The notes under the pieces were generated by a model. That model was not told where the DNA came from and did not search any database. It saw only the letters and a list, made by a program, of their open reading frames with translations. The position numbers and the translations under genes are program-made. 64,000 nucleotides of DNA from Knoellia subterranea KCTC 19937 (GTDB lineage Bacteria; Actinomycetota; Actinomycetes; Actinomycetales; Dermatophilaceae), in contig NZ_AVPK01000004.1 of assembly GCF_000768685.1 (NCBI RefSeq), positions 248,001 through 312,000 of the forward strand, written 5' to 3'. Shown in pieces: positions 1-64,000 of the stretch; within the stretch, counting starts at the first letter, position 1, and every line of letters starts with the position of its first letter.

Positions 1-1059
1 AAGCGCATCCTCCTGGTCGTCGCCGGACTCGAGCTCCTCACGATGTCGCTGGTCGCGACCCTGTCCCTGCTCGACATCACCCAGCTGTGGATGCTCGCCA
101 CTGTCGCCTTCGTCAACGGGATGGCGCTGGCGTTCTACTACCCGGCCTACACCGCGTGGCTGCCGGCGCTCGTCGAGGAGCGCGACCTCATGGCGGTCAA
201 TGGCTTCGAGGGCATGGTGCGTCCGACGATCGGGCAGGCGATCGGCCCCGCGGTCGCCGGTGCCGCGATCGCCGCTGCCAACCCGGGCACGGCCATCGTC
301 ATCGCCGCCACGTCCGTGCTCCTCGGGTTGCTTGCGCTCATGGCCGTGCCCGAGACGCCACTCCGACGCCAACTCGACGAAACCCACTCGGTGCATCCGA
401 TCAAGGCCGCGGCGATCGACGTGCGCGAGGGCTTCACCTACATGGTGCGGACCCCGTGGCTGCTCGCGACGTTGATCTTCGCGAGCCTGATGATCCTCGT
501 GATGATGGGCCCGTTCGAGGTGCTCGTCCCGTTCCTCATCAAGGATCGCCTCGGCGGTGGCCCGCGCGATCACGCCTGGGTGCTGGCCGCCTTCGGGATC
601 GGCGGTGCCGTCGGCTCGCTGATCATGGCCTCGCTGCCGATGCCGCGCCGCTACCTCACCTGGATGAACCTGTTGTGGGGTGTGGGCTCGCTTCCGCTCG
701 CCGTGATCGGGTATGCCGGTCACATCTGGATCGTGATCGCCGCCGCCTTCGTGCTGGGCACGACCTTCTCGGCACCGATGGTCATCTGGGGCACCCTCTT
801 GCAGCGCCGCGTTCCGCCCGCATTGGTCGGACGAGTCGCGAGCCTCGACTTCTTCGTCTCGATCTCGCTCATGCCGGTGTCGATGGCGATGGCCGGTCCG
901 GTGTCCGACGTCATTGGCATCCGGCCGACGTTCCTCATAGCGGGGGTGGTGCCGGGGGTCATCGCGATCATCGCGATCCTCTGGGCGCGACTTCCCGCCG
1001 ACGAGATCGCCCACCCGCTGCGCGACGACGAGCCGGATGTGATTGCCCCGGCCGTCTGA
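1..1059 (+). CDS. MFS exporter (DHA3/EntS-like), 5' end outside window
   Basis: The frame is open from the first base, so the N-terminus is missing; 352 codons remain. Alternating hydrophobic segments (about nine visible) and the loop with NGMALAFYYPAY, LPALVEERDL and IGPAVAG match the drug/siderophore exporter branch of the major facilitator superfamily, which uses the proton gradient to expel small hydrophobic compounds across the inner membrane. The substrate cannot be read from sequence. It ends 23 bp from a convergent IclR regulator. The family call is firm; a specific role is not. Confidence 0.85.
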   Translation, partial: KRILLVVAGLELLTMSLVATLSLLDITQLWMLATVAFVNGMALAFYYPAYTAWLPALVEERDLMAVNGFEGMVRPTIGQAIGPAVAGAAIAAANPGTAIVIAATSVLLGLLALMAVPETPLRRQLDETHSVHPIKAAAIDVREGFTYMVRTPWLLATLIFASLMILVMMGPFEVLVPFLIKDRLGGGPRDHAWVLAAFGIGGAVGSLIMASLPMPRRYLTWMNLLWGVGSLPLAVIGYAGHIWIVIAAAFVLGTTFSAPMVIWGTLLQRRVPPALVGRVASLDFFVSISLMPVSMAMAGPVSDVIGIRPTFLIAGVVPGVIAIIAILWARLPADEIAHPLRDDEPDVIAPAV

Positions 1060-1082
1060 GCGCGAAGGTCGCGTCGGACGGG

Positions 1083-1922
1083 TCAGGTCCCCGACGGCGA
1101 GCGCGGTTGCCGATGCAGCCGTGCAGACAGGTCGTCGGCGGAGCGACCCACGGCTGACACGATCCGGCCGAAGGTCGCGTCATCGACCAGGTCGGATCGG
1201 AAGGTGACCGCGACCGACGCCACGGGGTGCTCGCTGTGGTCGAGCACCGCGACGGCCACGGACTTGAGTCCACTCGTGATGTGACCGTCCTCCACGGCAT
1301 ACCCGCGTTGTCGCACGGCCTGGAGCAGCGAACGCAGCTCGGTCGTCGTCGTGGGCCCGTGACCGTCGCGCTGGACGAGGGCGTCGGCATGGGGGAAGAG
1401 CGCTCGCACCTGGGGCTGGGGCAGCGCCGCGAGGAGGGCCAGCCCGGTGGCCGTGAGTGTGGCCGGCAGGCGGACGCCAACGTCGGAGACGAGCACGGGC
1501 CCCCGCGGTGCGCGCTGCTCGATGACATAGAGGACGTCGCGTCCGTGCAACACGGCGAGGTGGGCGTTGTGTCCGGTGGAGTCGACGAGCCGGTCGAGGG
1601 TGCTTCGCGCGATCCGTTGCAGCGGCGCCTGTCGCTGATAGGCCGAACCCAGTTCGTATGCCGCGACGCCGAGTCCGAACCGCCGCTCCCCATCGAGGTG
1701 GGAGACGTAGCCGCGTTCCCTGAGGAGGCTGAGCAGGTGGTACGTGCTCGAGCGGGGAATCCCCAGTTCGCGCGCGACCGCGGCGGCGGGCAGGGGTTCT
1801 CCGCGGCCCGCCAGCAGTTCGAGGACGTCGAGTGCGTGCGCGGCGGCCCGGGCATTGCTCGGCGCGGTGCCGCGGCCGGGTCGCGTCCGCCCGCTATCCG
1901 CCGGCTCGTCAGATGCGGTCAT
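1083..1922 (-). CDS. IclR-family transcriptional regulator
   Basis: The protein has 279 residues from the ATG chosen here, the first start that precedes an IclR-type N-terminus. A winged helix-turn-helix lies at about residues 20-80 (ALDVLELLAGRGE, ELGIPRSSTYHLLSLL), followed by the GAF-like effector domain with LGSAYQRQ and GLKSVAVAVLD. IclR proteins bind small carbon metabolites and switch nearby catabolic operons. The start overlaps the end of the upstream MarR gene by 14 bp, so the two regulators are probably cotranscribed. No catabolic gene is directly adjacent; the hut genes about 6 kb away are a possible but unsupported target. Confidence 0.88.
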   Translation of the reverse strand: MTASDEPADSGRTRPGRGTAPSNARAAAHALDVLELLAGRGEPLPAAAVARELGIPRSSTYHLLSLLRERGYVSHLDGERRFGLGVAAYELGSAYQRQAPLQRIARSTLDRLVDSTGHNAHLAVLHGRDVLYVIEQRAPRGPVLVSDVGVRLPATLTATGLALLAALPQPQVRALFPHADALVQRDGHGPTTTTELRSLLQAVRQRGYAVEDGHITSGLKSVAVAVLDHSEHPVASVAVTFRSDLVDDATFGRIVSAVGRSADDLSARLHRQPRSPSGT

Positions 1923-2349
1923 CGAGCAACTGGGTGAGGATGCGCGTGAGCGCGTCGCGGTCACGCGCCGACAGGTCGGCGAAGTAGGCCTCGTGATCGG
2001 CCTTGCGGGCATCGTTGAGGTCGGTGAGGGTCGTGCGCCCCGCCGGAGTGAGCCGGACCTGGGTGGCGCGCCGGTCGGTGGGGTCGGGTTCGCGCACGAC
2101 GAATTCGCGCCGCTCGAGGGAGTCGACGACGTCGGTCACCGAGCGGGGTGCGATGCGCAGGTGCTGGGCGACCACTCCCAGGCGGGTCGGCTCGTGCTGG
2201 CCGATGACCCGGAGTGCCCGTGACTCGTGCGGCGTGATGCCCCACGGCTCGAGGCTCGCGGCGTGGTTGCGCCGCAGGCCACGCGCCACCTCCATGACGA
2301 GCTCCCCGAGCCCCGGCTCAACCCCCGACTTCTTGCCCTCTTGGGACAC
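1909..2349 (-). CDS. MarR-family transcriptional regulator
   Basis: The 146 residues contain a MarR winged helix core (LRVIGQHEPTRLGVVAQHLRI, then SVTDVVDSLERREFVVREPDPTDRRATQVRLT). Such dimers usually repress a neighbouring exporter and are released by small aromatic ligands. The divergent ABC exporter is the natural target. The GTG start taken here lies inside a dispersed inverted repeat, so the first nine residues (MSQEGKKSG) are repeat-encoded. An ATG 18 codons further in (MEVARGLRR) sits nearer the usual family N-terminus and may be the true start. Confidence 0.85.
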   Translation of the reverse strand: MSQEGKKSGVEPGLGELVMEVARGLRRNHAASLEPWGITPHESRALRVIGQHEPTRLGVVAQHLRIAPRSVTDVVDSLERREFVVREPDPTDRRATQVRLTPAGRTTLTDLNDARKADHEAYFADLSARDRDALTRILTQLLDDRI

Positions 2350-2399
2350 GACTCAGCCTCCTCCGTCGGCGCGTCGTGTCCCAAGAGGGCAAGCAGTCG
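2326..2399. repeat. Long inverted repeat, family copy A
   Basis: Two 27-nt arms (2326-2352 and 2373-2399) are complementary at 26 of 27 positions around a 20-nt loop. The arms begin CGACTTCTTGCCCTC and are almost identical to those at 55737-55811, and related to two further copies. It covers the 5' end of the MarR reading frame. Confidence 0.85.
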
Positions 2400-2420
2400 C
2401 ACGGTGAGGGCGGGCTGGGA

Positions 2421-2438
2421 GGTGGGCGGACGGCATAC
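2421..2438 (-). repeat. 18-mer repeat GTATGCCGTCCGCCCACC
   Basis: This is an exact copy of an 18-mer also present at 45473, 55417 and 60103, with one mismatch at 62274 and at 47894. It lies between divergent genes and ends in the GTATGCCG octamer that is over-represented across the window. Confidence 0.85.
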
Positions 2439-2474
2439 GGGAATAGTAGCGACGGATGCCCTGTTTGACTCATT

Positions 2475-2489
2475 GTGAGTTAGCCTCAC
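2475..2489. promoter_or_regulatory. Candidate operator, GTGAG-N5-CTCAC
   Basis: A perfect 5-bp dyad (GTGAG TTAGC CTCAC) lies 47 bp before the ABC exporter start in the divergent MarR/ABC region. It is a reasonable MarR operator. The central TTAGCCT resembles part of a DtxR/IdeR iron box, but only about 13 of 19 positions fit that consensus. Confidence 0.4.
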
Positions 2490-2535
2490 TAAAGGCGCTC
2501 ACCACAGACTTCAGCACCAACAGAAGGGAGAGCCC

Positions 2536-4422
2536 ATGACTGCCACGGCACATGAAGCTCCCAAGGATCACTCCTCCCGCCTCCCCGGCGGTCGAGGCAT
2601 GGGCGTCGGCGGCGGACGCGGCGGCGGGGGAGGGCCGATGAAGATCGACCCCAAGGACCGCGCCCAGCTCGAGCTCGCCCCGGTTCCCCTGAAGCGCGTC
2701 ACCGCGCTCTTCCGCGGCTTCGGCCGCCCCATCACCATCGTCACCGCGATCATCGTGGCGACCTCGGTGATCTCGATGGCCCAGCCGTTCCTCGTCCGCG
2801 AGATCGTCGACACGGCCATCCCGCAGCAGGACGTGCGCCTGCTCCTCCTCACCGTCGCCGCGATGGTCGCCGTCGCCGCGACGACCCAGCTCCTCGGCGT
2901 GGTGCAGACCTGGCTCTCCACCCGCGTCGGCCAGCGTGTCATGCACCGCCTGCGCACCGACCTCTTCGCGCACCTGCAACAGCAGTCGCTCGGCTTCTTC
3001 ACCCGCACCCGCGCTGGTGAGGTCCAGTCTCGACTCACCAACGACATCAACGGCATGCAGGGCGTCGTGACCACCACGGCCACAAGCATCGCGAGCAACC
3101 TCACGACCGCCGTCGCCACGTCGGTCGCGATGGTCGCGCTCTCCTGGCGGCTCAGCCTCCTCTCGCTCCTCGTCATCCCGCCGGCCGTGTGGATGACCCG
3201 TCGCGTCGCGCTCATCCGCCGCGAGGTCACCGCCCGCCAGCAGTCGCGCCGCGCCGACCTCAACGTCCAGATCGAGGAGGGCCTGTCGGTCTCCGGCGTA
3301 CGCCTCTCCAAGACCCTCGGCGCCGGCCGCCGTCACGCCGAGCGCTTCGCCACGACGTCCGAGGAACTCGTCGACCTCGAGCTCCGCTCCCAGCTCGCCG
3401 GTCGCTGGCGTATGGCGACGATGCAGATCATCTTCTCGGCGATCCCCGCGATGATCTATCTCATCGCCGGGCTGCCGGCGACCTCCGGCGGCATGACGAT
3501 CGGAACGCTCATCGCCTTCACCGGGCTCCAGGCCGGCATCTTCCGACCGCTCATGGGCCTGCTCAACGTCGGCGCGCAGTGGGTCTCGTCGATGGCGCTC
3601 TTCTCGCGTGTCTTCGAGTACCTCGACCTCATCCCCGACGTCGCCGCCCCGACCGCGCCCGTCGATCTCGACCCCGAGTGGGTCCGCGGCGAGGTGCGCT
3701 TCGAGGACGTCTCCTTCCGGTATGCCGGTGACGCCCCTCTCGCTCTCGACTCGATTTCCGCTGTGGTCCCGGCGGGTGGATCGCTCGCGCTCGTCGGTCA
3801 CACCGGCTCGGGCAAGTCGACGCTCGCCTCACTCGTGGCCCGGCTGCACGACCCGAGCTCTGGACGCGTGACGATCGATGGTGTCGACCTGCGCGACCTC
3901 GACCCCGAGGTGCTCGCCCGCATCGTCGGTGTCGTGTCGCAGGAGACCTACCTCGTGCACGCGTCCATCCGCGAGAACCTGCTGCTGGCGGCGCCCGACG
4001 CGACCGAGGTCGAGTTGTGGCAGGCGCTCGGCGCGGCCCAGGTGGCCGACCTCGTCGCCACGCTCCCGGAGGGTCTGGACACCGTCGTCGGCGCTCGCGG
4101 ACACCGCTTCTCCGGTGGTGAGCAGCAGCGCATCGCCATCGCCCGCACCATCCTGCGCAACCCGCGCGTGCTCGTCCTCGACGAGGCGACGAGTGCGCTC
4201 GACAACGACACCGAGCGGGCCGTGCAGAAGGCTCTCGACGAGCTCGTGAAGGGCCGTACGACGATCACCATCGCCCACCGGCTCTCGACCATCGAGGGCG
4301 CGGACGAGATCGCGGTCCTCGACCACGGCCGCATCATCGAGCGCGGCTCGCACCACGAACTCCTGGCCCTCGGCGGACGCTACGCGGACCTCTCCGGCGA
4401 GCGGCCGGCATACGCCGCCTGA
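2536..4422 (+). CDS. ABC exporter, fused membrane and ATPase domains
   Basis: The 628 residues form a half-transporter: a Gly-rich N-terminal tail (residues 15-35), six membrane segments at about 55-340 and a nucleotide-binding domain from about 390. Walker A is GHTGSGKST near 421, the signature FSGGEQQRIAIAR near 525 and Walker B VLVLDEATSALD near 546, with the H-loop AHRLST after it, so the ATPase looks intact. It probably works as a homodimer exporting lipids or drugs (MsbA/LmrA type). A strong ribosome site (AAGGGAGAG) supports the start. Its divergent partner is the MarR gene. Confidence 0.92.
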   Translation: MTATAHEAPKDHSSRLPGGRGMGVGGGRGGGGGPMKIDPKDRAQLELAPVPLKRVTALFRGFGRPITIVTAIIVATSVISMAQPFLVREIVDTAIPQQDVRLLLLTVAAMVAVAATTQLLGVVQTWLSTRVGQRVMHRLRTDLFAHLQQQSLGFFTRTRAGEVQSRLTNDINGMQGVVTTTATSIASNLTTAVATSVAMVALSWRLSLLSLLVIPPAVWMTRRVALIRREVTARQQSRRADLNVQIEEGLSVSGVRLSKTLGAGRRHAERFATTSEELVDLELRSQLAGRWRMATMQIIFSAIPAMIYLIAGLPATSGGMTIGTLIAFTGLQAGIFRPLMGLLNVGAQWVSSMALFSRVFEYLDLIPDVAAPTAPVDLDPEWVRGEVRFEDVSFRYAGDAPLALDSISAVVPAGGSLALVGHTGSGKSTLASLVARLHDPSSGRVTIDGVDLRDLDPEVLARIVGVVSQETYLVHASIRENLLLAAPDATEVELWQALGAAQVADLVATLPEGLDTVVGARGHRFSGGEQQRIAIARTILRNPRVLVLDEATSALDNDTERAVQKALDELVKGRTTITIAHRLSTIEGADEIAVLDHGRIIERGSHHELLALGGRYADLSGERPAYAA

Positions 4423-4426
4423 GGTT

Positions 4427-4669
4427 TCAGGAGCGCCGGCGGCTACGCACGGCGCGCTGCGACTGGGACGACAGGGCCGACAGGTCGCTCTGGTGGGACA
4501 GGGCCGATCCGCGGGACTGGTTCGACAGCACCGAGAACATGCTCATCGCCGAGCCGATGCTCCCGATCGAGAGGGCCGAGTCCACGCTGCCGATGGACAG
4601 GAACGAGTGCGACGAGCCGATCGACAGGACCGAGTTGTGGGAACGCCACGCGAGGATCGACCGGCCCAT
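4427..4669 (-). CDS. Small Ser-rich nonapeptide-repeat protein, function unknown
   Basis: The protein has 80 residues from the ATG chosen here. A perfect AGGAGG lies 8 nt before this ATG, whereas the upstream GTG at 4690 would put that Shine-Dalgarno inside the gene. Most of the protein is a 9-residue repeat with pattern S-(V/F/A)-(L/M)-S-x-(G/Q)-S-x-x: six copies plus a 6-residue partial (SVLSIGSSH, SFLSIGSVD, SALSIGSIG, SAMSMF, SVLSNQSRG, SALSHQSDL, SALSSQSQR), then a basic tail. The regular Leu/Ser spacing suggests a small beta-solenoid or surface-binding fibre; this is inference. An intrinsic terminator lies directly upstream. Confidence 0.6.
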   Translation of the reverse strand: MGRSILAWRSHNSVLSIGSSHSFLSIGSVDSALSIGSIGSAMSMFSVLSNQSRGSALSHQSDLSALSSQSQRAVRSRRRS

Positions 4670-4696
4670 CTCCCAAACCTCCTGTGCCACAACAAA

Positions 4697-4740
4697 ACTC
4701 GAGGTATGCCGGTCAGTCCAGTGACCGGTATACCTCGAGT
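4697..4740 (-). terminator. Intrinsic terminator of the MMPL gene
   Basis: A 19-bp stem with one mismatch (arms around 4697-4715 and 4722-4740, six-base loop) is followed, reading on the minus strand, by TTTTGTT. It begins 10 bp after the MMPL stop. One arm contains the GTATGCCG octamer. The Shine-Dalgarno of the next small gene starts about 14 nt beyond the stem. Confidence 0.8.
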
Positions 4741-4749
4741 CTGTCAGGG

Positions 4750-7332
4750 TCAGGAGCCGGTGGTGAGGAGTTCCGGCTTGTCCTGGGAGTCCTCGCTTGC
4801 GTCCTTCGGCTCGGCCGCCGCCTCCTCGCGGGCGAGGTGCGAGCGGAGCTTCGTACCCTCGACGTCGAGGTCGGGGAGGATCCGGTCGAGCCAGCGGGGG
4901 ATCGACCAGGCCCGGTCACCGAGCAGGTGGAGGACCGCTGGCGTGAGCGTCATCCGGACGAGGAAGGCATCGACCGCGACACCGATCGCCAGTCCGAGCC
5001 CCATCGGCCGGATCATCGTCAGGTGGGCGAAGATGAAGCCCGCGAAGACGGCGATCATGATGAGGGCAGCAGCCGTGACGACCCGATAACCCTGACGGAA
5101 TCCGGTGCGGATGGCCGTCCGGCTGTCCTGGCCGTGGGCGCGCGCCTCGTGCATGCCGGACACGAGGAACATCTGGTAGTCCATCGCAAGTCCGAAGAGG
5201 ACGCCGATGAGCAGTGTCGGCATGAACGGCATGATCGGGCCGGGGCGGCTCACCTGGAGCAGGTCGCCGAGAAAGCCCCACTGGTAGACCGCGACGACGG
5301 CTCCGAAGCTCGCGGCGACCGACAGGAGGAATCCGGCCGTCGCGACGAGCGGCACGAGCACGGATCGGAAGACCGCCATGAGCAGTAGCAGCGAGAGTCC
5401 GACGACGAGCGCGACGTAGAGCGGCAAGGCCGATGCGAGCCGCTCGGAGATCTGGATGTTGGCCACGGTCATGCCGGTGATGCCGAGGTGGGTGCCCTCG
5501 GGCATCTGCTCCGAGCGGGCCTCGAGCTCGTGGACGAGCTCGACGGTCGCCTCGCTCGTCGGGCCCTCGAGGGGGACGACCTGGAAGGCGAGGGTGTCCC
5601 GGTCGGCGCTCACGCCGAAGGGGACGACCCGCTCGACGCCGGGAAGGTTGAAGAGTGGGCGGCCATTGCTGACCTGTGCCTTGGCGACGTCGGCCTCGGC
5701 GAGCGGCTCGTCGAACGTCACCATCGCGATGATCGGGCCGTTGGCGCCGGCGCCGAACTCCTTTTCGATCGTCGTGTAGGAGTGGAACGCGCTGGAGTCG
5801 CGGGGTTCGCTGCTGCCGTCCGGGAGGCCGAGGCGCAGTGACGCGGCCGGCACGGCGAGGAGGGCGATGAGGCCCACAGTGAGCCCGATGGCCTGCCACG
5901 GCCGGTTCGTCACGCGGACCGCCCAGCGGCCCGATCCGCGACCCGTCACAGGGGCATCGAGATCGTCGGCGGACGCGTCCGCGAGGCCGGCCTCGTGCTT
6001 GCGCCAGGCGCGCTTCGAGATGACCCGGCGACCCATGAGGCTGAGCACTGCAGGCGTGACCGTGAGGGCGACGAGCACGGTCATCGCCACTGTGCCGGCG
6101 GCGACGAGGCCCATCTGCGCGAGGATCGGCAGGCCCGAGACGGTGAGCGCGGTCAGGGCGATGACGACGGTGATGCCGGCGACGACGACCGCGTTGCCGG
6201 CGGTGCCGGTCGCGAGTCCGATCGAGTGCTGCAGGGGCACCCCGTCGAGGATTTGCTGGCGGTGCCGGTTGACGATGAAGAGCGCGTAGTCGATGCCGAC
6301 GGCGAGGCCGAGCATCAGGGCGAGCGCCGGCGTCATCGAGTTCATCTCGAAGAACGCGGTCGACGCCATCGCGGCGAGCAGGCCCGCGCCGACCCCGATG
6401 AGGGCGACGAGCAGGGGAAGCCCGGCGGCGATGAGGCTGCCGAGCATGACGAGCAGCACGGCGGCGGCGATCCCGAAGCCGATGACCTCACCGACGCCGA
6501 CGATGCTGCGCGTCTGCAGGATGTCGGCGGCGTAGTCGACGCGCAGGCCGTGCTTCGTCAGTTCGGTGCCGATCTCGGGCACGTGCGCGCGGATCTCGGG
6601 CGAGAGCTGGGCGATGGCGTCGTCGTACTGGATCTGCAGCATGACGGCGCTGCCGTCCTCGCTGACGAAGCGCAGCCCGTCACTCATGCTGAGCAGGCCG
6701 TGTCCCTCGGCGATCTGGTCCCGGGCGTTGGCGAGCTGAGCCTCGGCGTCGTCGAGCTGCTTCTTGATCTCGGCGTTGCCCTTCTCGCGCGCGGGGATCT
6801 CGAAGCGCAGCTCGCGGGCGCGCTCACTAGAGCTCTGGCCCGACGTCTCGAGAGAGGCGAGCTCGGCCTTGGCCTCGGCGAGGTCACGCTGCCCCTCGCC
6901 ATAGATCCACTCGCCCTGGAGACGCTTGTAGTCGCCGTCCTTGTACTGCTTCTGCCCATCGGCGAGCTGCGCGTTGGAGTCGTCGACCTGCTTCTGCGTC
7001 TCGAACGGGTTCATCACCGAGGTGACGTGGGGGGCCTTCTCCCACTTGGCGAGCGTGGCCTCGATGGCGGTGCGCTGCACAGGGGTGATGGGCCCGTTCT
7101 CGTTCTCGATGGTGATGGCACCGATGCCACCCGCCGCCTTCGGAATCTCGCGGCCGAGCTGGCTGAGGACGGTCTGGAACCCGGCACCCGGGATTGAGAT
7201 GGCCGAAGTGGGCGTCGTGGCGACGGCCGCCATGGTGCCACCGAGGGCTCCGAGGACGACGACCCACGCGACGAGAGTGAGCCACGCGTGGCGGGCGGTG
7301 AGACGTCCGAGTCGGTAGAGGGCGAGTGCCAT
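4750..7332 (-). CDS. MMPL/RND-family membrane exporter
   Basis: The 860 residues contain two MMPL halves. Membrane segments flank porter loops; the first loop (about 110-215) is a long charged coiled coil typical of this subgroup. The Asp-Tyr proton-relay pairs of MmpL proteins are present in both halves (GIDYALF at 348-349, AMDYQMF at 718-719), indicating proton-driven export of lipids or hydrophobic compounds. The ATG chosen follows a GGAAGGG ribosome site and lies 2 nt after the TetR stop, so the two genes form a coupled operon. The more upstream ATG in the same frame runs through the TetR gene and is rejected. Confidence 0.9.
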   Translation of the reverse strand: MALALYRLGRLTARHAWLTLVAWVVVLGALGGTMAAVATTPTSAISIPGAGFQTVLSQLGREIPKAAGGIGAITIENENGPITPVQRTAIEATLAKWEKAPHVTSVMNPFETQKQVDDSNAQLADGQKQYKDGDYKRLQGEWIYGEGQRDLAEAKAELASLETSGQSSSERARELRFEIPAREKGNAEIKKQLDDAEAQLANARDQIAEGHGLLSMSDGLRFVSEDGSAVMLQIQYDDAIAQLSPEIRAHVPEIGTELTKHGLRVDYAADILQTRSIVGVGEVIGFGIAAAVLLVMLGSLIAAGLPLLVALIGVGAGLLAAMASTAFFEMNSMTPALALMLGLAVGIDYALFIVNRHRQQILDGVPLQHSIGLATGTAGNAVVVAGITVVIALTALTVSGLPILAQMGLVAAGTVAMTVLVALTVTPAVLSLMGRRVISKRAWRKHEAGLADASADDLDAPVTGRGSGRWAVRVTNRPWQAIGLTVGLIALLAVPAASLRLGLPDGSSEPRDSSAFHSYTTIEKEFGAGANGPIIAMVTFDEPLAEADVAKAQVSNGRPLFNLPGVERVVPFGVSADRDTLAFQVVPLEGPTSEATVELVHELEARSEQMPEGTHLGITGMTVANIQISERLASALPLYVALVVGLSLLLLMAVFRSVLVPLVATAGFLLSVAASFGAVVAVYQWGFLGDLLQVSRPGPIMPFMPTLLIGVLFGLAMDYQMFLVSGMHEARAHGQDSRTAIRTGFRQGYRVVTAAALIMIAVFAGFIFAHLTMIRPMGLGLAIGVAVDAFLVRMTLTPAVLHLLGDRAWSIPRWLDRILPDLDVEGTKLRSHLAREEAAAEPKDASEDSQDKPELLTTGS

Positions 7333-7334
7333 GG

Positions 7335-8015
7335 TCAGTCCCTTCCGGGGATGTCGGGGGAGTGGGTGGGGCCGGCGGCGGCCATGGCGCCGGGGGCGAA
7401 GGCCGTCGCGAGGAAGGCGAAGGCCTGCTGCAGGAGTTCGAGGTGGCGGGCGCGGGTCGTGTCGTCGACGAAGCCGTCGACCTCCTCGACCCAGGCCTCG
7501 GTCGCGGCGCATCCGGCGGCCATGGTGGCGCGCGCGAGGACCTGCGCGTAGAGCGGGTTCGTCCCGGGGCCGCCGCGCTCCGCGATGGCCCGGGCGATGA
7601 CCTCGACCTCGGCTGCTTCGGCCTCGCGGACGAAGGAGCGGGCCTCGTCGGAGAGCCGGGCCTGGCCGAAGGCGATGATCGACTTCCCCAGCACCTCGGC
7701 GTCGAGCGGCTCATCGAGGATGGCGATCAGCGACTCGTGAGGGCTCTCGTCGATCGGCCGGGCGATGAAGCGGTCGACGAGGCTGGCGACGGCCTGGCGG
7801 AGGTTCTCGCGGAGCACGAGCTCGATGCGCGGGTAGTAGTTGAAGAAGGTCCGGCGCGAGACGCCCGCGCGGTCGGCGACGGCGTCAGCAGTCAGCGCCT
7901 CGAAGCCCTTCTCCGCCACGAGCTCCCACGCGGCCTGCTGCAGCTGGCGCGCGGTCCGTTCACGGTTGCGAGCGCGCAACCCTTCGGTCGTGTCGGGTCC
8001 GACAGTGGTGGCCAT
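7335..8015 (-). CDS. TetR-family repressor of the MMPL operon
   Basis: The 226 residues carry an N-terminal TetR helix-turn-helix (about 20-65, with ALTADAVADRAGVSRRTF and FNYYP) and a variable ligand-binding C-terminus. It is the first gene of a two-gene operon with the MMPL exporter, the usual arrangement for a self-regulated efflux system. A candidate operator lies 23 bp upstream. The ATG chosen places the helix-turn-helix at the family's normal distance from the N-terminus. Confidence 0.9.
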   Translation of the reverse strand: MATTVGPDTTEGLRARNRERTARQLQQAAWELVAEKGFEALTADAVADRAGVSRRTFFNYYPRIELVLRENLRQAVASLVDRFIARPIDESPHESLIAILDEPLDAEVLGKSIIAFGQARLSDEARSFVREAEAAEVEVIARAIAERGGPGTNPLYAQVLARATMAAGCAATEAWVEEVDGFVDDTTRARHLELLQQAFAFLATAFAPGAMAAAGPTHSPDIPGRD

Positions 8016-8037
8016 GCCGACGACGGTACGCGCGCTC

Positions 8038-8051
8038 TGCACTGCCGTGCA
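8038..8051. promoter_or_regulatory. Candidate TetR operator TGCAC-TGCC-GTGCA
   Basis: A perfect 5-bp dyad lies just upstream of the tetR start, and a further GTGCA half-site lies about 19 bp away (near 8064). The position between divergent tetR and hutH suits an autorepressor site. Confidence 0.45.
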
Positions 8052-8100
8052 AGTTTGCCCTTGAGTGCATTGCGCCACGTTTCCCTCTCGCCTTGCCCCT

Positions 8101-8163
8101 CGACTTCTTGCTCTTGTGGGACAGCTCGCTGGCGCTCGCCCGGTCCCAGGCGGGCAAGAAGTC
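8101..8163. repeat. Long inverted repeat, diverged copy B
   Basis: The left arm starts CGACTTCTTGCTCTTGTGG and the right arm ends GGGCAAGAAGTC. They pair imperfectly around a 16- to 18-nt loop. This is a degraded member of the family at 2326, 35485 and 55737. Confidence 0.65.
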
Positions 8164-8201
8164 TGGTTGGGTCGCCTTCTCGTATGTCTTGGATCCGAGA
8201 C

Positions 8202-8238
8202 GGTATGCCGTCCGCGTGCCTCGCGCGGACGGCATACC
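8202..8238. promoter_or_regulatory. Perfect 15-bp hairpin before hutH
   Basis: Arms GGTATGCCGTCCGCG (8202-8216) and its exact complement (8224-8238) flank a 7-nt loop. Both arms contain the GTATGCCG octamer. The stem ends one base before a GAGGTG ribosome site for hutH, so it could block translation, end leader transcription or bind a dimeric protein. Confidence 0.7.
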
Positions 8239-8255
8239 TGAGGTGTGCTTGACCC

Positions 8256-9821
8256 ATGACGGACACCGCCCCTTCGCAACAGTCGATCACTCTCGGCGAC
8301 GGACCCCTTCGCATCGACGACATCGTGCGGGTCGCCCGGCACGGAGCCCGGGTCGAGCTCAGCCCGGTCGCCCTGGACGCCGTGCGCGCGACGCGCGGCA
8401 CGATCGAAGGTCTCGCCAACGACACCGTCCCGCACTACGGCGTCTCGACCGGGTTCGGTGCGCTCGCGACCCGCCACATCCCCGTCGAACTGAGGGCCCA
8501 GTTGCAGCGCTCCCTCGTCCGCTCGCACGCCGCCGGCGCCGGCCCCGAGGTCGAGCGCGAAGTCGTGCGTGCCCTCATGCTCCTGCGCATCGCCACCCTG
8601 GCGACCGGTCGGACCGGTATCCGTCCCAAGACCCTCGAGACCTACCTCCAGATCCTCAATGCGGGGATCACGCCGGTCGTCCACGAGTACGGCTCGCTCG
8701 GCTGCTCCGGCGACCTCGCCCCGCTGTCGCACTGCGCGCTCGCCCTGATGGGTGAGGGGCTCGTGCGCAACGACGATGGCGAGGTCATGGACGCCGCCGA
8801 CGCCCTCGCGGCCGCGGGGATCACCCCCGTCGAGCTCGCCGAGAAGGAGGGGCTCGCCCTCATCAACGGCACCGACGGCATGCTCGGGATGCTCTGCCTC
8901 GCCATCACCGACCTCCGTCAGCTCGTCACGACGGCCGACATCTCGGCGGCCATGTCCGTTGAGGGCCTCATGGGTTCGGACGCTCCCTTTGCGGCTGATC
9001 TGCACGCCCTCCGGCCTCAGCCGGGCCAGGCGCGGTCGGCGGAGAACATGCGAAAGGTGTTGTCGGGCAGCCCCATTCGCGACTCGCACCGGGACAAGGA
9101 GTCGGACACACGCGTTCAGGACGCCTACTCCCTGCGCTGCGCACCGCAGGTCGCTGGAGGAGTGCGGGACACGATCGATCACGCCGCCCGCGTCGCCGAG
9201 TGGGAGCTCGCGTCGGCCATCGACAACCCGGTCGTCACGCTCGACGGCCGCGTGGAGAGCAACGGCAACTTCCACGGCGCGCCCGTGGCCTACGTCCTCG
9301 ACTTCCTCGCCATCGTGGCCGCCGACCTCGCGTCGATCTCGGAGCGCCGGACCGATCGCTTCCTCGACAAGGCGCGCAACCACGAGCTGCCGCCCTTCCT
9401 CGCCGACGACCCGGGCGTGGACTCGGGGCTGATGATCGCGCAGTACACCCAGGCCGCGATGGTCTCCGAGATGAAGCGCCTCGCCAACCCGGCCAGCGTC
9501 GATTCCATCCCGAGCAGCGCGATGCAGGAGGACCACGTGTCGATGGGCTGGTCGGCCGCCCGCAAGCTGCGCCGCTCCGTCGACGCCCTGACGCGCGTCG
9601 TCGCCATCGAACTCATCACCGCGGCTCGTGGCATCCAGCTGCGCGCCCCGCTCGAACCGGCACCCGCGACGGCTGCCGTCATCGCGGCCCTCGCGGAGTC
9701 CGGCAACGTCGCGCCCGGACCCGATCGCTTCCTCGCTCCCGACATCGAAGCGGCCTACGAAGCTGTGGTCGACGGCACCGTGGTGACCGCCGCCGAGACC
9801 GTCACCGGCCGCCTCAACTGA
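8256..9821 (+). CDS. hutH: Histidine ammonia-lyase
   Basis: This 521-residue enzyme removes ammonia from L-histidine to give urocanate, the first step of cytoplasmic histidine degradation. The motif [14 protein letters not shown] includes the residues that cyclise to the MIO cofactor; here they are Cys150-Ser151-Gly152 rather than the textbook Ala-Ser-Gly, a variant I recall from other actinobacterial histidases. The conserved [11 protein letters not shown] and the [11 protein letters not shown] region are present and the length is normal. hutU follows after 82 bp. GAGGTG about 10 nt upstream supports the start. Confidence 0.96.
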
Positions 9822-9835
9822 ATCTCTCTCAACCC

Positions 9836-9886
9836 GCCTTGTGTGCCCCAGCGGTCCCAGAACGGGACCGCTCAGGCACACAAGGC
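9836..9886 (+). other. Long hairpin between hutH and hutU
   Basis: Two 23-nt arms, paired at 21 of 23 positions around a 5-nt loop, fill most of the hutH-hutU gap. There is no T-run after it, so it is more likely an mRNA processing or stability element, or a partial terminator tuning hutU, than a full stop. Confidence 0.7.
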
Positions 9887-9903
9887 ACGATGAAAGGACC
9901 GTC

Positions 9904-11562
9904 ATGGAAGGTGCACGTCCCGTCCGCGCCCCGCGCGGCACGTCGCTGACCCACGCCACCCACTGGGGTGCCGAGGCGCCGCTGCGGATGCTCATGAACA
10001 ACCTCGACCCCGAGAACGCCGAGCGCCCCGACGACCTCGTCGTCTACGGCGGCACCGGCAAGGCGGCCCGCGACTGGAAGTCGTTCGACGCCATGGTCCG
10101 CACCCTCAGCACGCTCAAGCAGGACGAGACGATGCTCGTGCAGTCCGGCCGTCCGGTCGGTGTCATGCAGACGCACGAGTGGGCGCCCCGGGTCCTCCTC
10201 GCCAACTCCAACCTCGTCGGTGACTGGGCGAACTGGCCCGAGTTCCGCCGGCTCGAGCACCTCGGGCTGACGATGTACGGCCAGATGACCGCCGGGTCGT
10301 GGATCTACATCGGGACGCAGGGCATCGTCCAGGGCACCTACGAGACGTTCGCCGCCATCGCCGAGAAGCGTTTCGACGGCACTCTCGCCGGCACGCTCAC
10401 CCTCACCGGTGGGTGCGGCGGCATGGGTGGCGCGCAGCCCCTCGCGGTCACCCTCAACGGCGGCGCCTGCCTCATCGTCGACGTCGATCCCGCCCGCCTC
10501 CACCGCCGCGTCGAGCACCGCTACCTCGACGAGGTGGCCGACAACCTCGACGACGCCATCGACAAGGCGCTCGCAGCCAAGGCCGAGCGCCGAGGCTGGT
10601 CCGTCGGTGTCGTCGGCAACGCGGCAGAGCTCTTCCCCGAGCTGCTGCGTCGTGGCGTCGCGATCGACATCGTCACCGACCAGACGTCGGCCCACGACCC
10701 GTTGTCCTATCTGCCCGAGGGGGTCGCCCTCGAGGACTGGGCCGAGCTCGCCGAGAAGAAGCCCGAGGAGTTCACCGACCGCGCCCGCGCCTCGATGGCC
10801 AAGCACGTCCAGGCGATGGTCGAGTTCCAGGACGCCGGCGCCGAGGTCTTCGACTACGGCAACTCGATCCGGGACGAGGCGCGTCAGGGTGGCTATGACC
10901 GGGCGTTCGACTTCCCCGGGTTCGTGCCGGCCTACATCCGTCCGCTCTTCTGCGAGGGCAAGGGTCCGTTCCGCTGGGCGGCGCTCTCGGGCGACCCCAA
11001 GGACATCGCCGCGACCGACCGCGCCGTCCTCGACCTGTTCCCCGACAACGACCGCCTGCACAAGTGGATCAAGGGAGCGCAGGAGCGAATTGCGTTCCAG
11101 GGCCTGCCTGCTCGCATCTGCTGGCTCGGTCAGGGTGAGCGCGACAAGGCCGGTCTGGCGTTCAACGAGCTCGTCCGCACGGGCGAGGTGAGCGCCCCGA
11201 TCGTCATCGGCCGCGACCACCTCGACACCGGCTCGGTGGCCAGCCCCTACCGCGAGACCGAGTCCATGGCCGACGGCTCCGACGCCATCGCCGACTGGCC
11301 GCTGCTCAACGCCCTCGTCAACACGTCCTCGGGTGCGAGCTGGGTCTCGATCCACCACGGCGGCGGCGTCGGCATGGGTCGCTCGATCCACGCCGGCCAG
11401 GTCTCCCTTGCCGACGGCACGGACCTCGCCGCCCAGAAGCTCGCCCGGGTCCTCACGAACGACCCGGCGATGGGCGTCATCCGCCACGTCGACGCGGGCT
11501 ACGAGATCGCCGACCGCACCGCGGCCGAGCAGGGCGTCCGCATCCCGATGCGCGAGAGTTGA
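9904..11562 (+). CDS. hutU: Urocanate hydratase
   Basis: The 552-residue protein hydrates urocanate to imidazolonepropionate using tightly bound NAD. The glycine-rich NAD segment [18 protein letters not shown], the YGNSIRDEA segment and the C-terminal HHGGGVGMG are typical, and full length is kept. The ATG chosen has a GAAAGGAC ribosome site and leaves the intergenic hairpin outside the gene; an upstream in-frame ATG at 9841 would translate the hairpin. It acts directly after HutH and before HutI. Confidence 0.96.
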
Positions 11563-11603
11563 CCCGACCCAGACGCAGACCCGACCCAGACGCAGACCCG
11601 ACC
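11561..11603. repeat. 17-bp tandem repeat, 2.5 copies
   Basis: The unit GACCCGACCCAGACGCA is repeated exactly from the hutU stop codon onward and runs up to the hutU terminator. Confidence 0.85.
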
Positions 11604-11611
11604 GGAGGGAA

Positions 11612-11654
11612 GGTGAAGGGTCAGGAGGGCACATAGGCCTCCGGACCCTTCACC
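11612..11654 (+). terminator. Hairpin terminator after hutU
   Basis: Arms of 17 nt (11612-11628 and 11638-11654) pair at 16 of 17 positions around a 9-nt loop. There is little T-tract, but the position 50 bp after the hutU stop and before a new unit suggests termination. Confidence 0.65.
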
Positions 11655-11731
11655 TCGCCTCATGGGGAGCAAATGTTGGGGCGAACCTTTGGGTCTTGTG
11701 CGTGAGGTGGGCACGGGAGCAGGGTGAGGGG

Positions 11732-13792
11732 ATGAGCCGCACAACCGGGTCCGGCGACGCGCCCGCCCCCAGTAGCCCCGAGCAGATCCGCAACGTCGTG
11801 ATCGTCGGGCCGCCCGGCTCCGGCAAGTCCACGCTCTTCGAGCACCTCGTAGCAGCCCGGGTCGAGGGGAGGCGACCGAGAGGTGAGGAGCGTTCTGGTT
11901 CAACGGGACTCACCGCGGCGACCTTCGCCAGTGGCGAGGTGGTGGTGAACCTCGTCGACACACCGGGCAACCCCGACTTCGTCGGTGAGGTGCGAGCAGG
12001 GTTGAGGGCGGCAGATGCCGCCCTCTTCGTCATTTCGGGGGCGGACGGGGTCGACCAGGCGACGCAGATGCTGTGGCGAGAGTGCGCGGCGGTCGGTATG
12101 CCGCGGGCCATCGCGGTGACGCGGCTGGAACAGGCCCGCGCCGACTTCGCCGAGACGATCGCGACGTGTCGGCGGATGTTCGGGGACGCGCAGGCGCTCG
12201 CGGAGCCGGTGCAGCCGGGCGGCCCGGGGACGGAGGTCGAGGGGCTCGTCGACCTGCTCGCGCAGCGTGACGGCGACCTGCTCGAGGCGATCATCGAGCA
12301 GTCCGAGGACGAGGCGCTGCTCGAGCGCTACCTCGAGGGTGAGGAGGTCGACCTCGACACGGTGCGCGGCGACCTCCACAAGGCCGTCGGGACAGGGCGG
12401 TTCTTCCCCGCGCTGCCGACCCACGCGTTCCGTGGGGTCGGCATCGAGGAACTCCTCGACCTCATCGAGCAGGGCCTGCCCTCGCCCGTCGAGGCCTGGA
12501 TGCCGCGGGTGTTCCGGACGAACGGTGGGGAGTTCGGCGAGGTGACGTGTGACCCCGACGGGCCGCTCGTTGCCGAGGTCGTACGCACCACCACCGACCC
12601 GTTCGTGGGGCGACAGTCGCTCGTGCGCATCTTTTCGGGCACGCTCCGACCGGATGACGCCGTCCACGTCTCCGGTCACCTGAGCCAGTTCGCACAGGGC
12701 CGTGAGGGCTCTGCCGGCGACACCGGGTCAGGCGGCCACGCCGACCATGACGAGGACCTCGACCGGGTGGGCGCCCTCGGTGCGCCGCTGGGGGACGAGT
12801 TGCTCGCCAAGGGGTCCGCGATCGCCGGTGACCTCGTGCTCGTGAGCCGGCTCGCCGTCGCGGAGACGACGGACACGCTGTCCTCGCCAGCCCGGCCAGC
12901 GCTCGTCGAGCCGTGGCTCCTGCCCGAGCCGCTCCTGCCCGTCGCCATCCACGCGAAGAGCAAAGGCGACGAGGACAAGCTCGCCTCCGTGCTCCAGTCG
13001 CTCGTGTCCGAGGACGTGACGATGCGGCTCGACCTCAACGCCGAGACCCATCAGGTCGTCCTGTGGGCCATGGGCCCGGCCCACATCGACCTCCTCACGA
13101 CCGCACTGGAGGAGCGCTTCCACGTCCCGGTCGAGACCGAGACGGTGCGGACCGGGTTGCGCGAGACGTTCATCGCGGGGTGCGAGGCGCAAGGACGACT
13201 CGTCAAGCAGTCCGGCGGTCACGGTCAGTACGCCGTCTGCCGGCTCACGATCGAGCCGCTGGGCCGCGGCGAGGGCATCGAGTTCGTCGACAAGGTGGTG
13301 GGTGGGTCGGTGCCGCGCCAGTTCATCGCCTCGGTCGAGAAGGGTGTGCGCGCCCAACTGGAGAAGGGGCTGCTCGCCGGCTATCCCGCGGTCGACGTCC
13401 GGGTGACGCTCGTCGACGGCAAGGCCCACTCAGTCGACTCGTCGGACATGGCCTTCCAGACTGCTGCCGGCCTGGCCCTGCGCGAGGCCGCGAACGAGAC
13501 GACCGTTGCGATGCTCGAACCCATCGACGCGGTCGACATCGACGTGGCCGACGAGTCGGTGGGCTCGACTCTCGCCGACCTCCGCGGTCGCCGCGGCCAG
13601 GTGCACGGCACCGAACCGTCACAGCACGACGGCCGCACCGTCATCCACGCCGAGATCCCCGCGATCGAGCTGTCCCGTTACCCCATCGACCTGCGCTCGG
13701 TCTCGCACGGGACGGGGACATTCACGCGGACGTTCTCCCGCTACGACTACCTGCCGCCCCAGCGTGCCAAGGAGCTCACGCAGGGTCGGTGA
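11732..13792 (+). CDS. EF-G-like GTPase (EF-G2 type) with altered G motifs
   Basis: The 686 residues follow the order of elongation factor G: G domain, domains II to V. This matches the actinobacterial EF-G2 group (homologue of M. tuberculosis Rv0120c), whose role is not settled. The GTP site is unusual: G1 is GPPGSGKST (26-34) instead of AHVDHGKTT, G3 is DTPGN (76-80) instead of DTPGH, and the G4 position reads TRLE (about 130-133) instead of NKxD. The loss of the catalytic His and guanine-specifying Asn-Lys-Asp implies weak or changed nucleotide hydrolysis. A short Asp/His-rich insert lies near residue 330. GGTGAGGGG precedes the ATG. Confidence 0.85.
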   Translation: MSRTTGSGDAPAPSSPEQIRNVVIVGPPGSGKSTLFEHLVAARVEGRRPRGEERSGSTGLTAATFASGEVVVNLVDTPGNPDFVGEVRAGLRAADAALFVISGADGVDQATQMLWRECAAVGMPRAIAVTRLEQARADFAETIATCRRMFGDAQALAEPVQPGGPGTEVEGLVDLLAQRDGDLLEAIIEQSEDEALLERYLEGEEVDLDTVRGDLHKAVGTGRFFPALPTHAFRGVGIEELLDLIEQGLPSPVEAWMPRVFRTNGGEFGEVTCDPDGPLVAEVVRTTTDPFVGRQSLVRIFSGTLRPDDAVHVSGHLSQFAQGREGSAGDTGSGGHADHDEDLDRVGALGAPLGDELLAKGSAIAGDLVLVSRLAVAETTDTLSSPARPALVEPWLLPEPLLPVAIHAKSKGDEDKLASVLQSLVSEDVTMRLDLNAETHQVVLWAMGPAHIDLLTTALEERFHVPVETETVRTGLRETFIAGCEAQGRLVKQSGGHGQYAVCRLTIEPLGRGEGIEFVDKVVGGSVPRQFIASVEKGVRAQLEKGLLAGYPAVDVRVTLVDGKAHSVDSSDMAFQTAAGLALREAANETTVAMLEPIDAVDIDVADESVGSTLADLRGRRGQVHGTEPSQHDGRTVIHAEIPAIELSRYPIDLRSVSHGTGTFTRTFSRYDYLPPQRAKELTQGR

Positions 13793-14267
13793 CGTCGGCG
13801 ACCTCGGCCGACAGCGCACGCACGAGGTCGTCAGCCGCAACGGTCGCACCGACGCCGTGTTCGCCCGCGCCCATCGAAATCGTCCGGCCCGCAGCAGTGG
13901 CGTCGACGATGACCGGCCACGCGGTCGTCGACCCGAACGGCGTGATCGTTCCGCGCTCGTAGCCCGTCGCCTTGAACGCCTTGTCCGCCGGCGGCATGGA
14001 CAGCCGGTTGACGCCGAGGTGCTCGCGCAGCTTGGGCCACGAGATCTCGCGGTCGCCGGGCACGAGCACGAACACGTAGTCGCCCGACCCCCGCCGCACC
14101 ACGAGCGACTTGACGATGTCGCGTGGTTCGATGCCGCGCAGCTCCGCCGACTCCGAGAGGGAGCGCGCCGGTCCGTAGCGCGCGATCGTGTGCGGGATCC
14201 CGCTTGCCTCCAACGCCTCGCGCGCCCGCCGGGCCCCGTCGCTCTCCGCACCCTCGGTTGCAGTCAT
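13776..14267 (-). CDS. YbaK/EbsC-type aminoacyl-tRNA deacylase
   Basis: The 163-residue single-domain protein matches the YbaK/ProX editing family, which hydrolyses misacylated tRNA such as Cys-tRNA(Pro). Family landmarks include IVKSLVVRRGSGDYVFVLVPGD, the conserved Lys in KAFKATGYERG and TITPFGS near the C-terminal half. The exact substrate (Cys, Ala or another) cannot be told. Its 3' end overlaps the convergent EF-G-like gene by 17 bp. Confidence 0.88.
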   Translation of the reverse strand: MTATEGAESDGARRAREALEASGIPHTIARYGPARSLSESAELRGIEPRDIVKSLVVRRGSGDYVFVLVPGDREISWPKLREHLGVNRLSMPPADKAFKATGYERGTITPFGSTTAWPVIVDATAAGRTISMGAGEHGVGATVAADDLVRALSAEVADVTDPA

Positions 14268-14342
14268 GTCACGACTCTAGGGCGATTCGTCCGTTCCCGG
14301 CTCGCGTCGGCCTATGGTCGCCAGAGCAAGGGGAGGTATGCC

Positions 14343-15293
14343 GTGAAGCAGCTTGCGATGTCACCCGCCGGACTGGGGGCGGTCCGGTTCCACATCTCGC
14401 CGGTCAACCAGGTGGCCGGCCTGTTGCGCCTCGCCGTGTCCGGTGCATGGCACCCGCAGCACTCACGGTGGGCGGCCACGGTGCGCCCGCTGCTCGGCCA
14501 CCCACGGCTGGCCCTGCTCGCCGAACTCGTCCCTGCCGGGGGCGTCGGATCGCTGCCCATCGTGCATCTCCGCCCGGATTCCGGGGCGACGACGTGGGAC
14601 GAGGAGCTCGCGGCGATCGAGGCGATGTCCGAGGCAGTCCTGCGCGCTGACCTCGACCGGTCCGGTTCGCCGCGCCCCCTTGCACGGCGCAGCCTCGAGC
14701 GTGGCACCCTCGGCCCAGACGTTGCCGCAGCACTGGCGTACCTCTGGCAGGAGGTCATGGCCGACGAGTGGGCCCGCTTCGAGCGGGGCCTGCGCGCCGA
14801 GGTCGCGCGGTGCTCCGACGTGGCCGCGGCTCGCGGGATAGGTGCCGCCCTGGGTGAGCTGCACCCTCGGGTGCACTGGGTCGCCGGCGCCGATGAGGTG
14901 AGCGTCGTCGTCGACAAGCCGATCGATGGGCGCCACGAGGTCGGCAGTGAAGGGCTCGTCCTCATGCCCAACGTGTTCCTCTGGGACGAGCCGCTCGTCA
15001 CGGTCGAGGCGCGGACGGAAGGCCTGCTCTATCCCTGCCGCACCGACGAGGCGGCCGGGCGCGAGCCTTCCCGCTCCCGCCCGACCGCCAGTCCCATGTC
15101 CCGGCTCATCGGCACGACACGCGCCCGGGTGCTCGACGCCCTCGCCGTCCCCGTGACCACGACGGGGCTGGCCAGTCAGTTGGGGCTTGCGCCATCGACG
15201 GTCTCCACGCACCTCACGGTGCTGCACTCTGCCGGGCTCGTCGTGCGCCGCAGGGACGGCCAGCGCGTCCTCTACGCACGGACCGCACCCTGA
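14343..15293 (+). CDS. ArsR-type regulator with long N-terminal domain
   Basis: The 316-residue protein has a large N-terminal region of the type found in actinobacterial ArsR-like regulators (DUF5937-like, from memory) and a C-terminal winged helix (about 250-315: TTTGLASQLGLAPSTVSTHL, then AGLVVRRRDGQRVLY). No metal-binding CxC motif is seen, so the signal is unknown. The GTG start has an excellent AAGGGGAGG six bases upstream; the GTATGCCG octamer sits exactly between the Shine-Dalgarno and the start codon. Confidence 0.82.
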   Translation: MKQLAMSPAGLGAVRFHISPVNQVAGLLRLAVSGAWHPQHSRWAATVRPLLGHPRLALLAELVPAGGVGSLPIVHLRPDSGATTWDEELAAIEAMSEAVLRADLDRSGSPRPLARRSLERGTLGPDVAAALAYLWQEVMADEWARFERGLRAEVARCSDVAAARGIGAALGELHPRVHWVAGADEVSVVVDKPIDGRHEVGSEGLVLMPNVFLWDEPLVTVEARTEGLLYPCRTDEAAGREPSRSRPTASPMSRLIGTTRARVLDALAVPVTTTGLASQLGLAPSTVSTHLTVLHSAGLVVRRRDGQRVLYARTAP

Positions 15294-15320
15294 CGGCATA
15301 CACGGTGGTTCGTTCGAGCG

Positions 15321-15815
15321 TCAGCTCGGCAACTTGGTGTTCTGGTCCGCGATGGCGACCCAACGACCCTTGTCGAAGGTCCACGTCAGGGCGAACATGT
15401 TGTGGGACTCCGACTCGACGTTCCCGGCGTCGTCGAGCGACTGGTAGCGGTAGTCGACGAGCGCCCACGCCGTGCGGCAGCCCTCGACGGTGACGTCGGT
15501 GACGGTGTAGGGCTGACGCCAGTTCGGGTCCGCGAACCAGCCCTCGTGGAAGGCCATGAAGGCGTCCTTGCCGCGGCGGATCGACCCGCTCGGGAAGATG
15601 AGGGTCATCGACTCGCCGACCGTGGGCTCGAGCGCGGCGAGGTCGCGGTTCGTGATCGCGTCGAGGTGGGTCTGCAGGGTGCGGTGGAAGGCCGCTTCGC
15701 ATCCCGCGGCGCCGGTGGAGGTGCTGCCGGCGTTCGCGACGGGGACGGCGACGGCGGCCAGGGCGGTTGCGGTGAGGGCCGCGGCGGACGCGGCGAGGGT
15801 CGTGCGGGACGTCAT
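15321..15815 (-). CDS. Secreted NTF2-like (SnoaL/DUF4440-type) protein
   Basis: The first ~30 residues are a classical signal peptide ending AVPVANAGS. The rest (about 35-164) has the cone-shaped NTF2 pattern: AAFHRTLQTHLDAI, the FPSGSIRRGKDAFMAFHEGWF middle, and WTFDKGRWVAIADQN at the end. Proteins of this fold bind or isomerise small ligands. It is convergent with the ArsR-type gene. No catalytic residues can be assigned. Confidence 0.75.
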   Translation of the reverse strand: MTSRTTLAASAAALTATALAAVAVPVANAGSTSTGAAGCEAAFHRTLQTHLDAITNRDLAALEPTVGESMTLIFPSGSIRRGKDAFMAFHEGWFADPNWRQPYTVTDVTVEGCRTAWALVDYRYQSLDDAGNVESESHNMFALTWTFDKGRWVAIADQNTKLPS

Positions 15816-15974
15816 GGGAGTTCTCCTTCGTGTGGGCGATGCTGATGGGGAGACCTCACCAGTGGTGGTCGTCGGGTCGCCAACGTTTCGGCCGTCACCG
15901 AATCGTCTGGCATTTCAGACAGGTATGCCGTCCCCTTGCCTCCCTGCGGACCGTCCGGGGTGTGGAATGGCGGG

Positions 15975-17204
15975 GTGAGCACCCCGAGCCAGACCTTCGA
16001 CTCGATGTGGCGCGATCTCATGCCGGTGGGCCGGGACGCGACGTCCGGCGGCTACCGCAGATTCGCCTGGACGCGGCAGGACCACACCCTGCGCGAGTGG
16101 TTCGCGGCGGAAGCCGCGCGACGAGGCCTCGACCTCACCGTGGACCGCGTCGGCAACCAGTGGGCATGGTGGGGCGACCCCGATGCTGCCCTTGCTGCTG
16201 GACGTCCGGGGATCGTGACGGGCTCGCACCTCGACTCGGTGCCCGACGGCGGCGCATTCGACGGACCGCTCGGCGTCGTCTCGGCTTTCGCTGCGCTGGA
16301 TGCATTGCGCGCCAACGGTTTTGAGCCGGACCGTCCGATCGGCATCGTGAACTTCGTCGACGAGGAGGGTGCGCGCTTCGGGGTCGCCTGTGCCGGCTCG
16401 CGCGTCCTCACAGGAGCGATGACGGCCGACCGGGCTCGGTCGCTGACGGACGCCGACGGGGTCTCGATGGCCGAGGCATTGGCGGCTGCGGGTCGATCGG
16501 CCGAAGAGCTCGGGCCCGATTCGGAGACGGTCCGGCGCGTTGGCGCGTTCGTCGAGCTTCACGTGGAGCAGGGGCGGCACCTCTCGCTCCCCGAGGTCGA
16601 CCAGCCCTTGGCCGTGGGCAGCGACATCTGGCCGCACGGACGCTGGCGGGTGCGCACCCTCGGCGAGGCGAACCACGCGGGGACCACGCGCCTCGAGGAC
16701 CGCGAGGACGCGATGCTCGGCTTCGCGGCTGCCGTCATTGCCGCTCGCCGGGCGGCGGAGCAGCACGGTTGCGTGGCGACCGTGGGCAAGGTGGCCGTGA
16801 CCCCCGGTGGAGTCAACGCGATCCCGAGCGAGGTCACCGGGTGGCTCGACGCGCGCGGTGCCGACGAGGACGCGGTGCGCGCCGTCGTCGCGGCCGTCAC
16901 CGAGGTCGTCGAGGAGTTCGGCGGTCTCGTGGTCGAGGACTCGTGGACCGGTTCGACACCCTTCGACCCGGGACTGGCGCGTCGCCTCGCAACCAGGCTC
17001 GGCGGCATACCCGTCATCGGCACGGGTGCCGGCCACGACGCCGGGATCCTCGCCAACGCGGGCGTCCCGACGGCGATGCTCTTCGTGCGCAACCCGACCG
17101 GGATCTCGCACTCGCCCGAGGAGTTCGCGACGTCCGAGGATTGCCTGCTCGGCGTCGAGGCGCTCACGGACGTCCTCACCGATCTGGCCGGAGCGCACTC
17201 ATGA
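15975..17204 (+). CDS. M20-family amidohydrolase in the hut operon, likely N-formylglutamate deformylase
   Basis: The 409-residue protein belongs to the allantoate/N-carbamoyl-amino-acid amidohydrolase group of M20 metallopeptidases. Metal ligands are recognisable in HLDSVPDGGAFDGPLGV, in DEEGARF (catalytic Glu) and in ELHVEQG; GAGHDAG lies near the end. Its stop overlaps the hutF start (ATGA), and hutF overlaps hutI. No classical hutG is seen, and HutF makes N-formylglutamate, so cleaving that amide to glutamate and formate is the expected role; this is inference from context. The GTG start has no good ribosome site, so an internal ATG (MWRDLMPVG) is an alternative. Confidence 0.85.
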   Translation: MSTPSQTFDSMWRDLMPVGRDATSGGYRRFAWTRQDHTLREWFAAEAARRGLDLTVDRVGNQWAWWGDPDAALAAGRPGIVTGSHLDSVPDGGAFDGPLGVVSAFAALDALRANGFEPDRPIGIVNFVDEEGARFGVACAGSRVLTGAMTADRARSLTDADGVSMAEALAAAGRSAEELGPDSETVRRVGAFVELHVEQGRHLSLPEVDQPLAVGSDIWPHGRWRVRTLGEANHAGTTRLEDREDAMLGFAAAVIAARRAAEQHGCVATVGKVAVTPGGVNAIPSEVTGWLDARGADEDAVRAVVAAVTEVVEEFGGLVVEDSWTGSTPFDPGLARRLATRLGGIPVIGTGAGHDAGILANAGVPTAMLFVRNPTGISHSPEEFATSEDCLLGVEALTDVLTDLAGAHS

Positions 17205-18532
17205 CCGGCTCGACGACGTACTGGTGCGAGCACGCCCAGCTCCCCACCAAGGTCCACCGAGGGGTTCGGCTGACCGTCGTCGACGGACGCTTCACCGAGA
17301 TCGCGACCGACACGACGCCCCGTCGCGACGACGTGCGGCTGCGCGGCATTGCCCTGCCGGGATTCGCGAATGCACACAGCCACGCCTTCCATCGGATGCT
17401 CCGTGGGCGCACCCACGCGGACGGCGGCAACTTCTGGACGTGGCGAGAGCAGATGTATGCCGTCGCCTCCCGTCTCGATCCCGACACCTACTTCGCCCTC
17501 GCGAGAGGGGTGTTCGCCGAGATGGTGGCGTCGGGCTTCACCGTCGTCGGGGAGTTCCATTACTTGCACCACGGCCCCGACGGCCGGCCGTACGACGACC
17601 CCAACGCCATGGGTGCGGCACTCATCGCGGCCGCCAGGGAGGCGGGCATCCGGCTCACGCTTCTGGACACGTGCTACCTCTCGGGCGGGCTGTACGCGGA
17701 AGGGCACCAGCCGCTCGACGAGGTGCAGATCCGGTTCTCCGACGGCTCCGTCGCGGCCTGGGCTGAACGCGTGGATGCGTTGCAGGACACCGACATTGCC
17801 CGGATCGGTGCCGCGGCGCACTCGGTGCGCGCCCTGACCCGTGACCAGCTCATCGAGTTCGCCCGCGTGGTCGGCGATCGACCCGTGCACGCCCACGTGA
17901 GTGAACAGATCGCCGAGAACATCGCCACCGAGATGGTCTATGGCCGGACTCCCGTTGCGCACCTCGACGAAGTGGGTCTGCTGCGTGACGGGTTCACCGC
18001 GGTGCACGCCACTCACCTCACCGACGCCGACGTCGACCTCATGGGCCGGGCCGGCGCGGGTGCCTGCTTCTGCCCGACGACCGAGCGTGACCTGGCTGAC
18101 GGGATCGGCCGGGCTCGGGACCTCGCCGATGCCGGGGCGACGCTCAGCCTGGGGTCGGATCAGCACGCCGTCATCGACCCCTTCGAGGAGGTGCGCGGCC
18201 TCGAGATGCACGAACGCCTCACGACGAACGAGCGCGGTCGCTTCGGCCTGGGTGAGTTGCTCGACGTCGCCACCCTGAGCGGCTACCGTGCCCTCGGCTG
18301 GGAGGGGGGGCGGCTCGCTGTCGGGTCGCTCGCCGACTTCGTCACCATCCGCACCGACAGTCGACGCACGAGCGGTGCCGCTCCGGGGCAGATCCTCTTC
18401 GCCGCGACCGGGTTGGACGTCCTCGACGTTGTCGTCCACGGGCGGCGGGTCGTCGCCGAGGGAGTGCACAGCCTCGGGCACGTCGACGACCTCGTTGCCG
18501 AAGCCATCGCCGTCGTGAGGAGCGCATCGTGA
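17201..18532 (+). CDS. hutF: Formimidoylglutamate deiminase
   Basis: The 443-residue amidohydrolase-superfamily enzyme converts N-formimidoyl-L-glutamate to N-formyl-L-glutamate and ammonia. The metal-binding [11 protein letters not shown], the later [11 protein letters not shown] and the [15 protein letters not shown] stretch match HutF rather than guanine deaminase. Both ends overlap neighbours (ATGA with the M20 gene, GTGA with hutI), indicating a tightly coupled operon. Its presence shows that this organism uses the five-step route through formylglutamate. Confidence 0.93.
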
Positions 18533-19752
18533 GCTCGACCCTCTACACGTCCATCGGTGAGCTGGTGACCTGCGACGGGCCCGACTCGGGGACGCTCGCA
18601 GGGGTCGCTGGCGATGGCGTGCTGGGGATCGTGCGCAATGCCGCCCTCGTCGTCGAGGACGGGCGCATCGCGTGGATCGGTACTGCCGCGGATGCGCCGG
18701 ACAGCGACACCCGAGTCGACCTCGAGGGGCGAGCCGTCCTGCCGGGCTTCGTCGACAGCCACAGCCATCTCGTCTTCGACGGTGATCGGGCCGCCGAGTT
18801 CGCGGCGCGGATGACGGGGGAGCGCTACGACGGCGGAGGCATCGGCGTCTCCGTCGACGCCACCCGCGCGGCATCGGACGAGCGATTGCGAGAACTGGTC
18901 GGGCGCAGGGTCGCGGAGATGCGCGCGCAGGGCACGACGACGGTGGAGATCAAGAGTGGCTACGGCCTCACGGTTGAGGACGAGGTCAGGGCCCTGCGGA
19001 TCGCCGGTGAGTTCACCACGGAGACAACGTTCCTCGGCGCACACGTCGTGCCGCCGGAGGCGCGGGGCGATAGGGCGGCCTATGTCGAGCTCGTCACCGG
19101 GCCCATGCTGGAGGCGTGTGCGCCGCACGCGAAGTGGGCCGATGTCTTCTGCGAGCCGAACTCGGCCCACGCCTTCACCGAGGACGAGTCACGAGCGGTC
19201 CTGACCGCCGCCCGCGACGCCGGTCTGGAGCTACGTGTCCACGGCAACCAGTTGGGTCCCGGGCCGGGAGTTCGGCTCGCGGTCGAGCTCGCCGCGGCGA
19301 GCGTCGACCACTGCACCTATCTGTCCGACGACGACGTCGATGCGCTCGTTCAGGCGTCCGACACGACGGCCGCCACGCTGTTGCCCGGGGTGGAGTTCTC
19401 GACGCGTTCGCCCTATCCGGATGCGCGACGCCTCATCGACGCCGGTGTGTCCGTCGCGCTGGCCACCGACTGCAACCCGGGCACGTGCTACTCGGACTCG
19501 ATGCCGTTCGTCATCGCGCTCGCCGTGCGCGAGATGGGCATGACGCCGAGTGAGGCGGTGTGGGCCGCCACCCGCGGGTCGGCCCGAGCGTTGCGCCGCG
19601 ACGACATCGGACGCATCGTCGTCGGCGGTCCCGCCGACCTTGCCGTGCTCGACGCACCCAGCCACCTGCACCTCGCCTATCGCGCAGGTGTCCCCATCGC
19701 CCGTGCCCTCGTCACGCCGAGCGGGACATCGGAGGATCGCCCTCAGGCGTGA
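18529..19752 (+). CDS. hutI: Imidazolonepropionase
   Basis: The 407-residue metal-dependent amidohydrolase opens imidazolonepropionate to formimidoylglutamate, linking HutU to HutF. Diagnostic stretches are [16 protein letters not shown], the substrate loop [26 protein letters not shown] and [13 protein letters not shown]. The GTG start overlaps the hutF stop. Its last 41 bp overlap a convergent XRE-type gene. Confidence 0.95.
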
Positions 19753-20419
19753 GGGGCACGCCCGCACCGTCGGGCCCCCGATCGGGCACCTCGTCGTGCC
19801 GCATCACCCGCACATCGACTCTGAGGAGCATCCCGAGTCGGCCGGACGTCGACAGCAGGGTGTTGAAACTTGTGTCGGGCGCGGGCGTCACTCCGATGAA
19901 GACGCGGGAGGCAACGCCCTCGCAGCCGTTGGCGATGTCTCCGTAGAGGCAGGGGTCGGTCGCCCCGATCGCGGCGAGCACGTCGAGGACCTCGGCCAGG
20001 TTGGCGCTGATGCGCCGCCCGATCGGCCCGGGAAGTGCGAGCGCTGGCGCACCTTCCGTGACCACGCAAGCGCCAGCCTGGTCGATGGTGGCCACCACGC
20101 CAGCGTCAGCTTGGTCGATGGTGGCCACCAGGCCGGCGTCCGCCTGGTCGACGTTCGCCACACCGCTGACTGCCGATGCTCCGGCGCGGACCGCGCCGAT
20201 GTTGTTCAGACTCCATCGGAGCTCGTATCCGCATCCCGCGACAAGTCGCTCCAGGGCGGGCAACGTCGGTTGTTGCGCGCCGGTCTCGTAGCGGGCCAGA
20301 ACGGCCTTGTCGATCCCGACGCGCTCGGCCAACGCCGCCTGGGTCAGTCGTTGCAGGTGCCTCGCGTGCCGCAGGATGTCGCGCGCTGTGGAGGTGGGAG
20401 GGGCTGGTCGGCGTGTCAT
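19712..20419 (-). CDS. XRE helix-turn-helix protein with degenerate nucleotidyltransferase-like domain
   Basis: The 235-residue protein starts with a clear Cro/C1 helix-turn-helix (about 15-65: [21 protein letters not shown]). A linker with an 11-residue repeat follows (87-118: [32 protein letters not shown]). The C-terminal part (about 150-212) reads like an MNT-type nucleotidyltransferase: LYGDIANG at the place of xFGSxARG, then [12 protein letters not shown] like the usual LLGxxVDVV. The active-site Ser and Asp pair is lost, so it is probably a non-catalytic binding domain. It may be a regulator or an orphan antitoxin-like protein; no toxin lies next to it. Confidence 0.65.
20076..20162 (-). 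repeat. 33-bp in-frame tandem repeat
   Basis: Two full and one partial copies of a 33-bp unit lie inside the XRE gene and encode the 11-residue [10 protein letters not shown] repeat. Copy number changes would keep the reading frame. Confidence 0.85.
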
Positions 20420-20663
20420 GGATCCACGATGCCTTCTCGCCGGAGGGGGACCGTCGGGTTTTCCACAGCCGCCGTGCGGACTCAGCCTGCGTGGGGCGCG
20501 TCCGCTCTGGTCCTCCACTGGGTGTCGACTCGGGTCGATGACCCAAAGGTCATCGGGACGATGACTGATAAGTCAGCGGTGCGTCCGAGCACAGAGTGGA
20601 TTGCCCTCGGGTTGGTTCGGCCCAAGGAGGTGTCCAGTGATTGAGCTCCTCGGGCCGCTCGCC

Positions 20664-20942
20664 TCAGAGGTCGCGGTCGGTGATCTCGTGCGGCTTGTGG
20701 CCGGCCGACCGGGCGTAGTACTGGGCGGCCTTGCGGGTGGCCATCGTGCGGGCGACGCCCGCCGCGAGACCGGTGAGGGCGGCATACGCGAGAGCCGTGA
20801 CGAACGGCGAGTCGGGATCCTTCGGGTCAAACCCCTTGTCCTGCCCGGCCTTCTGCCAGATCTGGTCGGCCACCTTCGTCGCGGCAATTCCGGCGAGAAC
20901 GGCCGACCCGGTTCCGAGGATCTTCCACACAGCGCTGCCCAC
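20664..20942 (-). CDS. DUF4235 small membrane-associated protein
   Basis: The 92-residue protein matches the DUF4235 pattern: a first hydrophobic segment (ILGTGSAVLAGIAATKVA), a polar middle (DQIWQKAGQDKGFDPKDPDS) and a second hydrophobic segment (ALAYAALTGLAAGVARTM). It is probably a two-helix inner-membrane protein of unknown role. The GTG start at 20942 follows AAGGAG by 5 nt and is preferred to the upstream in-frame ATG. The 244 bp between it and the XRE gene show nothing recognisable. Confidence 0.72.
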   Translation of the reverse strand: MGSAVWKILGTGSAVLAGIAATKVADQIWQKAGQDKGFDPKDPDSPFVTALAYAALTGLAAGVARTMATRKAAQYYARSAGHKPHEITDRDL

Positions 20943-21037
20943 GATGACTCCTTCAGGTTGCGATGGCCGCCGCGCGATCTCCCGCACGGGGCGTGCTCAG
21001 TTCCAGCCTGCCACAGCACAGGAGTAGGGTGACCACG

Positions 21038-21127
21038 TCAACGACAGGGGAGCGCTTCGGCGCTGAGAGTGCGGGCAACCGCAGACCCTCACACCTGATC
21101 CGGTTCGCACCGGCGTAGGGAGTCGAG
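21038..21127 (+). promoter_or_regulatory. TPP riboswitch (THI box)
   Basis: The conserved thi-box blocks are all present in order: ACAGGGGAGC, GCUGAGAGUG, GCAGACCCUC, ACCUGAUCCGG and CACCGGCGUAGGGAGUC, with closing P1 bases GAC and GUC. It binds thiamine pyrophosphate and shuts off the downstream ykoE-type transporter. A downstream pairing between about 21133-21142 (AGGTGAGCCC) and 21167-21177 (GGGGTTCACCT) is a candidate expression platform. Confidence 0.95.
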
Positions 21128-21227
21128 TTCTCAGGTGAGCCCAGAGGATGCCGCAGGGCATTCAAGGGGTTCACCTCCCCGAGGTATCCACCGGGCACGC
21201 CCGGAGACCACGGGAGAAGAAGTTCAC

Positions 21228-21944
21228 ATGGCAACACCCACCACCAAGTCGGCCGCCGTCGACCCCACGGCCAACAGCACGGCCACCACGGCAGCCGAAC
21301 CGTCCACCGCGAAGACGGGCAGCGTCCTGCGTGCCCGCAGCATCCTGGCGACCCGTCCCCTCATGGGGTGGCGGACCGTCGACATCCTCACCATCGCCTT
21401 CCTCGGCGCCGCCCTCGGCATTGCGTTCTGGGGTTGGGGCGTTTTCTACAACGGCCCGCTCAGCGCCATCACCTTCGGCTTCGCACCACTGGGCGGGCTC
21501 TTCGCCGGGCCCTGGTTCCTGGCGGGAGTCGTCGGCGGACTCGTCGTCCGCCGCCCCGGTGCCGCCCTCTTCTGCGAGGTCGTCGCCGCCCTCGTCTCGA
21601 TGATCCCGGGCACGGAGTGGGGCGCCACCACCCTCGTCTCCGGCATCGTCCAGGGCCTGGGCACCGAGCTCGCGTTCGCGCTGCTCGGCTACCGCGCGTT
21701 CGGCATCGCAGCGGCCATGCTCGCCGGTGCACTCGCGGGGCCGTTCGCCGCGTTCTACGAGTCCTTCACCTGGATCCAGGACTGGTCCTTCGCGTGGAAG
21801 GCCGCGTATGCCGGCGTCCTCGCCTTCTCCGGTGCCGTGGTCGCCGGGGCCGGCGGGTGGCTGCTCACCCGAGCACTCGCCGTTGCCGGTGCCCTCAACG
21901 CGTTCCCGCCCGGGCAGGAACACCGCGAGAACCGCGCACTCTGA
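21228..21944 (+). CDS. ykoE: ECF transporter S component, YkoE type
   Basis: The 238-residue protein has a polar Thr/Ala-rich N-terminus (1-40) and five to six membrane helices. WRTVDILTIAFLGAALGIAFW, PLSAITFGFAPLGGLFAGPWF, GTEWGA and YESFTWIQDWSFAW are characteristic of YkoE, the substrate-binding unit for hydroxymethylpyrimidine or thiamine. The TPP riboswitch upstream confirms the substrate class. GGGAGAAG precedes the ATG. The energy-coupling subunits follow immediately. Confidence 0.93.
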   Translation: MATPTTKSAAVDPTANSTATTAAEPSTAKTGSVLRARSILATRPLMGWRTVDILTIAFLGAALGIAFWGWGVFYNGPLSAITFGFAPLGGLFAGPWFLAGVVGGLVVRRPGAALFCEVVAALVSMIPGTEWGATTLVSGIVQGLGTELAFALLGYRAFGIAAAMLAGALAGPFAAFYESFTWIQDWSFAWKAAYAGVLAFSGAVVAGAGGWLLTRALAVAGALNAFPPGQEHRENRAL

Positions 21945-21945
21945 C

Positions 21946-24210
21946 GTGGTCTCCCTCGACGCCAGCGCGGGCAGAGGGGCCGGCGCTGACGCGGGGTCCG
22001 ACCCGGTGATGGGCGGCCACGTCACCCTCGAGGGGGTGACGTGGCGCCCGTTCGGCCGCCGCGAACCTGTTCTGCGCGACGTCTCGCTCTCGCTGACTCC
22101 GGGTCAGCGTGTCCTCCTGGTCGGCCCCAGTGGCTCGGGCAAGTCGACCCTGCTGCGGGCCCTCGCCGGCCTCCTCGAGACCGCCGACGCCGGCGAACTC
22201 TCCGGCTTGGTGACGATCGATGGTCACGCACCCGGCTCGCGCGCCGGCGAGGTCGGACTCGTCCTCCAGGAGCCCGGCGCCGGGGTCGTCGCCTCCTCGG
22301 TCGGGCGCGACGTCGCGTTCGGCCTCGAGAACGTCGGCCTGGCGCGTTCGGACATGCCGGCCGCCATCCGTGCCGCCGTCGAGGCCGTCGGCCTGCGCAT
22401 GCCGCTCGACACCCCGACCGGAGCGCTCTCCGGCGGCGAGACCCAGCGGCTGGCGCTCGCCGGCGCGCTCGCCCTGCGCCCCAGCGTGCTGCTCCTTGAC
22501 GAACCGACCGCGATGCTCGATCCCGGCCACGCCGCCCAGGTGCGGGCAAGTGTGGAACGGGCGCTCACGGCATACCCGATCACCACGGTCGTCGTCGAGC
22601 ACATCCTCGGACCGTGGGTCGATCTCGTCGACCGCATGCTCGTCCTCGATGCGGACGGAGTCCTCGTCGCCGACGGTCCCGTGCGCGACGTGCTCGATCG
22701 CGAGCGGGAGCGACTCCTCGACATGGGCATCTGGGTGCCCGATGCGCCACCCCCGACGCCGATCGCGTCGGTTGCCGGGGCGGCGGCCGCCCCGGAGGGA
22801 CGCCAGATCCCCGCAGCGACCCCCCTCACCATCGAACGCACGACCCGCCTGCTCGACGGCTCGACACGCACTCACGTCGCCGCCCTGGTGGACCGGGCGC
22901 TCACCCCGCGCCCCGGCACGACCACCGCCCTCGTCGGCCCGAGTGGTTCCGGCAAGTCGACCGTTCTCCTCGGCTTCGCCGGCGGCCTGACCCCCTCGAG
23001 CGGGGCGATCACGGCCGAGGAGCGACCCGTCGCCGACCTCTCCAGTCGCGAGCTCGCCGCGCAGGTGGGTTGGGTCCCGCAGTGGTCGAGCTCGACGATC
23101 ATCGGCCGCACCGTCCTCGACGAGGTGCTCGTGGCGAGTCGGGCACTCGGGGAAGAGACTCCCGAGCGAGTGGAGGAGGCCCGCGCCCTGCTCGTCTCGC
23201 TCGGTCTGGACCACCTCGAGGCCGCCGACCCGCGCGAACTCTCGGGTGGCGAACAGCGCCGCCTCGCCATCGCCGCCGCCCTGCTGCACCGACCGCCACT
23301 GCTGCTCGCCGACGAGCCCACGGTCGGGCAGGACCGCCACACCTGGGCGGCCGTCGTCGGACTCCTCGACGCGCAGCGCGCCGGCGGGGGTGCGGTTCTC
23401 GTGTCGACGCACGACGCAGCCCTGATCGAGCGGTGCGACGACGTCGTGGAGCTCAGCCCGCCACCACGCGAGGCAGCTCCACCGGCGTCCCGTCGCGTGC
23501 TCGCCGGGCGCGCCGGTCCGTTGGCTCTGATGGGCGGCGCGATGCTCGCCATCCCGGCCGGGATCATCCCCGGACACTGGCGCACGTCCCTCCTCGTCCT
23601 CGCGGTGCAGGTCGTTCTCGGCGTCATCGCCCTGTCGGCGCCCGGACCCGGGCTGCGCCCACGAGGTCGGCTGCGTCGCGTCGTTCTGCGACTGTTGCCC
23701 GGTGTGCTCGGTGGGCTCTCGGTCGGCTGGTCGACGTGGTTGCTCGGCGGGCACGACACGACCACGGCCTTCACCGCGGCGCTGCGGGTCCTCATCATTG
23801 TCCTGCCGTCGGCGGTCCTCCTGCCGCTCGTCGACCCGGATCGTCTGGGCGACCATCTGGCCCAGAGGTTGCGACTGCCGGCCCGTCCGGTCGTGGCGCT
23901 CTCCGCAGCCCTCCAGCGCGTGCACACCCTCGGCGCGGTCTGGTCCGAGATCTCCCTGGCCCGGCGGGTGCGTGGTCTCGGCATGGATGCGCGACGTCCC
24001 GTGGCGATGGTGCGGGACCTGGCGACGATCACGTTCGGCCTGCTTGTTCGCACCCTGCGGATGGCGGCCGATCTCGCCGTGGCGATGGACGCGCGAGGGT
24101 TCGCCTCGGCCTTCCGCCGGACCTGGTTCGCCTCGGCACCGTGGCGCTGGGCCGACACTCTCCTCCTGATCGGCGCCGCGGTCCCCATCGTCGCCGCGGT
24201 GGTGCTCTGA
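21946..24210 (+). CDS. ECF transporter fused A-A-T energising subunit
   Basis: About 754 residues contain two ABC ATPases and an EcfT domain in one chain. The first ATPase (about 25-255) has GPSGSGKST, LSGGETQRLALAGAL and VLLLDEPTAMLD; the second (about 290-505) has GPSGSGKST, LSGGEQRRLAIAAALL and LLLADEPTVGQD. The C-terminal 230 residues are membrane segments with the EcfT coupling helices (ARRVRGLGMDARRP, AMDARGFAS). With YkoE it imports a thiamine precursor using ATP. The GTG 1 nt after the ykoE stop is taken; GTG 22006 or ATG 22009 are alternatives. Confidence 0.92.
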   Translation: MVSLDASAGRGAGADAGSDPVMGGHVTLEGVTWRPFGRREPVLRDVSLSLTPGQRVLLVGPSGSGKSTLLRALAGLLETADAGELSGLVTIDGHAPGSRAGEVGLVLQEPGAGVVASSVGRDVAFGLENVGLARSDMPAAIRAAVEAVGLRMPLDTPTGALSGGETQRLALAGALALRPSVLLLDEPTAMLDPGHAAQVRASVERALTAYPITTVVVEHILGPWVDLVDRMLVLDADGVLVADGPVRDVLDRERERLLDMGIWVPDAPPPTPIASVAGAAAAPEGRQIPAATPLTIERTTRLLDGSTRTHVAALVDRALTPRPGTTTALVGPSGSGKSTVLLGFAGGLTPSSGAITAEERPVADLSSRELAAQVGWVPQWSSSTIIGRTVLDEVLVASRALGEETPERVEEARALLVSLGLDHLEAADPRELSGGEQRRLAIAAALLHRPPLLLADEPTVGQDRHTWAAVVGLLDAQRAGGGAVLVSTHDAALIERCDDVVELSPPPREAAPPASRRVLAGRAGPLALMGGAMLAIPAGIIPGHWRTSLLVLAVQVVLGVIALSAPGPGLRPRGRLRRVVLRLLPGVLGGLSVGWSTWLLGGHDTTTAFTAALRVLIIVLPSAVLLPLVDPDRLGDHLAQRLRLPARPVVALSAALQRVHTLGAVWSEISLARRVRGLGMDARRPVAMVRDLATITFGLLVRTLRMAADLAVAMDARGFASAFRRTWFASAPWRWADTLLLIGAAVPIVAAVVL

Positions 24211-24265
24211 CGCCCGAAAACTCCGTGGGGGAATGTCAGGACCGAGGGCATACTTGACCACTGTC

Positions 24266-25525
24266 ATGACCACCCTGAACCCCGCGCCGGTCGAGCGTGC
24301 CCGCATCCCGCGCGAGATCTGGGTGCTCGTCGCCTCGGCGTTCGTCATCGCTCTCGGCTTCGGCCTCATCACCCCGGTCCTGCCGCAGTTCGCGCAGAGC
24401 TTCGGGGTCGGCGCGACCGCCAGCGCGATCGTGGTCAGCGTCTTCGCGTTCTTCCGGCTCGTGTTCGCGCCGGCCGGTGGGTCCCTCATCGTCAGGCTCG
24501 GCGAGCGCCCCATCTATCTCGCCGGGCTGCTCATCGTCGCGGCATCCACGGCCGCGACGGCCTTCGCGCAGAACTACTGGCAGCTCCTCGTCTTCCGCGG
24601 ACTCGGCGGCATCGGCTCGGTCATGTTCACCGTCTCCGCGACCGCGCTGATCGTCCGGCTGGCACCGCCGGCGATCCGGGGGCGCGTGGCCTCGGCCTAC
24701 GGCTCCGCCTTCCTCATCGGCGGTATCGGTGGTCCCGCCGTCGGTGGCGCTCTCGGTGGTCTTGGGTTGCGTGTGCCGTTCCTCGCGTATGCCGGTGCGC
24801 TCGTTCTCGCTGCCGCTCTCGTCGCGACGTTCATCAGTTCGCAGGCGTTGCGCCCGGCCCCGGATGCACCCGTGCTCCCGGTCATGACGGCGCGAGAAGG
24901 GTTGCAGGACAACGCCTATCGGGCCGGTCTGGTCTCCGCGTTCGCCAACGGATGGGCCAACTTCGGGGTGCGCAACGCGATCATCCCGCTCTTCGTGGCG
25001 GCCAACATCGGCAAGGAACCGTGGCTCGCCGGCGCGGTGCTCGCGATCTATGCCGGGGGCAACGCGGTCGGGATGAACGTGGCCGGGCGACTCAGCGACC
25101 GCGTCGGGCGACGCCCCTTCATCGTGGGCGGTCTCGTGGTCGCGGGCGTTGCGACGATCGCGACCGGGTTCGCCACGAGCTTCCCCGTCCTCGTCGTCCT
25201 GTCGATCATCGCGGGGCTCGGGTCGGGCGCGCTCAACCCGGCGCAGCAGGCGGCCATCGCCGACATCGTGGGTCGTGACCGCAACGGTGGTCCGGCGCTC
25301 GCGGCCTTCCAGATGTCGTCCGATGCCGGGGCGATCATCGGGCCCGTCCTCGCCGGGGCCCTCGTGGACTCCGGCAGCTTCGCTCTCGCGTTCGGCGTCA
25401 CCGGCGTGCTCAGCCTGTTGGCGACCATCCCGTGGTCACGCGCTCGCGAGACCCTGCCGCGCCACCTCGATCACGACGCGGTGGTCGGGGTGACCTCCGC
25501 CGACCAGCAGGTCAGCGAACGATGA
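24266..25525 (+). CDS. MFS drug-type exporter
   Basis: The 419 residues form a 12-helix MFS protein. The N-terminal half has GFGLITPVLPQFAQSFG and FFRLVFAPAGGSLIVRLGERPIYLAG (motif A region); the C-terminal half has GNAVGMNVAGRLSDRVGRRPFIVGG. This is the multidrug-efflux style of the family. Substrate unknown. The ATG chosen leaves a normal cytoplasmic N-terminus. Its last 14 bp overlap the convergent L,D-transpeptidase gene. Confidence 0.88.
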   Translation: MTTLNPAPVERARIPREIWVLVASAFVIALGFGLITPVLPQFAQSFGVGATASAIVVSVFAFFRLVFAPAGGSLIVRLGERPIYLAGLLIVAASTAATAFAQNYWQLLVFRGLGGIGSVMFTVSATALIVRLAPPAIRGRVASAYGSAFLIGGIGGPAVGGALGGLGLRVPFLAYAGALVLAAALVATFISSQALRPAPDAPVLPVMTAREGLQDNAYRAGLVSAFANGWANFGVRNAIIPLFVAANIGKEPWLAGAVLAIYAGGNAVGMNVAGRLSDRVGRRPFIVGGLVVAGVATIATGFATSFPVLVVLSIIAGLGSGALNPAQQAAIADIVGRDRNGGPALAAFQMSSDAGAIIGPVLAGALVDSGSFALAFGVTGVLSLLATIPWSRARETLPRHLDHDAVVGVTSADQQVSER

Positions 25526-26483
25526 CGGTGGAGCCCTTCGGCATGTAGTTGCGGGCCCAGATCATGTTCATGGCCGCGTTGCTCACCCGGGCGCAACCGT
25601 GTGACGCGGCGTGGGCAGGGATCGACGGGGAGCCGTGAACTGCGTAGCCGCCGTTGAAGTAGCGGGGCCGCCACATGTCGCCCAGGAAGCCCTCGTCCTT
25701 GCCGTCGACGGTGTAGTAGACCGAGAAGGTGCCCTTGGGCGTGCGTGCCGTGACGACGTCGCCGTCCTTCTGCGTGTACTTGTAGCCACCGCCGGTGCTC
25801 GTGTTGAGCGTGTAGCGGACCTGGCCGTCGCGGACGATCATGAGGATCTGGCGCTTGAGGTTGATGTCGACGCCGTTGCCCCGAAGGGTGGTCGAGGGGC
25901 GCACGCCCTTGTCGATGGCGCGTTGGGTGGCCGGGCCGACCCTGCCATCGCGGGAGATGCCGGCCGTCTTCTGGAGCGCCCAGACGGCCTGCTGAGTCAG
26001 GTGGCCGAAGTCGCCGTCCGGCTCGCCGAGCCAGTAGCCCAGGGCCGACAGCTCCTGCTGCAGCTTGAGCACTCGGGGGCCGCTGTCGCCGGAGCGCAGG
26101 TCGGCGTGTTCGGGCTTGGTCGGCGGCTTGGGCTTCGGGGACTTCGTCTGGCTCGGCGTGGCCTTCGTCGGGGTGGGCTTCGGGCTGGCCGTCGTGGGCT
26201 TCGGCTTGGACGTGCCCGTGGTGGCACCGGGCTGCGCGGTGGTCGTCGGTGACGCGGGGCCAACGGTGCCGGGTGCGGTGGTGGACGCGGACGGCCCGGA
26301 CGGGCTCGCGGTGGAGCCGTTCGTACTCGAGGTTGCGCTTCCGGAGGTCGTGGAGGACGACGTGTCGGGCAGGGCGATCGGACCGCCGGCCGAACTGTCA
26401 CCGGTGCCGCACGCGGCGAGTCCGAGCATGAGTCCTGCCGCCAGCGCCGCGGTCGCGGTGCGTCGTGCGGTGTGTGTTGCCAT
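25512..26483 (-). CDS. L,D-transpeptidase lipoprotein with peptidoglycan-binding domain
   Basis: The 323 residues begin with a lipoprotein signal (LMLGLAAC lipobox, Cys about 25). A long Ser/Thr/Pro/Lys linker follows (about 30-125), then a PG_binding_1 domain (about 130-190: VLKLQQELSALGYWLGEPDG) and a YkuD domain. The YkuD catalytic site is intact: HGSPSIPAH, then SHGCARVSN with nucleophile Cys. It crosslinks peptidoglycan by 3-3 bonds or attaches proteins to it, outside the membrane. Confidence 0.92.
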   Translation of the reverse strand: MATHTARRTATAALAAGLMLGLAACGTGDSSAGGPIALPDTSSSTTSGSATSSTNGSTASPSGPSASTTAPGTVGPASPTTTAQPGATTGTSKPKPTTASPKPTPTKATPSQTKSPKPKPPTKPEHADLRSGDSGPRVLKLQQELSALGYWLGEPDGDFGHLTQQAVWALQKTAGISRDGRVGPATQRAIDKGVRPSTTLRGNGVDINLKRQILMIVRDGQVRYTLNTSTGGGYKYTQKDGDVVTARTPKGTFSVYYTVDGKDEGFLGDMWRPRYFNGGYAVHGSPSIPAHAASHGCARVSNAAMNMIWARNYMPKGSTVIVR

Positions 26484-26744
26484 GTGGTCCCCCTCGACCG
26501 TGAGTTGTTGACATCCTCAACCGTCCAGACGCCCAGCGCACGCAGCAGGTTGCGTGCGTGGCCAATTCGTGACCGTCCCGTGCGTGGCACCCGTGGCACC
26601 CGTGGGGCGCGAGGCGCCCGTGGCGTCCCTGGCGCTCATTGGCACGGACCAGTGGGGGTGGCCCCGGACCCATCCCTGAGGTCGCCCCTGAGGGCACCCC
26701 GAAAACCCTGTTCGGCGCCGGAGCCGTCGGTGACGGTGGAACCC
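26484..26744. other. Intergenic region with hairpin and GTGGCACCC repeats
   Basis: The 261 bp between the divergent transpeptidase and oxidase genes holds a perfect 8-bp hairpin (26537-26558, CGCACGCA-N6-TGCGTGCG). GC-rich tracts with tandem GTGGCACCC lie near 26583. Both promoters should lie here, but no clear -35/-10 pair could be picked. Confidence 0.5.
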
Positions 26745-28283
26745 ATGCGCACCGCCATCAAGCTCGTCATCGCCCTCGGAACCGTCGTCGTCCTCACGGT
26801 CGGCGGGTTCGCTGCCTACATCGCCTGGTCGTTCGCGCAGTCGAGCATCGACACGGTGGGCAAGGTCGACTTCGATCGCCCGCTCGTCATCCCGCCGCTC
26901 GCGGAGTCGACGGTCGATCCCTCGGGTGTGCGCACCTTCGACCTGACCATGCAGGCGGGGGAGTCCGATCTCGGGCGCGGTGCGCCGACTCCGACGTGGG
27001 GCTTCAACGGCTCCTTCCTCGGCCCCACCCTCCGCGCCACTCGCGGCGAGCAGGTCCGGGTCAATGTCACCAGCCGGCTCGGTGAGACGTCGACGGTGCA
27101 CTGGCACGGCATGCACCTGCCGGCGTCGATGGACGGCGGCCCCCGCCAGCCGATCCAACCCGGTGGTCGCTGGTCCCCGCACTGGACGATCGACCAGCCG
27201 GCGGCGACGCTCTGGTACCACCCACATCCCCATGGCGAGACGGCCAAGCACGTCTATCGAGGGCTGGCCGGGATGTTCCTCCTCGACGACGCGAACGACG
27301 TCGCCCTCCCGAAGACCTACGGCGTCGATGACTTCCCGATCATGGTGCAGGACAAGGCATTTGACGGGAACCAGCTCGACGAGTCCCACGGTCTCTTCCA
27401 GTCGACGGGCATCCTCGGCGACACAGTGCTCGTCAACGGCACTCCCGGTGCGTTCCTTCAGGCCACGACCGAAAGGGTCCGCCTGAGGGTGCTCAACGGC
27501 TCGAACGCGCGCGTCTACCGCTTCCATTTCGACGACAACCGTCGGTATGCCGTCGTCGCGAGTGACGGGGGACTCCTCCCTCGTCCAGTGCTCACCGATG
27601 AACTCCTGCTGTCGCCGGGCGAGCGCGCCGAGATCGTCGTCGACGTCCGACCGGGCGACCGCACCGTCCTCCAGAGCGCCCCGCCGACCGGGGATGGCAA
27701 CCGCTTCACGGGCGGCTCGGACCGCCTCGACATCCTCGAGCTCCGAGGCGCGACCACGCTCGCACCGAGCCCGCCCCTGCCTTCCGAGCTGGCCCCGGCC
27801 CCGGACCTCGCCGACGACGTCATCGGGGCGACCCGATCCATCAGCCTCAGCGGCACGCGGACGAACTTCGGGAAGATGGACATGGGGCGCGTCGACATCG
27901 TCTCGACGCTCGACACCACCGAGTCGTGGACCGTCACGAACGCCGACGGCCAGGTGCACAACTTCCACATCCACGACGTGCAGTTCCAGGTCATCCGGTA
28001 TGCCGGCGGCCCACCTCCCGCGGTCCTCGCCGGCTGGAAGGACACCGTCCTCATCCCCAACGGAGCCTCGGTCGAACTCCGGATGCGCTTCACCGACTTC
28101 GCCGACACACAGAGCCCCTACATGTTCCACTGCCACCTCCTCCGACACGAGGACGAGGGGCTCATGGGCCAGTTCGTCGTGGCCCGGCCGGGCGAGACCG
28201 CCGACCGCATCGAGGTCTCTGACCACGCCGACCACGGCGCCGGTGCGGCGGCCGAGAAGCGGACCACCCGGCATACCCACTGA
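26745..28283 (+). CDS. Multicopper oxidase, membrane-anchored
   Basis: The 512-residue three-domain cupredoxin protein has an N-terminal membrane anchor (about 5-30). All four copper motifs are present: HWHG near 119, HPHPHG near 160, HNFHIHD near 405 and HCHLLRHEDEGLM near 462, with the Met axial ligand of a CueO/bilirubin-oxidase type. It oxidises Cu(I), phenols or metals outside the cell. No copper regulator or chaperone lies nearby. The chosen ATG follows GGTGGA; upstream in-frame starts would add a low-complexity tail. Confidence 0.92.
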   Translation: MRTAIKLVIALGTVVVLTVGGFAAYIAWSFAQSSIDTVGKVDFDRPLVIPPLAESTVDPSGVRTFDLTMQAGESDLGRGAPTPTWGFNGSFLGPTLRATRGEQVRVNVTSRLGETSTVHWHGMHLPASMDGGPRQPIQPGGRWSPHWTIDQPAATLWYHPHPHGETAKHVYRGLAGMFLLDDANDVALPKTYGVDDFPIMVQDKAFDGNQLDESHGLFQSTGILGDTVLVNGTPGAFLQATTERVRLRVLNGSNARVYRFHFDDNRRYAVVASDGGLLPRPVLTDELLLSPGERAEIVVDVRPGDRTVLQSAPPTGDGNRFTGGSDRLDILELRGATTLAPSPPLPSELAPAPDLADDVIGATRSISLSGTRTNFGKMDMGRVDIVSTLDTTESWTVTNADGQVHNFHIHDVQFQVIRYAGGPPPAVLAGWKDTVLIPNGASVELRMRFTDFADTQSPYMFHCHLLRHEDEGLMGQFVVARPGETADRIEVSDHADHGAGAAAEKRTTRHTH

Positions 28284-28306
28284 GGGTTCGCCCTACCGTT
28301 CTCCTC

Positions 28307-29158
28307 GTGGATCACGTGACTGACCTGGAGCTGCCTGGCGGCGGGCACACGACCGTTGTCGGTGCCGACGGTGGCGGCGCGGGCGACCCTGTGGTGATCC
28401 TTCTGCCGGCGCTGGGAGTGGCCGCGGGCTACTACGGCCCGTTCGTCGACGCGCTCGCGGCCGAGGGGGTCGCCACCCTCGTGGCCGACTTCCCGGGGCA
28501 GGGCGTCAGCCGCCCGGTCGCGAGCCGCCGCAACGATTTCGGGTATGCCGTGGTGTCCGACGACGTCGTCGCTGCGACTGTCGCCGTGGCTCGCGAACGG
28601 TACGCCGGACGCCCGCTCGCGTTCATCGGACACTCCTTCGGCGGTCAGGTCGGGGCCATCCACCTCGCCACGCACGAGTCGGGTGTCGCGGCGCTGGTCC
28701 TCATCGGTTCGGGCTCGCCCTACTGGCGCGGATTCCCCAGGCGGCTCAAGCTCCTGGGCCAGACCCAGCTCCTCGGTGCCGTGGCGCAGGTCCGCGGGCA
28801 CTGGCCGGGACACCGGCTCGGCTTCGGCGGACGCCAACCACGCCGGCTCATGCGTGAGTGGGCACGCTTCGCCCGGCGTGGTGACCTCGTCGTCGAGCGG
28901 GCAGGGGTGAGCGCCGAGCCCGATTTCGGTGGTGTCGACCTGCCGGTCCTGGCAGTGACACTCGACAACGACGACCTCGCCCCGCGCGGGTCGGTCGACA
29001 ACCTCGTCGACAAGCTGAGCGGCGCCCGCGTCGAGCACCGGTTCGCGACCCGGCCCGCGGGCGAGGCCGGCCCGGCGTTCGACCACTTCACGTGGGCCCG
29101 GCACCCGGGGTCGTTCGCGGGCGAGATCGCGGCCTGGCTCCGCGCGGCCCTCGCCTGA
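28307..29158 (+). CDS. Alpha/beta hydrolase
   Basis: The 283 residues show the alpha/beta-hydrolase order: oxyanion region LLPALGVAAGYYGPF, nucleophile elbow GHSFGGQVG (Ser about 111), acid near TLDNDDLAP and catalytic His in FDHFTWARHP. It resembles the serine-aminopeptidase (S33) or lysophospholipase branch. The substrate is unknown. It starts 23 bp after the oxidase with a GTG and may be cotranscribed. Confidence 0.82.
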   Translation: MDHVTDLELPGGGHTTVVGADGGGAGDPVVILLPALGVAAGYYGPFVDALAAEGVATLVADFPGQGVSRPVASRRNDFGYAVVSDDVVAATVAVARERYAGRPLAFIGHSFGGQVGAIHLATHESGVAALVLIGSGSPYWRGFPRRLKLLGQTQLLGAVAQVRGHWPGHRLGFGGRQPRRLMREWARFARRGDLVVERAGVSAEPDFGGVDLPVLAVTLDNDDLAPRGSVDNLVDKLSGARVEHRFATRPAGEAGPAFDHFTWARHPGSFAGEIAAWLRAALA

Positions 29159-29165
29159 GCCGCCC

Positions 29166-29687
29166 TCAGCGGTTGCGCTCGCCCTCGATGTGCAGCGTGA
29201 CCCGCTTGAGCAACGTGCTCAGCGTCTCGCGCTCATGCGCGCTGAGGACGCCGAGCATCTCGTCCTCCTCCTGGCCGCGCCTGGCCATGACCTCGCGCCA
29301 GATCTCGATGCCGGCCGGGGTCGCCTCGACCCCGAGTCGTCGCCGGTCGGTCGCGTCCGTGGTGCGCTGGATGAAGCCGGCCTTCTCCATGCCTTCGAGG
29401 CGTCCCGACATGCCAGCCGGCGAGATGCCGAGGTCAGCGGCCAGGGCGGTCGGGGAGCTGGTGCCGGGGGTGTCACGGATCATCAGCGCATGGAGTGTGT
29501 CGTACTCGAAGTCCTGCAGACCGGCCTCGGTCGCGGCTCGCTTCTTGTGCTCGCGAAGGTGGCGCATGATCGCCCCGATGCGCGTTGTGATCGCCTCGAC
29601 GGTGTCGTCGTAGGGGGCGGTCTCCAGCACCCAGTGCCCGCGCCACCGCGCGACGTGCCGGTCTGTGCTGTCCTCGGGCTGGGCCAT
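29166..29687 (-). CDS. MarR-family regulator
   Basis: The 173-residue MarR protein has a winged helix at about 70-125 (SPTALAADLGISPAGMSGRLEGMEKAGFIQRTTDATDRRRLGV) and long dimer helices on both sides. It is divergent from an MFS exporter with only 49 bp between starts, so it most likely represses that gene and itself. Overlapping dyads lie in that gap. No ribosome site precedes the ATG, so the message may be leaderless or nearly so. Confidence 0.88.
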   Translation of the reverse strand: MAQPEDSTDRHVARWRGHWVLETAPYDDTVEAITTRIGAIMRHLREHKKRAATEAGLQDFEYDTLHALMIRDTPGTSSPTALAADLGISPAGMSGRLEGMEKAGFIQRTTDATDRRRLGVEATPAGIEIWREVMARRGQEEDEMLGVLSAHERETLSTLLKRVTLHIEGERNR

Positions 29688-29702
29688 GGGAGGAGCGTAG
29701 CA

Positions 29703-29738
29703 ACTTCGGTGGTGAATAATTCGCTGGCGAAGTAATAT
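29703..29738. promoter_or_regulatory. Divergent promoter with candidate MarR operators
   Basis: TTCGC-TG-GCGAA (29720-29731) is a perfect dyad, nested in a wider ACTTCG...CGAAGT pair (29703-29708 and 29728-29733). TAATAT (29733-29738) is a good -10 element placed 7 nt before a GTG at 29746, as for a leaderless transcript. The operator abuts the -10, which suits repression. Confidence 0.5.
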
Positions 29739-31029
29739 GGCGCCCGTGACCGATCTCGCCACCCGACGACCAGCCCTTCGCGCGGTGCTGGGTCATCCGG
29801 CTTACCGCTACCTCGTCGCTGGCACCACGGTGACGGCGCTCGGCAACGCCATCACGCCGGTGGCGCTCGCGTTTGCGGTGCTCGAGCTCGGCGGGAGCGC
29901 CACGGAGTTGGGGCTCGTTGTGGCGATCTTTGCCGCGGCGGAGGTCGTGACGATCATGTTCGGCGGCGTGCTCGGCGACCGAGTCTCGCGCCGGCTGATG
30001 ATGCGGGGATCTGCGACCGCGACTGCCGTGACGCAGACGGTCATGGCAGTGAGCCTCATCGGCGGCTGGGCGACGATCCCGATGATCGCGGCCATCGGGA
30101 TGCTCAACGGCTGCCTCGGGGCCCTGAGCGGCCCTTCTTCCCAGGCGATGACCCGCCAGACAGTTCCCGCCGCTGAGTTGGCGGACGCCGTGGCGCTCCG
30201 ACGACTGAGTTCCCAGACCGCCCAGGTGCTGGGCTTCGCCGTGGCCGGCATGCTGGTCGCTGCCTTCGGGCCGGGGTGGGCCATCGGGGTCGATGCACTC
30301 ACCTTCGCCGTGGCAGCGCTGTGCTTTGGCCGCATCGACGTGTCGGGGGCGGTGCGCGCCGGGGCCGACGATGCCTCGGACGAAGGATCTGGCGCTGCTG
30401 CCGAAGGGGCAGCCGCGCGCCGCTCGATGTTCGGCGACCTGCGCGAGGGTGCGAGGGAGGTGCTGCGGCACACCTGGTTGTGGCTCCTCATCGGGCAGGC
30501 CCTGCTCTACCACCTCTTCTACGGCGGGGTGCAGGGCGTGCTCGGGCCGGTCGTGGTGAAGGACCGCTGGACCGAGGCTGCGTGGGGCTGGGCGCTCGCC
30601 GCCCTCATGGCCGGCTTCATTCTCGGCGGGTTGATCTCGCTGCGCTGGCGCCCACGCCGTGGGTTGCTCGTCGGGACGGCGACGCTGTCGCTGACCGCTG
30701 CGTTCCCTCTCGCCATGGCACTCTCCGACAGCCTCGTCGTGCTGCTCGCCGGCGCCGCGCTGCACGGCTTCGGGCTCGAGATCTTCAGCGTCAACTGGGA
30801 CCTCTCGATCCAGCAGAACGTGGCCGAGGAGAAGCTCTCTCGTGTCTACGCCTTCGACATGGTCGGGTCGTTCGTGGCGCGCCCTCTCGGGCTCGTCCTC
30901 GCAGGCCCGGTCAGCGCGCTCGTGGGCATGGCGCCCTGGCTCGTCATCGTCGGCTGCGTCATGGGTGGCACTGCCCTGCTGTCCACCCTGCTTCCGTCCG
31001 TGCGACGACTCGAGCGCCGCGCCACCTGA
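29737..31029 (+). CDS. MFS exporter (DHA3/EntS-like)
   Basis: The 430 residues are a 12-helix MFS protein with the DHA3 pattern: ALGNAITPVALAFAVLELGGS, FGGVLGDRVSRRLMMRG and LSGPSSQAMTRQTVPAAELADAV. It resembles the truncated transporter at the left edge of the window. The divergent MarR protein probably controls it. If transcription is leaderless from the TAATAT box, the true start would be the GTG at 29746, three codons in. Confidence 0.88.
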   Translation: MAPVTDLATRRPALRAVLGHPAYRYLVAGTTVTALGNAITPVALAFAVLELGGSATELGLVVAIFAAAEVVTIMFGGVLGDRVSRRLMMRGSATATAVTQTVMAVSLIGGWATIPMIAAIGMLNGCLGALSGPSSQAMTRQTVPAAELADAVALRRLSSQTAQVLGFAVAGMLVAAFGPGWAIGVDALTFAVAALCFGRIDVSGAVRAGADDASDEGSGAAAEGAAARRSMFGDLREGAREVLRHTWLWLLIGQALLYHLFYGGVQGVLGPVVVKDRWTEAAWGWALAALMAGFILGGLISLRWRPRRGLLVGTATLSLTAAFPLAMALSDSLVVLLAGAALHGFGLEIFSVNWDLSIQQNVAEEKLSRVYAFDMVGSFVARPLGLVLAGPVSALVGMAPWLVIVGCVMGGTALLSTLLPSVRRLERRAT

Positions 31030-31060
31030 CGCGGTCCGCCGGCCAGCTGTGGTCGGCGGG

Positions 31061-32140
31061 TCAGACGAGGGTGAGGGTGAGCAAGGCTGCGCCCACGGCG
31101 GCGACGGCGCACGCAAGGCTGCGGACGGCATACGGCCACGCCTTGATGGTGAGTCCTGCGCGCCGGCACCGATCCCGCCAGAGAAGGGTCGCGAGCGAAC
31201 CCCAGAGCGTGACGATCGAGCCGGCGTTGACGCCGATGAGGAGTGCCATGAGGCGCTCCGGCGACCCGTCCGAGACGGGTTCAAGAGCCACGTAGGCCGG
31301 TAGGTTGTTGACCGCGTTCGCGCTGACGGCGCCGGCGGCAGCGACCTGCCACGGGCTGTCGCCCACCAGTGACGCGAGCAGCGGCTCGAGTCCGTGACGC
31401 ATGCCGACCTCGACCGCAACGAACAGGACGCACACGATGAACACCATCGGCCACGGCACCTGGATGTCGCGAAGTCGGGGCCGCCACCGCCAGGCAAGTG
31501 TCGCCACGAGCACGACGGCGGCGATCGAGGCGGGGATGGCCGGGGTGATGCCGGAGACGAACGCCGGACCCAGCGCGACGCACGTGATCCCCGCGACCCA
31601 GAGCAGGATCCGGTCGTGCGGGTCCGCCGGCGGATCGGGGGCGTAGCGCGTCATGAGATCGCGCCGGTGGAGGACAAACAGCACGACGACTGTCGCGAGG
31701 ATCGCGGCGAGGGCGGGTCGCCAGGCGAGTGCGATGTATTCGTGCGTGCCGATGCCCATCGCCGAGAACCGGTGCAGCGCAAGGAGATTCGAGAGATTGG
31801 AGACCGGCAGGAGGAGCGAGGCGGTGTTCGCGAGCCAGACCGTGGTCAGGGCGAACGGCATGGCGGGGATGCCGAGTTGACGCGTCATGGCGATGACGAC
31901 GGGGGTGAGGAGGACGGCTGTCGTGTCGATGCTCAGGACGATGGTGCAGGCCGTCGCGAGGGCGACGACGAGCAGCCAGAGCAGCCACGTCCGGTGGCGC
32001 CCGGCGTGCGACGTCCAATGGGCCGCGACGTCGAACACCCCGGCCATCTCGGCGATCTCCGCGACCACTGTCATGGCGACGAGGAAGAGCATGACCGGGC
32101 CGATCCGGGCGGCGAGGTCGAGGAGGTCGTGCCAGGTCAC
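31061..32140 (-). CDS. Anion permease, ArsB/SLC13-like
   Basis: The 359-residue protein has about ten membrane helices and the ArsB/NhaD/SLC13 signature of two inverted hairpins (SIDTTAVLLTPVVIAMTRQ, and AGAVSANAVNNLPAYVALEP). Family members move arsenite, citrate, dicarboxylates or protons. The GTG start overlaps the stop of the L-2-hydroxyglutarate oxidase gene, and no arsenic genes are present, so a dicarboxylate such as 2-hydroxyglutarate is a more fitting substrate than arsenite; that is inference. Confidence 0.75.
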   Translation of the reverse strand: MTWHDLLDLAARIGPVMLFLVAMTVVAEIAEMAGVFDVAAHWTSHAGRHRTWLLWLLVVALATACTIVLSIDTTAVLLTPVVIAMTRQLGIPAMPFALTTVWLANTASLLLPVSNLSNLLALHRFSAMGIGTHEYIALAWRPALAAILATVVVLFVLHRRDLMTRYAPDPPADPHDRILLWVAGITCVALGPAFVSGITPAIPASIAAVVLVATLAWRWRPRLRDIQVPWPMVFIVCVLFVAVEVGMRHGLEPLLASLVGDSPWQVAAAGAVSANAVNNLPAYVALEPVSDGSPERLMALLIGVNAGSIVTLWGSLATLLWRDRCRRAGLTIKAWPYAVRSLACAVAAVGAALLTLTLV

Positions 32141-33348
32141 GCCGCCACCCCCGCGAGGTCGGCGACGTGGGCCGCGATCGGGAAGGCGGACGTGGCCGCC
32201 GGAGAGGGTGCGTTGCAGACGTGGACGGTGCGGTCCGTGCGCCGGATGAGGAAGTCGTGGACGAGGGTGCCGTCCCGCAGGACCGCCTGAGCCCGTATGC
32301 CGGCCGGTTCCGGAAGGAGGTCGTCGACGGTGAGCTCGGGGCAGTAACGCCGGATGAGCTCGAGATACGTGCGGCGGGACAACGAGCTGTGCTGCTCGGA
32401 CAGCCCTGTGCGCCAATGGTTCTGGGCCACACGCCAGGTGCCGGGGAAGCGGGTGAGGTCGGCGAGGTCGCGCAGGCTGACCGAGCCCTTGCGGTAGCCC
32501 TCCCGGCTCAGGCCGAGGACGGCGTTCGGCCCGACGGTGATGCCTCCGTCGATCATTCGGGTGAGGTGCACGCCGAGGAAGGGCAGGTCCGGGTCGGGGA
32601 CGGGGTAGATGAGCGTGTCGATGAGGTCGTTGCGGCTGGCCGGGAGCCGGAAGTACTCGCCGCGGAACGGCACGATCCGGAACGCATCCGCGCCGTGGTT
32701 GAGCCCAGACATCGCGGCCAATCGGTCGGCCTGAAGTCCCGCGCACACGATGACGAGCCGGGCCGATTCGGCTGTCTCCCAACCGTTCTGGCTCACCGTG
32801 ACGGTGACTTTTCCGGCCAGCTCGTCGAGTCTGGTCACGGCCGTGGAGGTGCGCACCTCGCCACCGGAAGCCGAGACCGCGGAGGCGAGCGACCGGCATA
32901 CCGAGACGTAGTCGGTGATGCCCGTTGCGTGGACATGGAGCGCCGCGAGCCCGGTGACGTGAGGCTCGCGTTCACGCAGATCGGCACCGGACAGTGGAGT
33001 CACGGCGAGGCCGTTGGCGCGGGCGCGCTCCGTGAGGGCCTCGAGTCGGGTCACCTCGATCGGGGAGGTGGCGACGACGAGCTTTCCGGTGTCGGAGAAC
33101 GGAATTGAGTGCTCGCGACAGAACTCGCGCGTCCGCGCGGCGCCTTCGGTGCAGAAGCGCGCCTTGAGGCTGCCCGGCGCGTAGTAGACGCCGGCGTGGA
33201 TGACTCCACTGTTGTGGCCGGTCTGGTGCTGCGCGACCTCGGCCTCCTTCTCGACGACGAGGAGGTCAGCGCCCGGTCGCCTGCGCAGGATCTCGTATGC
33301 CGTGGCGAGACCGACAATCCCGCCTCCGACGACGATGACGTCACGCAT
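32137..33348 (-). CDS. lhgO: L-2-hydroxyglutarate oxidase/dehydrogenase
   Basis: The 403-residue FAD protein of the DAO family starts with a dinucleotide fold (VIVVGGGIVGLATAYEI, then VVEKE). It has the LhgO hallmarks HQTGHNSGVIHAGVYY and ARFCTEGAARTREFC. The enzyme oxidises L-2-hydroxyglutarate to 2-oxoglutarate and passes electrons to the respiratory chain or oxygen. It lies in the middle of a merR-lhgO-permease operon with overlapping ends on both sides (8 bp with merR). Confidence 0.92.
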   Translation of the reverse strand: MRDVIVVGGGIVGLATAYEILRRRPGADLLVVEKEAEVAQHQTGHNSGVIHAGVYYAPGSLKARFCTEGAARTREFCREHSIPFSDTGKLVVATSPIEVTRLEALTERARANGLAVTPLSGADLREREPHVTGLAALHVHATGITDYVSVCRSLASAVSASGGEVRTSTAVTRLDELAGKVTVTVSQNGWETAESARLVIVCAGLQADRLAAMSGLNHGADAFRIVPFRGEYFRLPASRNDLIDTLIYPVPDPDLPFLGVHLTRMIDGGITVGPNAVLGLSREGYRKGSVSLRDLADLTRFPGTWRVAQNHWRTGLSEQHSSLSRRTYLELIRRYCPELTVDDLLPEPAGIRAQAVLRDGTLVHDFLIRRTDRTVHVCNAPSPAATSAFPIAAHVADLAGVAA

Positions 33349-33778
33349 GTGCGGTGAGGCCCGGTTGGCGGCGACCCTCGACGAGGTCCTCGACAGCGGC
33401 GGCGAATCGTGGGCACGCGGTGATGTCGTGGGCGCGGCAGCGCAGGGCATGCTCGGTCATCTCACGTGAGCGCTCGAGGGCGACGCGGCGCTCCTCGAGG
33501 TCGCGCAGGTGCGCCTCGAGGACCTCGTGCCGGTCCTTGGCCCCCGCGTCGAGGAGGACGTGGATCTGCTCGAGCGTCATGCCGGCGAGCTTGTTGCGCT
33601 GGATGACGGCGACGCGGACGAGGTCGTCGTGGCCGTAGCGCCGGTAGCCCGAGGCGTCGCGCCGCGGTGTGAGCAGGCCGATGTCCTCCCAGTGGCGGAG
33701 CACGTGGGTGGGCAGGTCGAAGCGTCCGGCGAGGTCGCTGATGGACCAGTTCTCGGCGCGTTCGGTGTCGTCGGACAT
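33341..33778 (-). CDS. MerR-family regulator
   Basis: The 145-residue protein has an N-terminal MerR winged helix (WSISDLAGRFDLPTHVLRHWEDIGLL, YRRYGHDDLVRVAVIQ) and a long dimer coiled coil (about 80-125). Cysteines (RCRAHDITACPRF) near the end could sense redox or metal state; this is speculative. A perfect GGAGGT precedes the ATG. A 20-bp dyad overlaps the leader, and an identical-arm dyad lies upstream of the thioredoxin-reductase-like gene about 3.3 kb away, which makes that gene a probable target. Confidence 0.88.
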   Translation of the reverse strand: MSDDTERAENWSISDLAGRFDLPTHVLRHWEDIGLLTPRRDASGYRRYGHDDLVRVAVIQRNKLAGMTLEQIHVLLDAGAKDRHEVLEAHLRDLEERRVALERSREMTEHALRCRAHDITACPRFAAAVEDLVEGRRQPGLTAHA

Positions 33779-33786
33779 GGTGACCT

Positions 33787-33806
33787 CCTTCAGGCTCACC
33801 TGAAGG
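33787..33806. promoter_or_regulatory. MerR dyad CCTTCAGG-N4-CCTGAAGG at merR
   Basis: Perfect 8-bp arms flank a 4-nt spacer (CTCA on the plus strand). The arm nearest merR runs into the merR Shine-Dalgarno, so binding here would more likely repress merR than activate it. Confidence 0.72.
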
Positions 33807-33940
33807 TACTCCTCGCCCCTGTCGGTCCCGCCAGAGCGTTCGCGCTTGGGGTCAGCTGTGGTCCTTTGCCGCCTCGGGCCAGCGGATCTCCGTCGCCGGA
33901 CGTCTCGATCGAGAGGCATGTATGCCGTGTGCCGAGATCG

Positions 33941-34288
33941 CTAGCGCTCGCTCGTCTCGGGATCGAAGCCGCGGTCGCGGTGGTGCTGCTCATGGCGGAA
34001 CCACTTGCGCTCGATGGCCTGCTCCACGTCGATGCCCTGCCGATGGGCATAGACCAGACACATGCTGACGACGTCGGCCAGCTCGTCCTCGGTCGCCCGG
34101 CGTTGACTGTCGTTGTCGAGGCCGCGATCGCGACTCTGGCCTGACGAGTTCAAGTGCGCCTGGACGAGTTCGCCCACTTCCTCGGTGAGCTTCAGCAGGA
34201 GCCACTCATCCGTGCGCGCGACGTCGTGCAGGTCGGCATATCCCGCTGAGATGTATTCGACCCGCCGCGTCAGTTCCCCCAAGTCCAT
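33941..34288 (-). CDS. MazG-like nucleotide pyrophosphohydrolase
   Basis: The 115-residue all-alpha protein carries the metal-binding pattern of the MazG/dUTPase-like superfamily: EEVGELVQAHL followed by EDELADVVSMCLVYA. Such enzymes hydrolyse noncanonical or excess NTPs to monophosphates. It is divergent from the Y-family polymerase gene, 73 bp apart, which fits a shared role in nucleotide-pool and mutation control. The ATG chosen (MDLGEL) has a normal family N-terminus. Confidence 0.82.
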   Translation of the reverse strand: MDLGELTRRVEYISAGYADLHDVARTDEWLLLKLTEEVGELVQAHLNSSGQSRDRGLDNDSQRRATEDELADVVSMCLVYAHRQGIDVEQAIERKWFRHEQHHRDRGFDPETSER

Positions 34289-34361
34289 GCTCGCCACGCT
34301 ACGCGTGGGTGCTGACGTCGCCGTGGCCCGCGCTGTCCCAGGTGCACGGCAGACTGGGCCC

Positions 34362-35468
34362 ATGGCGCGCTGGGTGCTCCACGTCGACCTCGACCAGTTC
34401 ATCGCGGCCGTCGAGATCCTGCGTCGGCCGGAGCTCGCGGGCCTGCCCGTCGTCGTCGGCGGGCGGGGCGACCCGACGGAGCGGGCGGTCGTGTCGACGG
34501 CGTCCTATGAGGCGCGCGAGTTCGGTGTCCGCTCGGGCATGCCTCTCAAGACGGCGGTGCGCAAGATCCCCGATGCGGTGTTCCTACCCGTCGACGGTCC
34601 CGCTTATGACGCGGCGTCGGCGGTCGTCATGGAGGCGCTCCGGGCCCACGAGGGTGCGGTCGTCCAGGTGCTCGGGTGGGACGAGGCGTTCGTCGGCATC
34701 GAGACGCCCGGTGACGACGTCGCGGAGGCCGTCGCGCACGCCGAGGCAATCCGGGCCGAGGTGCTCGAGGCGTCGCAGTTGCACTGCTCGGTCGGGGTCG
34801 GCGACACGACCGTGCGCGCCAAGATCGCCACCGACTTCGGCAAGCCGCGCGGGGTCTTCGTCCTCACCCGTGACAACTGGTTCGAGGTCATGGGCGAGCG
34901 GCCGACGACGGCGCTCTGGGGCGTGGGCAACCGGATCGCTGCGCGGCTCGCGTCCCACGGCTACGACACCGTGCAGCAGCTCGCCGACGCCTCCGACGAC
35001 GTGCTCACGGCGGAGTTCGGGCCGCGGATGGGGCCGCACTACGGCCGGCTCGGGCGAGGCCTCGGCGTCACCGTCATCGACGACACCCCGTGGGTCGCGC
35101 GGGCGCACGGACGTGAGACGACCTATCAGTCCAACCTCACCGACCCCGACGAGGTCGCCGCCGCCATCACGAACCTCGCCGAGCAGGTCGTCGAGGACAT
35201 CCGCCGTGAGGATCGGGCGTGTGCCCGCGTGCACCTCAAGGTGCGGTTCGCGCCGTTCTTCACGACGACCCGCATCCGCAAGCTCGCGGAGCCCACGTAC
35301 GACCCGAAGGTCATCGCGGCGACGGCACTCGACCTCCTGCGCGGGCTCGGGGACGACCGGCCGATCCGACTCCTCGGCGTGCGAGCCGAGATGGTCGAGC
35401 CCGAGGGTGGCTACGAGCCGCCGCGCACCACCGGTCGTGGCGGCCCCGCCGCGGCCGACCCGACCTGA
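34362..35468 (+). CDS. Y-family DNA polymerase, DinB2-like
   Basis: The 368-residue translesion polymerase keeps the catalytic acidic residues (HVDLDQF with Asp9, and GWDEAFVG with Asp107-Glu108) and the SYEAREFGVRSGMPL segment. It matches my memory of M. smegmatis DinB2 along the whole length. The steric-gate position, aromatic in most Pol IV enzymes, is Ile14 here (DinB2 has Leu14), a change known in DinB2 to let ribonucleotides in. No clear clamp-binding motif is seen at the short C-terminus, as in DinB2. Confidence 0.88.
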   Translation: MARWVLHVDLDQFIAAVEILRRPELAGLPVVVGGRGDPTERAVVSTASYEAREFGVRSGMPLKTAVRKIPDAVFLPVDGPAYDAASAVVMEALRAHEGAVVQVLGWDEAFVGIETPGDDVAEAVAHAEAIRAEVLEASQLHCSVGVGDTTVRAKIATDFGKPRGVFVLTRDNWFEVMGERPTTALWGVGNRIAARLASHGYDTVQQLADASDDVLTAEFGPRMGPHYGRLGRGLGVTVIDDTPWVARAHGRETTYQSNLTDPDEVAAAITNLAEQVVEDIRREDRACARVHLKVRFAPFFTTTRIRKLAEPTYDPKVIAATALDLLRGLGDDRPIRLLGVRAEMVEPEGGYEPPRTTGRGGPAAADPT

Positions 35469-35484
35469 CCCGCCCCTGCCGGGC

Positions 35485-35561
35485 TCGACTTATTGCCCGA
35501 TTGGGCGCGTCCGTGGGCGGGTTCCGCGTCCGCGTAGCCGCCCAGTGGGGCAATAAGTCGA
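35485..35561. repeat. Long inverted repeat, family copy C
   Basis: Arms of 23 nt (35485-35507, 35539-35561) begin TCGACTTATTGCCC and pair at 21 of 23 positions around a 31-nt loop. It starts 17 bp after the dinB-like stop and may double as a terminator. Confidence 0.75.
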
Positions 35562-35594
35562 AGGCTTGTCCAAACCGCGTGCCCTGCACAAAGC

Positions 35595-35666
35595 GGTTCG
35601 CGAACCACGGACTCACTCGATGACCGGATCGATCCGGTCATCGAACAACGTGGTGGTTCGCGAACC
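35595..35666. repeat. Nested palindrome cluster
   Basis: Two copies of the 12-bp palindrome GGTTCGCGAACC (35595-35606, 35655-35666) flank a perfect 26-bp palindrome (35618-35643, centred on GGATCGATCC). The whole block has dyad symmetry and lies between a plus-strand gene end and a minus-strand gene end. Confidence 0.85.
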
Positions 35667-35674
35667 AGATTGTG

Positions 35675-35709
35675 CAGCCCTCAGCCCTCAGCCCTCAGCC
35701 CTCAGCCCT
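35675..35709. repeat. Microsatellite, five CAGCCCT units
   Basis: Five perfect 7-bp units lie just beyond the palindrome cluster and 21 bp from the convergent MFS stop codon. Copy number may vary between strains. Confidence 0.9.
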
Positions 35710-35730
35710 CGACATGCCTTCAGGGCGACC

Positions 35731-37005
35731 TCAGACAGCTGGAGCCGCATCGACGGGAGTGACATCGACCGGCGCACGGTGCCGCTCGAGGTGTCGCTCC
35801 GCCGCCCGAGCTGCCGGGTGCGAGAGGACTGCAGCGGTCACAGCGATCACCGCAATGACCGCCCAACCCGCAGGACCCCAGCTCAGCGCCAGGAACGTGT
35901 AGAGCGCCGGGAAGATGATCGGCTCGATCTGGTACCCGAGCGACCACACGCCCTGGTAGTCGCCGAGACGCAGCGGGTCGGACAGTTCCGACGTGAAGCC
36001 CCAGTCGGAGGCCGACTGCCACAGCTCGGCGCCGGTGATGGTGACGTGGCCGATCCAGATGAGGACGACGGACACCCAGCCGACGGTTTCGTGCGTGAAG
36101 CTGATGATCGCGCAGGACAGAACGAACGCCAGTCCCGACAGACGCACGGCCCGCAGCGACCCGTCGACCGTCTCGGCGCCGCGCGAGGCACGAACCTGGA
36201 GCAGCACGGCGAGAACCGTATTGGTACCGAAGAGCCACGCGAGGAGCGTGCGCGGAGCATCGGTTTGCTCGACCAGCCACAGGGGGACGACGACGTTGAG
36301 CAGCACCTGATTCGACGTGAGGACGCCGTTGCACATCGACAGCGCGACGAACCCGAAGTTCTTGAGCGCGGCCGGCGTGACGTGCGGCTCCTCCCCGGTC
36401 GCCGCCGGCGTCGAGCGCTGGATCGGCGGGAGGAAGGAGACCATCGCGGCGTTGACGAGGAGCAGTGCAGCTGTGACGAGCGGGATCGCGATGATCGCCG
36501 CGTGGGTGCCGATGCCGAGGGCGATGCCAGCGGTGCCGGCACCGAGGGTGTAGCCGACGTTGCGCGCTGACCGCTGATAAGCCATGGCCCGCACCCGCGT
36601 CTCGCGCGGGAAGACCTCGATCCGGTAGACGTTGCGCGCGGAGCGGGTCGCGGCCTCGACCGTGGAGAGCAGGGCGAGGAGCAGGACGAAAGTCACGAAA
36701 CCGCTCGCTGCCGGCCAGGCGAGGTACAGCAGTGCCTCGACGAGGGAGCCCACCACCCAGAGCGGCTTGGCGCCGACGAGGTCGGTGAGCCGTCCGAGCG
36801 GGATCGACAGGGCGAGCGTGACGGCCGCCGCGACGGACATGCCAAGACCCACCTGCGCACCGGTGAGTCCGACGATCTGGGTGAAGAACACCGCCGTGCC
36901 CGTGAGGAATGACCCCGTGGCGAAGGCGGACAGAACGCTCTGCAGCGCGAGGTCGCGTTCGAGCTTGGTCGGCGGGACGATCGCGCGCCACCACTTCTTC
37001 GTCAT
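35731..37005 (-). CDS. MFS transporter
   Basis: The 424-residue 12-helix protein has the motif A region LGRLTDLVGAKPLWVVG and ARNVYRIEVFPRETRVRAMAYQRSARNVGYTLG in the middle loop. It resembles uncharacterised actinobacterial MFS exporters; substrate unknown. GGAGGGG precedes the ATG chosen. It is divergent from the thioredoxin-reductase-like gene with about 100 bp between starts, so both may respond to the MerR dyad in that gap. Confidence 0.85.
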   Translation of the reverse strand: MTKKWWRAIVPPTKLERDLALQSVLSAFATGSFLTGTAVFFTQIVGLTGAQVGLGMSVAAAVTLALSIPLGRLTDLVGAKPLWVVGSLVEALLYLAWPAASGFVTFVLLLALLSTVEAATRSARNVYRIEVFPRETRVRAMAYQRSARNVGYTLGAGTAGIALGIGTHAAIIAIPLVTAALLLVNAAMVSFLPPIQRSTPAATGEEPHVTPAALKNFGFVALSMCNGVLTSNQVLLNVVVPLWLVEQTDAPRTLLAWLFGTNTVLAVLLQVRASRGAETVDGSLRAVRLSGLAFVLSCAIISFTHETVGWVSVVLIWIGHVTITGAELWQSASDWGFTSELSDPLRLGDYQGVWSLGYQIEPIIFPALYTFLALSWGPAGWAVIAVIAVTAAVLSHPAARAAERHLERHRAPVDVTPVDAAPAV

Positions 37006-37074
37006 CTGGACTACCCCTCCCGAAAGTATCTCGACGTCAAAGTACATGCCGCGCGAAGGGGGTGCCACGGGGAT

Positions 37075-37105
37075 TTGCCTTCAGGTTGACCTGAAGGTTC
37101 AACAT
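37075..37105 (+). promoter_or_regulatory. MerR-type promoter with dyad CCTTCAGG-N4-CCTGAAGG
   Basis: The dyad (37078-37097, spacer TTGA) lies in a long 19-bp gap between TTGCCT (-35) and a weak CAACAT (-10). This is the architecture that MerR activators untwist. The -10 ends 6 nt before the ATG at 37112, implying a leaderless message. The arms are identical to the site at merR. Confidence 0.7.
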
Positions 37106-37111
37106 CGACTC

Positions 37112-38017
37112 ATGACGACCTCACCTGCAACCCCGAACCACACCGACATCGCGATCATCGGCTGCGGCCCCGCCGGACTCCAGGCCGCCCTCACCATCGG
37201 ACGCGTGCGCCGCAACGCGACCGTCTTCGACGACGGCACCTACCGCAACGCCACCGTGAGCCACATGCACAACGTCGTCACCCACGACGGCACCCCACCC
37301 GCTGACTTCCGCGCGGCCGCACGAGCCGAGCTCACGGCATACGACACCGTCTCGGTGCGCAACGAGCGGGTCGAGACGATCGAGCGGGACGGGACCGGAT
37401 TCCGGCTCACCCTCGCGGGTGGTTCCGTGATGACGTCGTATGCCGTCATCCTCGCCACCGGGGTCCGCGACGAACTGCCGCCCGTGCCCGGGCTGCAGGA
37501 GGTGTGGGGCGACCTCGCGGCGCAGTGCCCGTTCTGCCACGGGTACGAGTTCCGTGGGCAGCGCGTCGGTGTCGTCGGTGCTGCCACGGCTGCACACCTC
37601 ACGGCGCTCATGCGACCGGTCGCCGGGGAGTTCGTCGTGTTCGCCGAGGGCCAGGACGTGCCCGATGGGCTGGCTGCGCCGGTCGTCACTGCGCGCATGA
37701 CTGCGGTCGAGCGCGAAGGCGACGGCTTGCGCGTTGCCCTCGACGACGGGACCTCCGAGGACGTCGCGGTGTTGTTCGTCGTGCCGATGCTGCACCAGTC
37801 AGCGCCGTTCGCCGAGCAGCTCGGGCTCGACCTCAACCCCTCGGGTGCGGTGCGCATCGACGAGTTCGGGAAGACGAGCGTCGATGGTGTGCTGGCTGCC
37901 GGCGACCTCGCGCACCTGCCCGTGTTTCCCATGCCGATGGCGTCCGTCGTCATGGCGTCGGCGGCCGGCCAGATGGCCGCCAGCTCGGCCATCGCCGGGC
38001 TGCTCCAGCGCGACTGA
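37112..38017 (+). CDS. Thioredoxin-reductase-like FAD/NAD(P) oxidoreductase
   Basis: The 301 residues have an FAD-binding GCGPAGLQAAL, the redox pair CPFCHGYE (Cys about 139 and 142), ATGVRDELPPVPG and a C-terminal GVLAAGDLAHLPVFPMPMA. The NADPH fold is reduced (VGVVGAATAAH lacks the full GxGxxA), so it may be a ferredoxin- or flavin-linked relative rather than a true TrxB. No thioredoxin gene lies nearby. Expression is probably controlled by the MerR protein through the promoter just upstream. Confidence 0.85.
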   Translation: MTTSPATPNHTDIAIIGCGPAGLQAALTIGRVRRNATVFDDGTYRNATVSHMHNVVTHDGTPPADFRAAARAELTAYDTVSVRNERVETIERDGTGFRLTLAGGSVMTSYAVILATGVRDELPPVPGLQEVWGDLAAQCPFCHGYEFRGQRVGVVGAATAAHLTALMRPVAGEFVVFAEGQDVPDGLAAPVVTARMTAVEREGDGLRVALDDGTSEDVAVLFVVPMLHQSAPFAEQLGLDLNPSGAVRIDEFGKTSVDGVLAAGDLAHLPVFPMPMASVVMASAAGQMAASSAIAGLLQRD

Positions 38018-38035
38018 GCGTGTTGGAATGGCGGG

Positions 38036-38968
38036 GTGACTGCGACGCCCGTGACACCGCTGGAGCGACCGAAGCGACTCACGGAGGGTGACCGCGTCGT
38101 CATCGCCTCCCCGAGCGGCCCGGCGCCGCACGACCGGATCGAGGCTGGCACGGCCATCCTGCGGAGCTGGGGGCTCGATGTCGTCGTGGCCCCGCACGCG
38201 GGTGCGACGTCGGAGCAGTTCTCCTACCTCGCGGGCGACGACGAGGCGCGAGCCGCGGACTTCGAGGCAGCGTGGTGCGACCCCGATGTCGCTGCGGTCG
38301 TGTGTGCGCGAGGTGGCTACGGCGTGCAGCGCATGGTCGACCGCCTCGACTGGGCGGCGATGCGCGCGGCCGGGCCCAAGGTGCTCGTTGGCTACAGCGA
38401 CATCACCGCCCTGCACTCGGCGGTGGCGACCCACCTCGGGCTGGTCTCACTGCACGGTCCCATGTCGGCGACGGAGGTCTTCCTCAACGACGAGGCGAGC
38501 CCCGAGCACCTGCGCCGCACCCTCTTCGAACCCGAGTCGGTCCAGGAGCTCGGCCCGGGCGACGCGCACACCCTCGTCGGTGGCCGCGCCCAAGGTGTCA
38601 CCGTCGGCGGTTGCCTCAGCCTCCTCGCCGGTGAGCTCGGAACCCCGACGGGCGTGCCGTCGGCCGCCGGTGGGCTGCTCCTCCTCGAGGACGTCGACGA
38701 GAAGGCCTATCGGATCGACGGCTACCTCACGCACCTCCGTCGCGCCGGCTGGCTCGACGGTGTGAACGGCGTCGTCCTCGGCTCGTGGCAGGGCTGCGAG
38801 CCGGTGGAGGACCTCGTCGTCGAACGCCTCGGCGACCTCGGTGTGCCGATCGTGGGCAACTTCGGGTTCGGGCACTGCCCGAGCACGATCACCGTCCCGC
38901 TGGGCATCCCGGCCACCCTCGATGCGGACGCGTCAACCCTGCGGTTCGACGTCCCCGCGCTCGCCTGA
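38036..38968 (+). CDS. L,D-carboxypeptidase (S66, LdcA/MccF family)
   Basis: The 310-residue serine peptidase starts with the family signature DRVVIASPSGP. It has the catalytic Ser in VGYSDITALH, with the Glu in LLLEDVDEKAYRIDGYL and His near FGFGHCPSTITVP. LdcA-type enzymes trim the terminal D-Ala from murein tetrapeptides in the cytoplasm; MccF relatives cleave microcin-like peptides. The 36-bp overlap with the convergent oligopeptide importer operon hints at murein peptide recycling. Confidence 0.87.
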   Translation: MTATPVTPLERPKRLTEGDRVVIASPSGPAPHDRIEAGTAILRSWGLDVVVAPHAGATSEQFSYLAGDDEARAADFEAAWCDPDVAAVVCARGGYGVQRMVDRLDWAAMRAAGPKVLVGYSDITALHSAVATHLGLVSLHGPMSATEVFLNDEASPEHLRRTLFEPESVQELGPGDAHTLVGGRAQGVTVGGCLSLLAGELGTPTGVPSAAGGLLLLEDVDEKAYRIDGYLTHLRRAGWLDGVNGVVLGSWQGCEPVEDLVVERLGDLGVPIVGNFGFGHCPSTITVPLGIPATLDADASTLRFDVPALA

Positions 38969-39967
38969 GGCAGCAGGCGTCGGCAGCGCGACGCGCGCCT
39001 GAGCCAGGTGGCAGGCCGCCAGGGTTCCGCGCCCGTCGAGAACCGGCAGGTCCGTCGTCCGGCACAGTTCGGCCACTCCCGCAGCCTCGGCCGCGCCCGA
39101 TGCCAACGCCTGGCATCGCACGTGAAAGCGGCACCCACCCGGCACACGCGACGGGTCCGGCGGCTCACCCGACAGGACGACTGGCGTGCCGCCCTCCGGC
39201 AGCACGGACAGCAGCGCCTGCGTGTACGGATGCTCCGGGGCGGTGAGGATCTTCTCCACCGGGCCGGTCTCGATGATGCGGCCGAGATACATGACAGCGA
39301 CGCGGTCGGCGATGTTCCACGCGAGGCCGAGGTCGTGGGTGACGACGAGCGCGGCGAGACCGAGTTCCTCTCGCAGGCGCAGGAGCAGCGCGAGGATCTC
39401 GCCGCGCACCGACGCGTCGAGCGAAGCCACCGGCTCGTCGGCGACGAGGAGCGTGGGCTCGAGGACGAGCGCTCCGGCGATGACGACGCGCTGGCGCTGG
39501 CCGCCCGACAGCTCGTGCGGGTAGCGCAGGAAGTAGCGCTCCGGAGGGCGCATTCCGGCTCGGGACAACGCATCCGCGACGCGTTCGCGCTCGTCGGCGA
39601 CTTCGCCGTGGATCCGCAGCCCTTCGGCGACGGCGTCATAGACCGTATGCCGTGGGTTGAGTGAGCCACTCGGGTCCTGGAGGACGAGCTGGGCTTCACG
39701 GCGGTAGGCCTTGAGGTCCTTGGATCCGTAGCGCAGGGGAGTGCCCCGATAGGACACCTCGCCTCCCGTGGGCTTCTGGAGCCCGAGGAGCGTGCGCGCC
39801 AAGGTTGTCTTGCCGCAACCGGACTCACCAACCAGCGCGACGATCTCGCCGGGAGCGATGTCGAGGTTGACCCCGTCCACGGCCCTGGCGGAGCCGCCAC
39901 CGCGGCGGCCGGGGAAGGTCACCCGCAGGTCCCGCGCAGCGAGCAGTGATGCAGTCTCGTCGGTCAT
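38933..39967 (-). CDS. oppF: Oligopeptide ABC transporter ATPase (OppF-like)
   Basis: The 344-residue ATPase has Walker A GESGCGKTT, signature LSGGQRQRVVIAGAL, Walker B LLVADEPVASLD and the Opp/Dpp C-terminal extension with Cys-containing GGCRFHVRC. The extension binds an iron-sulfur cluster in some relatives. It pairs with the next ATPase to drive peptide uptake. It is the last gene of the five-gene operon and overlaps oppD by 4 bp. Confidence 0.9.
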   Translation of the reverse strand: MTDETASLLAARDLRVTFPGRRGGGSARAVDGVNLDIAPGEIVALVGESGCGKTTLARTLLGLQKPTGGEVSYRGTPLRYGSKDLKAYRREAQLVLQDPSGSLNPRHTVYDAVAEGLRIHGEVADERERVADALSRAGMRPPERYFLRYPHELSGGQRQRVVIAGALVLEPTLLVADEPVASLDASVRGEILALLLRLREELGLAALVVTHDLGLAWNIADRVAVMYLGRIIETGPVEKILTAPEHPYTQALLSVLPEGGTPVVLSGEPPDPSRVPGGCRFHVRCQALASGAAEAAGVAELCRTTDLPVLDGRGTLAACHLAQARVALPTPAASGERGDVEPQG

Positions 39968-40986
39968 CGAGTGGCCTCCTCAACTGGCGCTGGATCGGCT
40001 GTGAGAGAACGCCCTTCATCCGGCAGGACCCGCACGCAGGCCGCAGTGTGGTTGTCCGCACCGGCCGGCCACAGCACCGGGTCGACCGAGTCGCAGTGAT
40101 CCAGGCGCACCGCGCATCGCGGGTGGAACGCGCACCCCGACGGCAGATCCTGAGGGTCTGGCGGGTCGCCCGGCAGGCCCTGCGGCCGCATCCGTGCGGC
40201 CGGATCGCCCACGGTTGGGAAGGCACCCGCGAGAGCCGCGCCATACGGGTGGCGGGCGGCGCGGAAAACGTCACTGGCCGGTCCCACCTCGACGACGCGG
40301 CCGGCATACATCACCGCAAGGCGGTCGCAGACGTCCGAGAGGACGGACAGGTCGTGGCTGATCATGAGCAGGCTGATGCCGCGGCTCGCGACGAGGCCGT
40401 CGATGAGCGTGAGGATCTGCGCCTGCACCATGACGTCGAGAGCGGTCGTGGGTTCGTCGGCGATGACGAGGTCCGGTTCGCAGGCGAGGGCCATGGCGAT
40501 CATGACGCGCTGTCGCTGACCGCCCGACAGCTCGTGCGGGTAGGAGCGGGCGCGGTCGGGCAGCATCCCGACCTGGCCGAGCAGCTCCCGCACGCGCGTG
40601 GCAGCGGCATCGCGAGACACCTTCTGGTGGCGCAGGATCGGCTCGGCGATCTGGTCCCCGATGGTCTGAACGGGGTTGAGGGAGTGCATGGCCCCCTGGA
40701 AGATGATCGACGCTCCGGCCCAGCGCACGGCGCGCAATCGCCCCCAGCCCATCTCGAGGACGTCCTCGCCGTCGAGGAGGACGCGTCCCGTGACCGTCGC
40801 GGTCGGGGGGAGGAGTCGCAGCAGCGCCAACGCCAGGGTCGACTTGCCCGACCCGGACTCGCCGGCGACGCCGAGCTTCTCACCGCGGGCCAGGGTGAGG
40901 TCGACGCCGCGCACCGCGTTCACGACGCCGTCGCGGGTGCCGTAGCCGACGGTGAGGCCTTCGATCGAGAGCAGTGGTGTCGTCAT
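39964..40986 (-). CDS. oppD: Oligopeptide ABC transporter ATPase (OppD-like)
   Basis: The 340-residue partner ATPase has GESGSGKST, LSGGQRQRVMIAMAL, LVIADEPTTALDV and a C-terminal SGCAFHPRC cysteine segment. The ATG overlaps the oppC stop by one base (TGATG). A longer in-frame start inside oppC is rejected because the domain begins right after this ATG. Confidence 0.9.
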   Translation of the reverse strand: MTTPLLSIEGLTVGYGTRDGVVNAVRGVDLTLARGEKLGVAGESGSGKSTLALALLRLLPPTATVTGRVLLDGEDVLEMGWGRLRAVRWAGASIIFQGAMHSLNPVQTIGDQIAEPILRHQKVSRDAAATRVRELLGQVGMLPDRARSYPHELSGGQRQRVMIAMALACEPDLVIADEPTTALDVMVQAQILTLIDGLVASRGISLLMISHDLSVLSDVCDRLAVMYAGRVVEVGPASDVFRAARHPYGAALAGAFPTVGDPAARMRPQGLPGDPPDPQDLPSGCAFHPRCAVRLDHCDSVDPVLWPAGADNHTAACVRVLPDEGRSLTADPAPVEEATR

Positions 40987-41903
40987 CAGCGGGACCTCAG
41001 TCGGGGGTTGAGGACGCCCTCGATTGCGCGTCCGCACAACGTGAATGCCAGTGCGACGAGCGCGATCGCGATGCCGGGCGGGAGGATGTACCACCACATG
41101 CCGGAGCTCACCGCCCCCGTGTCGCGGGCCGCCTGGATCGTGCTGCCCCACGACGGGACGGTCGGGTCACCGAGGCCGAGGAAGGCCACGGTCGACTCGG
41201 TGAGGATGGCGCCGGCGACCATGAGCGTCGTCTGGGCGAGCACGATCGGCATGACGTTGGGCAGGACGTGCCGGGTCATGACGTGCCAGTGCCCGCCGCC
41301 AAGGGCACGCGCTCGTTCGATGTAGGGGCGGGCCTCCACGGCGAGTGTCTGCGCCCGAACGAGCCGGGCCGTCGTCGGCCATGAGGTCACGCCGATGGCG
41401 ATGATGATCGTCGACAGGCTGCGCCCGAGGACGGCGGCGAGGGCCACGGCGAGCACCAGCGTCGGCATGACGAGGAACCAGTCGGTGATCCGCAGGAGAA
41501 GCCCCGACAGCCAGCCGTGGAAGTGGCCGGCGAGGATGCCGATGAGGGAGCCGAGGGCGATCGAGATGAAGGTCGCGGCGAAGCCGACGGTGAGCGAGAC
41601 GCGTGAGCCCCACAGGATGAGGTCGAGCACCGAGCGGCCGGATCGGTCTGTGCCGAGCCAGAATTCGCCACTCGGTGGCTGCAGCGGCTCACCGGCCGGA
41701 CGCGTCACGCTCAGTGCGTCCTCGCCGACGATCCACGGCACGAGGAGTGCCGCGAGGACGAACAGCGCGAGGACGGCGAGCCCGAAGAGTCCCGCACGGT
41801 TCTGGCTGTAGTCGCCCCAGAACTTCGCGACCGCTCGGCGGCGACGCGTCCAGGCGAGCTGGCGAGGTGTGCGCGGCGTGGCGGCAGAAGCTGACGTCGT
41901 CAT
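40986..41903 (-). CDS. oppC: Oligopeptide ABC transporter permease (OppC-like)
   Basis: The 305-residue permease has six membrane helices, an N-terminal charged tail (RRRRAVAKFW) and the EAA coupling loop (YIERARALGGGHWHVMTRHVLPNVMP). It forms the translocation channel with OppB. Start and end overlap neighbouring genes. Confidence 0.9.
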   Translation of the reverse strand: MTTSASAATPRTPRQLAWTRRRRAVAKFWGDYSQNRAGLFGLAVLALFVLAALLVPWIVGEDALSVTRPAGEPLQPPSGEFWLGTDRSGRSVLDLILWGSRVSLTVGFAATFISIALGSLIGILAGHFHGWLSGLLLRITDWFLVMPTLVLAVALAAVLGRSLSTIIIAIGVTSWPTTARLVRAQTLAVEARPYIERARALGGGHWHVMTRHVLPNVMPIVLAQTTLMVAGAILTESTVAFLGLGDPTVPSWGSTIQAARDTGAVSSGMWWYILPPGIAIALVALAFTLCGRAIEGVLNPRLRSR

Positions 41904-42970
41904 GGGCGCACCCGGGGGTCGATGAGCGGATAAATCAGGTCGGAGACGAGGTTCATGAGGATGACCGCCGAGCTGAAGATGACGAACAGGCCCTGCACGA
42001 GCGGCAGGTCGGGCACGCTCAGCCCTTCATAGAAGAGCTTCCCGAGGCCGGGCCACGAGAAGACCGTCTCGACGAGGACTGCACCGAAGAGCACGAAGCC
42101 GATGTTGATGAAGAGCAGCGTCGTCGTCGGGAGCAGCGCGTTGGGGACGGCGTGCTGCCGCTTCACCTCGGCGTCACGCAGGCCCTTGGCGCGCGCGGTC
42201 GTGAGGTAGTCCGACCCCATCTCGTCGAGCAGCGAGGAGCGCATGACGAGCAGGTACTGCGCATAGACGACGGCCACCAGCGTGACGAGCGGCAGCACCA
42301 TGTGGTGCGCCACGTCGAGGACGGCGTCGAAGCCCTCCACCCCTGGCGTCTTCATCCCCGACGTCGGGAACCACCCCAGCCCGGACCCGAAGACGACGAT
42401 GAGGATGAGCCCGAGCCAGAAGCTCGGCACCGACCACAACGTCAGTGCCACACCGGTATTCACCCGGTCGGCGGTGCTTCCGTGCCTCCACGCTCCCTGC
42501 ACGCCGAGCCACAGACCGAGTGCCGCCGACACGATGAGGCTCGCGCCGACGAGCAGCAGCGTCGGCCAGAGCCGGTCGCCGACCATCGACAGCACCGGCC
42601 GGTTGTACTGGAACGACTCCCCGAAGTCGAGCCGCAGCACGCCGAGCAGGTAGTGCCCGAACTGCTCCAACAGCGGCTTGTCGAGCCCGAATTCGCGTGT
42701 CAGCGCCTCCTTCTGCTCGACGCTCACGGGCCGTCCGTGGGTCATGACCCGCACCGGGTCGCCCGGGATGATTCGGAAGAGGAAGAAGCTCGTGAAGATC
42801 ACCGCGACGAGAGACGTGGCGGCTCCGAGGAGCCGTTGTCCGATGTATGCCGTGTTGCGGCGCAGGCACCCTCCGTCCCGTCGCGCGTCGGTCGGGTTCT
42901 CGGGCGCCGCGACGCGATCCCGCACCTCGTCGAGGTGCGGGACCACGTCACTGGGTGGAAGCTCGGTCAT
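41900..42970 (-). CDS. oppB: Oligopeptide ABC transporter permease (OppB-like)
   Basis: The 356-residue permease carries the OppB N-terminus (YIGQRLLGAATSLVAVIFTSFFLFRIIPGDP), the periplasmic LDKPLLEQFGHYLLGVLRLDFGESF and the coupling loop DYLTTARAKGLRDAEVKRQHAVPNAL. It starts 6 nt after the binding-protein gene. Confidence 0.9.
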   Translation of the reverse strand: MTELPPSDVVPHLDEVRDRVAAPENPTDARRDGGCLRRNTAYIGQRLLGAATSLVAVIFTSFFLFRIIPGDPVRVMTHGRPVSVEQKEALTREFGLDKPLLEQFGHYLLGVLRLDFGESFQYNRPVLSMVGDRLWPTLLLVGASLIVSAALGLWLGVQGAWRHGSTADRVNTGVALTLWSVPSFWLGLILIVVFGSGLGWFPTSGMKTPGVEGFDAVLDVAHHMVLPLVTLVAVVYAQYLLVMRSSLLDEMGSDYLTTARAKGLRDAEVKRQHAVPNALLPTTTLLFINIGFVLFGAVLVETVFSWPGLGKLFYEGLSVPDLPLVQGLFVIFSSAVILMNLVSDLIYPLIDPRVRP

Positions 42971-42976
42971 CCAGCG

Positions 42977-44809
42977 TCACTCGCGGTCGTCCGCAGTGGC
43001 GCCACCGCGACGACGCATGAGCACGAGGCCGGCCGCGAGGGCGGCGAGTACGACAGCGCCACCACCGACGAGCAGTCCGGAATTGCTGCCACCGTCGTCA
43101 CCGGACGCGGCGCCGGAGTCCTCACCGGCAGGCGTCGCCGACCACCAGCTCCAGTAGCCGTCCTGGCTGTCGTAGTTTCCGCCCGGGTCGGGCTGCGGCT
43201 GCATCGAGCCGATGGTGTCGGAGCGGAACGCCTCGAGCTGGTCGGCGTAGCCCCAGACAACGAAGACGTTGTCCTTGTAGAGGATCTCCTCCATCTGCTT
43301 GACGATGCCGGCGCGCTTGGCCGGGTCGAGTTCGGCGAGCTGCGCGGCATACAGCTTGTCGTACTCGGGGTTGCAGTAGTACGCGTCGGACAGGTACGGA
43401 CCGCCCACCTTGGCGGGCAGGCCGGAACAGCGGTTGATCCCGAGGATGTAGTCGGGGTCGGGGTTGACGCTCCATCCCGTCGTGAGGATGTCGTAGGTGC
43501 CGGCGTCGAGCAGCGCGCCGACCTCGGACACGGGCTCGACCTTGAGCTCGATCCCGGCCTCCTTGGCCCACTCGCGCATCATCTCGGCGGCCTGGATGTA
43601 CTGCGGGTTGTCGCCGTGGACGTTGAAGCGGAACGACAGCTTCAGGGCGCCCTTGGCGCGTATGCCGTCCGAGCCCTTCGCGTACCCGGCGCCGTCGAGC
43701 AGCGAGTTGGCCTTGGCGATGTCGAAGCCGATGACGGCGTCACCCTCGGGCTGCCAGTGGTAGTCGGCGTAGCGCGACGGGATGTAGCCACCGTTGGCCT
43801 CACCGAAGCCGCCGTAGGCCGTCTTGTAGATGGCCTCGCGGTCGATGGTGCGGACGAGCGCCTCGCGGACGATCGGGTCCTGGAGGGCCTTGTTGCCGTC
43901 ACCGAAGGCGGTGCCGTCCTGGAGCTTCGCCCCCGGGTTGAGCGTGATCGCCTGGAAGCGCTTGCCCTTGGCCTTGTTGACGGTGATGTTGTCGGCCGAC
44001 TCGAGCGCCGTCGCCTGGGCGGGAGTGAGGCCGGAGACGAAGTCGACCTCGCCGGCCTTGAGAGCCTCGACCTGGGCGTCACTGTCGTCGATGTAGCGGA
44101 AGACGAGCTTGTCGAACTTGGGGGCGCCCCGCCAGAAGTCCTTGTTGGGCGTGAGCGTGATCGAGTTGTTCACGTCGTAGGCGCTGACGATCCACGGGCC
44201 GCTCCCGACGATGGGGAACTCCTGGTCGTTGTTGAACTTGGCGAAGTCGGTGACCTTTTCCCACTTGTGCTTGGGGAGGATCGGCACGTCGAGCGCGAGC
44301 ATCGTCGCCTGCGGGGCCTTGAGCTTGACGACGAGGGTGCGCGGGTCGGGTGCGCTGACGGTCTCGAAGTTCTCGACGAAGTTGCCGTTGGCCGTCGCGG
44401 CGGCCTCGTCCTTCATCATCGTGTCGAACGTCCAGCGGGCGTCCTCGGCCGTGATGGGCTGGCCGTCGGTCCACTTCGTGTCACGGATCTTGTAGGTCCA
44501 GGTGAGTCCGTCCTCCGACGTCGACCACGACTCGGCGAGGGCAGGAATGGTCTTGCCCGTCTTGGGGTCGTAGTTCGTGAGGAAGTCGTAGGAGAGGCGG
44601 CCGATCGCCGTCGTGATGCGACGGACGGCGAGGAACGGGCTGAGCGAGTCGACCTCCTGGCTGACGGCGATCGTCAGCGTCTTCTCGTCCTTGGTGTCAG
44701 CACTCGCGCCGGAACCGGCGAAAAGCGTTGTGACACATGCCAAAAGCGTGATGAGCAATCCGGAGACGGCGGTGCTGAACCCCCGGCCACGATGGTTCGT
44801 GCGGAACAT
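42977..44809 (-). CDS. oppA: Oligopeptide-binding protein with C-terminal membrane anchor
   Basis: The 610-residue SBP family 5 protein has a secretory signal (about 1-38, no lipobox). Its binding fold covers about 42-570 (LTIAVSQEVDSLSPFLAVRR, ALAESWSTSEDGLTWTYKIR). A Ser/Gly-rich spacer and one membrane helix (GLLVGGGAVVLAALAAGLVLM) with an RRRGG stop-transfer follow. Tethering by a C-terminal helix instead of a lipid is a variation on the usual lipoprotein. It heads the operon. The 189 bp upstream include a perfect GCGCGAC-N6-GTCGCGC hairpin (44836-44855). Confidence 0.9.
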   Translation of the reverse strand: MFRTNHRGRGFSTAVSGLLITLLACVTTLFAGSGASADTKDEKTLTIAVSQEVDSLSPFLAVRRITTAIGRLSYDFLTNYDPKTGKTIPALAESWSTSEDGLTWTYKIRDTKWTDGQPITAEDARWTFDTMMKDEAAATANGNFVENFETVSAPDPRTLVVKLKAPQATMLALDVPILPKHKWEKVTDFAKFNNDQEFPIVGSGPWIVSAYDVNNSITLTPNKDFWRGAPKFDKLVFRYIDDSDAQVEALKAGEVDFVSGLTPAQATALESADNITVNKAKGKRFQAITLNPGAKLQDGTAFGDGNKALQDPIVREALVRTIDREAIYKTAYGGFGEANGGYIPSRYADYHWQPEGDAVIGFDIAKANSLLDGAGYAKGSDGIRAKGALKLSFRFNVHGDNPQYIQAAEMMREWAKEAGIELKVEPVSEVGALLDAGTYDILTTGWSVNPDPDYILGINRCSGLPAKVGGPYLSDAYYCNPEYDKLYAAQLAELDPAKRAGIVKQMEEILYKDNVFVVWGYADQLEAFRSDTIGSMQPQPDPGGNYDSQDGYWSWWSATPAGEDSGAASGDDGGSNSGLLVGGGAVVLAALAAGLVLMRRRGGATADDRE

Positions 44810-44998
44810 CGGTCCTCGATCCTCTGGGCCTTCGCGCGACGACCTTGTCGCGCGCCGCGCGACGCGCGCGGTTGCCGATGAGGTCTACACGGGTTCCGGA
44901 GCGTCGTCAATAACTCCCACGCAGATGCGGTCGTTCCGTAACTTTTCGTCACGACGTGCCCCGTGCCACGGGGGCGGTCGGAGGTAACGTCGGGAGCG

Positions 44999-45469
44999 AT
45001 GAACCTCAGCCCGGCACATCTCGGCGCGCGACTCCTGCAGGACCGCCGGTCAGCGCGCGCGCCGATCTGGTTGTTCCGGCACGGCCTCGGCTGGCTCTTC
45101 GGCGGCCGTGTTCTGCTGCTCGAACACGTCGGTAGGAAGTCCGGTGAGCCGCGCTTTGTTTGTCTCGAACTCGTCGAGCGTCCCGAACCCGACGCGCTCG
45201 TCATCGTCAGCGGGTTCGGGCGACGGGCGCAGTGGTACCGCAACCTCGAGGCCGAGCCGCGGTGTCACGTGAGCATCGGAACCCGACGGCGCGTCCCGGC
45301 ACTCGCCCGGTTCCTGTCCGCCGAGGAGTCAGCGGAGACCTTGGGCCGCTACGCGACTGAACACCCACGGGCATGGCAGCAGCTTCGCGGAGTCATCGAG
45401 GAAGCGGTCGGTCACGAGGTGGCCGGGTTGCCGATGGTCCGCCTTGACCTGCTTCCCGAACGGACGTGA
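44999..45469 (+). CDS. Deazaflavin-dependent nitroreductase family protein (DDN-like)
   Basis: The 156-residue split-barrel protein has LLLEHVGRKSGEPRFV, VIVSGFGRRAQWYRNLEAEP and the short C-terminal helices of the F420-dependent Ddn family. Members reduce quinones or nitro compounds with F420H2. Ribosome-site candidates GGAGG (15 nt) and GGGAG (2 nt) precede the ATG. It is coupled to the next hydrolase gene by a GTGA overlap. Confidence 0.82.
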   Translation: MNLSPAHLGARLLQDRRSARAPIWLFRHGLGWLFGGRVLLLEHVGRKSGEPRFVCLELVERPEPDALVIVSGFGRRAQWYRNLEAEPRCHVSIGTRRRVPALARFLSAEESAETLGRYATEHPRAWQQLRGVIEEAVGHEVAGLPMVRLDLLPERT

Positions 45470-46158
45470 TCCGTATGCCGTCCGCCCACCGTTTCGACGT
45501 CGGTGACGTCACGCTCGCAGTCCGGATGTGGGAGTGCGCCCAACCGCGTCACCCCGACGTCGTCCTGCTCCACGGCACGGGACTCACCGCCACGGACTGG
45601 GACGACGTCGCCGCTGACCTGAGTCGCGACCGCACCGTCCATGCCGTCGACCTGCGCGGCCATGGTGAGTCCGACTGGCCGGGCACCTACTCGATCGAGC
45701 TCATGGCCGACGACGTGGCGTCGCTCGTGTCTCAGCTGCCGAATCCCGTTGACCTCGTGGGTCATTCACTCGGAGGGCTCGTCGCGTGCCGTGTCCCGGC
45801 CACGTCGCCAAACGTGCGACGATTCGTCCTCGAGGACGTCGGTCTGATGCGCGCCCGCACCCCGTCCATGCCGAGCCGGCCGCACGGCGAGCTCAACTTC
45901 GACTGGGCGATGGTCGAGCGGGTGCGACCCCAGGTGGACACCCCTGCCGCCGACTGGACGGAAGTCCTCTCCGCGATCTCGGCGCCTGTTCTGGCGATCA
46001 GCGGCGGGCCGCCGAGCTTCGTCCCTGAGGAGTGGGTGGACGACCTCGTCACCACAGTGGGCGCGGCCCGCAAGGTGACCATCCCCGTCGGGCACGAGAT
46101 CCACGCAGGCGACCCTGCGGCATACCTCCACGTCGTCCGGGACCACCTCGACACGTGA
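45466..46158 (+). CDS. Alpha/beta hydrolase
   Basis: The 230-residue hydrolase has the oxyanion HGTGLTATDWDDVA, DLRGHGESDWPG, nucleophile elbow GHSLGGLVA (Ser about 104) and final His in GHEIHAGDP. Substrate unknown. Two starts are possible: GTG 45466, overlapping the previous stop, or ATG 45475, which lies inside an exact copy of the 18-mer repeat (45473-45490). Confidence 0.8.
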   Translation: MIRMPSAHRFDVGDVTLAVRMWECAQPRHPDVVLLHGTGLTATDWDDVAADLSRDRTVHAVDLRGHGESDWPGTYSIELMADDVASLVSQLPNPVDLVGHSLGGLVACRVPATSPNVRRFVLEDVGLMRARTPSMPSRPHGELNFDWAMVERVRPQVDTPAADWTEVLSAISAPVLAISGGPPSFVPEEWVDDLVTTVGAARKVTIPVGHEIHAGDPAAYLHVVRDHLDT

Positions 46159-46236
46159 GCCAACCGCGGGAGCGCGCCGCTCGGTATGCTCCGCACGACA
46201 GGTCGAGCCCGGGTGGGCGCGGGGACGGGGGAGAGC

Positions 46237-47535
46237 ATGAACACCGAGATGCGGGTCCGGGACATCCCCGCGGTGCTGCTGTCGGCAGCGCGCATCCTGC
46301 GCACCTACTGGGCGCCGTTCGTCGTCATCGCCTGCCTCGGGCTCGCGGTGCGGAGTGCGGCGATGTGGCTGGCGGTCATCGTCAGCGACTTCAACGGCTT
46401 CCTCGCGCAGCTCATCCTCGTCATCGCTCCGTTGGGATTCCTCGGGGCGATGATCGCCATGCTCTACATGACTCGGGGTGCGCTGCCGAATGTCGAGGCG
46501 CTCTCAGAGAGTGAGGGTCCGCAGGCTGTCACCGAACAGCGCGAGCGGCGACTCGTCGATGTCGCGGTGTCGGTGCTCGTGCCCTTCCTCGCGGTCTACG
46601 TCTCCTACGGGCTGCTCAAGGAGGACCTGTTCAGGTTCACCAACGAGGCGGCCTACGCCGAGTTCAACCAGTTCAGCCTCAACGGCGACGTTGAATACGA
46701 CTTCGCCAGCCGACTCGCGATCTATGACTGGCAGATCGTGCTCGCGATCGTGGGCATCGCGTGGGTGCTGCGCTTCGCACTGGGCAAGATCGAGAGCGTC
46801 ACGAAGTTCCTCGGGTTGGCGTTCCTCGGTGCTCTCGTCGAGGTCTACTACACCTCGCAGGTCGCCCAGCAGGTGACCGAGATTCGTGACGCCGGACAGT
46901 CGTGGGTCGAGAACCGACGTGCGGCGCGTCTCGTCCTGGACCAGTACGACAGTGTCGTCTCCTCGCTGGGGCCACTCGCCAACCCGGTCGACACCGCCAC
47001 CGCGTGGCTCTTCGGTCTGCTCGGCGCGGTCGATGCCGTGGTGATCGTCCCGCTCGCCTGGCTGACCGTCGGTGCCGTCGTACTGGGGCACAAGCTCTCG
47101 CCTCCCGAAACGCCTGCAGCACAGCCGAATCCGCGGTGGGAGCGCGTGCCGGCTCCCGTGCGCCGCTGGGGTGGCGGGCTCGTGGCCGACGTTCGTGAGC
47201 GCTGGTCGGCCTTCTGGAACGGCCTGCGGATGATGGCCACGGCGGGCCTGCTGCCGATGCTGACCTTCAGCCTCGCCTTCCTCCTCGTGCTGCGCATCCC
47301 TTGGCTCGTGAGCCAGCTCCTGCGGTGGGCGATCGGGCCGCTCGAGACGAAGACCTGGCTCGCGATCGCGCCGATGGAGAAGTCCGTCGGGCTCGCCCTG
47401 ACGATGGTGCTCGCAGCTGCGCTCCTCGCGGCGGCCATCGACTGGCTCCTCGGCCCGAGGCTGGCGGAGGCCGCCGAACCCGAGCCCAACCCTGCTCCGG
47501 CCGCCGATCAGGTCAGCGCGGCAGCCGTAGCGTGA
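46237..47535 (+). CDS. Large multi-pass membrane protein, function unknown
   Basis: The 432-residue protein has eight or so membrane helices in two groups, separated by a polar segment (about 220-265) and a Pro-rich cytoplasmic loop (KLSPPETPAAQPNPRW). I recognise no family. GGGGGAGAG precedes the ATG. It is convergent with, and overlaps by 23 bp, a three-gene operon of membrane-anchored extracytoplasmic proteins, which suggests a functional link. Confidence 0.75.
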   Translation: MNTEMRVRDIPAVLLSAARILRTYWAPFVVIACLGLAVRSAAMWLAVIVSDFNGFLAQLILVIAPLGFLGAMIAMLYMTRGALPNVEALSESEGPQAVTEQRERRLVDVAVSVLVPFLAVYVSYGLLKEDLFRFTNEAAYAEFNQFSLNGDVEYDFASRLAIYDWQIVLAIVGIAWVLRFALGKIESVTKFLGLAFLGALVEVYYTSQVAQQVTEIRDAGQSWVENRRAARLVLDQYDSVVSSLGPLANPVDTATAWLFGLLGAVDAVVIVPLAWLTVGAVVLGHKLSPPETPAAQPNPRWERVPAPVRRWGGGLVADVRERWSAFWNGLRMMATAGLLPMLTFSLAFLLVLRIPWLVSQLLRWAIGPLETKTWLAIAPMEKSVGLALTMVLAAALLAAAIDWLLGPRLAEAAEPEPNPAPAADQVSAAAVA

Positions 47536-48142
47536 CGTAGTCCGGGTTCTCGAAGGAGATCCGCAGTTCGACGAACGTCGCGTCCTTGGGGACGGCGATC
47601 TCGGGCGATGCCGACCATTCGCCGGGTCGGGGGAGCTCGTCCTCGGGCAGGCTGCCACGCGCGTCGTTCTTCAGCACTGGAGCGCTCGGCCCCGGCGTCT
47701 TCTCGGGCACGCACACCGTGATGTTCGGCCCGATGCCGTCGAACAGGTGCCCCACGCGGTACTCGCGCCCACGGTCGTCGACCAGCGTGAGGTTGCAGTG
47801 CTTGAGCGGCACCGATGGGTCCGCACGGAAGTCGAGATTGACGGTCCGCGCGACCATCCCGTCGCGAAGTGCGAAGTCGTCATAACGCGTCTCGTATGCC
47901 GTCCGCTCACCTCCGAGCCCGACGAGGCGCACGCTGTACTTGCGGCTGAAATCGCCGTGGGCATCGGAGGTGCGCTCGGACACACTCACCCATTCGCGTG
48001 CATCGCCGCTCGCGATCTCGTGGTGCTGGCCCGACTGATACCAGAAGACCGGCACGCGGAACCCGTTGCCGGCGAGCATGGCGGCGATCGCGACCGGTGT
48101 TGCGGCGATCCACCAGCGGCTCGGACGTCGTGCCGGGCTCAT
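47513..48142 (-). CDS. Membrane-anchored extracytoplasmic protein, unknown (third of three)
   Basis: The 209 residues begin with a basic N-terminus and one membrane helix (WWIAATPVAIAAMLAGNGF). A beta-rich domain follows with two Cys (KHCNLTLVDDRGREYRVG, ITVCVPEKTP), ending FVELRISFENPDYVTLRLPR. Fold and position resemble the two genes upstream. ATGA overlap with the previous gene. Function unknown. Confidence 0.72.
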   Translation of the reverse strand: MSPARRPSRWWIAATPVAIAAMLAGNGFRVPVFWYQSGQHHEIASGDAREWVSVSERTSDAHGDFSRKYSVRLVGLGGERTAYETRYDDFALRDGMVARTVNLDFRADPSVPLKHCNLTLVDDRGREYRVGHLFDGIGPNITVCVPEKTPGPSAPVLKNDARGSLPEDELPRPGEWSASPEIAVPKDATFVELRISFENPDYVTLRLPR

Positions 48143-48738
48143 CGCTGTGCCTCCTCGGGCGGCACGGGGCCGGCTTCCTTGACGTTCACGGCGTCCTTCT
48201 GCGCCCAGAGGGCGTCGACCTCGGAGCCGGCAATGCCGAGGTCGACCCTGGCGACGTCGTCGCGCCGGAACTGCGCCTCGTGGGAGTCCCATGCGCCTCG
48301 TGTGGCCATGAGCCGGGCATCCGCGAGCGCCTCCTTCGGCACGTCGAAGCAGATGCTCGCCCAGTGGCGAACACCAGTGGAGAGGTTGGCTGCCGTCGCG
48401 CACTCGGGGCCGCGGGAGGAAGCGATCCATCTCCGGTCGTTGGCGTCGACGAGGAAGAAACCGGCCATGCTCGTGGGCGAGTGGCGGGCCTTGAGCTCGA
48501 GGTCCACGACGAGCCAACGACCCCCGGCGGCCGACGCGGGGTTGCCCATGATCGTCGGCGTGACGTGGACGCCCGTCACGGTGACATCGGCGTAGTCGAG
48601 CGCCACCGGTGAGCCCACTGCGCCGTCGTGGAAGAACGGCTTGTCGGCGGTCTCTGTCGTAGGCAGGTGGTCGGTGATGAGCCTGCCGAGGCCCATGGCG
48701 GCGATGACGATCGCGGCCGAGGCGACGGCGCGCCTCAT
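48139..48738 (-). CDS. Membrane-anchored DUF4352-like protein, unknown (second of three)
   Basis: The 199 residues have an N-terminal helix (AVASAAIVIAAMGLGRLI) and an immunoglobulin-like domain of the DUF4352/telokin style: VTVTGVHVTPTIMG, GRWLVVDLELKARHSPTS, FFLVDANDRRW and ASICFDVPKEALADARLMA. Such domains bind ligands outside the membrane. It overlaps both neighbours by ATGA. Confidence 0.75.
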   Translation of the reverse strand: MRRAVASAAIVIAAMGLGRLITDHLPTTETADKPFFHDGAVGSPVALDYADVTVTGVHVTPTIMGNPASAAGGRWLVVDLELKARHSPTSMAGFFLVDANDRRWIASSRGPECATAANLSTGVRHWASICFDVPKEALADARLMATRGAWDSHEAQFRRDDVARVDLGIAGSEVDALWAQKDAVNVKEAGPVPPEEAQR

Positions 48739-49355
48739 GACCGTCTCACGATCGGCAATTCTCCCTGGGCCTGGATCTCGTCGCGAGCCACCCAGGCGTT
48801 CGGGTCGAGCGTTGCCGAGTCCTCCTCGCGGAACTCGACGAGCCGGCTCTTCACCGTGACCTCGTCGCCCTGCCACGGACCGGAGGTCGTGAAGGTGATG
48901 GCGAGTCGGTAGGTCAGTCCGGGGTTGAACTCCCGCATCTGCGTGGCGTCCTCGACGAAGTAGAGGCGAGGTCCGTCGACGACCTTCACGCCGCCGCCTT
49001 GGATCTTGACGTTCTGCGTGAGCGTCACCGCGTATTCGGGTCGGTCCCCGGTGAGGGTGACGTGAGAGTCGAGGACGACGACACGCTGCGACGGCTCGGG
49101 CGAGACGGCCGGCTTGAGGTCGGGCAGCTCCACGACCTTGTCGATGACGACCTTGTAGGGGCCGACCATGAGCGCCTTGCCCGCCACGATCGTCCCGGGA
49201 CCGTCCGCAGCCGGACCCGAAAGTCCGCCGAAGGGTGCGCTCGCGAGCAGTGCCGCAGCGGCCCCGGCGCCGACCTTTTGCGACGTCGGTCGCGAGCGCA
49301 AGTAGCTCCCAGTGCGCCGCAGCACCCCGCGCTTGGACTCGATGTCTTCCCCCAC
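48735..49355 (-). CDS. Membrane-anchored extracytoplasmic protein, unknown (first of three)
   Basis: The 206 residues have a weak N-terminal anchor (VGAGAAAALLASAPFGGLSG) and a beta-rich domain. That domain includes YKVVIDKVVELPDLKP, RVVVLDSHVTLTG and LTYRLAITFTTSGPW, similar in plan to the two following proteins. GTG start. It heads an operon of three overlapping genes. No catalytic motif is visible. Confidence 0.72.
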   Translation of the reverse strand: MGEDIESKRGVLRRTGSYLRSRPTSQKVGAGAAAALLASAPFGGLSGPAADGPGTIVAGKALMVGPYKVVIDKVVELPDLKPAVSPEPSQRVVVLDSHVTLTGDRPEYAVTLTQNVKIQGGGVKVVDGPRLYFVEDATQMREFNPGLTYRLAITFTTSGPWQGDEVTVKSRLVEFREEDSATLDPNAWVARDEIQAQGELPIVRRS

Positions 49356-49405
49356 GCCACGGATTCTAGAGACAAAGCGCGACGGCGGACGGCTTCGGGG
49401 AGAGT

Positions 49406-50611
49406 TCAGGCGAGACCCGTGGCGTTCGCCGTGACCGGTGTGGGCGTGGGTTCCGCCGTAGCGGACGGTTCCGTCGGGCTCATCGTGCCAAGGCTCTCAG
49501 CGATGACCATGGCGTGATCGCCGGCTGCCACTCGGAAGTCGCTCCCGGGGTTGGTGATGCCGACGCCGTTGCGGACGACGGCCAGGAGGGTCGCGGCGTG
49601 CTCAGCGCGAAGCCTGGTGGAGAGCTCGTCCGTCGTGGAGCCGGCGACGTCGTCCGGCAGCGCGACCCGGTAGAGCTCCGATCCGTCACCCCCGGACACG
49701 AGGTCGGTGACGAGCGTGGCGAGCCCCGGATAGAGGGCCGATCGGGCGAGGAGCCTGGACGCGAGTCTCGACGTCACGAGGATCTCGTCGGCCTTGGCAC
49801 GCTCGAAGTGCTCGACGTGCTTGGGGTTGTTCACCTCGACGACGGTCCGGACGCCTGGTGCCATCGACTCGATGGCGAGCACGGTGAGGATGGAGCGCAT
49901 ATCGGCGTCGTTGCTCGCGTCTCGGGGGAAGACGATCGCCGCCGCTGCGTCGCGGATGCCGGCACGCTCCAGGTCGTCGTCGTTGGTGACGTCGCCCTTG
50001 ACGAAGTACGCACCCGAGCCGGCCGGGTTGGAGTCGGAGTCGTGGATGACCACCACGCGGCTCGTGAACTCGTCCCCCTTGAGCTCCTCGAGGAGTTCGC
50101 GCGCAGTGGAATTCCATCCGCAGACGACGATGTGGTCGGTGAAGCCTGCTGAGCCCATGCCCTGTCCCTCCTTGAGCAGGAAATCGATGACGAAGCCGAC
50201 GCATGCGGCGGTCAGGGCGCCGACGATCGCGACGCCGAAGAACGAGAGCAGCCACCCGACGAGGAATCCCGCTGGGCTGCTCGGATAGCCCGCGTCCCCG
50301 CTGCCGATGACCGTCGTCACGGCCCAGTAGACGCTTGCGCCGAGCCCTCCGAGGGAGCGCTTGGATTCCTCGACGAGGGTCACGAGCAGGGCCGCGAAGA
50401 AGACGAATCCGAGGAGGGCGCGCAGCAGGTTCCGGAAGAAGTGCAGGTCGAGATCGCCACCGACCCGGCGCAGGTGGAATCCGACCCGTCGTGCGATCGG
50501 CAGGTCGGTGAGCGACCGGAACGGCCGGCGGAGCGCGCGCCGCAGCCGGGCTCGCATCAGCCGTTCCCGAGTCCCGCGCGGCAGCACACCATCCTTCATG
50601 GTCCCGCTCAT
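49406..50611 (-). CDS. Two-helix ion channel with RCK/TrkA-N domains and unusual filter
   Basis: The 401-residue protein has two membrane helices (about 64-82 and 112-138) with a pore loop between, then RCK/TrkA-N folds (VVCGWNSTARELLEEL, GDVTNDDDLERAGI) and a C-terminal TrkA-C-like part. The pore reads TTVIGSGDAGYP (99-110) instead of TTVGYGDxxP: one extra residue and Ser for the filter Tyr. It is built like a K+ channel, but its ion selectivity is uncertain. The N-terminus is very basic. ATG 50599 is an alternative start. Confidence 0.83.
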   Translation of the reverse strand: MSGTMKDGVLPRGTRERLMRARLRRALRRPFRSLTDLPIARRVGFHLRRVGGDLDLHFFRNLLRALLGFVFFAALLVTLVEESKRSLGGLGASVYWAVTTVIGSGDAGYPSSPAGFLVGWLLSFFGVAIVGALTAACVGFVIDFLLKEGQGMGSAGFTDHIVVCGWNSTARELLEELKGDEFTSRVVVIHDSDSNPAGSGAYFVKGDVTNDDDLERAGIRDAAAAIVFPRDASNDADMRSILTVLAIESMAPGVRTVVEVNNPKHVEHFERAKADEILVTSRLASRLLARSALYPGLATLVTDLVSGGDGSELYRVALPDDVAGSTTDELSTRLRAEHAATLLAVVRNGVGITNPGSDFRVAAGDHAMVIAESLGTMSPTEPSATAEPTPTPVTANATGLA

Positions 50612-50727
50612 GCGGTCGTCGTGCGGTGCGATTCACGCAATCCAGACGGTGTATGCCGTCCGCTCGCCCCGCGACGTATCAGCCGCGCGCCCGCGTGCCC
50701 GGATGAGGCTTGCGAGCCGCGCCCGGG

Positions 50728-50874
50728 TCAGCCGGCGCGCAGCCGGGCTCGCTCGTCACGGAGCGAGCGGACCTGGGCCCAGTACGCCTCGCGGACGGCG
50801 TCCTGGTCGCGAGGCGGAGTAGTGGCCTGCGCGCGAACCACCCGCAGCCGACGACTCGCCACCTTCTCTGCCAT
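50728..50874 (-). CDS. Small charged protein, hypothetical
   Basis: An open frame of 48 codons reads MAEKVASRRLRVV...RDQDAVREAYWAQVRSLRDE and ends RLRAG. It looks like a single amphipathic helix. No ribosome site is obvious and no family is recognised, so it may be spurious. The region 50612-50727 before it holds a GTATGCCG repeat (50651) and nothing else recognisable. Confidence 0.3.
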   Translation of the reverse strand: MAEKVASRRLRVVRAQATTPPRDQDAVREAYWAQVRSLRDERARLRAG

Positions 50875-50972
50875 GGTGCCGACGCTATGACCCGCCACCG
50901 ACAGCCAGAGGCTTCAACGGCACCGTGTCACCCCCTTCGGGAACATCTCGCCGGGTCCAAGAGTTGAGTCGA

Positions 50973-50993
50973 GTGAACGCAAGTTTGGACGCA
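50973..50993. promoter_or_regulatory. HspR operator (HAIR), distal
   Basis: GTTGAGT-N7-ACGCAAG differs from the HAIR consensus CTTGAGT-N7-ACTCAAG by one base in each half. It lies 78 bp before dnaK. Confidence 0.75.
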
Positions 50994-51024
50994 CGAATTT
51001 GCCACCCGGCATACGCCGTTCTAA

Positions 51025-51045
51025 CTTGAGCGCAGGCAACTCAAC
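51025..51045. promoter_or_regulatory. HspR operator (HAIR), proximal
   Basis: CTTGAGC-N7-ACTCAAC differs from consensus by one base in each half and lies 25 bp before dnaK. With the distal site it should let HspR, encoded at the end of the operon, repress transcription until heat or unfolded protein ties up DnaK. Confidence 0.85.
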
Positions 51046-51070
51046 CCAGCACACACAAGGAGACCTACAC

Positions 51071-52977
<1,907 letters not shown>

Positions 52978-52981
<4 letters not shown>

Positions 52982-53667
52982 CCGACCCTCGCAACCCCGA
53001 ATCCGGTATGCCGGGTGCGGACGAGGTCTTCGACGGCGAGATCGTGGACGATCCGGTCGAGGACGAGGCAGTCTCTGAGACTGACGCGGTCACCGACGAG
53101 GCCGACGACGCGATCAACACCGAGTCGGCCAACGACGGTGAGGAGGTGGCTCCGGCCGGCAACACGGCCGGGGCCACCGCCCCCGCGGCGGGCACCGGCA
53201 CCGGGGACGCCACCGAGCACCCCGACACCGCGCTCGCGGCCCAGCGGCTCGAGGACCTCCAGCGCCTCAACGCGGAGTACGTCAACTACAAGCGTCGCGT
53301 CGACCGGGACCGTGCCGCGGTCCAGGAGCGCGCGGTGCGTGACGTTCTCGAGACGGTGCTGCCGGTCCTCGACGACATCCAGCTGGCGCGCGACCACGGT
53401 GACCTCACCGACGGTCCGTTCGCGGCCATCGCCGACAAGCTCGAGGGCACCCTCGGCAAGTTCGGCCTGGCGCGTTTCGGTTCCGTGGGCGAGGCCTTCG
53501 ACCCGATGCAGCACGAGGCGCTCATGCACGCCGCGTGGGACGCCTCCAACCCGGAGCTGCCGAGCGACGCGACGGCCACGACGGTCGTCCAGGTGCTCCA
53601 GCCCGGATACCGTTCCGGTGACCACGTGATCCGCCCCGCGCGGGTCGCGGTCGCAGACCCGGAGTGA
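52978..53667 (+). CDS. grpE: Nucleotide exchange factor GrpE
   Basis: The 229-residue protein has a long acidic, low-complexity N-terminus (1-75). The GrpE coiled coil follows ([24 protein letters not shown]) and then the beta domain ([33 protein letters not shown]). It releases ADP from DnaK. The GTG start overlaps the dnaK stop. Confidence 0.95.
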
Positions 53668-53685
53668 TCGCAACGCACGCCGAAA

Positions 53686-53704
53686 GCCGTTGTCCCACAA
53701 CGGC
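53686..53704 (+). other. Small hairpin between grpE and dnaJ
   Basis: GCCGTTGT-CCC-ACAACGGC is a perfect 8-bp stem in the 62-bp grpE-dnaJ gap and overlaps a GTATGCCG copy. It may set mRNA stability or chaperone ratios. Confidence 0.55.
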
Positions 53705-53729
53705 ATACGATGCCTGAGAGGAGGCGCTG

Positions 53730-54758
53730 ATGGCTCAGCAGGACTGGTTCGAGAAGGACTTCTACGCGATCCTCGGCGTCTCCAAGGACGCCGACGCGGC
53801 CGCGATCAAGAAGGCGTACCGCAAGCTCGCCCGCACGCATCACCCGGACAAGAACCCGGGTGATGCGGCGGCCGAGCAGAAGTTCAAGGACATCGGCGAG
53901 GCCAACTCCGTCCTGTCCGACCCCAAGCAGCGTGAGGAGTACGACGCGGTCCGCCAGATGGCGCACGGCGGAGCGCGATTCACGGCGGGCGGGCACGGCG
54001 GTGCGGGTGGCTTCGACGACATCTTCAGTGCCTTCGGTGGCGGCGGTGGCGGCTCGCGCGTGCGCTTCGACACCGGGGGCGGCTCGCCCTACGGCGGCGG
54101 CGGAGAGGACATCAACGACCTCCTGGCGCAGATGTTCGGCGGTGCCGCTGGCGGTGCCCGCGGTGGACAGGCGGGGTATGCCGGTTATGGCGCCCCCCGC
54201 GGTCCGCGCAAGGGTGCCGACGTCCAGGCCACGACGACGCTCCCGTTCCGGGACGCGGTCGAGGGCTCGACCGTGACCCTCCGCACGGCCGAGGGGCGCA
54301 CGATCAACGCGCGCATCCCGGCGGGGGTCAAGGACGGCCAGAAGATTCGTCTGCGTGGCAAGGGCCAGCCCGGCGAACCCGGAGCGGCTGCCGGCGACCT
54401 CATGCTCACCGTGTCCGTGGAGAAGCACCCGGTCTTCGGCCGGGACGGCGACAACCTCACGATCGAGCTGCCGGTGACGTTCGCCGAGGCCGCACTTGGT
54501 GCGACCGTGGCCGTCCCCACTCTCGATGGCTCGAGCGTCAAGGTCCGCATCGCACCCGGCACTCCGTCCGGGCGCGTGCTGCGCCTCAAGGGTCGGGGCG
54601 TCCCGGGCAAGTCGGCCGCCGGCGACCTGCTCGCCAAGGTGCAGGTCATCGTTCCGGAAGCGTTGTCCGACAAGGCTCGTGAGGCCGTCGAGGTCCTGCA
54701 GGCCGAGGCCGACGGGTTCGACCCGCGGGCCGAGCTCGCCGACCGGGCACGGGCCTGA
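53730..54758 (+). CDS. dnaJ: DnaJ-type co-chaperone without zinc finger
   Basis: The 342 residues have a J domain (about 8-72, with HPD in THHPDKNPG), a long Gly/Phe linker (about 85-145) and the C-terminal peptide-binding domains. The four CxxCxGxG zinc repeats of a classical DnaJ are absent, so it is a type II (CbpA-like) protein. Gene position in the operon still marks it as the main DnaK partner here. GAGGAGG precedes the ATG. Confidence 0.93.
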   Translation: MAQQDWFEKDFYAILGVSKDADAAAIKKAYRKLARTHHPDKNPGDAAAEQKFKDIGEANSVLSDPKQREEYDAVRQMAHGGARFTAGGHGGAGGFDDIFSAFGGGGGGSRVRFDTGGGSPYGGGGEDINDLLAQMFGGAAGGARGGQAGYAGYGAPRGPRKGADVQATTTLPFRDAVEGSTVTLRTAEGRTINARIPAGVKDGQKIRLRGKGQPGEPGAAAGDLMLTVSVEKHPVFGRDGDNLTIELPVTFAEAALGATVAVPTLDGSSVKVRIAPGTPSGRVLRLKGRGVPGKSAAGDLLAKVQVIVPEALSDKAREAVEVLQAEADGFDPRAELADRARA

Positions 54759-54760
54759 CC

Positions 54761-55237
54761 ATGGCTCCCCGTCAGCGTCGGCCGCGACCGGATGACGACG
54801 CACCCGTGTTCGTCATCTCGGTCGCGGCCGAGCTGGCGGGGATGCACGCGCAGACGCTGCGTCAGTACGACCGGCTCGGTCTGGTCACACCCTCGCGCAC
54901 GCGTGGGGGTGGCCGTCGCTACTCCACCCGCGACGTCGAGCTCCTCCGCGAGGTGCAGCGCCTCTCGCAGGACGAGGGCATCAGCCTCGCCGGCATTGCC
55001 CGCATCCTCGAACTCGAGGGACAGGTCAGTGCCCTCGAGTCGCGCCTCGCAGAGATGACACGCGAGGCCGAACGACTGCGCCTTGCGGCCGCGGCTGCCG
55101 GCGGGGCGCGCGTGTTCTCGGTCGGCCCGAGTGGCGAGATCCTCGCCAGCCGACTGGGCGAGCGACCCCGGCGACGTCCGGGTGCATCGCCTGGTGTGGC
55201 CTCTGCCTCGCAGGCCCTCGTCCTCTGGCGCCCCTGA
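54761..55237 (+). CDS. hspR: Heat-shock repressor HspR (MerR family)
   Basis: The 158-residue protein has the HspR winged helix (FVISVAAELAGMHAQTLRQYDRLGLVTPSRTRGGGRRYS) with the extra N-terminal residues typical of HspR. A coiled coil follows (LEGQVSALESRLAEMTREAERLRL). It binds HAIR sites before dnaK, closing a feedback loop. It starts 2 nt after the dnaJ stop. Confidence 0.95.
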   Translation: MAPRQRRPRPDDDAPVFVISVAAELAGMHAQTLRQYDRLGLVTPSRTRGGGRRYSTRDVELLREVQRLSQDEGISLAGIARILELEGQVSALESRLAEMTREAERLRLAAAAAGGARVFSVGPSGEILASRLGERPRRRPGASPGVASASQALVLWRP

Positions 55238-55281
55238 CGGCTGCTGGCTCCTGATTGCCGCGCCCGCGCCCCGGCCAGCCT

Positions 55282-55349
55282 CGAGACGACCACTTCTCTT
55301 CGAGGCGACCACCTGCAACTGGTCGCCTCGAGCAGAACTGGTCGTCTCG
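55282..55349 (+). terminator. Hairpin after the heat-shock operon
   Basis: Two 30-nt arms (55282-55311, 55320-55349) pair at 27 of 30 positions around an 8-nt loop, 44 bp after the hspR stop. No long T-tract follows, but stem and position suggest termination or 3'-end protection. Confidence 0.7.
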
Positions 55350-55416
55350 CGCTTCTTGTCAGGTGACGAACCTCCCATCTCACCCTCAGTGGGGCCCGCG
55401 GGTGCGGCGTGACCGA

Positions 55417-55434
55417 GGTGGGCGGACGGCATAC
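55417..55434 (-). repeat. 18-mer repeat GTATGCCGTCCGCCCACC
   Basis: An exact copy ending 9 bp before the start codon of the RraB-like gene, in the position where a promoter -10 or ribosome site would be expected. Confidence 0.85.
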
Positions 55435-55443
55435 TCGAGTGCC

Positions 55444-55731
55444 ATGACCGAGCACCTGCTTCTCTTCCCGGACCGTGAGGTGGCCGAGGAGATCGCCCAG
55501 GAGCTGGACGACGAGGGCTTCGCCGAGGTGCGGGTCCTCCGGGTCGCGCATGCGGGCGAAGACGATTCCGAGGACCACGAGTGGGCTGTGCATGTCGTCG
55601 AGGAGGCGGTGGGCACTTCCGGAGAAGCCGAGGGTGGACAGGCTGAGGGTGGGCTGCGTGGTCGGTTCGCCGCGTTGGCTGCCGAACACGATGGGTGGTA
55701 CGACCCCGATCCCACCGGTTCCTCACGCTAG
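55444..55731 (+). CDS. RraB-like (regulator of ribonuclease E) family protein
   Basis: The 95-residue acidic protein has a ferredoxin-like pattern (LLLFPDREVAEEIAQELDDEGFAEVRVLRV, EWAVHVVEE) and an end (FAALAAEHDGWYDPDP) like the RraB family's LAxxxGGxYDGW. RraB binds and inhibits RNase E in gamma-proteobacteria; the actinobacterial role is not known. No Shine-Dalgarno is seen before the ATG; the 18-mer repeat occupies that space. Confidence 0.62.
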   Translation: MTEHLLLFPDREVAEEIAQELDDEGFAEVRVLRVAHAGEDDSEDHEWAVHVVEEAVGTSGEAEGGQAEGGLRGRFAALAAEHDGWYDPDPTGSSR

Positions 55732-55736
55732 TGTCT

Positions 55737-55811
55737 CGACTTCTTGCCCTCTTGGGACACGGTCGCGGGGCCGAAGGCCCGCTCTGCGTGTCCCAAGAGG
55801 GCAAGAAGTCG
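55737..55811. repeat. Long inverted repeat, family copy D (perfect arms)
   Basis: Perfect 25-nt arms (55737-55761, 55787-55811) flank a 25-nt loop. The arms match copy A over their whole length. It lies 6 bp after the RraB-like stop, where it could serve as terminator. Confidence 0.9.
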
Positions 55812-55873
55812 GTTGGGGCTGACCGGTCCTTGTCATTACGTCACCCCGGTGTCACGCGGCGAAAGGGGCATTT

Positions 55874-55902
55874 TTGTCCGATTGTCCTTGTCCACCGGAC
55901 AA
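55874..55902. promoter_or_regulatory. TTGTCC operator cluster before the sugar operon
   Basis: TTGTCC occurs at 55874, 55882 (shifted by 8) and 55888, and the last pairs with GGACAA to give the perfect dyad TTGTCC-ACC-GGACAA (55888-55902). The cluster lies about 110 bp before the sugar ABC ATPase, a suitable place for a carbohydrate-responsive repressor. Confidence 0.5.
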
Positions 55903-56009
55903 GCCAGTGCGTCCCGTCGTCAAGGTGGCGGGATCGACAGGTCGCGGGTCTAGCATCGCCTCACCGGGGCCAGTGAGGTCCCCGGTGAGTGACTCGACGA
56001 GGAGACGAT

Positions 56010-57578
56010 GTGGCCGATTCGGCGCCCATCCTGGAGATGACGGGCATCACCAAGACCTTTCCCGGTGTGAAGGCCCTCTCCGACGTCACCCTCACGGTCC
56101 GGCGAGGCGACGTCCACGCCATCTGCGGTGAGAACGGCGCAGGCAAGTCGACCCTGATGAAGGTGCTGTCCGGTGTGCACCCGCACGGCAGCTACGACGG
56201 CACGATCCGGTTCAACGGCGCCGACGTCACCTTCAACAACATCCGCGACTCCGAGCACGCCGGCATCGTCATCATCCACCAGGAGCTGGCGCTCATCCCC
56301 GAGCTCTCCATCGCCGAGAACATCTTCCTCGGCAACGAGGAGACCAGGCGCGGCGCCATCGACTGGGTCTCGACGAACAACCGCGCCCGTGACCTCCTCG
56401 CACGCGTCGGCCTCGAGGAGGACCCCGAGACCCCGATCAAGAACATCGGCGTCGGCAAGCAGCAGCTCGTCGAAATCGCCAAGGCTCTGTCCAAGGACGT
56501 CAAGCTGCTCATCCTCGACGAGCCGACCGCGGCCCTCAACGAGGAGGACTCGCGCCACCTCCTCGACCTCATCCGCGGCCTCCAGGCCAAGGGCATCACG
56601 TCGATCATGATCAGCCACAAGCTCAACGAGATCGAAGCGATCGCCGACGCGATCACGATCATCCGCGACGGCCAGACCGTCGAGACGCTCGACGTGCGCG
56701 AGGGGGCTGTCGACGAGGACCGCATCATCCGTGGCATGGTCGGTCGCTCGCTCGAGTCCCGCTTCCCCGACCACACGCCGGACATCGGCGAGGTGATGTT
56801 CGAGGTCAAGAACTGGACCGTCGCCCACCCACAGGTTCCGGAGCGTCTCGTCGCCAAGCAGTCCGAGTTCTTCGTCCGTCGCGGCGAGATCGTGGGCTTC
56901 GCCGGGCTCATGGGTTCGGGTCGCACCGAGCTGATGCGCTCGCTGTTCGGCCACTCCTACGGCACGTGGCTCAGTGGCGAGATGACCCTCAACGGCAAGC
57001 GCGTCGACCTGCGCTCGGTGCCCGCAGCCATCGACGCCGGCATCGGCTACCTCACCGAGGACCGCAAGACGCTCGGCCTCAACCTCCTTGACGACATCAA
57101 GTCGACGACGGTCTCGGCCAAGCTCAAGAAGATCGCCCACAACTTCGTCATCGACCGCCGCGCCGAGCACAAAGCGGCCGAGGACTACCGACAGGCGCTG
57201 CGGACCCGCACTCCGTCGGTCGACTACGGCGTGGCCAAGCTCTCGGGCGGCAATCAGCAGAAGGTCGTCCTCGCGAAGTGGCTCTTCACCGACCCCGACC
57301 TGCTCATCCTCGACGAGCCGACCCGAGGCATCGACGTCGGCGCGAAGTACGAGATCTACGGGATCATCCAGCGCCTCGCGAGCCAGGGCAAGGGCGTCAT
57401 CGTCGTCAGCTCCGAACTGCCCGAGCTGCTCGGGCTCAGCGACCGCATCTACACGATCAGCGAGGGTCGGATCACCGGTGTCCTCGACAAGGACAATGCC
57501 GACCAGGAGTCGCTCATGCGGCTCATGACCAAGACGACGGGCTCAACGCCTTCCAGCACCCCCAAGGACGCCGCATGA
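56010..57578 (+). CDS. Sugar ABC transporter duplicated ATPase (GguA/XylG/MmsA type)
   Basis: The 522-residue protein has two ATPase halves. The first has [17 protein letters not shown] and [16 protein letters not shown]. The second lacks a proper Walker A ([16 protein letters not shown]) but has [15 protein letters not shown] and [14 protein letters not shown], as usual for CUT2 importers. It powers uptake with the next permease. The GTG chosen has GAGGAG 5 nt upstream and precedes the domain better than the GTG at 55989. Confidence 0.93.
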
Positions 57579-58825
57579 ACAAGCTCAAGGAGATCTTCGG
57601 GGGCGACCTGCGCCAGTTCGGCATGGTCTTCGCCCTCGCCTTCCTCCTCGTCTTCTTCCAGATCAAGACCGGCGGGCTGATGTTGGAGGCGACCAACGTC
57701 ATCAACATCTTCCAGGGCAACAGCTACATCCTCGTGATGGCCATCGGCATGGTGCTCGTCATCATCGCCGGACACATCGACCTCTCGGTCGGCTCGGTCG
57801 CTGCCTTCGCCGGGATCGTCGTCGCCATCGCCATGCGTGACTGGGGCATCCCGTGGTGGGTCGGCATCCTCCTCGGCCTGGTCGTCGGTGCCCTTGTCGG
57901 CGCGTGGCAGGGCTTCTGGGTCGCCATCGTCGGCATCCCGGCGTTCATCGTCACCCTCGCGGGCATGCTCATCTTCCGCGGCGCCAACCAGTACGTCGGC
58001 AAGTCCATCACCGTCCCCGTCGACGCCGACTTCCAGCGGATCGGCGCCGGCTACCTGCCCGAGGTCGGCCCCGACACGGGCTACAACAACCTCACCGTGC
58101 TCATCGGGTTGCTCGTCTGCGCCGTCATTGTGTTCGGCGTCCTGCGCAACCGCCGCAACCAGCGCAGGATCGGCGCCGAGGTCGAGTCGGGCGTCGTCGC
58201 CACCGTCCGCCTCGTCCTCATCTGCGCGGCCATCCTCGCGACGGCCCTCCTCATGGCCTCCGGCCGCCCGGGGACGTCGGTGCCCATCTCGGCCCTCATC
58301 CTCGGTGTCCTCGTCCTCATCTACGGGTTCATCTCGACCCGCACGATCATCGGCCGCCACATCTACGCGGTCGGTGGCAACCGGCACGCCGCCGAGCTGT
58401 CCGGTGTCCGCTCGAAGCGGGTCAACTTCCTCGTCATGATGAACATGTCGATCCTCGCCGCCCTCGCCGGAATGATGTTCGTCGCCCGCTCCAACGCCTC
58501 CGGCCCGTTCGATGGTGTCGGTTGGGAGCTCGACGCCATCGCAGCCGTGTTCATCGGTGGCGCCGCCGTCACCGGTGGTGTCGGAACCGTGGTCGGGGCC
58601 GTCATCGGTGGTCTCGTCATGGCCGTCCTCAACAACGGACTCCAGCTGCTCGGCGTCGGCGCCGACATGACCCAGATCATCAAGGGCCTCGTCCTCCTCG
58701 CCGCTGTCGCCTTCGACGTCTACAACAAGTCGCAGGGCCGCCGCTCCCTCACCGGACTCCTCTTCAAGAACTTCGGTGGACGAGCCACCCAGGAGACGAC
58801 CGAGACCGCCAAGCAGGAATCCTGA
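57575..58825 (+). CDS. Sugar ABC transporter permease (GguB/XylH type)
   Basis: The 416-residue CUT2 permease has about ten helices with [15 protein letters not shown], the central [27 protein letters not shown] and [24 protein letters not shown]. Its ATG overlaps the ATPase stop (ATGA). Confidence 0.93.
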
Positions 58826-58911
58826 CGAGTTCGACTGCAGCACAACTGAATACGCACAAAGGTGACGTCACCGCCCCGGGTCCGTCACGGCATACGAAAG
58901 AAAGAGACGAC

Positions 58912-60024
58912 ATGCGTTCCCTCACCAAAGTGATGGCGGCCACCGCCGTCGCCGCGCTCGCTCTGACCGGCTGCGGCCGCTCCGACGACACCGGCTCCAC
59001 CAGTGGCGACACGAGCACTGGAAGCTCCACCGGGGCCACCGGCGGGTTCCCCGCCGACTCGCTCATCGGTGTCTCGCTCCCGCAGAAGACGTCGGAGAAC
59101 TGGGTCCTCGCCGAGAACCTCTTCAAGGACGACCTCGCCGCGGCCGGCTTCAAGGCCGACGTGCAGTTCGCCAACGGTGGTGTCGGCGAGCAGCAGAACC
59201 AGATCCAGTCCATGGTCACCAAGGGCGCCAAGGTCATCGTCGTCGGCGCGATCGACGGCAGCCAGCTCGGCACCCAGGTCAAGGCGGCCAAGGACGCCGG
59301 CGCGACGGTCATCGCCTACGACCGCCTGCTGCTCAACACCGACGCAGTCGACTACTACGTCGCCTACGACAACTTCCAGGTCGGTGTGCTCCAGGGCAAC
59401 GCGCTCCTCGAGGGCATGAAGGCCAAGAAGCCGAACGGCCCCTACAACATCGAGCTGTTCGCCGGTTCGCCCGACGACGCCAACGCCAAGGTCTTCTTCG
59501 ACGGCGCGATGAGCGTGCTCCAGCCGAAGATCGACGACGGCACGCTCAAGGTCGTCTCCGGTCAGACGCAGTTCACGCAGGCCGTCACCCAGGGCTGGAA
59601 GGCCGAGAACGCGCAGAAGCGCATGGACACGCTGCTGTCGGCGTCCTACGCCTCGGCCACGCTCGACGGCGTCCTCTCCCCGAACGACACGCTGGCCCGC
59701 GCGATCATGACCTCGGTCAAGGCCGCCGCGAAGCCGCTTCCCGTCGTGACCGGTCAGGACTCCGAGGTCGAGTCGGTCAAGTCGATCATGGCCGGTGAGC
59801 AGTACTCGACGATCAACAAGGACACCCGCAACCTCGTCAAGGAGACGATCGCGATGGTCCAGGCCCTCCAGAAGGGTGAGAAGCCGACCATCAACGACGA
59901 CAAGTCGTACAACAACGGCGTCAAGGTGGTCCCGGCCAACCTGCTCAAGCCGCTCATCGTCACCAAGGCGAACGCCAAGGAGGCCTACGCCAACGACCCG
60001 ACCCTGTCCAAGCTCACCCAGTGA
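58912..60024 (+). CDS. Sugar-binding lipoprotein (ChvE-like)
   Basis: The 370 residues start with a lipoprotein signal (VAALALTGCGRS), a Ser/Thr/Gly linker and a periplasmic-binding fold of the ribose/xylose family (IGVSLPQKTSENWVLAENLF, VIVVGAIDGSQLGTQV, IELFAGSPDDANAKVFFDGAM). It resembles ChvE, which binds several aldoses and acidic sugars. GAAAGAAAGAG precedes the ATG. Placing the binding protein last, after an 86-bp gap containing a GTATGCCG copy, allows separate expression level. Confidence 0.93.
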   Translation: MRSLTKVMAATAVAALALTGCGRSDDTGSTSGDTSTGSSTGATGGFPADSLIGVSLPQKTSENWVLAENLFKDDLAAAGFKADVQFANGGVGEQQNQIQSMVTKGAKVIVVGAIDGSQLGTQVKAAKDAGATVIAYDRLLLNTDAVDYYVAYDNFQVGVLQGNALLEGMKAKKPNGPYNIELFAGSPDDANAKVFFDGAMSVLQPKIDDGTLKVVSGQTQFTQAVTQGWKAENAQKRMDTLLSASYASATLDGVLSPNDTLARAIMTSVKAAAKPLPVVTGQDSEVESVKSIMAGEQYSTINKDTRNLVKETIAMVQALQKGEKPTINDDKSYNNGVKVVPANLLKPLIVTKANAKEAYANDPTLSKLTQ

Positions 60025-60054
60025 GCTGAGGCCGGTTCCCCGGTCGTTCGGGTT

Positions 60055-60091
60055 CTCGACCCCGTCACCCCTCGTGGGTGGCGGGGTCGAG
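60055..60091 (+). terminator. Terminator of the sugar operon
   Basis: CTCGACCCCGTCACCC pairs with its near-complement (15 of 16 plus one G-U) around a 5-nt loop, 30 bp after the binding-protein stop. A short T-rich stretch follows. Confidence 0.8.
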
Positions 60092-60102
60092 GTCATTTCC
60101 CG

Positions 60103-60120
60103 GTATGCCGTCCGCCCACC
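60103..60120 (+). repeat. 18-mer repeat GTATGCCGTCCGCCCACC
   Basis: An exact copy between the sugar-operon terminator and gluconokinase, 40 bp before the gntK start. Confidence 0.85.
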
Positions 60121-60159
60121 TTCCGTGCCTCGGCGCACCTTCGTCGGTAGGTTGCCGGG

Positions 60160-60708
60160 ATGAGTGAGTCGACACCGGAGTCCGGCCAGCTGGGACAGGG
60201 GCAGCAACGCCACGTCATCGTCATGGGGGTGTCGGGGTCGGGCAAGTCGACGATCGCGGAGGGCATCGCCGAGCGGACGGGGTGGGTGTTCGGGGAGGCG
60301 GACGAGTTCCACCCCGCTGCGAACATCGCGAAGATGGAGGCCGGCACGCCGCTCACGGACGAGGACCGGTGGCCGTGGCTCGAGGCGCTCAACGCGTGGA
60401 TGCGGGAGCGGGCGGCAGCGGGGGAGTCGACGGTCATCACGTGCTCGGCGCTGCGGCGGGTCTATCGCGACCGGCTGCGTGAAGGGCTGGACTCGCTCGA
60501 CTTCCTCCACCTCGACGGTCCGGCCGAGGTCATCGCCTCGCGGATGGAGGGACGCAAGGGGCACTTCATGCCGCCGGAACTCCTGCAGTCCCAGCTCGAC
60601 ACTCTCGAGGCACTCGACCCCGATGAGAGTGGGGTCGTGCTCGACCTGCGCCACACGCCGGACGAGCTGATCGACGAAGCCCTCACCTGGCTCAACTTGC
60701 CCACGTAG
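60160..60708 (+). CDS. gntK: Gluconokinase
   Basis: The 182-residue P-loop kinase has VMGVSGSGKSTIAEGIAERTGW, GEADEFHPAANIAKMEAGTPLTDEDRWPWL and CSALRRVYRDRLREG, all typical of GntK. It phosphorylates D-gluconate to 6-phosphogluconate for the pentose phosphate route. Next to a ChvE-like importer, it suggests that aldonic acids or related sugars are among the imported substrates; that is inference. Confidence 0.94.
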   Translation: MSESTPESGQLGQGQQRHVIVMGVSGSGKSTIAEGIAERTGWVFGEADEFHPAANIAKMEAGTPLTDEDRWPWLEALNAWMRERAAAGESTVITCSALRRVYRDRLREGLDSLDFLHLDGPAEVIASRMEGRKGHFMPPELLQSQLDTLEALDPDESGVVLDLRHTPDELIDEALTWLNLPT

Positions 60709-60728
60709 ACCGTGGGACCCGCCGCCTG

Positions 60729-60789
60729 AAGTGGCTTTCTCTCACTCCGCCTGACCGCCGTGATCAGGCGAGGTGAGAGGAACCCACTT
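60729..60789. terminator. Bidirectional terminator between gntK and SGNH gene
   Basis: Two 26-nt arms pair with a few mismatches around a 9-nt loop between convergent genes. The right arm covers the last codons of the minus-strand SGNH gene. Confidence 0.75.
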
Positions 60790-61603
60790 CGGGCGGGAAA
60801 GTTCGGGCGAGGGCGCGCTCGCGGGCCAGCCTCTTCATGCCGTCCGCCGGGCGAATGGGGTCCGGCCACTTGGGATGGGCGAAGTCACCCTCGGAGCGGC
60901 CGGTGAGGCGACGCCGCACCAGCGGTGCGACCTCGGTGCGCAGGAACCGTCCCTCATCGCGCAGGGCCCGGCGCCAGCCGCGTGGCTCCCAGTCGTCGAG
61001 CTCGCGCAGTTTGAGGGTGTGTGGCACGCCGAGTTCGCGCAGCACGAACGCCGCCATCCGCTTGTGCCCCAACCGATTCATGTGGATCTTGTCGGGCGCC
61101 CAGAGCCGGCGGTCCTCGTACTCCCGCATGAGCGTGTGGTCGAGCAGCGTTGCGCCGTGAGTGGCGGAGAGGTCACGCACGGCGTCGTTGAAGGTCTGGA
61201 CCCGACGCAGCAGCGGGTCGAGGAGTGCAGTCGTCTTCATGTCGAAGGCGGTGAAGACGAGGACGTGTGCGCCGCTGCCGGTGAGCCGGGTGAGGGCGGC
61301 CTCGTAGCGCTCCATGAGCGCGTCGAGATCCGAGCGGAGCGACAGGATGTCGTTGCCCCCGGCATAGAACGACACGTGCGTGGGAGAGAGCGCGAGGGCG
61401 TCGTCGAGCTGGTCGGACACCACCTGGTCGAGGACCTTGCTGCGGATGGCGAAGTTGGCGTACTCCCAGCGAGGGTCGGCGCGGCCCAGTTGGCGCGCCA
61501 TCCGGTCCGCCCACCCACGAAAACCGTTGGGGTAGTGCAGGTTCGGGTCACCAACACCCTCGGTGAAGGAGTCTCCGATGGCGACGAAACGACCGGGGTG
61601 CAT
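60764..61603 (-). CDS. SGNH/GDSL hydrolase (paralogue 1)
   Basis: The 279-residue esterase-type protein has the four SGNH blocks: IGDSFTEGVGDP (Ser), FRGWADRMARQLG, YAGGNDIL (Asn) and DKIHMNRLGH (Asp and His). A basic C-terminal extension ends HPKWPDPIRPADG. No signal peptide, so it is probably cytoplasmic. It is closely related to the SGNH gene at 62301. The ATG at 61603 is chosen over 61642 because it directly precedes the GDS block. Confidence 0.88.
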   Translation of the reverse strand: MHPGRFVAIGDSFTEGVGDPNLHYPNGFRGWADRMARQLGRADPRWEYANFAIRSKVLDQVVSDQLDDALALSPTHVSFYAGGNDILSLRSDLDALMERYEAALTRLTGSGAHVLVFTAFDMKTTALLDPLLRRVQTFNDAVRDLSATHGATLLDHTLMREYEDRRLWAPDKIHMNRLGHKRMAAFVLRELGVPHTLKLRELDDWEPRGWRRALRDEGRFLRTEVAPLVRRRLTGRSEGDFAHPKWPDPIRPADGMKRLARERALARTFPPEVGSSHLA

Positions 61604-61728
61604 GTGGACATGTTCACTATGAGGGGGGTCGCACAGCAACAACCGCGCACTGTTGCGCCCGTTGTTGTCCCGCCCGTTGCGCGGGCGTCACGACATGGTC
61701 ATCTGCGAGGCAGCTGGCCACGAGGTTG

Positions 61729-61764
61729 CCGGAGGGGCAGCCAAATGCACGGCTGCCCCTCCGG
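61729..61764 (-). terminator. Perfect 14-bp hairpin after the small secreted gene
   Basis: CCGGAGGGGCAGCC and its exact complement flank an 8-nt loop, 18 bp beyond the stop of the minus-strand secreted protein. No T-tract. Confidence 0.7.
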
Positions 61765-61781
61765 TCTTGGTGATCGTTCGG

Positions 61782-62117
61782 TTACCAGCACTTGAGGTAG
61801 TCGAGGGCGTGGACAGGAATCCCCGCATCACCCTTGAACAGTTCCTTGTTTGAGAAGTACAGACGCCCCCACCTGTTGGGATCGTGCTTCCGAATCGAAA
61901 AGGTGCTGACGTTGAGGTACATCCCCGGATACGTGACTCCCGTCCCGGTCCCGCGCCCACCACCCTTGTTGTACGTGAACGTCACGTGCTTCGTGACCCT
62001 GTACTGGCATGTCGAGTAGTCCGTGGTTGCTGCCTGCGAACTCGCGGGCTGGACGAGCAGCATTCCTGTTGCTGTGGCGCTGGTCAGCGCAGCCATGGCG
62101 AATCGACCAAGGTTCAT
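61782..62117 (-). CDS. Small secreted protein, unknown
   Basis: The 111 residues have a signal peptide (1-30, ending SSQAATT) and an extracellular domain of about 80 residues. The domain has two Cys (STCQYRV near the start, LKCW at the very end) that could form a disulfide, a Gly/Thr-rich loop and beta-type repeats (KHVTFTYNKGG, YLNVSTFSIRK, GRLYFSNKELF). I recognise no family. A strong GGAGG lies before the ATG. Base content (about 59% GC over 240 bp counted by hand) is clearly lower than that of its surroundings. Confidence 0.72.
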   Translation of the reverse strand: MNLGRFAMAALTSATATGMLLVQPASSQAATTDYSTCQYRVTKHVTFTYNKGGGRGTGTGVTYPGMYLNVSTFSIRKHDPNRWGRLYFSNKELFKGDAGIPVHALDYLKCW

Positions 62118-62273
62118 ATTTCCTCCGCGTTCCTGATTCTCGTCGAGATGACTCGGACCCTGACAGTGTGGCATCGCCCCGGTGTTTCATCCTTGAACGT
62201 CAGATCCCGGAGTGTTGGTGTGGCTGTTGTTCGCTCGATGGTTCGCAACTCGTCAACGTGACGACACTGCGGA

Positions 62274-62291
62274 GGTGGGCGGGCGGCATAC
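62274..62291 (-). repeat. 18-mer repeat with one mismatch
   Basis: GGTGGGCGGGCGGCATAC, one base away from the exact repeat, ends 9 bp before the GTG start of the second SGNH gene, the same spacing as at the RraB-like gene. Confidence 0.8.
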
Positions 62292-62300
62292 CGTGCGCTC

Positions 62301-63116
62301 GTGCCCAGGTTCGTCGCGCTCGGCGACTCACTCACCGAAGGCGTCGGCGACCCGCATCCGGCCTGGCCCAACGGGCTCCGCGGGTGGGCCGAACTCGTGG
62401 CCGCCCGGCTCGCGGCGACGGATCCGACGACCGAGTACGCGAACCTCGCGCTGCGCGCCAAGACCGCCTGGGACGTCGCGCAGGAGCAGGTCCCGGCCGC
62501 GCTCGAGATGAAGCCCGACATCGTGACGATCTGGGCCGGCGGCAACGACATCCTGCGGCCGCGACTCCACCTCGACCGGGTCCTCACGCCCATCGACGAG
62601 GCGCTCGCCCAACTCGCGGTGACGACCACGACCCTCATCGTCTTCACGGGCTTCGAGATCAGTGGCTCGCCGTTCCTCGGGCCGCTGCGGGCCAGGGTGC
62701 GGGAGCTCAACAGCAACCTTCGCGAGATCGCCCATCACCGGGGTGCCGTTGTCGCCGATGTCTCGCCCCGGAACGAGTGGCGGGACCGACGGCTGTGGGC
62801 CGGCGACCGCGTGCACCCCTCGCCGCTGGGCCACGAGCGCCTCGCCGCCCAGGTCGGCACGCTGCTCGGACTGGCACCGCAGCCGGCCCCGCCCGTCCTC
62901 GGCCCGCCGCAGCCCCCGCGCCGTGGACGCGTCATCGCGGACGAGTTCGAGTGGTGGCGGGACCACGCCGCGCCGCACATCGCCCGGTGGGCAACGGGAG
63001 CGTCCAGACGTGAGCTCGTCACGCCCAAGTGGACGGTTCCGGTCCGGCCCGCGGCGGCCTTCCCGTGGTTCGACGTCGGCAACGATCTGGCTGTGAGTTC
63101 TCTGCCCTCGGCGTGA
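62301..63116 (+). CDS. SGNH/GDSL hydrolase (paralogue 2)
   Basis: The 271-residue protein has LGDSLTEGVGDP, LRGWAELVAARLA, WAGGNDIL and DRVHPSPLGHERLA, giving an intact Ser/Gly/Asn/His set. The C-terminal extension ends TPKWTVPVRPAAA, parallel to paralogue 1. No signal peptide. GTG start with no Shine-Dalgarno; the repeat occupies the leader. Substrate unknown. Confidence 0.88.
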   Translation: MPRFVALGDSLTEGVGDPHPAWPNGLRGWAELVAARLAATDPTTEYANLALRAKTAWDVAQEQVPAALEMKPDIVTIWAGGNDILRPRLHLDRVLTPIDEALAQLAVTTTTLIVFTGFEISGSPFLGPLRARVRELNSNLREIAHHRGAVVADVSPRNEWRDRRLWAGDRVHPSPLGHERLAAQVGTLLGLAPQPAPPVLGPPQPPRRGRVIADEFEWWRDHAAPHIARWATGASRRELVTPKWTVPVRPAAAFPWFDVGNDLAVSSLPSA

Positions 63117-63146
63117 ACCCGCCCTCCCGGCGGCATGATGTGAGTC

Positions 63147-64000
63147 GTGCCCATCCACCATGACGGCGACAGTGCCCGTCGCGACGACGACGCGGACCAC
63201 GAGTTCACGTACGAGTCCGGCGACCAGGATTACGACGACCAGGACGACGACGACAACGACCGGGACGACGACTACGACGAGTGGGACACGCGGGCCCCGC
63301 GCATCCACGGCGGTGGCGGCGGTGGGTCAGGGCGCTACGTCGGCCTCACCGCACTGAGCACCCTCCTCCCCGGTGCCGGTCTCATCCCCACTCGACGTCG
63401 CGGCCTGGGCCTGGTCCTGTTCCTCGGTGCCCTGCTCCTGGGGGCCCTCGCCCTCTTCTATGCGTGGCGCAAGGGCTTCGTCGTGGCCGCGCTCGATCTC
63501 GCGGTGCGCCCCGGTCTCCTCATGGGATTGCTCGTCGCGACGATTGTCGGGGCGCTGCTGTGGTGCTTCGGCATCCTCACGACGGCCCGCGAGACGACAC
63601 CCGGTGGCCCGGGCAGGGGTTGGCGCGCTCTCTTCGCGGCCATCTGCTGCGCCGTGATCGTCGCTCCGGCAGCGACGGCGGTCCGCTACCTCACGATCCA
63701 GCACGACGTCATCACGGTCCTCACCGGCAATGGCAACAACGACGACGTCGAGGCGAACGCGTGGGCCGACCAGCCGCGCGTCAACATCCTGCTGCTCGGG
63801 TCCGACGCCGGTGACGACCGGATCGGCGTGCGCACCGACTCGATGATGGTGGCGAGCATCGACACCGAGTCGGGTGACACCGTGCTCTTCAGCCTGCCGC
63901 GCAACCTCGAGCACGCGCCCATTCCCTCGTCGAACCCGCTGAGCAAGCTCTATCCCAACGGCTACGACTGCGGCGACGAGTGCCTGCTCAACGGCATCTG
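63147..64000 (+). CDS. LytR-CpsA-Psr (LCP) family protein, 3' end outside window
   Basis: The frame is open from a GTG to the window edge (284 codons). It starts with a strongly acidic, Asp/Tyr-rich cytoplasmic segment (about 10-50). About four hydrophobic helices follow, then the LCP domain: VNILLLGSDAGDDRIGVRTDSMMVASID, then FSLPRNLEHAPIP, with the conserved Arg and Asp residues that bind pyrophosphate-lipid substrates. LCP enzymes transfer glycopolymers such as teichoic acid or arabinogalactan to peptidoglycan outside the membrane. Confidence 0.87.
   Translation, partial: MPIHHDGDSARRDDDADHEFTYESGDQDYDDQDDDDNDRDDDYDEWDTRAPRIHGGGGGGSGRYVGLTALSTLLPGAGLIPTRRRGLGLVLFLGALLLGALALFYAWRKGFVVAALDLAVRPGLLMGLLVATIVGALLWCFGILTTARETTPGGPGRGWRALFAAICCAVIVAPAATAVRYLTIQHDVITVLTGNGNNDDVEANAWADQPRVNILLLGSDAGDDRIGVRTDSMMVASIDTESGDTVLFSLPRNLEHAPIPSSNPLSKLYPNGYDCGDECLLNGI

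What the first reader, a model, noticed from the sequence alone, without database searches (positions are those of the whole stretch)
1..64000. Octamer GTATGCCG/CGGCATAC is strongly over-represented
Reading both strands I count 27 GTATGCCG and 20 CGGCATAC, about one per 1.4 kb. With about 70% GC and independent bases, roughly two would be expected. The copies are in genes and between genes, with no strong strand bias here. No standard feature explains it. Candidates are a nucleoid or chromosome-organising site, a methylase target, a DNA-uptake or repair signal, or relics of a small repeat family.
Basis: seen in the sequence. Interest (0 to 1): 0.78.

Follow-up and report, generated by a model that had tools for sequence, protein, structure and literature searches.

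The report
Self-DNA-tag octamer in Knoellia-family actinobacteria
Genomes of the soil bacterium Knoellia and many of its relatives are peppered, about once every 1,400 bases, with one eight-letter DNA word that is kept in place and that some relatives have replaced by a one-letter variant, a pattern known from bacteria that use such words to recognise and take up DNA of their own kind.

Summary
The count is exact: 27 + 20. The whole genome (a Knoellia relative) has 2,444 copies, the reversed word 54. In 464 kb the excess over motif-masked Markov models is 44-97-fold, first of 619 same-composition octamers. The word is unpolarised (94/105; GGGGGAG is 3/113), three times denser between genes, paired there into hairpins (10, 1.5 expected), evenly spaced but for one island, and extended between genes to about 20 bp. 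Congeners at 80% identity keep 71-81% of copies, comparable octamers 27-29%; third codon positions inside are 85-95% conserved, outside 63-65%. It exceeds 330 copies in 109 of 186 family genomes and is at background in 183 genomes outside. Five relatives poor in it carry GGATGCCG at 3,600-4,500 copies; two carry both. This is the anatomy of a DNA-uptake sequence with dialects, unreported in Gram-positives as far as my searches show. Uptake, receptor and methylation are untested; one-mismatch words are not enriched (1.13-fold), unlike reported uptake sequences; the dialect shows no hairpin excess.

The parts
711..718 (+). GTATGCCG, in gene 43-1059
   Evidence: exact octamer; gene
1295..1302 (-). 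GTATGCCG on - strand, in gene 1083-1922
1656..1663 (+). GTATGCCG, in gene 1083-1922
2431..2438 (-). GTATGCCG on - strand, intergenic, with the extended consensus TCCGCCCACCTC
3720..3727 (+). GTATGCCG, in gene 2599-4422 (ABC transporter)
4406..4413 (-). GTATGCCG on - strand, in gene 2599-4422
4698..4739 (.). intergenic hairpin: motif at 4704-4711 (+) and an inverted arm with one changed base (GGTATACC)
   Evidence: read by eye
8203..8237 (.). intergenic hairpin of two exact convergent copies (8203-8210 + and 8230-8237 -), stem extended by TCCGCG
12096..12103 (+). GTATGCCG, in gene 11732-13792 (elongation factor G-like)
14336..14343 (+). GTATGCCG, before and touching the predicted start of gene 14343-15293
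15294..15301 (-). GTATGCCG on - strand, intergenic
15923..15930 (+). GTATGCCG, intergenic, partly extended consensus
17003..17010 (-). GTATGCCG on - strand, in gene 15960-17204
17455..17462 (+). GTATGCCG, in gene 17201-18532
20780..20787 (-). GTATGCCG on - strand, in predicted gene 20664-20930
21806..21813 (+). GTATGCCG, in gene 21228-21944
22568..22575 (-). GTATGCCG on - strand, in gene 21946-24210
24787..24794 (+). GTATGCCG, in gene 24266-25525
27545..27552 (+). GTATGCCG, in gene 26745-28283 (multicopper oxidase)
27998..28005 (+). GTATGCCG, in gene 26745-28283
28269..28276 (-). GTATGCCG on - strand, in gene 26745-28283
28543..28550 (+). GTATGCCG, in gene 28316-29158
31126..31133 (-). GTATGCCG on - strand, in gene 31061-32140
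32295..32302 (+). GTATGCCG, in gene 32137-33348
32894..32901 (-). GTATGCCG on - strand, in gene 32137-33348
33295..33302 (+). GTATGCCG, in gene 32137-33348
33920..33927 (+). GTATGCCG, intergenic
37335..37342 (-). GTATGCCG on - strand, in gene 37112-38017
37438..37445 (+). GTATGCCG, in gene 37112-38017
39645..39652 (+). GTATGCCG, in gene 39230-39664
40302..40309 (-). GTATGCCG on - strand, in gene 39964-40986
42845..42852 (+). GTATGCCG, in gene 41900-42946
43345..43352 (-). GTATGCCG on - strand, in gene 42977-44809
43660..43667 (+). GTATGCCG, in gene 42977-44809
45473..45480 (+). GTATGCCG, across the predicted start of gene 45475-46158, extended consensus TCCGCCCACC
46118..46125 (-). GTATGCCG on - strand, in gene 45475-46158
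47894..47901 (+). GTATGCCG, in predicted gene 47513-48079, extended consensus TCCGCTCACCTC
50651..50658 (+). GTATGCCG, intergenic, extended TCCGCTCGCC
51007..51014 (-). GTATGCCG on - strand, intergenic
53006..53013 (+). GTATGCCG, across the start of predicted gene 53008-53667
53701..53708 (-). GTATGCCG on - strand, intergenic
54176..54183 (+). GTATGCCG, in gene 53730-54758
55427..55434 (-). GTATGCCG on - strand, intergenic, extended consensus TCCGCCCACCTC
58888..58895 (-). GTATGCCG on - strand, intergenic
60103..60110 (+). GTATGCCG, intergenic, extended consensus TCCGCCCACCTT
62284..62291 (-). GTATGCCG on - strand, intergenic, extended CCCGCCCACCTC

Best explanation
GTATGCCG is the core of a self-recognition DNA-uptake signal of a family of Actinobacteria. 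A surface or cell-wall protein of the competence apparatus (receptor unknown; by analogy with Micrococcus luteus a Tad/Flp pilus feeding ComEA and ComEC) would bind DNA that carries the word better than other DNA. Imported fragments recombine with the chromosome, so alleles with the word are copied in more often than alleles without it, and copies build up and are kept at fixed places. Shown by computation: extreme genome-wide excess, a sharp core with a longer consensus between genes in Knoellia, no replication polarity, hairpin pairs, even spacing outside one island, positional conservation beyond protein coding, restriction to one family among those counted, repeated change between word-bearing and word-free state, and replacement by the one-base variant GGATGCCG in at least two places of a ComEC tree. 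Inferred: that the cells are competent, that the word affects uptake, that change of state is loss, and which protein reads the word.
For: One copy per 1.46 kb. Unpolarised: 94/105 on contig C1, where GGGGGAG is 3/113. Intergenic 1.57 per kb, coding 0.53 per kb; coding count 213 against a mean of 15.5 after codon shuffling. Convergent intergenic pairs 12-60 bp apart: 10, random mean 1.5, maximum 7 in 1,000. Spacing CV 0.73 with the largest gap dropped, random sets treated alike 0.90, 0 of 2,000 as low; gaps over 4 kb 10 against 23.2, 0 of 2,000 as few. Between genes the consensus is GGTATGCCGTCCGCtCaCCtc (95 copies), weaker in genes, and similar in congeners G076 and G078. Octamer kept at 67 of 84, 60 of 84, 29 of 36 places in three congeners against 27-29% for octamers with three A/T. 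Third codon positions 0.92, 0.85, 0.95 inside, 0.63-0.65 outside. More than 330 copies in 109 of 186 family genomes, at most 167 in 183 genomes of 18 other families. Variant GGATGCCG: 4,480 (G034), 3,949 (G178), 3,838 (G018), 3,816 (G017), 3,619 (G035), both words in G036 and G037; sharp in G178 (117 copies, 15.8-fold), unpolarised (99/100 in G178, 105/103 in G034) and denser between genes. ComEA-like (SLBB and HHH_3) and ComEC genes adjacent in the own genome; a Tad/Flp locus in congener G078.
Against: One-mismatch octamers are together only 1.13-fold over expectation (337 against 298), whereas Haemophilus and Neisseria uptake words are reported to show an excess of mismatched forms (PMC1939737, passages). 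ComEC is found in 180 of 186 family genomes in word-rich and word-poor ones alike, and the 6 genomes without a match all carry the word (341 to 1,485 copies); four of the six are under 90% complete, G128 and G168 are 93 and 95% complete in many contigs. A PilT retraction ATPase, usual in known uptake-sequence bacteria (recalled), is over cut-off in only 2 of 186 genomes and not in G000. The hairpins are not followed by T-runs. With the 15-kb gap kept in, the spacing CV is not low (230 of 2,000 random sets as low); in congener G076 it is 0.99 and for GGATGCCG in G034 it is 1.34. GGATGCCG in G178 shows no excess of convergent pairs (2, 1.8 expected; divergent 5). In G076 the intergenic excess is only 0.80 against 0.49 per kb. 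The 20-bp extension is weak outside Knoellia. No site-for-site switch to GGATGCCG was seen in the one locus compared (0 of 3 fully aligned GTATGCCG sites). My searches listed no paper on transformation in this family.
Confidence: 0.67

Rival explanations
1. A HIP1-like, methylation-linked word: an orphan methyltransferase modifies GTATGCCG and, through repair bias or regulation, the word accumulates; variants arise when the methylase changes specificity.
For: The core is sharp, with almost no excess of one-mismatch words, as expected of an enzyme with all-or-none specificity. Cyanobacterial HIP1 is dense too and has alternate words with matching methylases (PMC4390886, abstract and passages).
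Against: The word is not palindromic; in Knoellia it has a 20-bp consensus between genes and builds hairpin pairs, none of which a methylase needs. An asymmetric, fully specified 8-bp methylase site is unusual (recalled).
Confidence: 0.14
2. A binding site of a nucleoid or chromosome-architecture protein spread along the chromosome for compaction or segregation.
For: Even spacing outside one island, conservation in place, no strand polarity.
Against: Two words in sister species, at least four changes between word-free and other states in the ComEC tree, and absence from a polysaccharide island are not expected of an essential architecture site.
Confidence: 0.08
3. A polar recombination or segregation signal (Chi, KOPS, AIMS).
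For: An octamer of high density.
Against: No marked polarity in any of 24 bins or genome-wide (1,233/1,211), while GGGGGAG in the same DNA is 3/113.
Confidence: 0.02
4. A by-product of sequence composition, codon use or a decayed repeat family.
For: Coding copies favour frames that spell Tyr-Ala or Ala-Tyr.
Against: Codon shuffling leaves a mean of 15.5 of 213 coding copies; intergenic copies are denser; conservation at third positions; no shared unit beyond about 20 bp was seen.
Confidence: 0.02
5. A transcription-associated element (terminator or processing site) that happens to be abundant.
For: Convergent pairs form long intergenic stems.
Against: Most copies are single, and 213 of 316 lie wholly in genes, on either strand of the gene (117/96); density is lowest between convergent genes (1.09 per kb; divergent 1.73, tandem 2.24); no T-runs.
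Confidence: 0.05

Closest known systems
DNA uptake sequence (DUS) of Neisseriaceae, with its dialects (PMC3630211, passages read)
   Different: Different word; GC-rich monoderm Actinobacteria; no PilT over cut-off in the own genome; no excess of one-mismatch words; no ComP-like receptor identified; uptake not tested.
Uptake signal sequence (USS) of Pasteurellaceae (PMC1852404, PMC1939737, passages read)
   Same: A short core of which H. influenzae has 1,471 copies in 1.83 Mb, close to the density here; hairpin pairs; reported even spacing; a longer weaker consensus around the core (recalled).
   Different: USS flanks are AT-rich (recalled), here the flank is TCCGCTCACCTC; the pairs here lack the T-run of terminators.
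HIP1 of cyanobacteria (PMC4390886, abstract and passages)
   Same: Dense octamer with alternate words in some relatives.
   Different: HIP1 is a palindrome linked to methylases.
Tad/Flp-pilus-dependent transformation of Micrococcus luteus (PMC4322843, passages)
   Same: ComEA, ComEC and a Tad/Flp locus; the same parts were found here, ComEA and ComEC in G000 and the Tad/Flp locus in congener G078.
   Different: The paper's main text does not hold the term 'uptake sequence'; M. luteus belongs to another family (recalled).

Membership tests
DUS/USS uptake sequence | short non-palindromic word present more than a thousand times per genome | tested here: met
   2,444 copies, control 54
DUS/USS uptake sequence | no replication polarity | tested here: met
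DUS/USS uptake sequence | inverted pairs between genes | tested here: met
   10 pairs against 1.5 random in G000; not met for GGATGCCG in G178 (2 against 1.8)
DUS/USS uptake sequence | pairs act as intrinsic terminators | tested here: inconclusive
   long stems, but no T-runs
DUS/USS uptake sequence | excess of one-mismatch words | tested here: not met
   1.13-fold over 24 words
DUS/USS uptake sequence | dialects in related taxa | tested here: met
   GGATGCCG in G017, G018, G034, G035, G178, both words in G036, G037
DUS/USS uptake sequence | depletion in foreign DNA | tested here: inconclusive
   one 15-kb low-GC polysaccharide locus free of it; 1, 2 and 8 copies around three phage capsid genes against 6.8, 7.7 and 14.8
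DUS/USS uptake sequence | DNA-uptake channel genes | tested here: met
   ComEA-like and ComEC in own genome
DUS/USS uptake sequence | type IV pilus with PilT | tested here: not met
   over cut-off in 2 of 186 genomes, not G000; a Tad/Flp pilus locus instead in congener G078
DUS/USS uptake sequence | word raises uptake or transformation | not testable with these tools
   needs cells
DUS/USS uptake sequence | cognate receptor | not tested
   no candidate identified
HIP1 | palindromic word | tested here: not met
   GTATGCCG is not its own reverse complement
HIP1 | matching methyltransferase | not tested
   no methylase search was made
Chi / KOPS / AIMS | strand polarity with replication | tested here: not met
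   94/105 against 3/113 for GGGGGAG

The most novel reading that the evidence does not exclude
A third, independent origin of self-DNA recognition by uptake sequence, and the first in Gram-positive bacteria: a Dermatophilaceae-wide system working through a Tad/Flp pilus and an unknown receptor, with dialects, transitional species that carry two words at once, and repeated losses.
Probability: 0.58. Interest if true: 0.93.

Novelty: new variant of a known kind. Interest (0 to 1): 0.84.

Why it matters
In the papers I saw, uptake sequences are treated only for Neisseriaceae and Pasteurellaceae, both Gram-negative. A third case in a monoderm phylum with a different pilus would let the long-standing question, whether such words arise by molecular drive from a biased receptor or are selected as a mate-recognition tag, be tested on an independent origin with 186 genomes at hand, several changes of state, two placements of a variant word and living intermediates. 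It would also point to natural competence in polyphosphate-accumulating wastewater bacteria of this family (a Phycicoccus elongatus locus, L105, and a Tetrasphaera locus, L113, hold 22 and 18 copies in 22 kb) and suggest a way to transform them.

Tried and rejected
PilT as a partner of the word: rejected, 2 of 186 genomes over cut-off. ComEC presence as a partner: rejected, 180 of 186 genomes, word-rich and word-poor; the 6 without it all carry the word. ComEA-ComEC gene order as a discriminator: the two genes were adjacent by BLAST to the own proteins in 18 of 20 loci read, of both kinds; in L065 (word-rich) no ComEA gene was called and in L075 (word-poor) no ComEC match was assigned.

GTACGCCG and GTACGGCG as further dialects: GTACGGCG was seen first, as the top octamer of G083. 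GTACGCCG is abundant in G088 (4,185), G089 (3,903), G003 (2,618) and others, but in the samples of G089 and G003 it is poorer between genes than in genes (0.29 and 0.13 against 0.90 and 1.01 per kb) and somewhat so in G015 (0.59 against 0.72); its sixth base is loose. I do not count it as the same kind. GTACGGCG in G083 is denser between genes (1.43 against 0.54 per kb), but no hairpins were seen; left open. GGACGCCG is weak and, in G185, nearly confined to genes; not counted.

No word within one or two bases of GTATGCCG was among the top eight in samples of G001, G092, G021, G053, G154, G113; the G096 and G184 samples there were only 14 kb (G184 had one such word, CGGCAAGC, 6 copies).

Site-for-site dialect switch in the comEC locus of G036 against G034: of 3 fully aligned GTATGCCG sites of G036 none is GGATGCCG in G034; of 5 fully aligned GGATGCCG sites 2 are conserved. 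Not shown.

Prophage test: 12 of 70 genomes searched had a capsid match; only 3 of these regions were read, and prophage borders were not determined.

Full report
Observation. The window is part of a 3,566,056-bp draft genome (G000, contig C29), which has 1,233 and 1,211 copies, against 22 and 32 of the reversed word. In 464 kb of this genome (window plus 20 stretches) there are 316 copies; with motif copies masked, Markov models of order 1 to 4 expect 5.5, 7.2, 3.7 and 3.3. The 24 one-mismatch words together are at 337 against 298 expected (1.13-fold); only CTATGCCG (21 against 5.5) and GTAGGCCG (42 against 19.3) stand clearly out among those with more than a few copies. Of 619 octamers of the same composition seen at least 20 times the motif ranks first and the next two overlap it. 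The signal is thus one sharp octamer.

Taxon. The ComEC protein of G000 is 77% identical, in the best segment, to that of Knoellia remsis; NCBI places Knoellia in Intrasporangiaceae, a group that GTDB calls Dermatophilaceae (recalled; abstracts listed use that name for close relatives). G000 is treated here as a Knoellia or close relative.

Anatomy. With a simple codon-usage gene finder, 213 copies lie in 403 kb of genes (0.53 per kb) and 95 in 60.6 kb between genes (1.57 per kb); 8 straddle an edge. Shuffling synonymous codons leaves 10-20 coding copies (mean 15.5 of 10 trials), so the protein sequence does not explain them. Copies lie on the sense strand (117) and antisense strand (96) of genes. 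In congener G076 the intergenic excess is smaller, 0.80 against 0.49 per kb. No bin of 20 kb departs further from evenness than 4 against 9. As an internal control, GGGGGAG is almost wholly on one strand of the same DNA: 3 against 113 over 320 kb, where GTATGCCG is 94 against 105. Between genes, 10 pairs of copies face each other 12-60 bp apart; random placement gives 1.5 on average and 7 at most in 1,000 trials; 3 pairs face away (1.5 expected). Stems of convergent pairs extend 3-9 bp inwards and 1-12 bp outwards; T-runs do not follow. Copies between genes share a longer consensus, GGTATGCCGTCCGCtCaCCtc, weaker in genes; A is rare just before the core and at positions 9, 10 and 13 in both. 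Intergenic copies in congeners G076 (30) and G078 (22) have the same or a similar extension; in samples of Phycicoccus and other genera it is much weaker (4.5 and 4.1 of 12 matches, 6.9 in G000).

Spacing. After merging pairs closer than 120 bp the 291 gaps have CV 0.87, not lower than chance (230 of 2,000 random sets as low). One gap of 15,133 bp at GC 0.62 causes this; the four genes called in it include a glycosyltransferase, a UDP-glucose/GDP-mannose dehydrogenase and a polysaccharide biosynthesis protein. With the largest gap dropped from observed and random sets alike, CV is 0.73 against 0.90, 0 of 2,000 as low; gaps over 4 kb are 10 against 23.2, 0 of 2,000 as few, the large gap included. 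In other samples the CV was 0.99 (G076), 0.80 (GGATGCCG in G178) and 1.34 (GGATGCCG in G034), without a random control. Around three phage capsid genes in other word-bearing genomes there are 1, 2 and 8 copies in 16 kb, where genome density predicts 6.8, 7.7 and 14.8; prophage borders were not determined.

Conservation. Syntenic stretches of three congeners at 80-81% identity keep the octamer at 67 of 84, 60 of 84 and 29 of 36 alignable places; other octamers with three A/T are kept at 27-29%. Among octamers with at least 20 places the motif ranks 1 of 1,268, 3 of 1,160 (behind ATGCCGTG and ACGGCATA, both of which share most of their bases with the motif) and 1 of 204. In coding copies, third codon positions inside the word are 168/183, 137/162 and 82/86 conserved; outside, 0.63-0.65. 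Coding copies are kept at 50 of 62, 38 of 55 and 24 of 29 places, the others at 17 of 22, 22 of 29 and 5 of 7. The word is under selection, or is restored by recombination, beyond what proteins demand.

Distribution. All 186 family genomes held were counted: 109 have more than 330 copies (341 to 4,724), 77 have 330 or fewer. The 9 genomes of the own genus have 1,971 to 3,277. Outside the family, 183 genomes in 18 other families have at most 167 copies, mostly within threefold of their reversed-word control. Within genera there are breaks: G113 (50) among 30 others with 394 to 1,901, G008 (37; 89% complete) among 1,251 to 1,660, G083 (19) beside G084 (3,681) and G085 (1,062), G034 and G035 (361, 288) beside G036 and G037 (1,217, 1,189).

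Dialects. An unbiased octamer scan of samples from 16 genomes poor in the word gave GGATGCCG, one base different, as the top word of G178 (117 in 94 kb, 7.4 expected). Genome-wide it reaches 4,480 in G034, 3,949 in G178, 3,838 in G018, 3,816 in G017 and 3,619 in G035; G036 and G037 have 2,195 and 2,099 besides 1,217 and 1,189 GTATGCCG. G158 has 1,336; the remaining 178 genomes have 241 to 1,239. In G178 and G034 it is unpolarised (99/100, 105/103), denser between genes (3.48 against 0.86 and 1.97 against 1.23 per kb) and 5.6-5.9-fold over codon shuffling. It shows no excess of convergent pairs in 94 kb of G178 (2, 1.8 expected; 5 divergent). In a ComEC tree of 38 rows GGATGCCG appears in two separate places (at least 2 changes forced by well-supported branches) and the word-free state needs at least 4 changes; this is a single-gene tree, changes may be gains or losses, and several named rows were labelled from loci of 12-22 kb only. 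GTACGCCG and GTACGGCG are abundant in other word-poor members, but GTACGCCG is not denser between genes, so it is not claimed as a dialect.

Machinery. A ComEA-like protein (SLBB and HHH_3 domains) and ComEC (Competence domain) are adjacent in G000, and ComEC is found in 180 of 186 genomes. The 6 without a match all carry the word (G016, G051, G121, G128, G168, G181; 341 to 1,485 copies); four are under 90% complete, but G128 and G168 are 93 and 95%. Congener G078 has a Tad/Flp locus: two Flp pilins, TadE, a TadG-like protein (just under the Pfam cut-off), RcpC, a ParA-like protein, the T2SSE ATPase and two T2SSF proteins; the own genome's Tad locus was not read. Transformation of Micrococcus luteus needs Flp pili and ComEC (PMC4322843, passages). 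PilT is over cut-off in 2 of 186.

Reading. Non-polarity excludes Chi, KOPS and AIMS. Conservation in place excludes a decayed repeat. What remains is a word read by a protein. Variant words in sisters, genomes with both words, repeated change of state, hairpin pairs, even spacing and core-plus-flank structure match uptake sequences. The lack of one-mismatch excess does not match them and would suit a methylase. I therefore hold the uptake reading at 0.67 and say that it works like a DUS; I do not file it as a member, because the mismatch and PilT features were tested and not met.

Literature. GTATGCCG or CGGCATAC as a whole word occurs in one paper of the library, a Ralstonia VNTR study (search listing). 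Searches on uptake sequences with Actinobacteria, Intrasporangiaceae, Knoellia, Phycicoccus and related terms listed no report of such a word in Actinobacteria; each shows only its best 9 to 20 papers, and subscription papers and preprints are not held. Papers looked into by passages: PMC1852404, PMC4322843, PMC3630211, PMC4390886, PMC1939737; abstract and outline only: PMC2346458.

Noticed in passing
G000:C1:1-320000 (L009-L024) and eight other sample sets: GGGGGAG/CTCCCCC is strongly strand-polar (3 against 113 on C1; 33 against 6 or stronger in the eight other sets), a candidate KOPS-, Chi- or AIMS-type signal of the family.
   Followed up: partly
G000:C1:209842-224975 (L019-L020): A 15-kb stretch of GC 0.62 without any copy of the word, with surface-polysaccharide type genes: a probable island.
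   Followed up: partly
L039-L043, L185-L192, L197-L200 (G083, G015, G003, G089): GTACGNCG words are over-represented, mainly in genes except in G083, with a loose sixth base; cause unknown.
   Followed up: partly
L049, L050 (G085, G180); also L051 and L052 (G182, G050): A few family members carry PilT-type ATPase matches, over cut-off in G085 and G180.
   Followed up: no
L029-L033 (G053): Words ending in TGCCCG (AACTGCCCG, ATTTGCCCG, AATTGCCCG) recur in a 100-kb sample; they are not among the top words when copies are counted per 1-kb bin, so probably local repeats.
   Followed up: no
window:8256-9821: An aromatic amino-acid lyase gene starts just after the hairpin of two motif copies at 8203-8237.
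   Followed up: no
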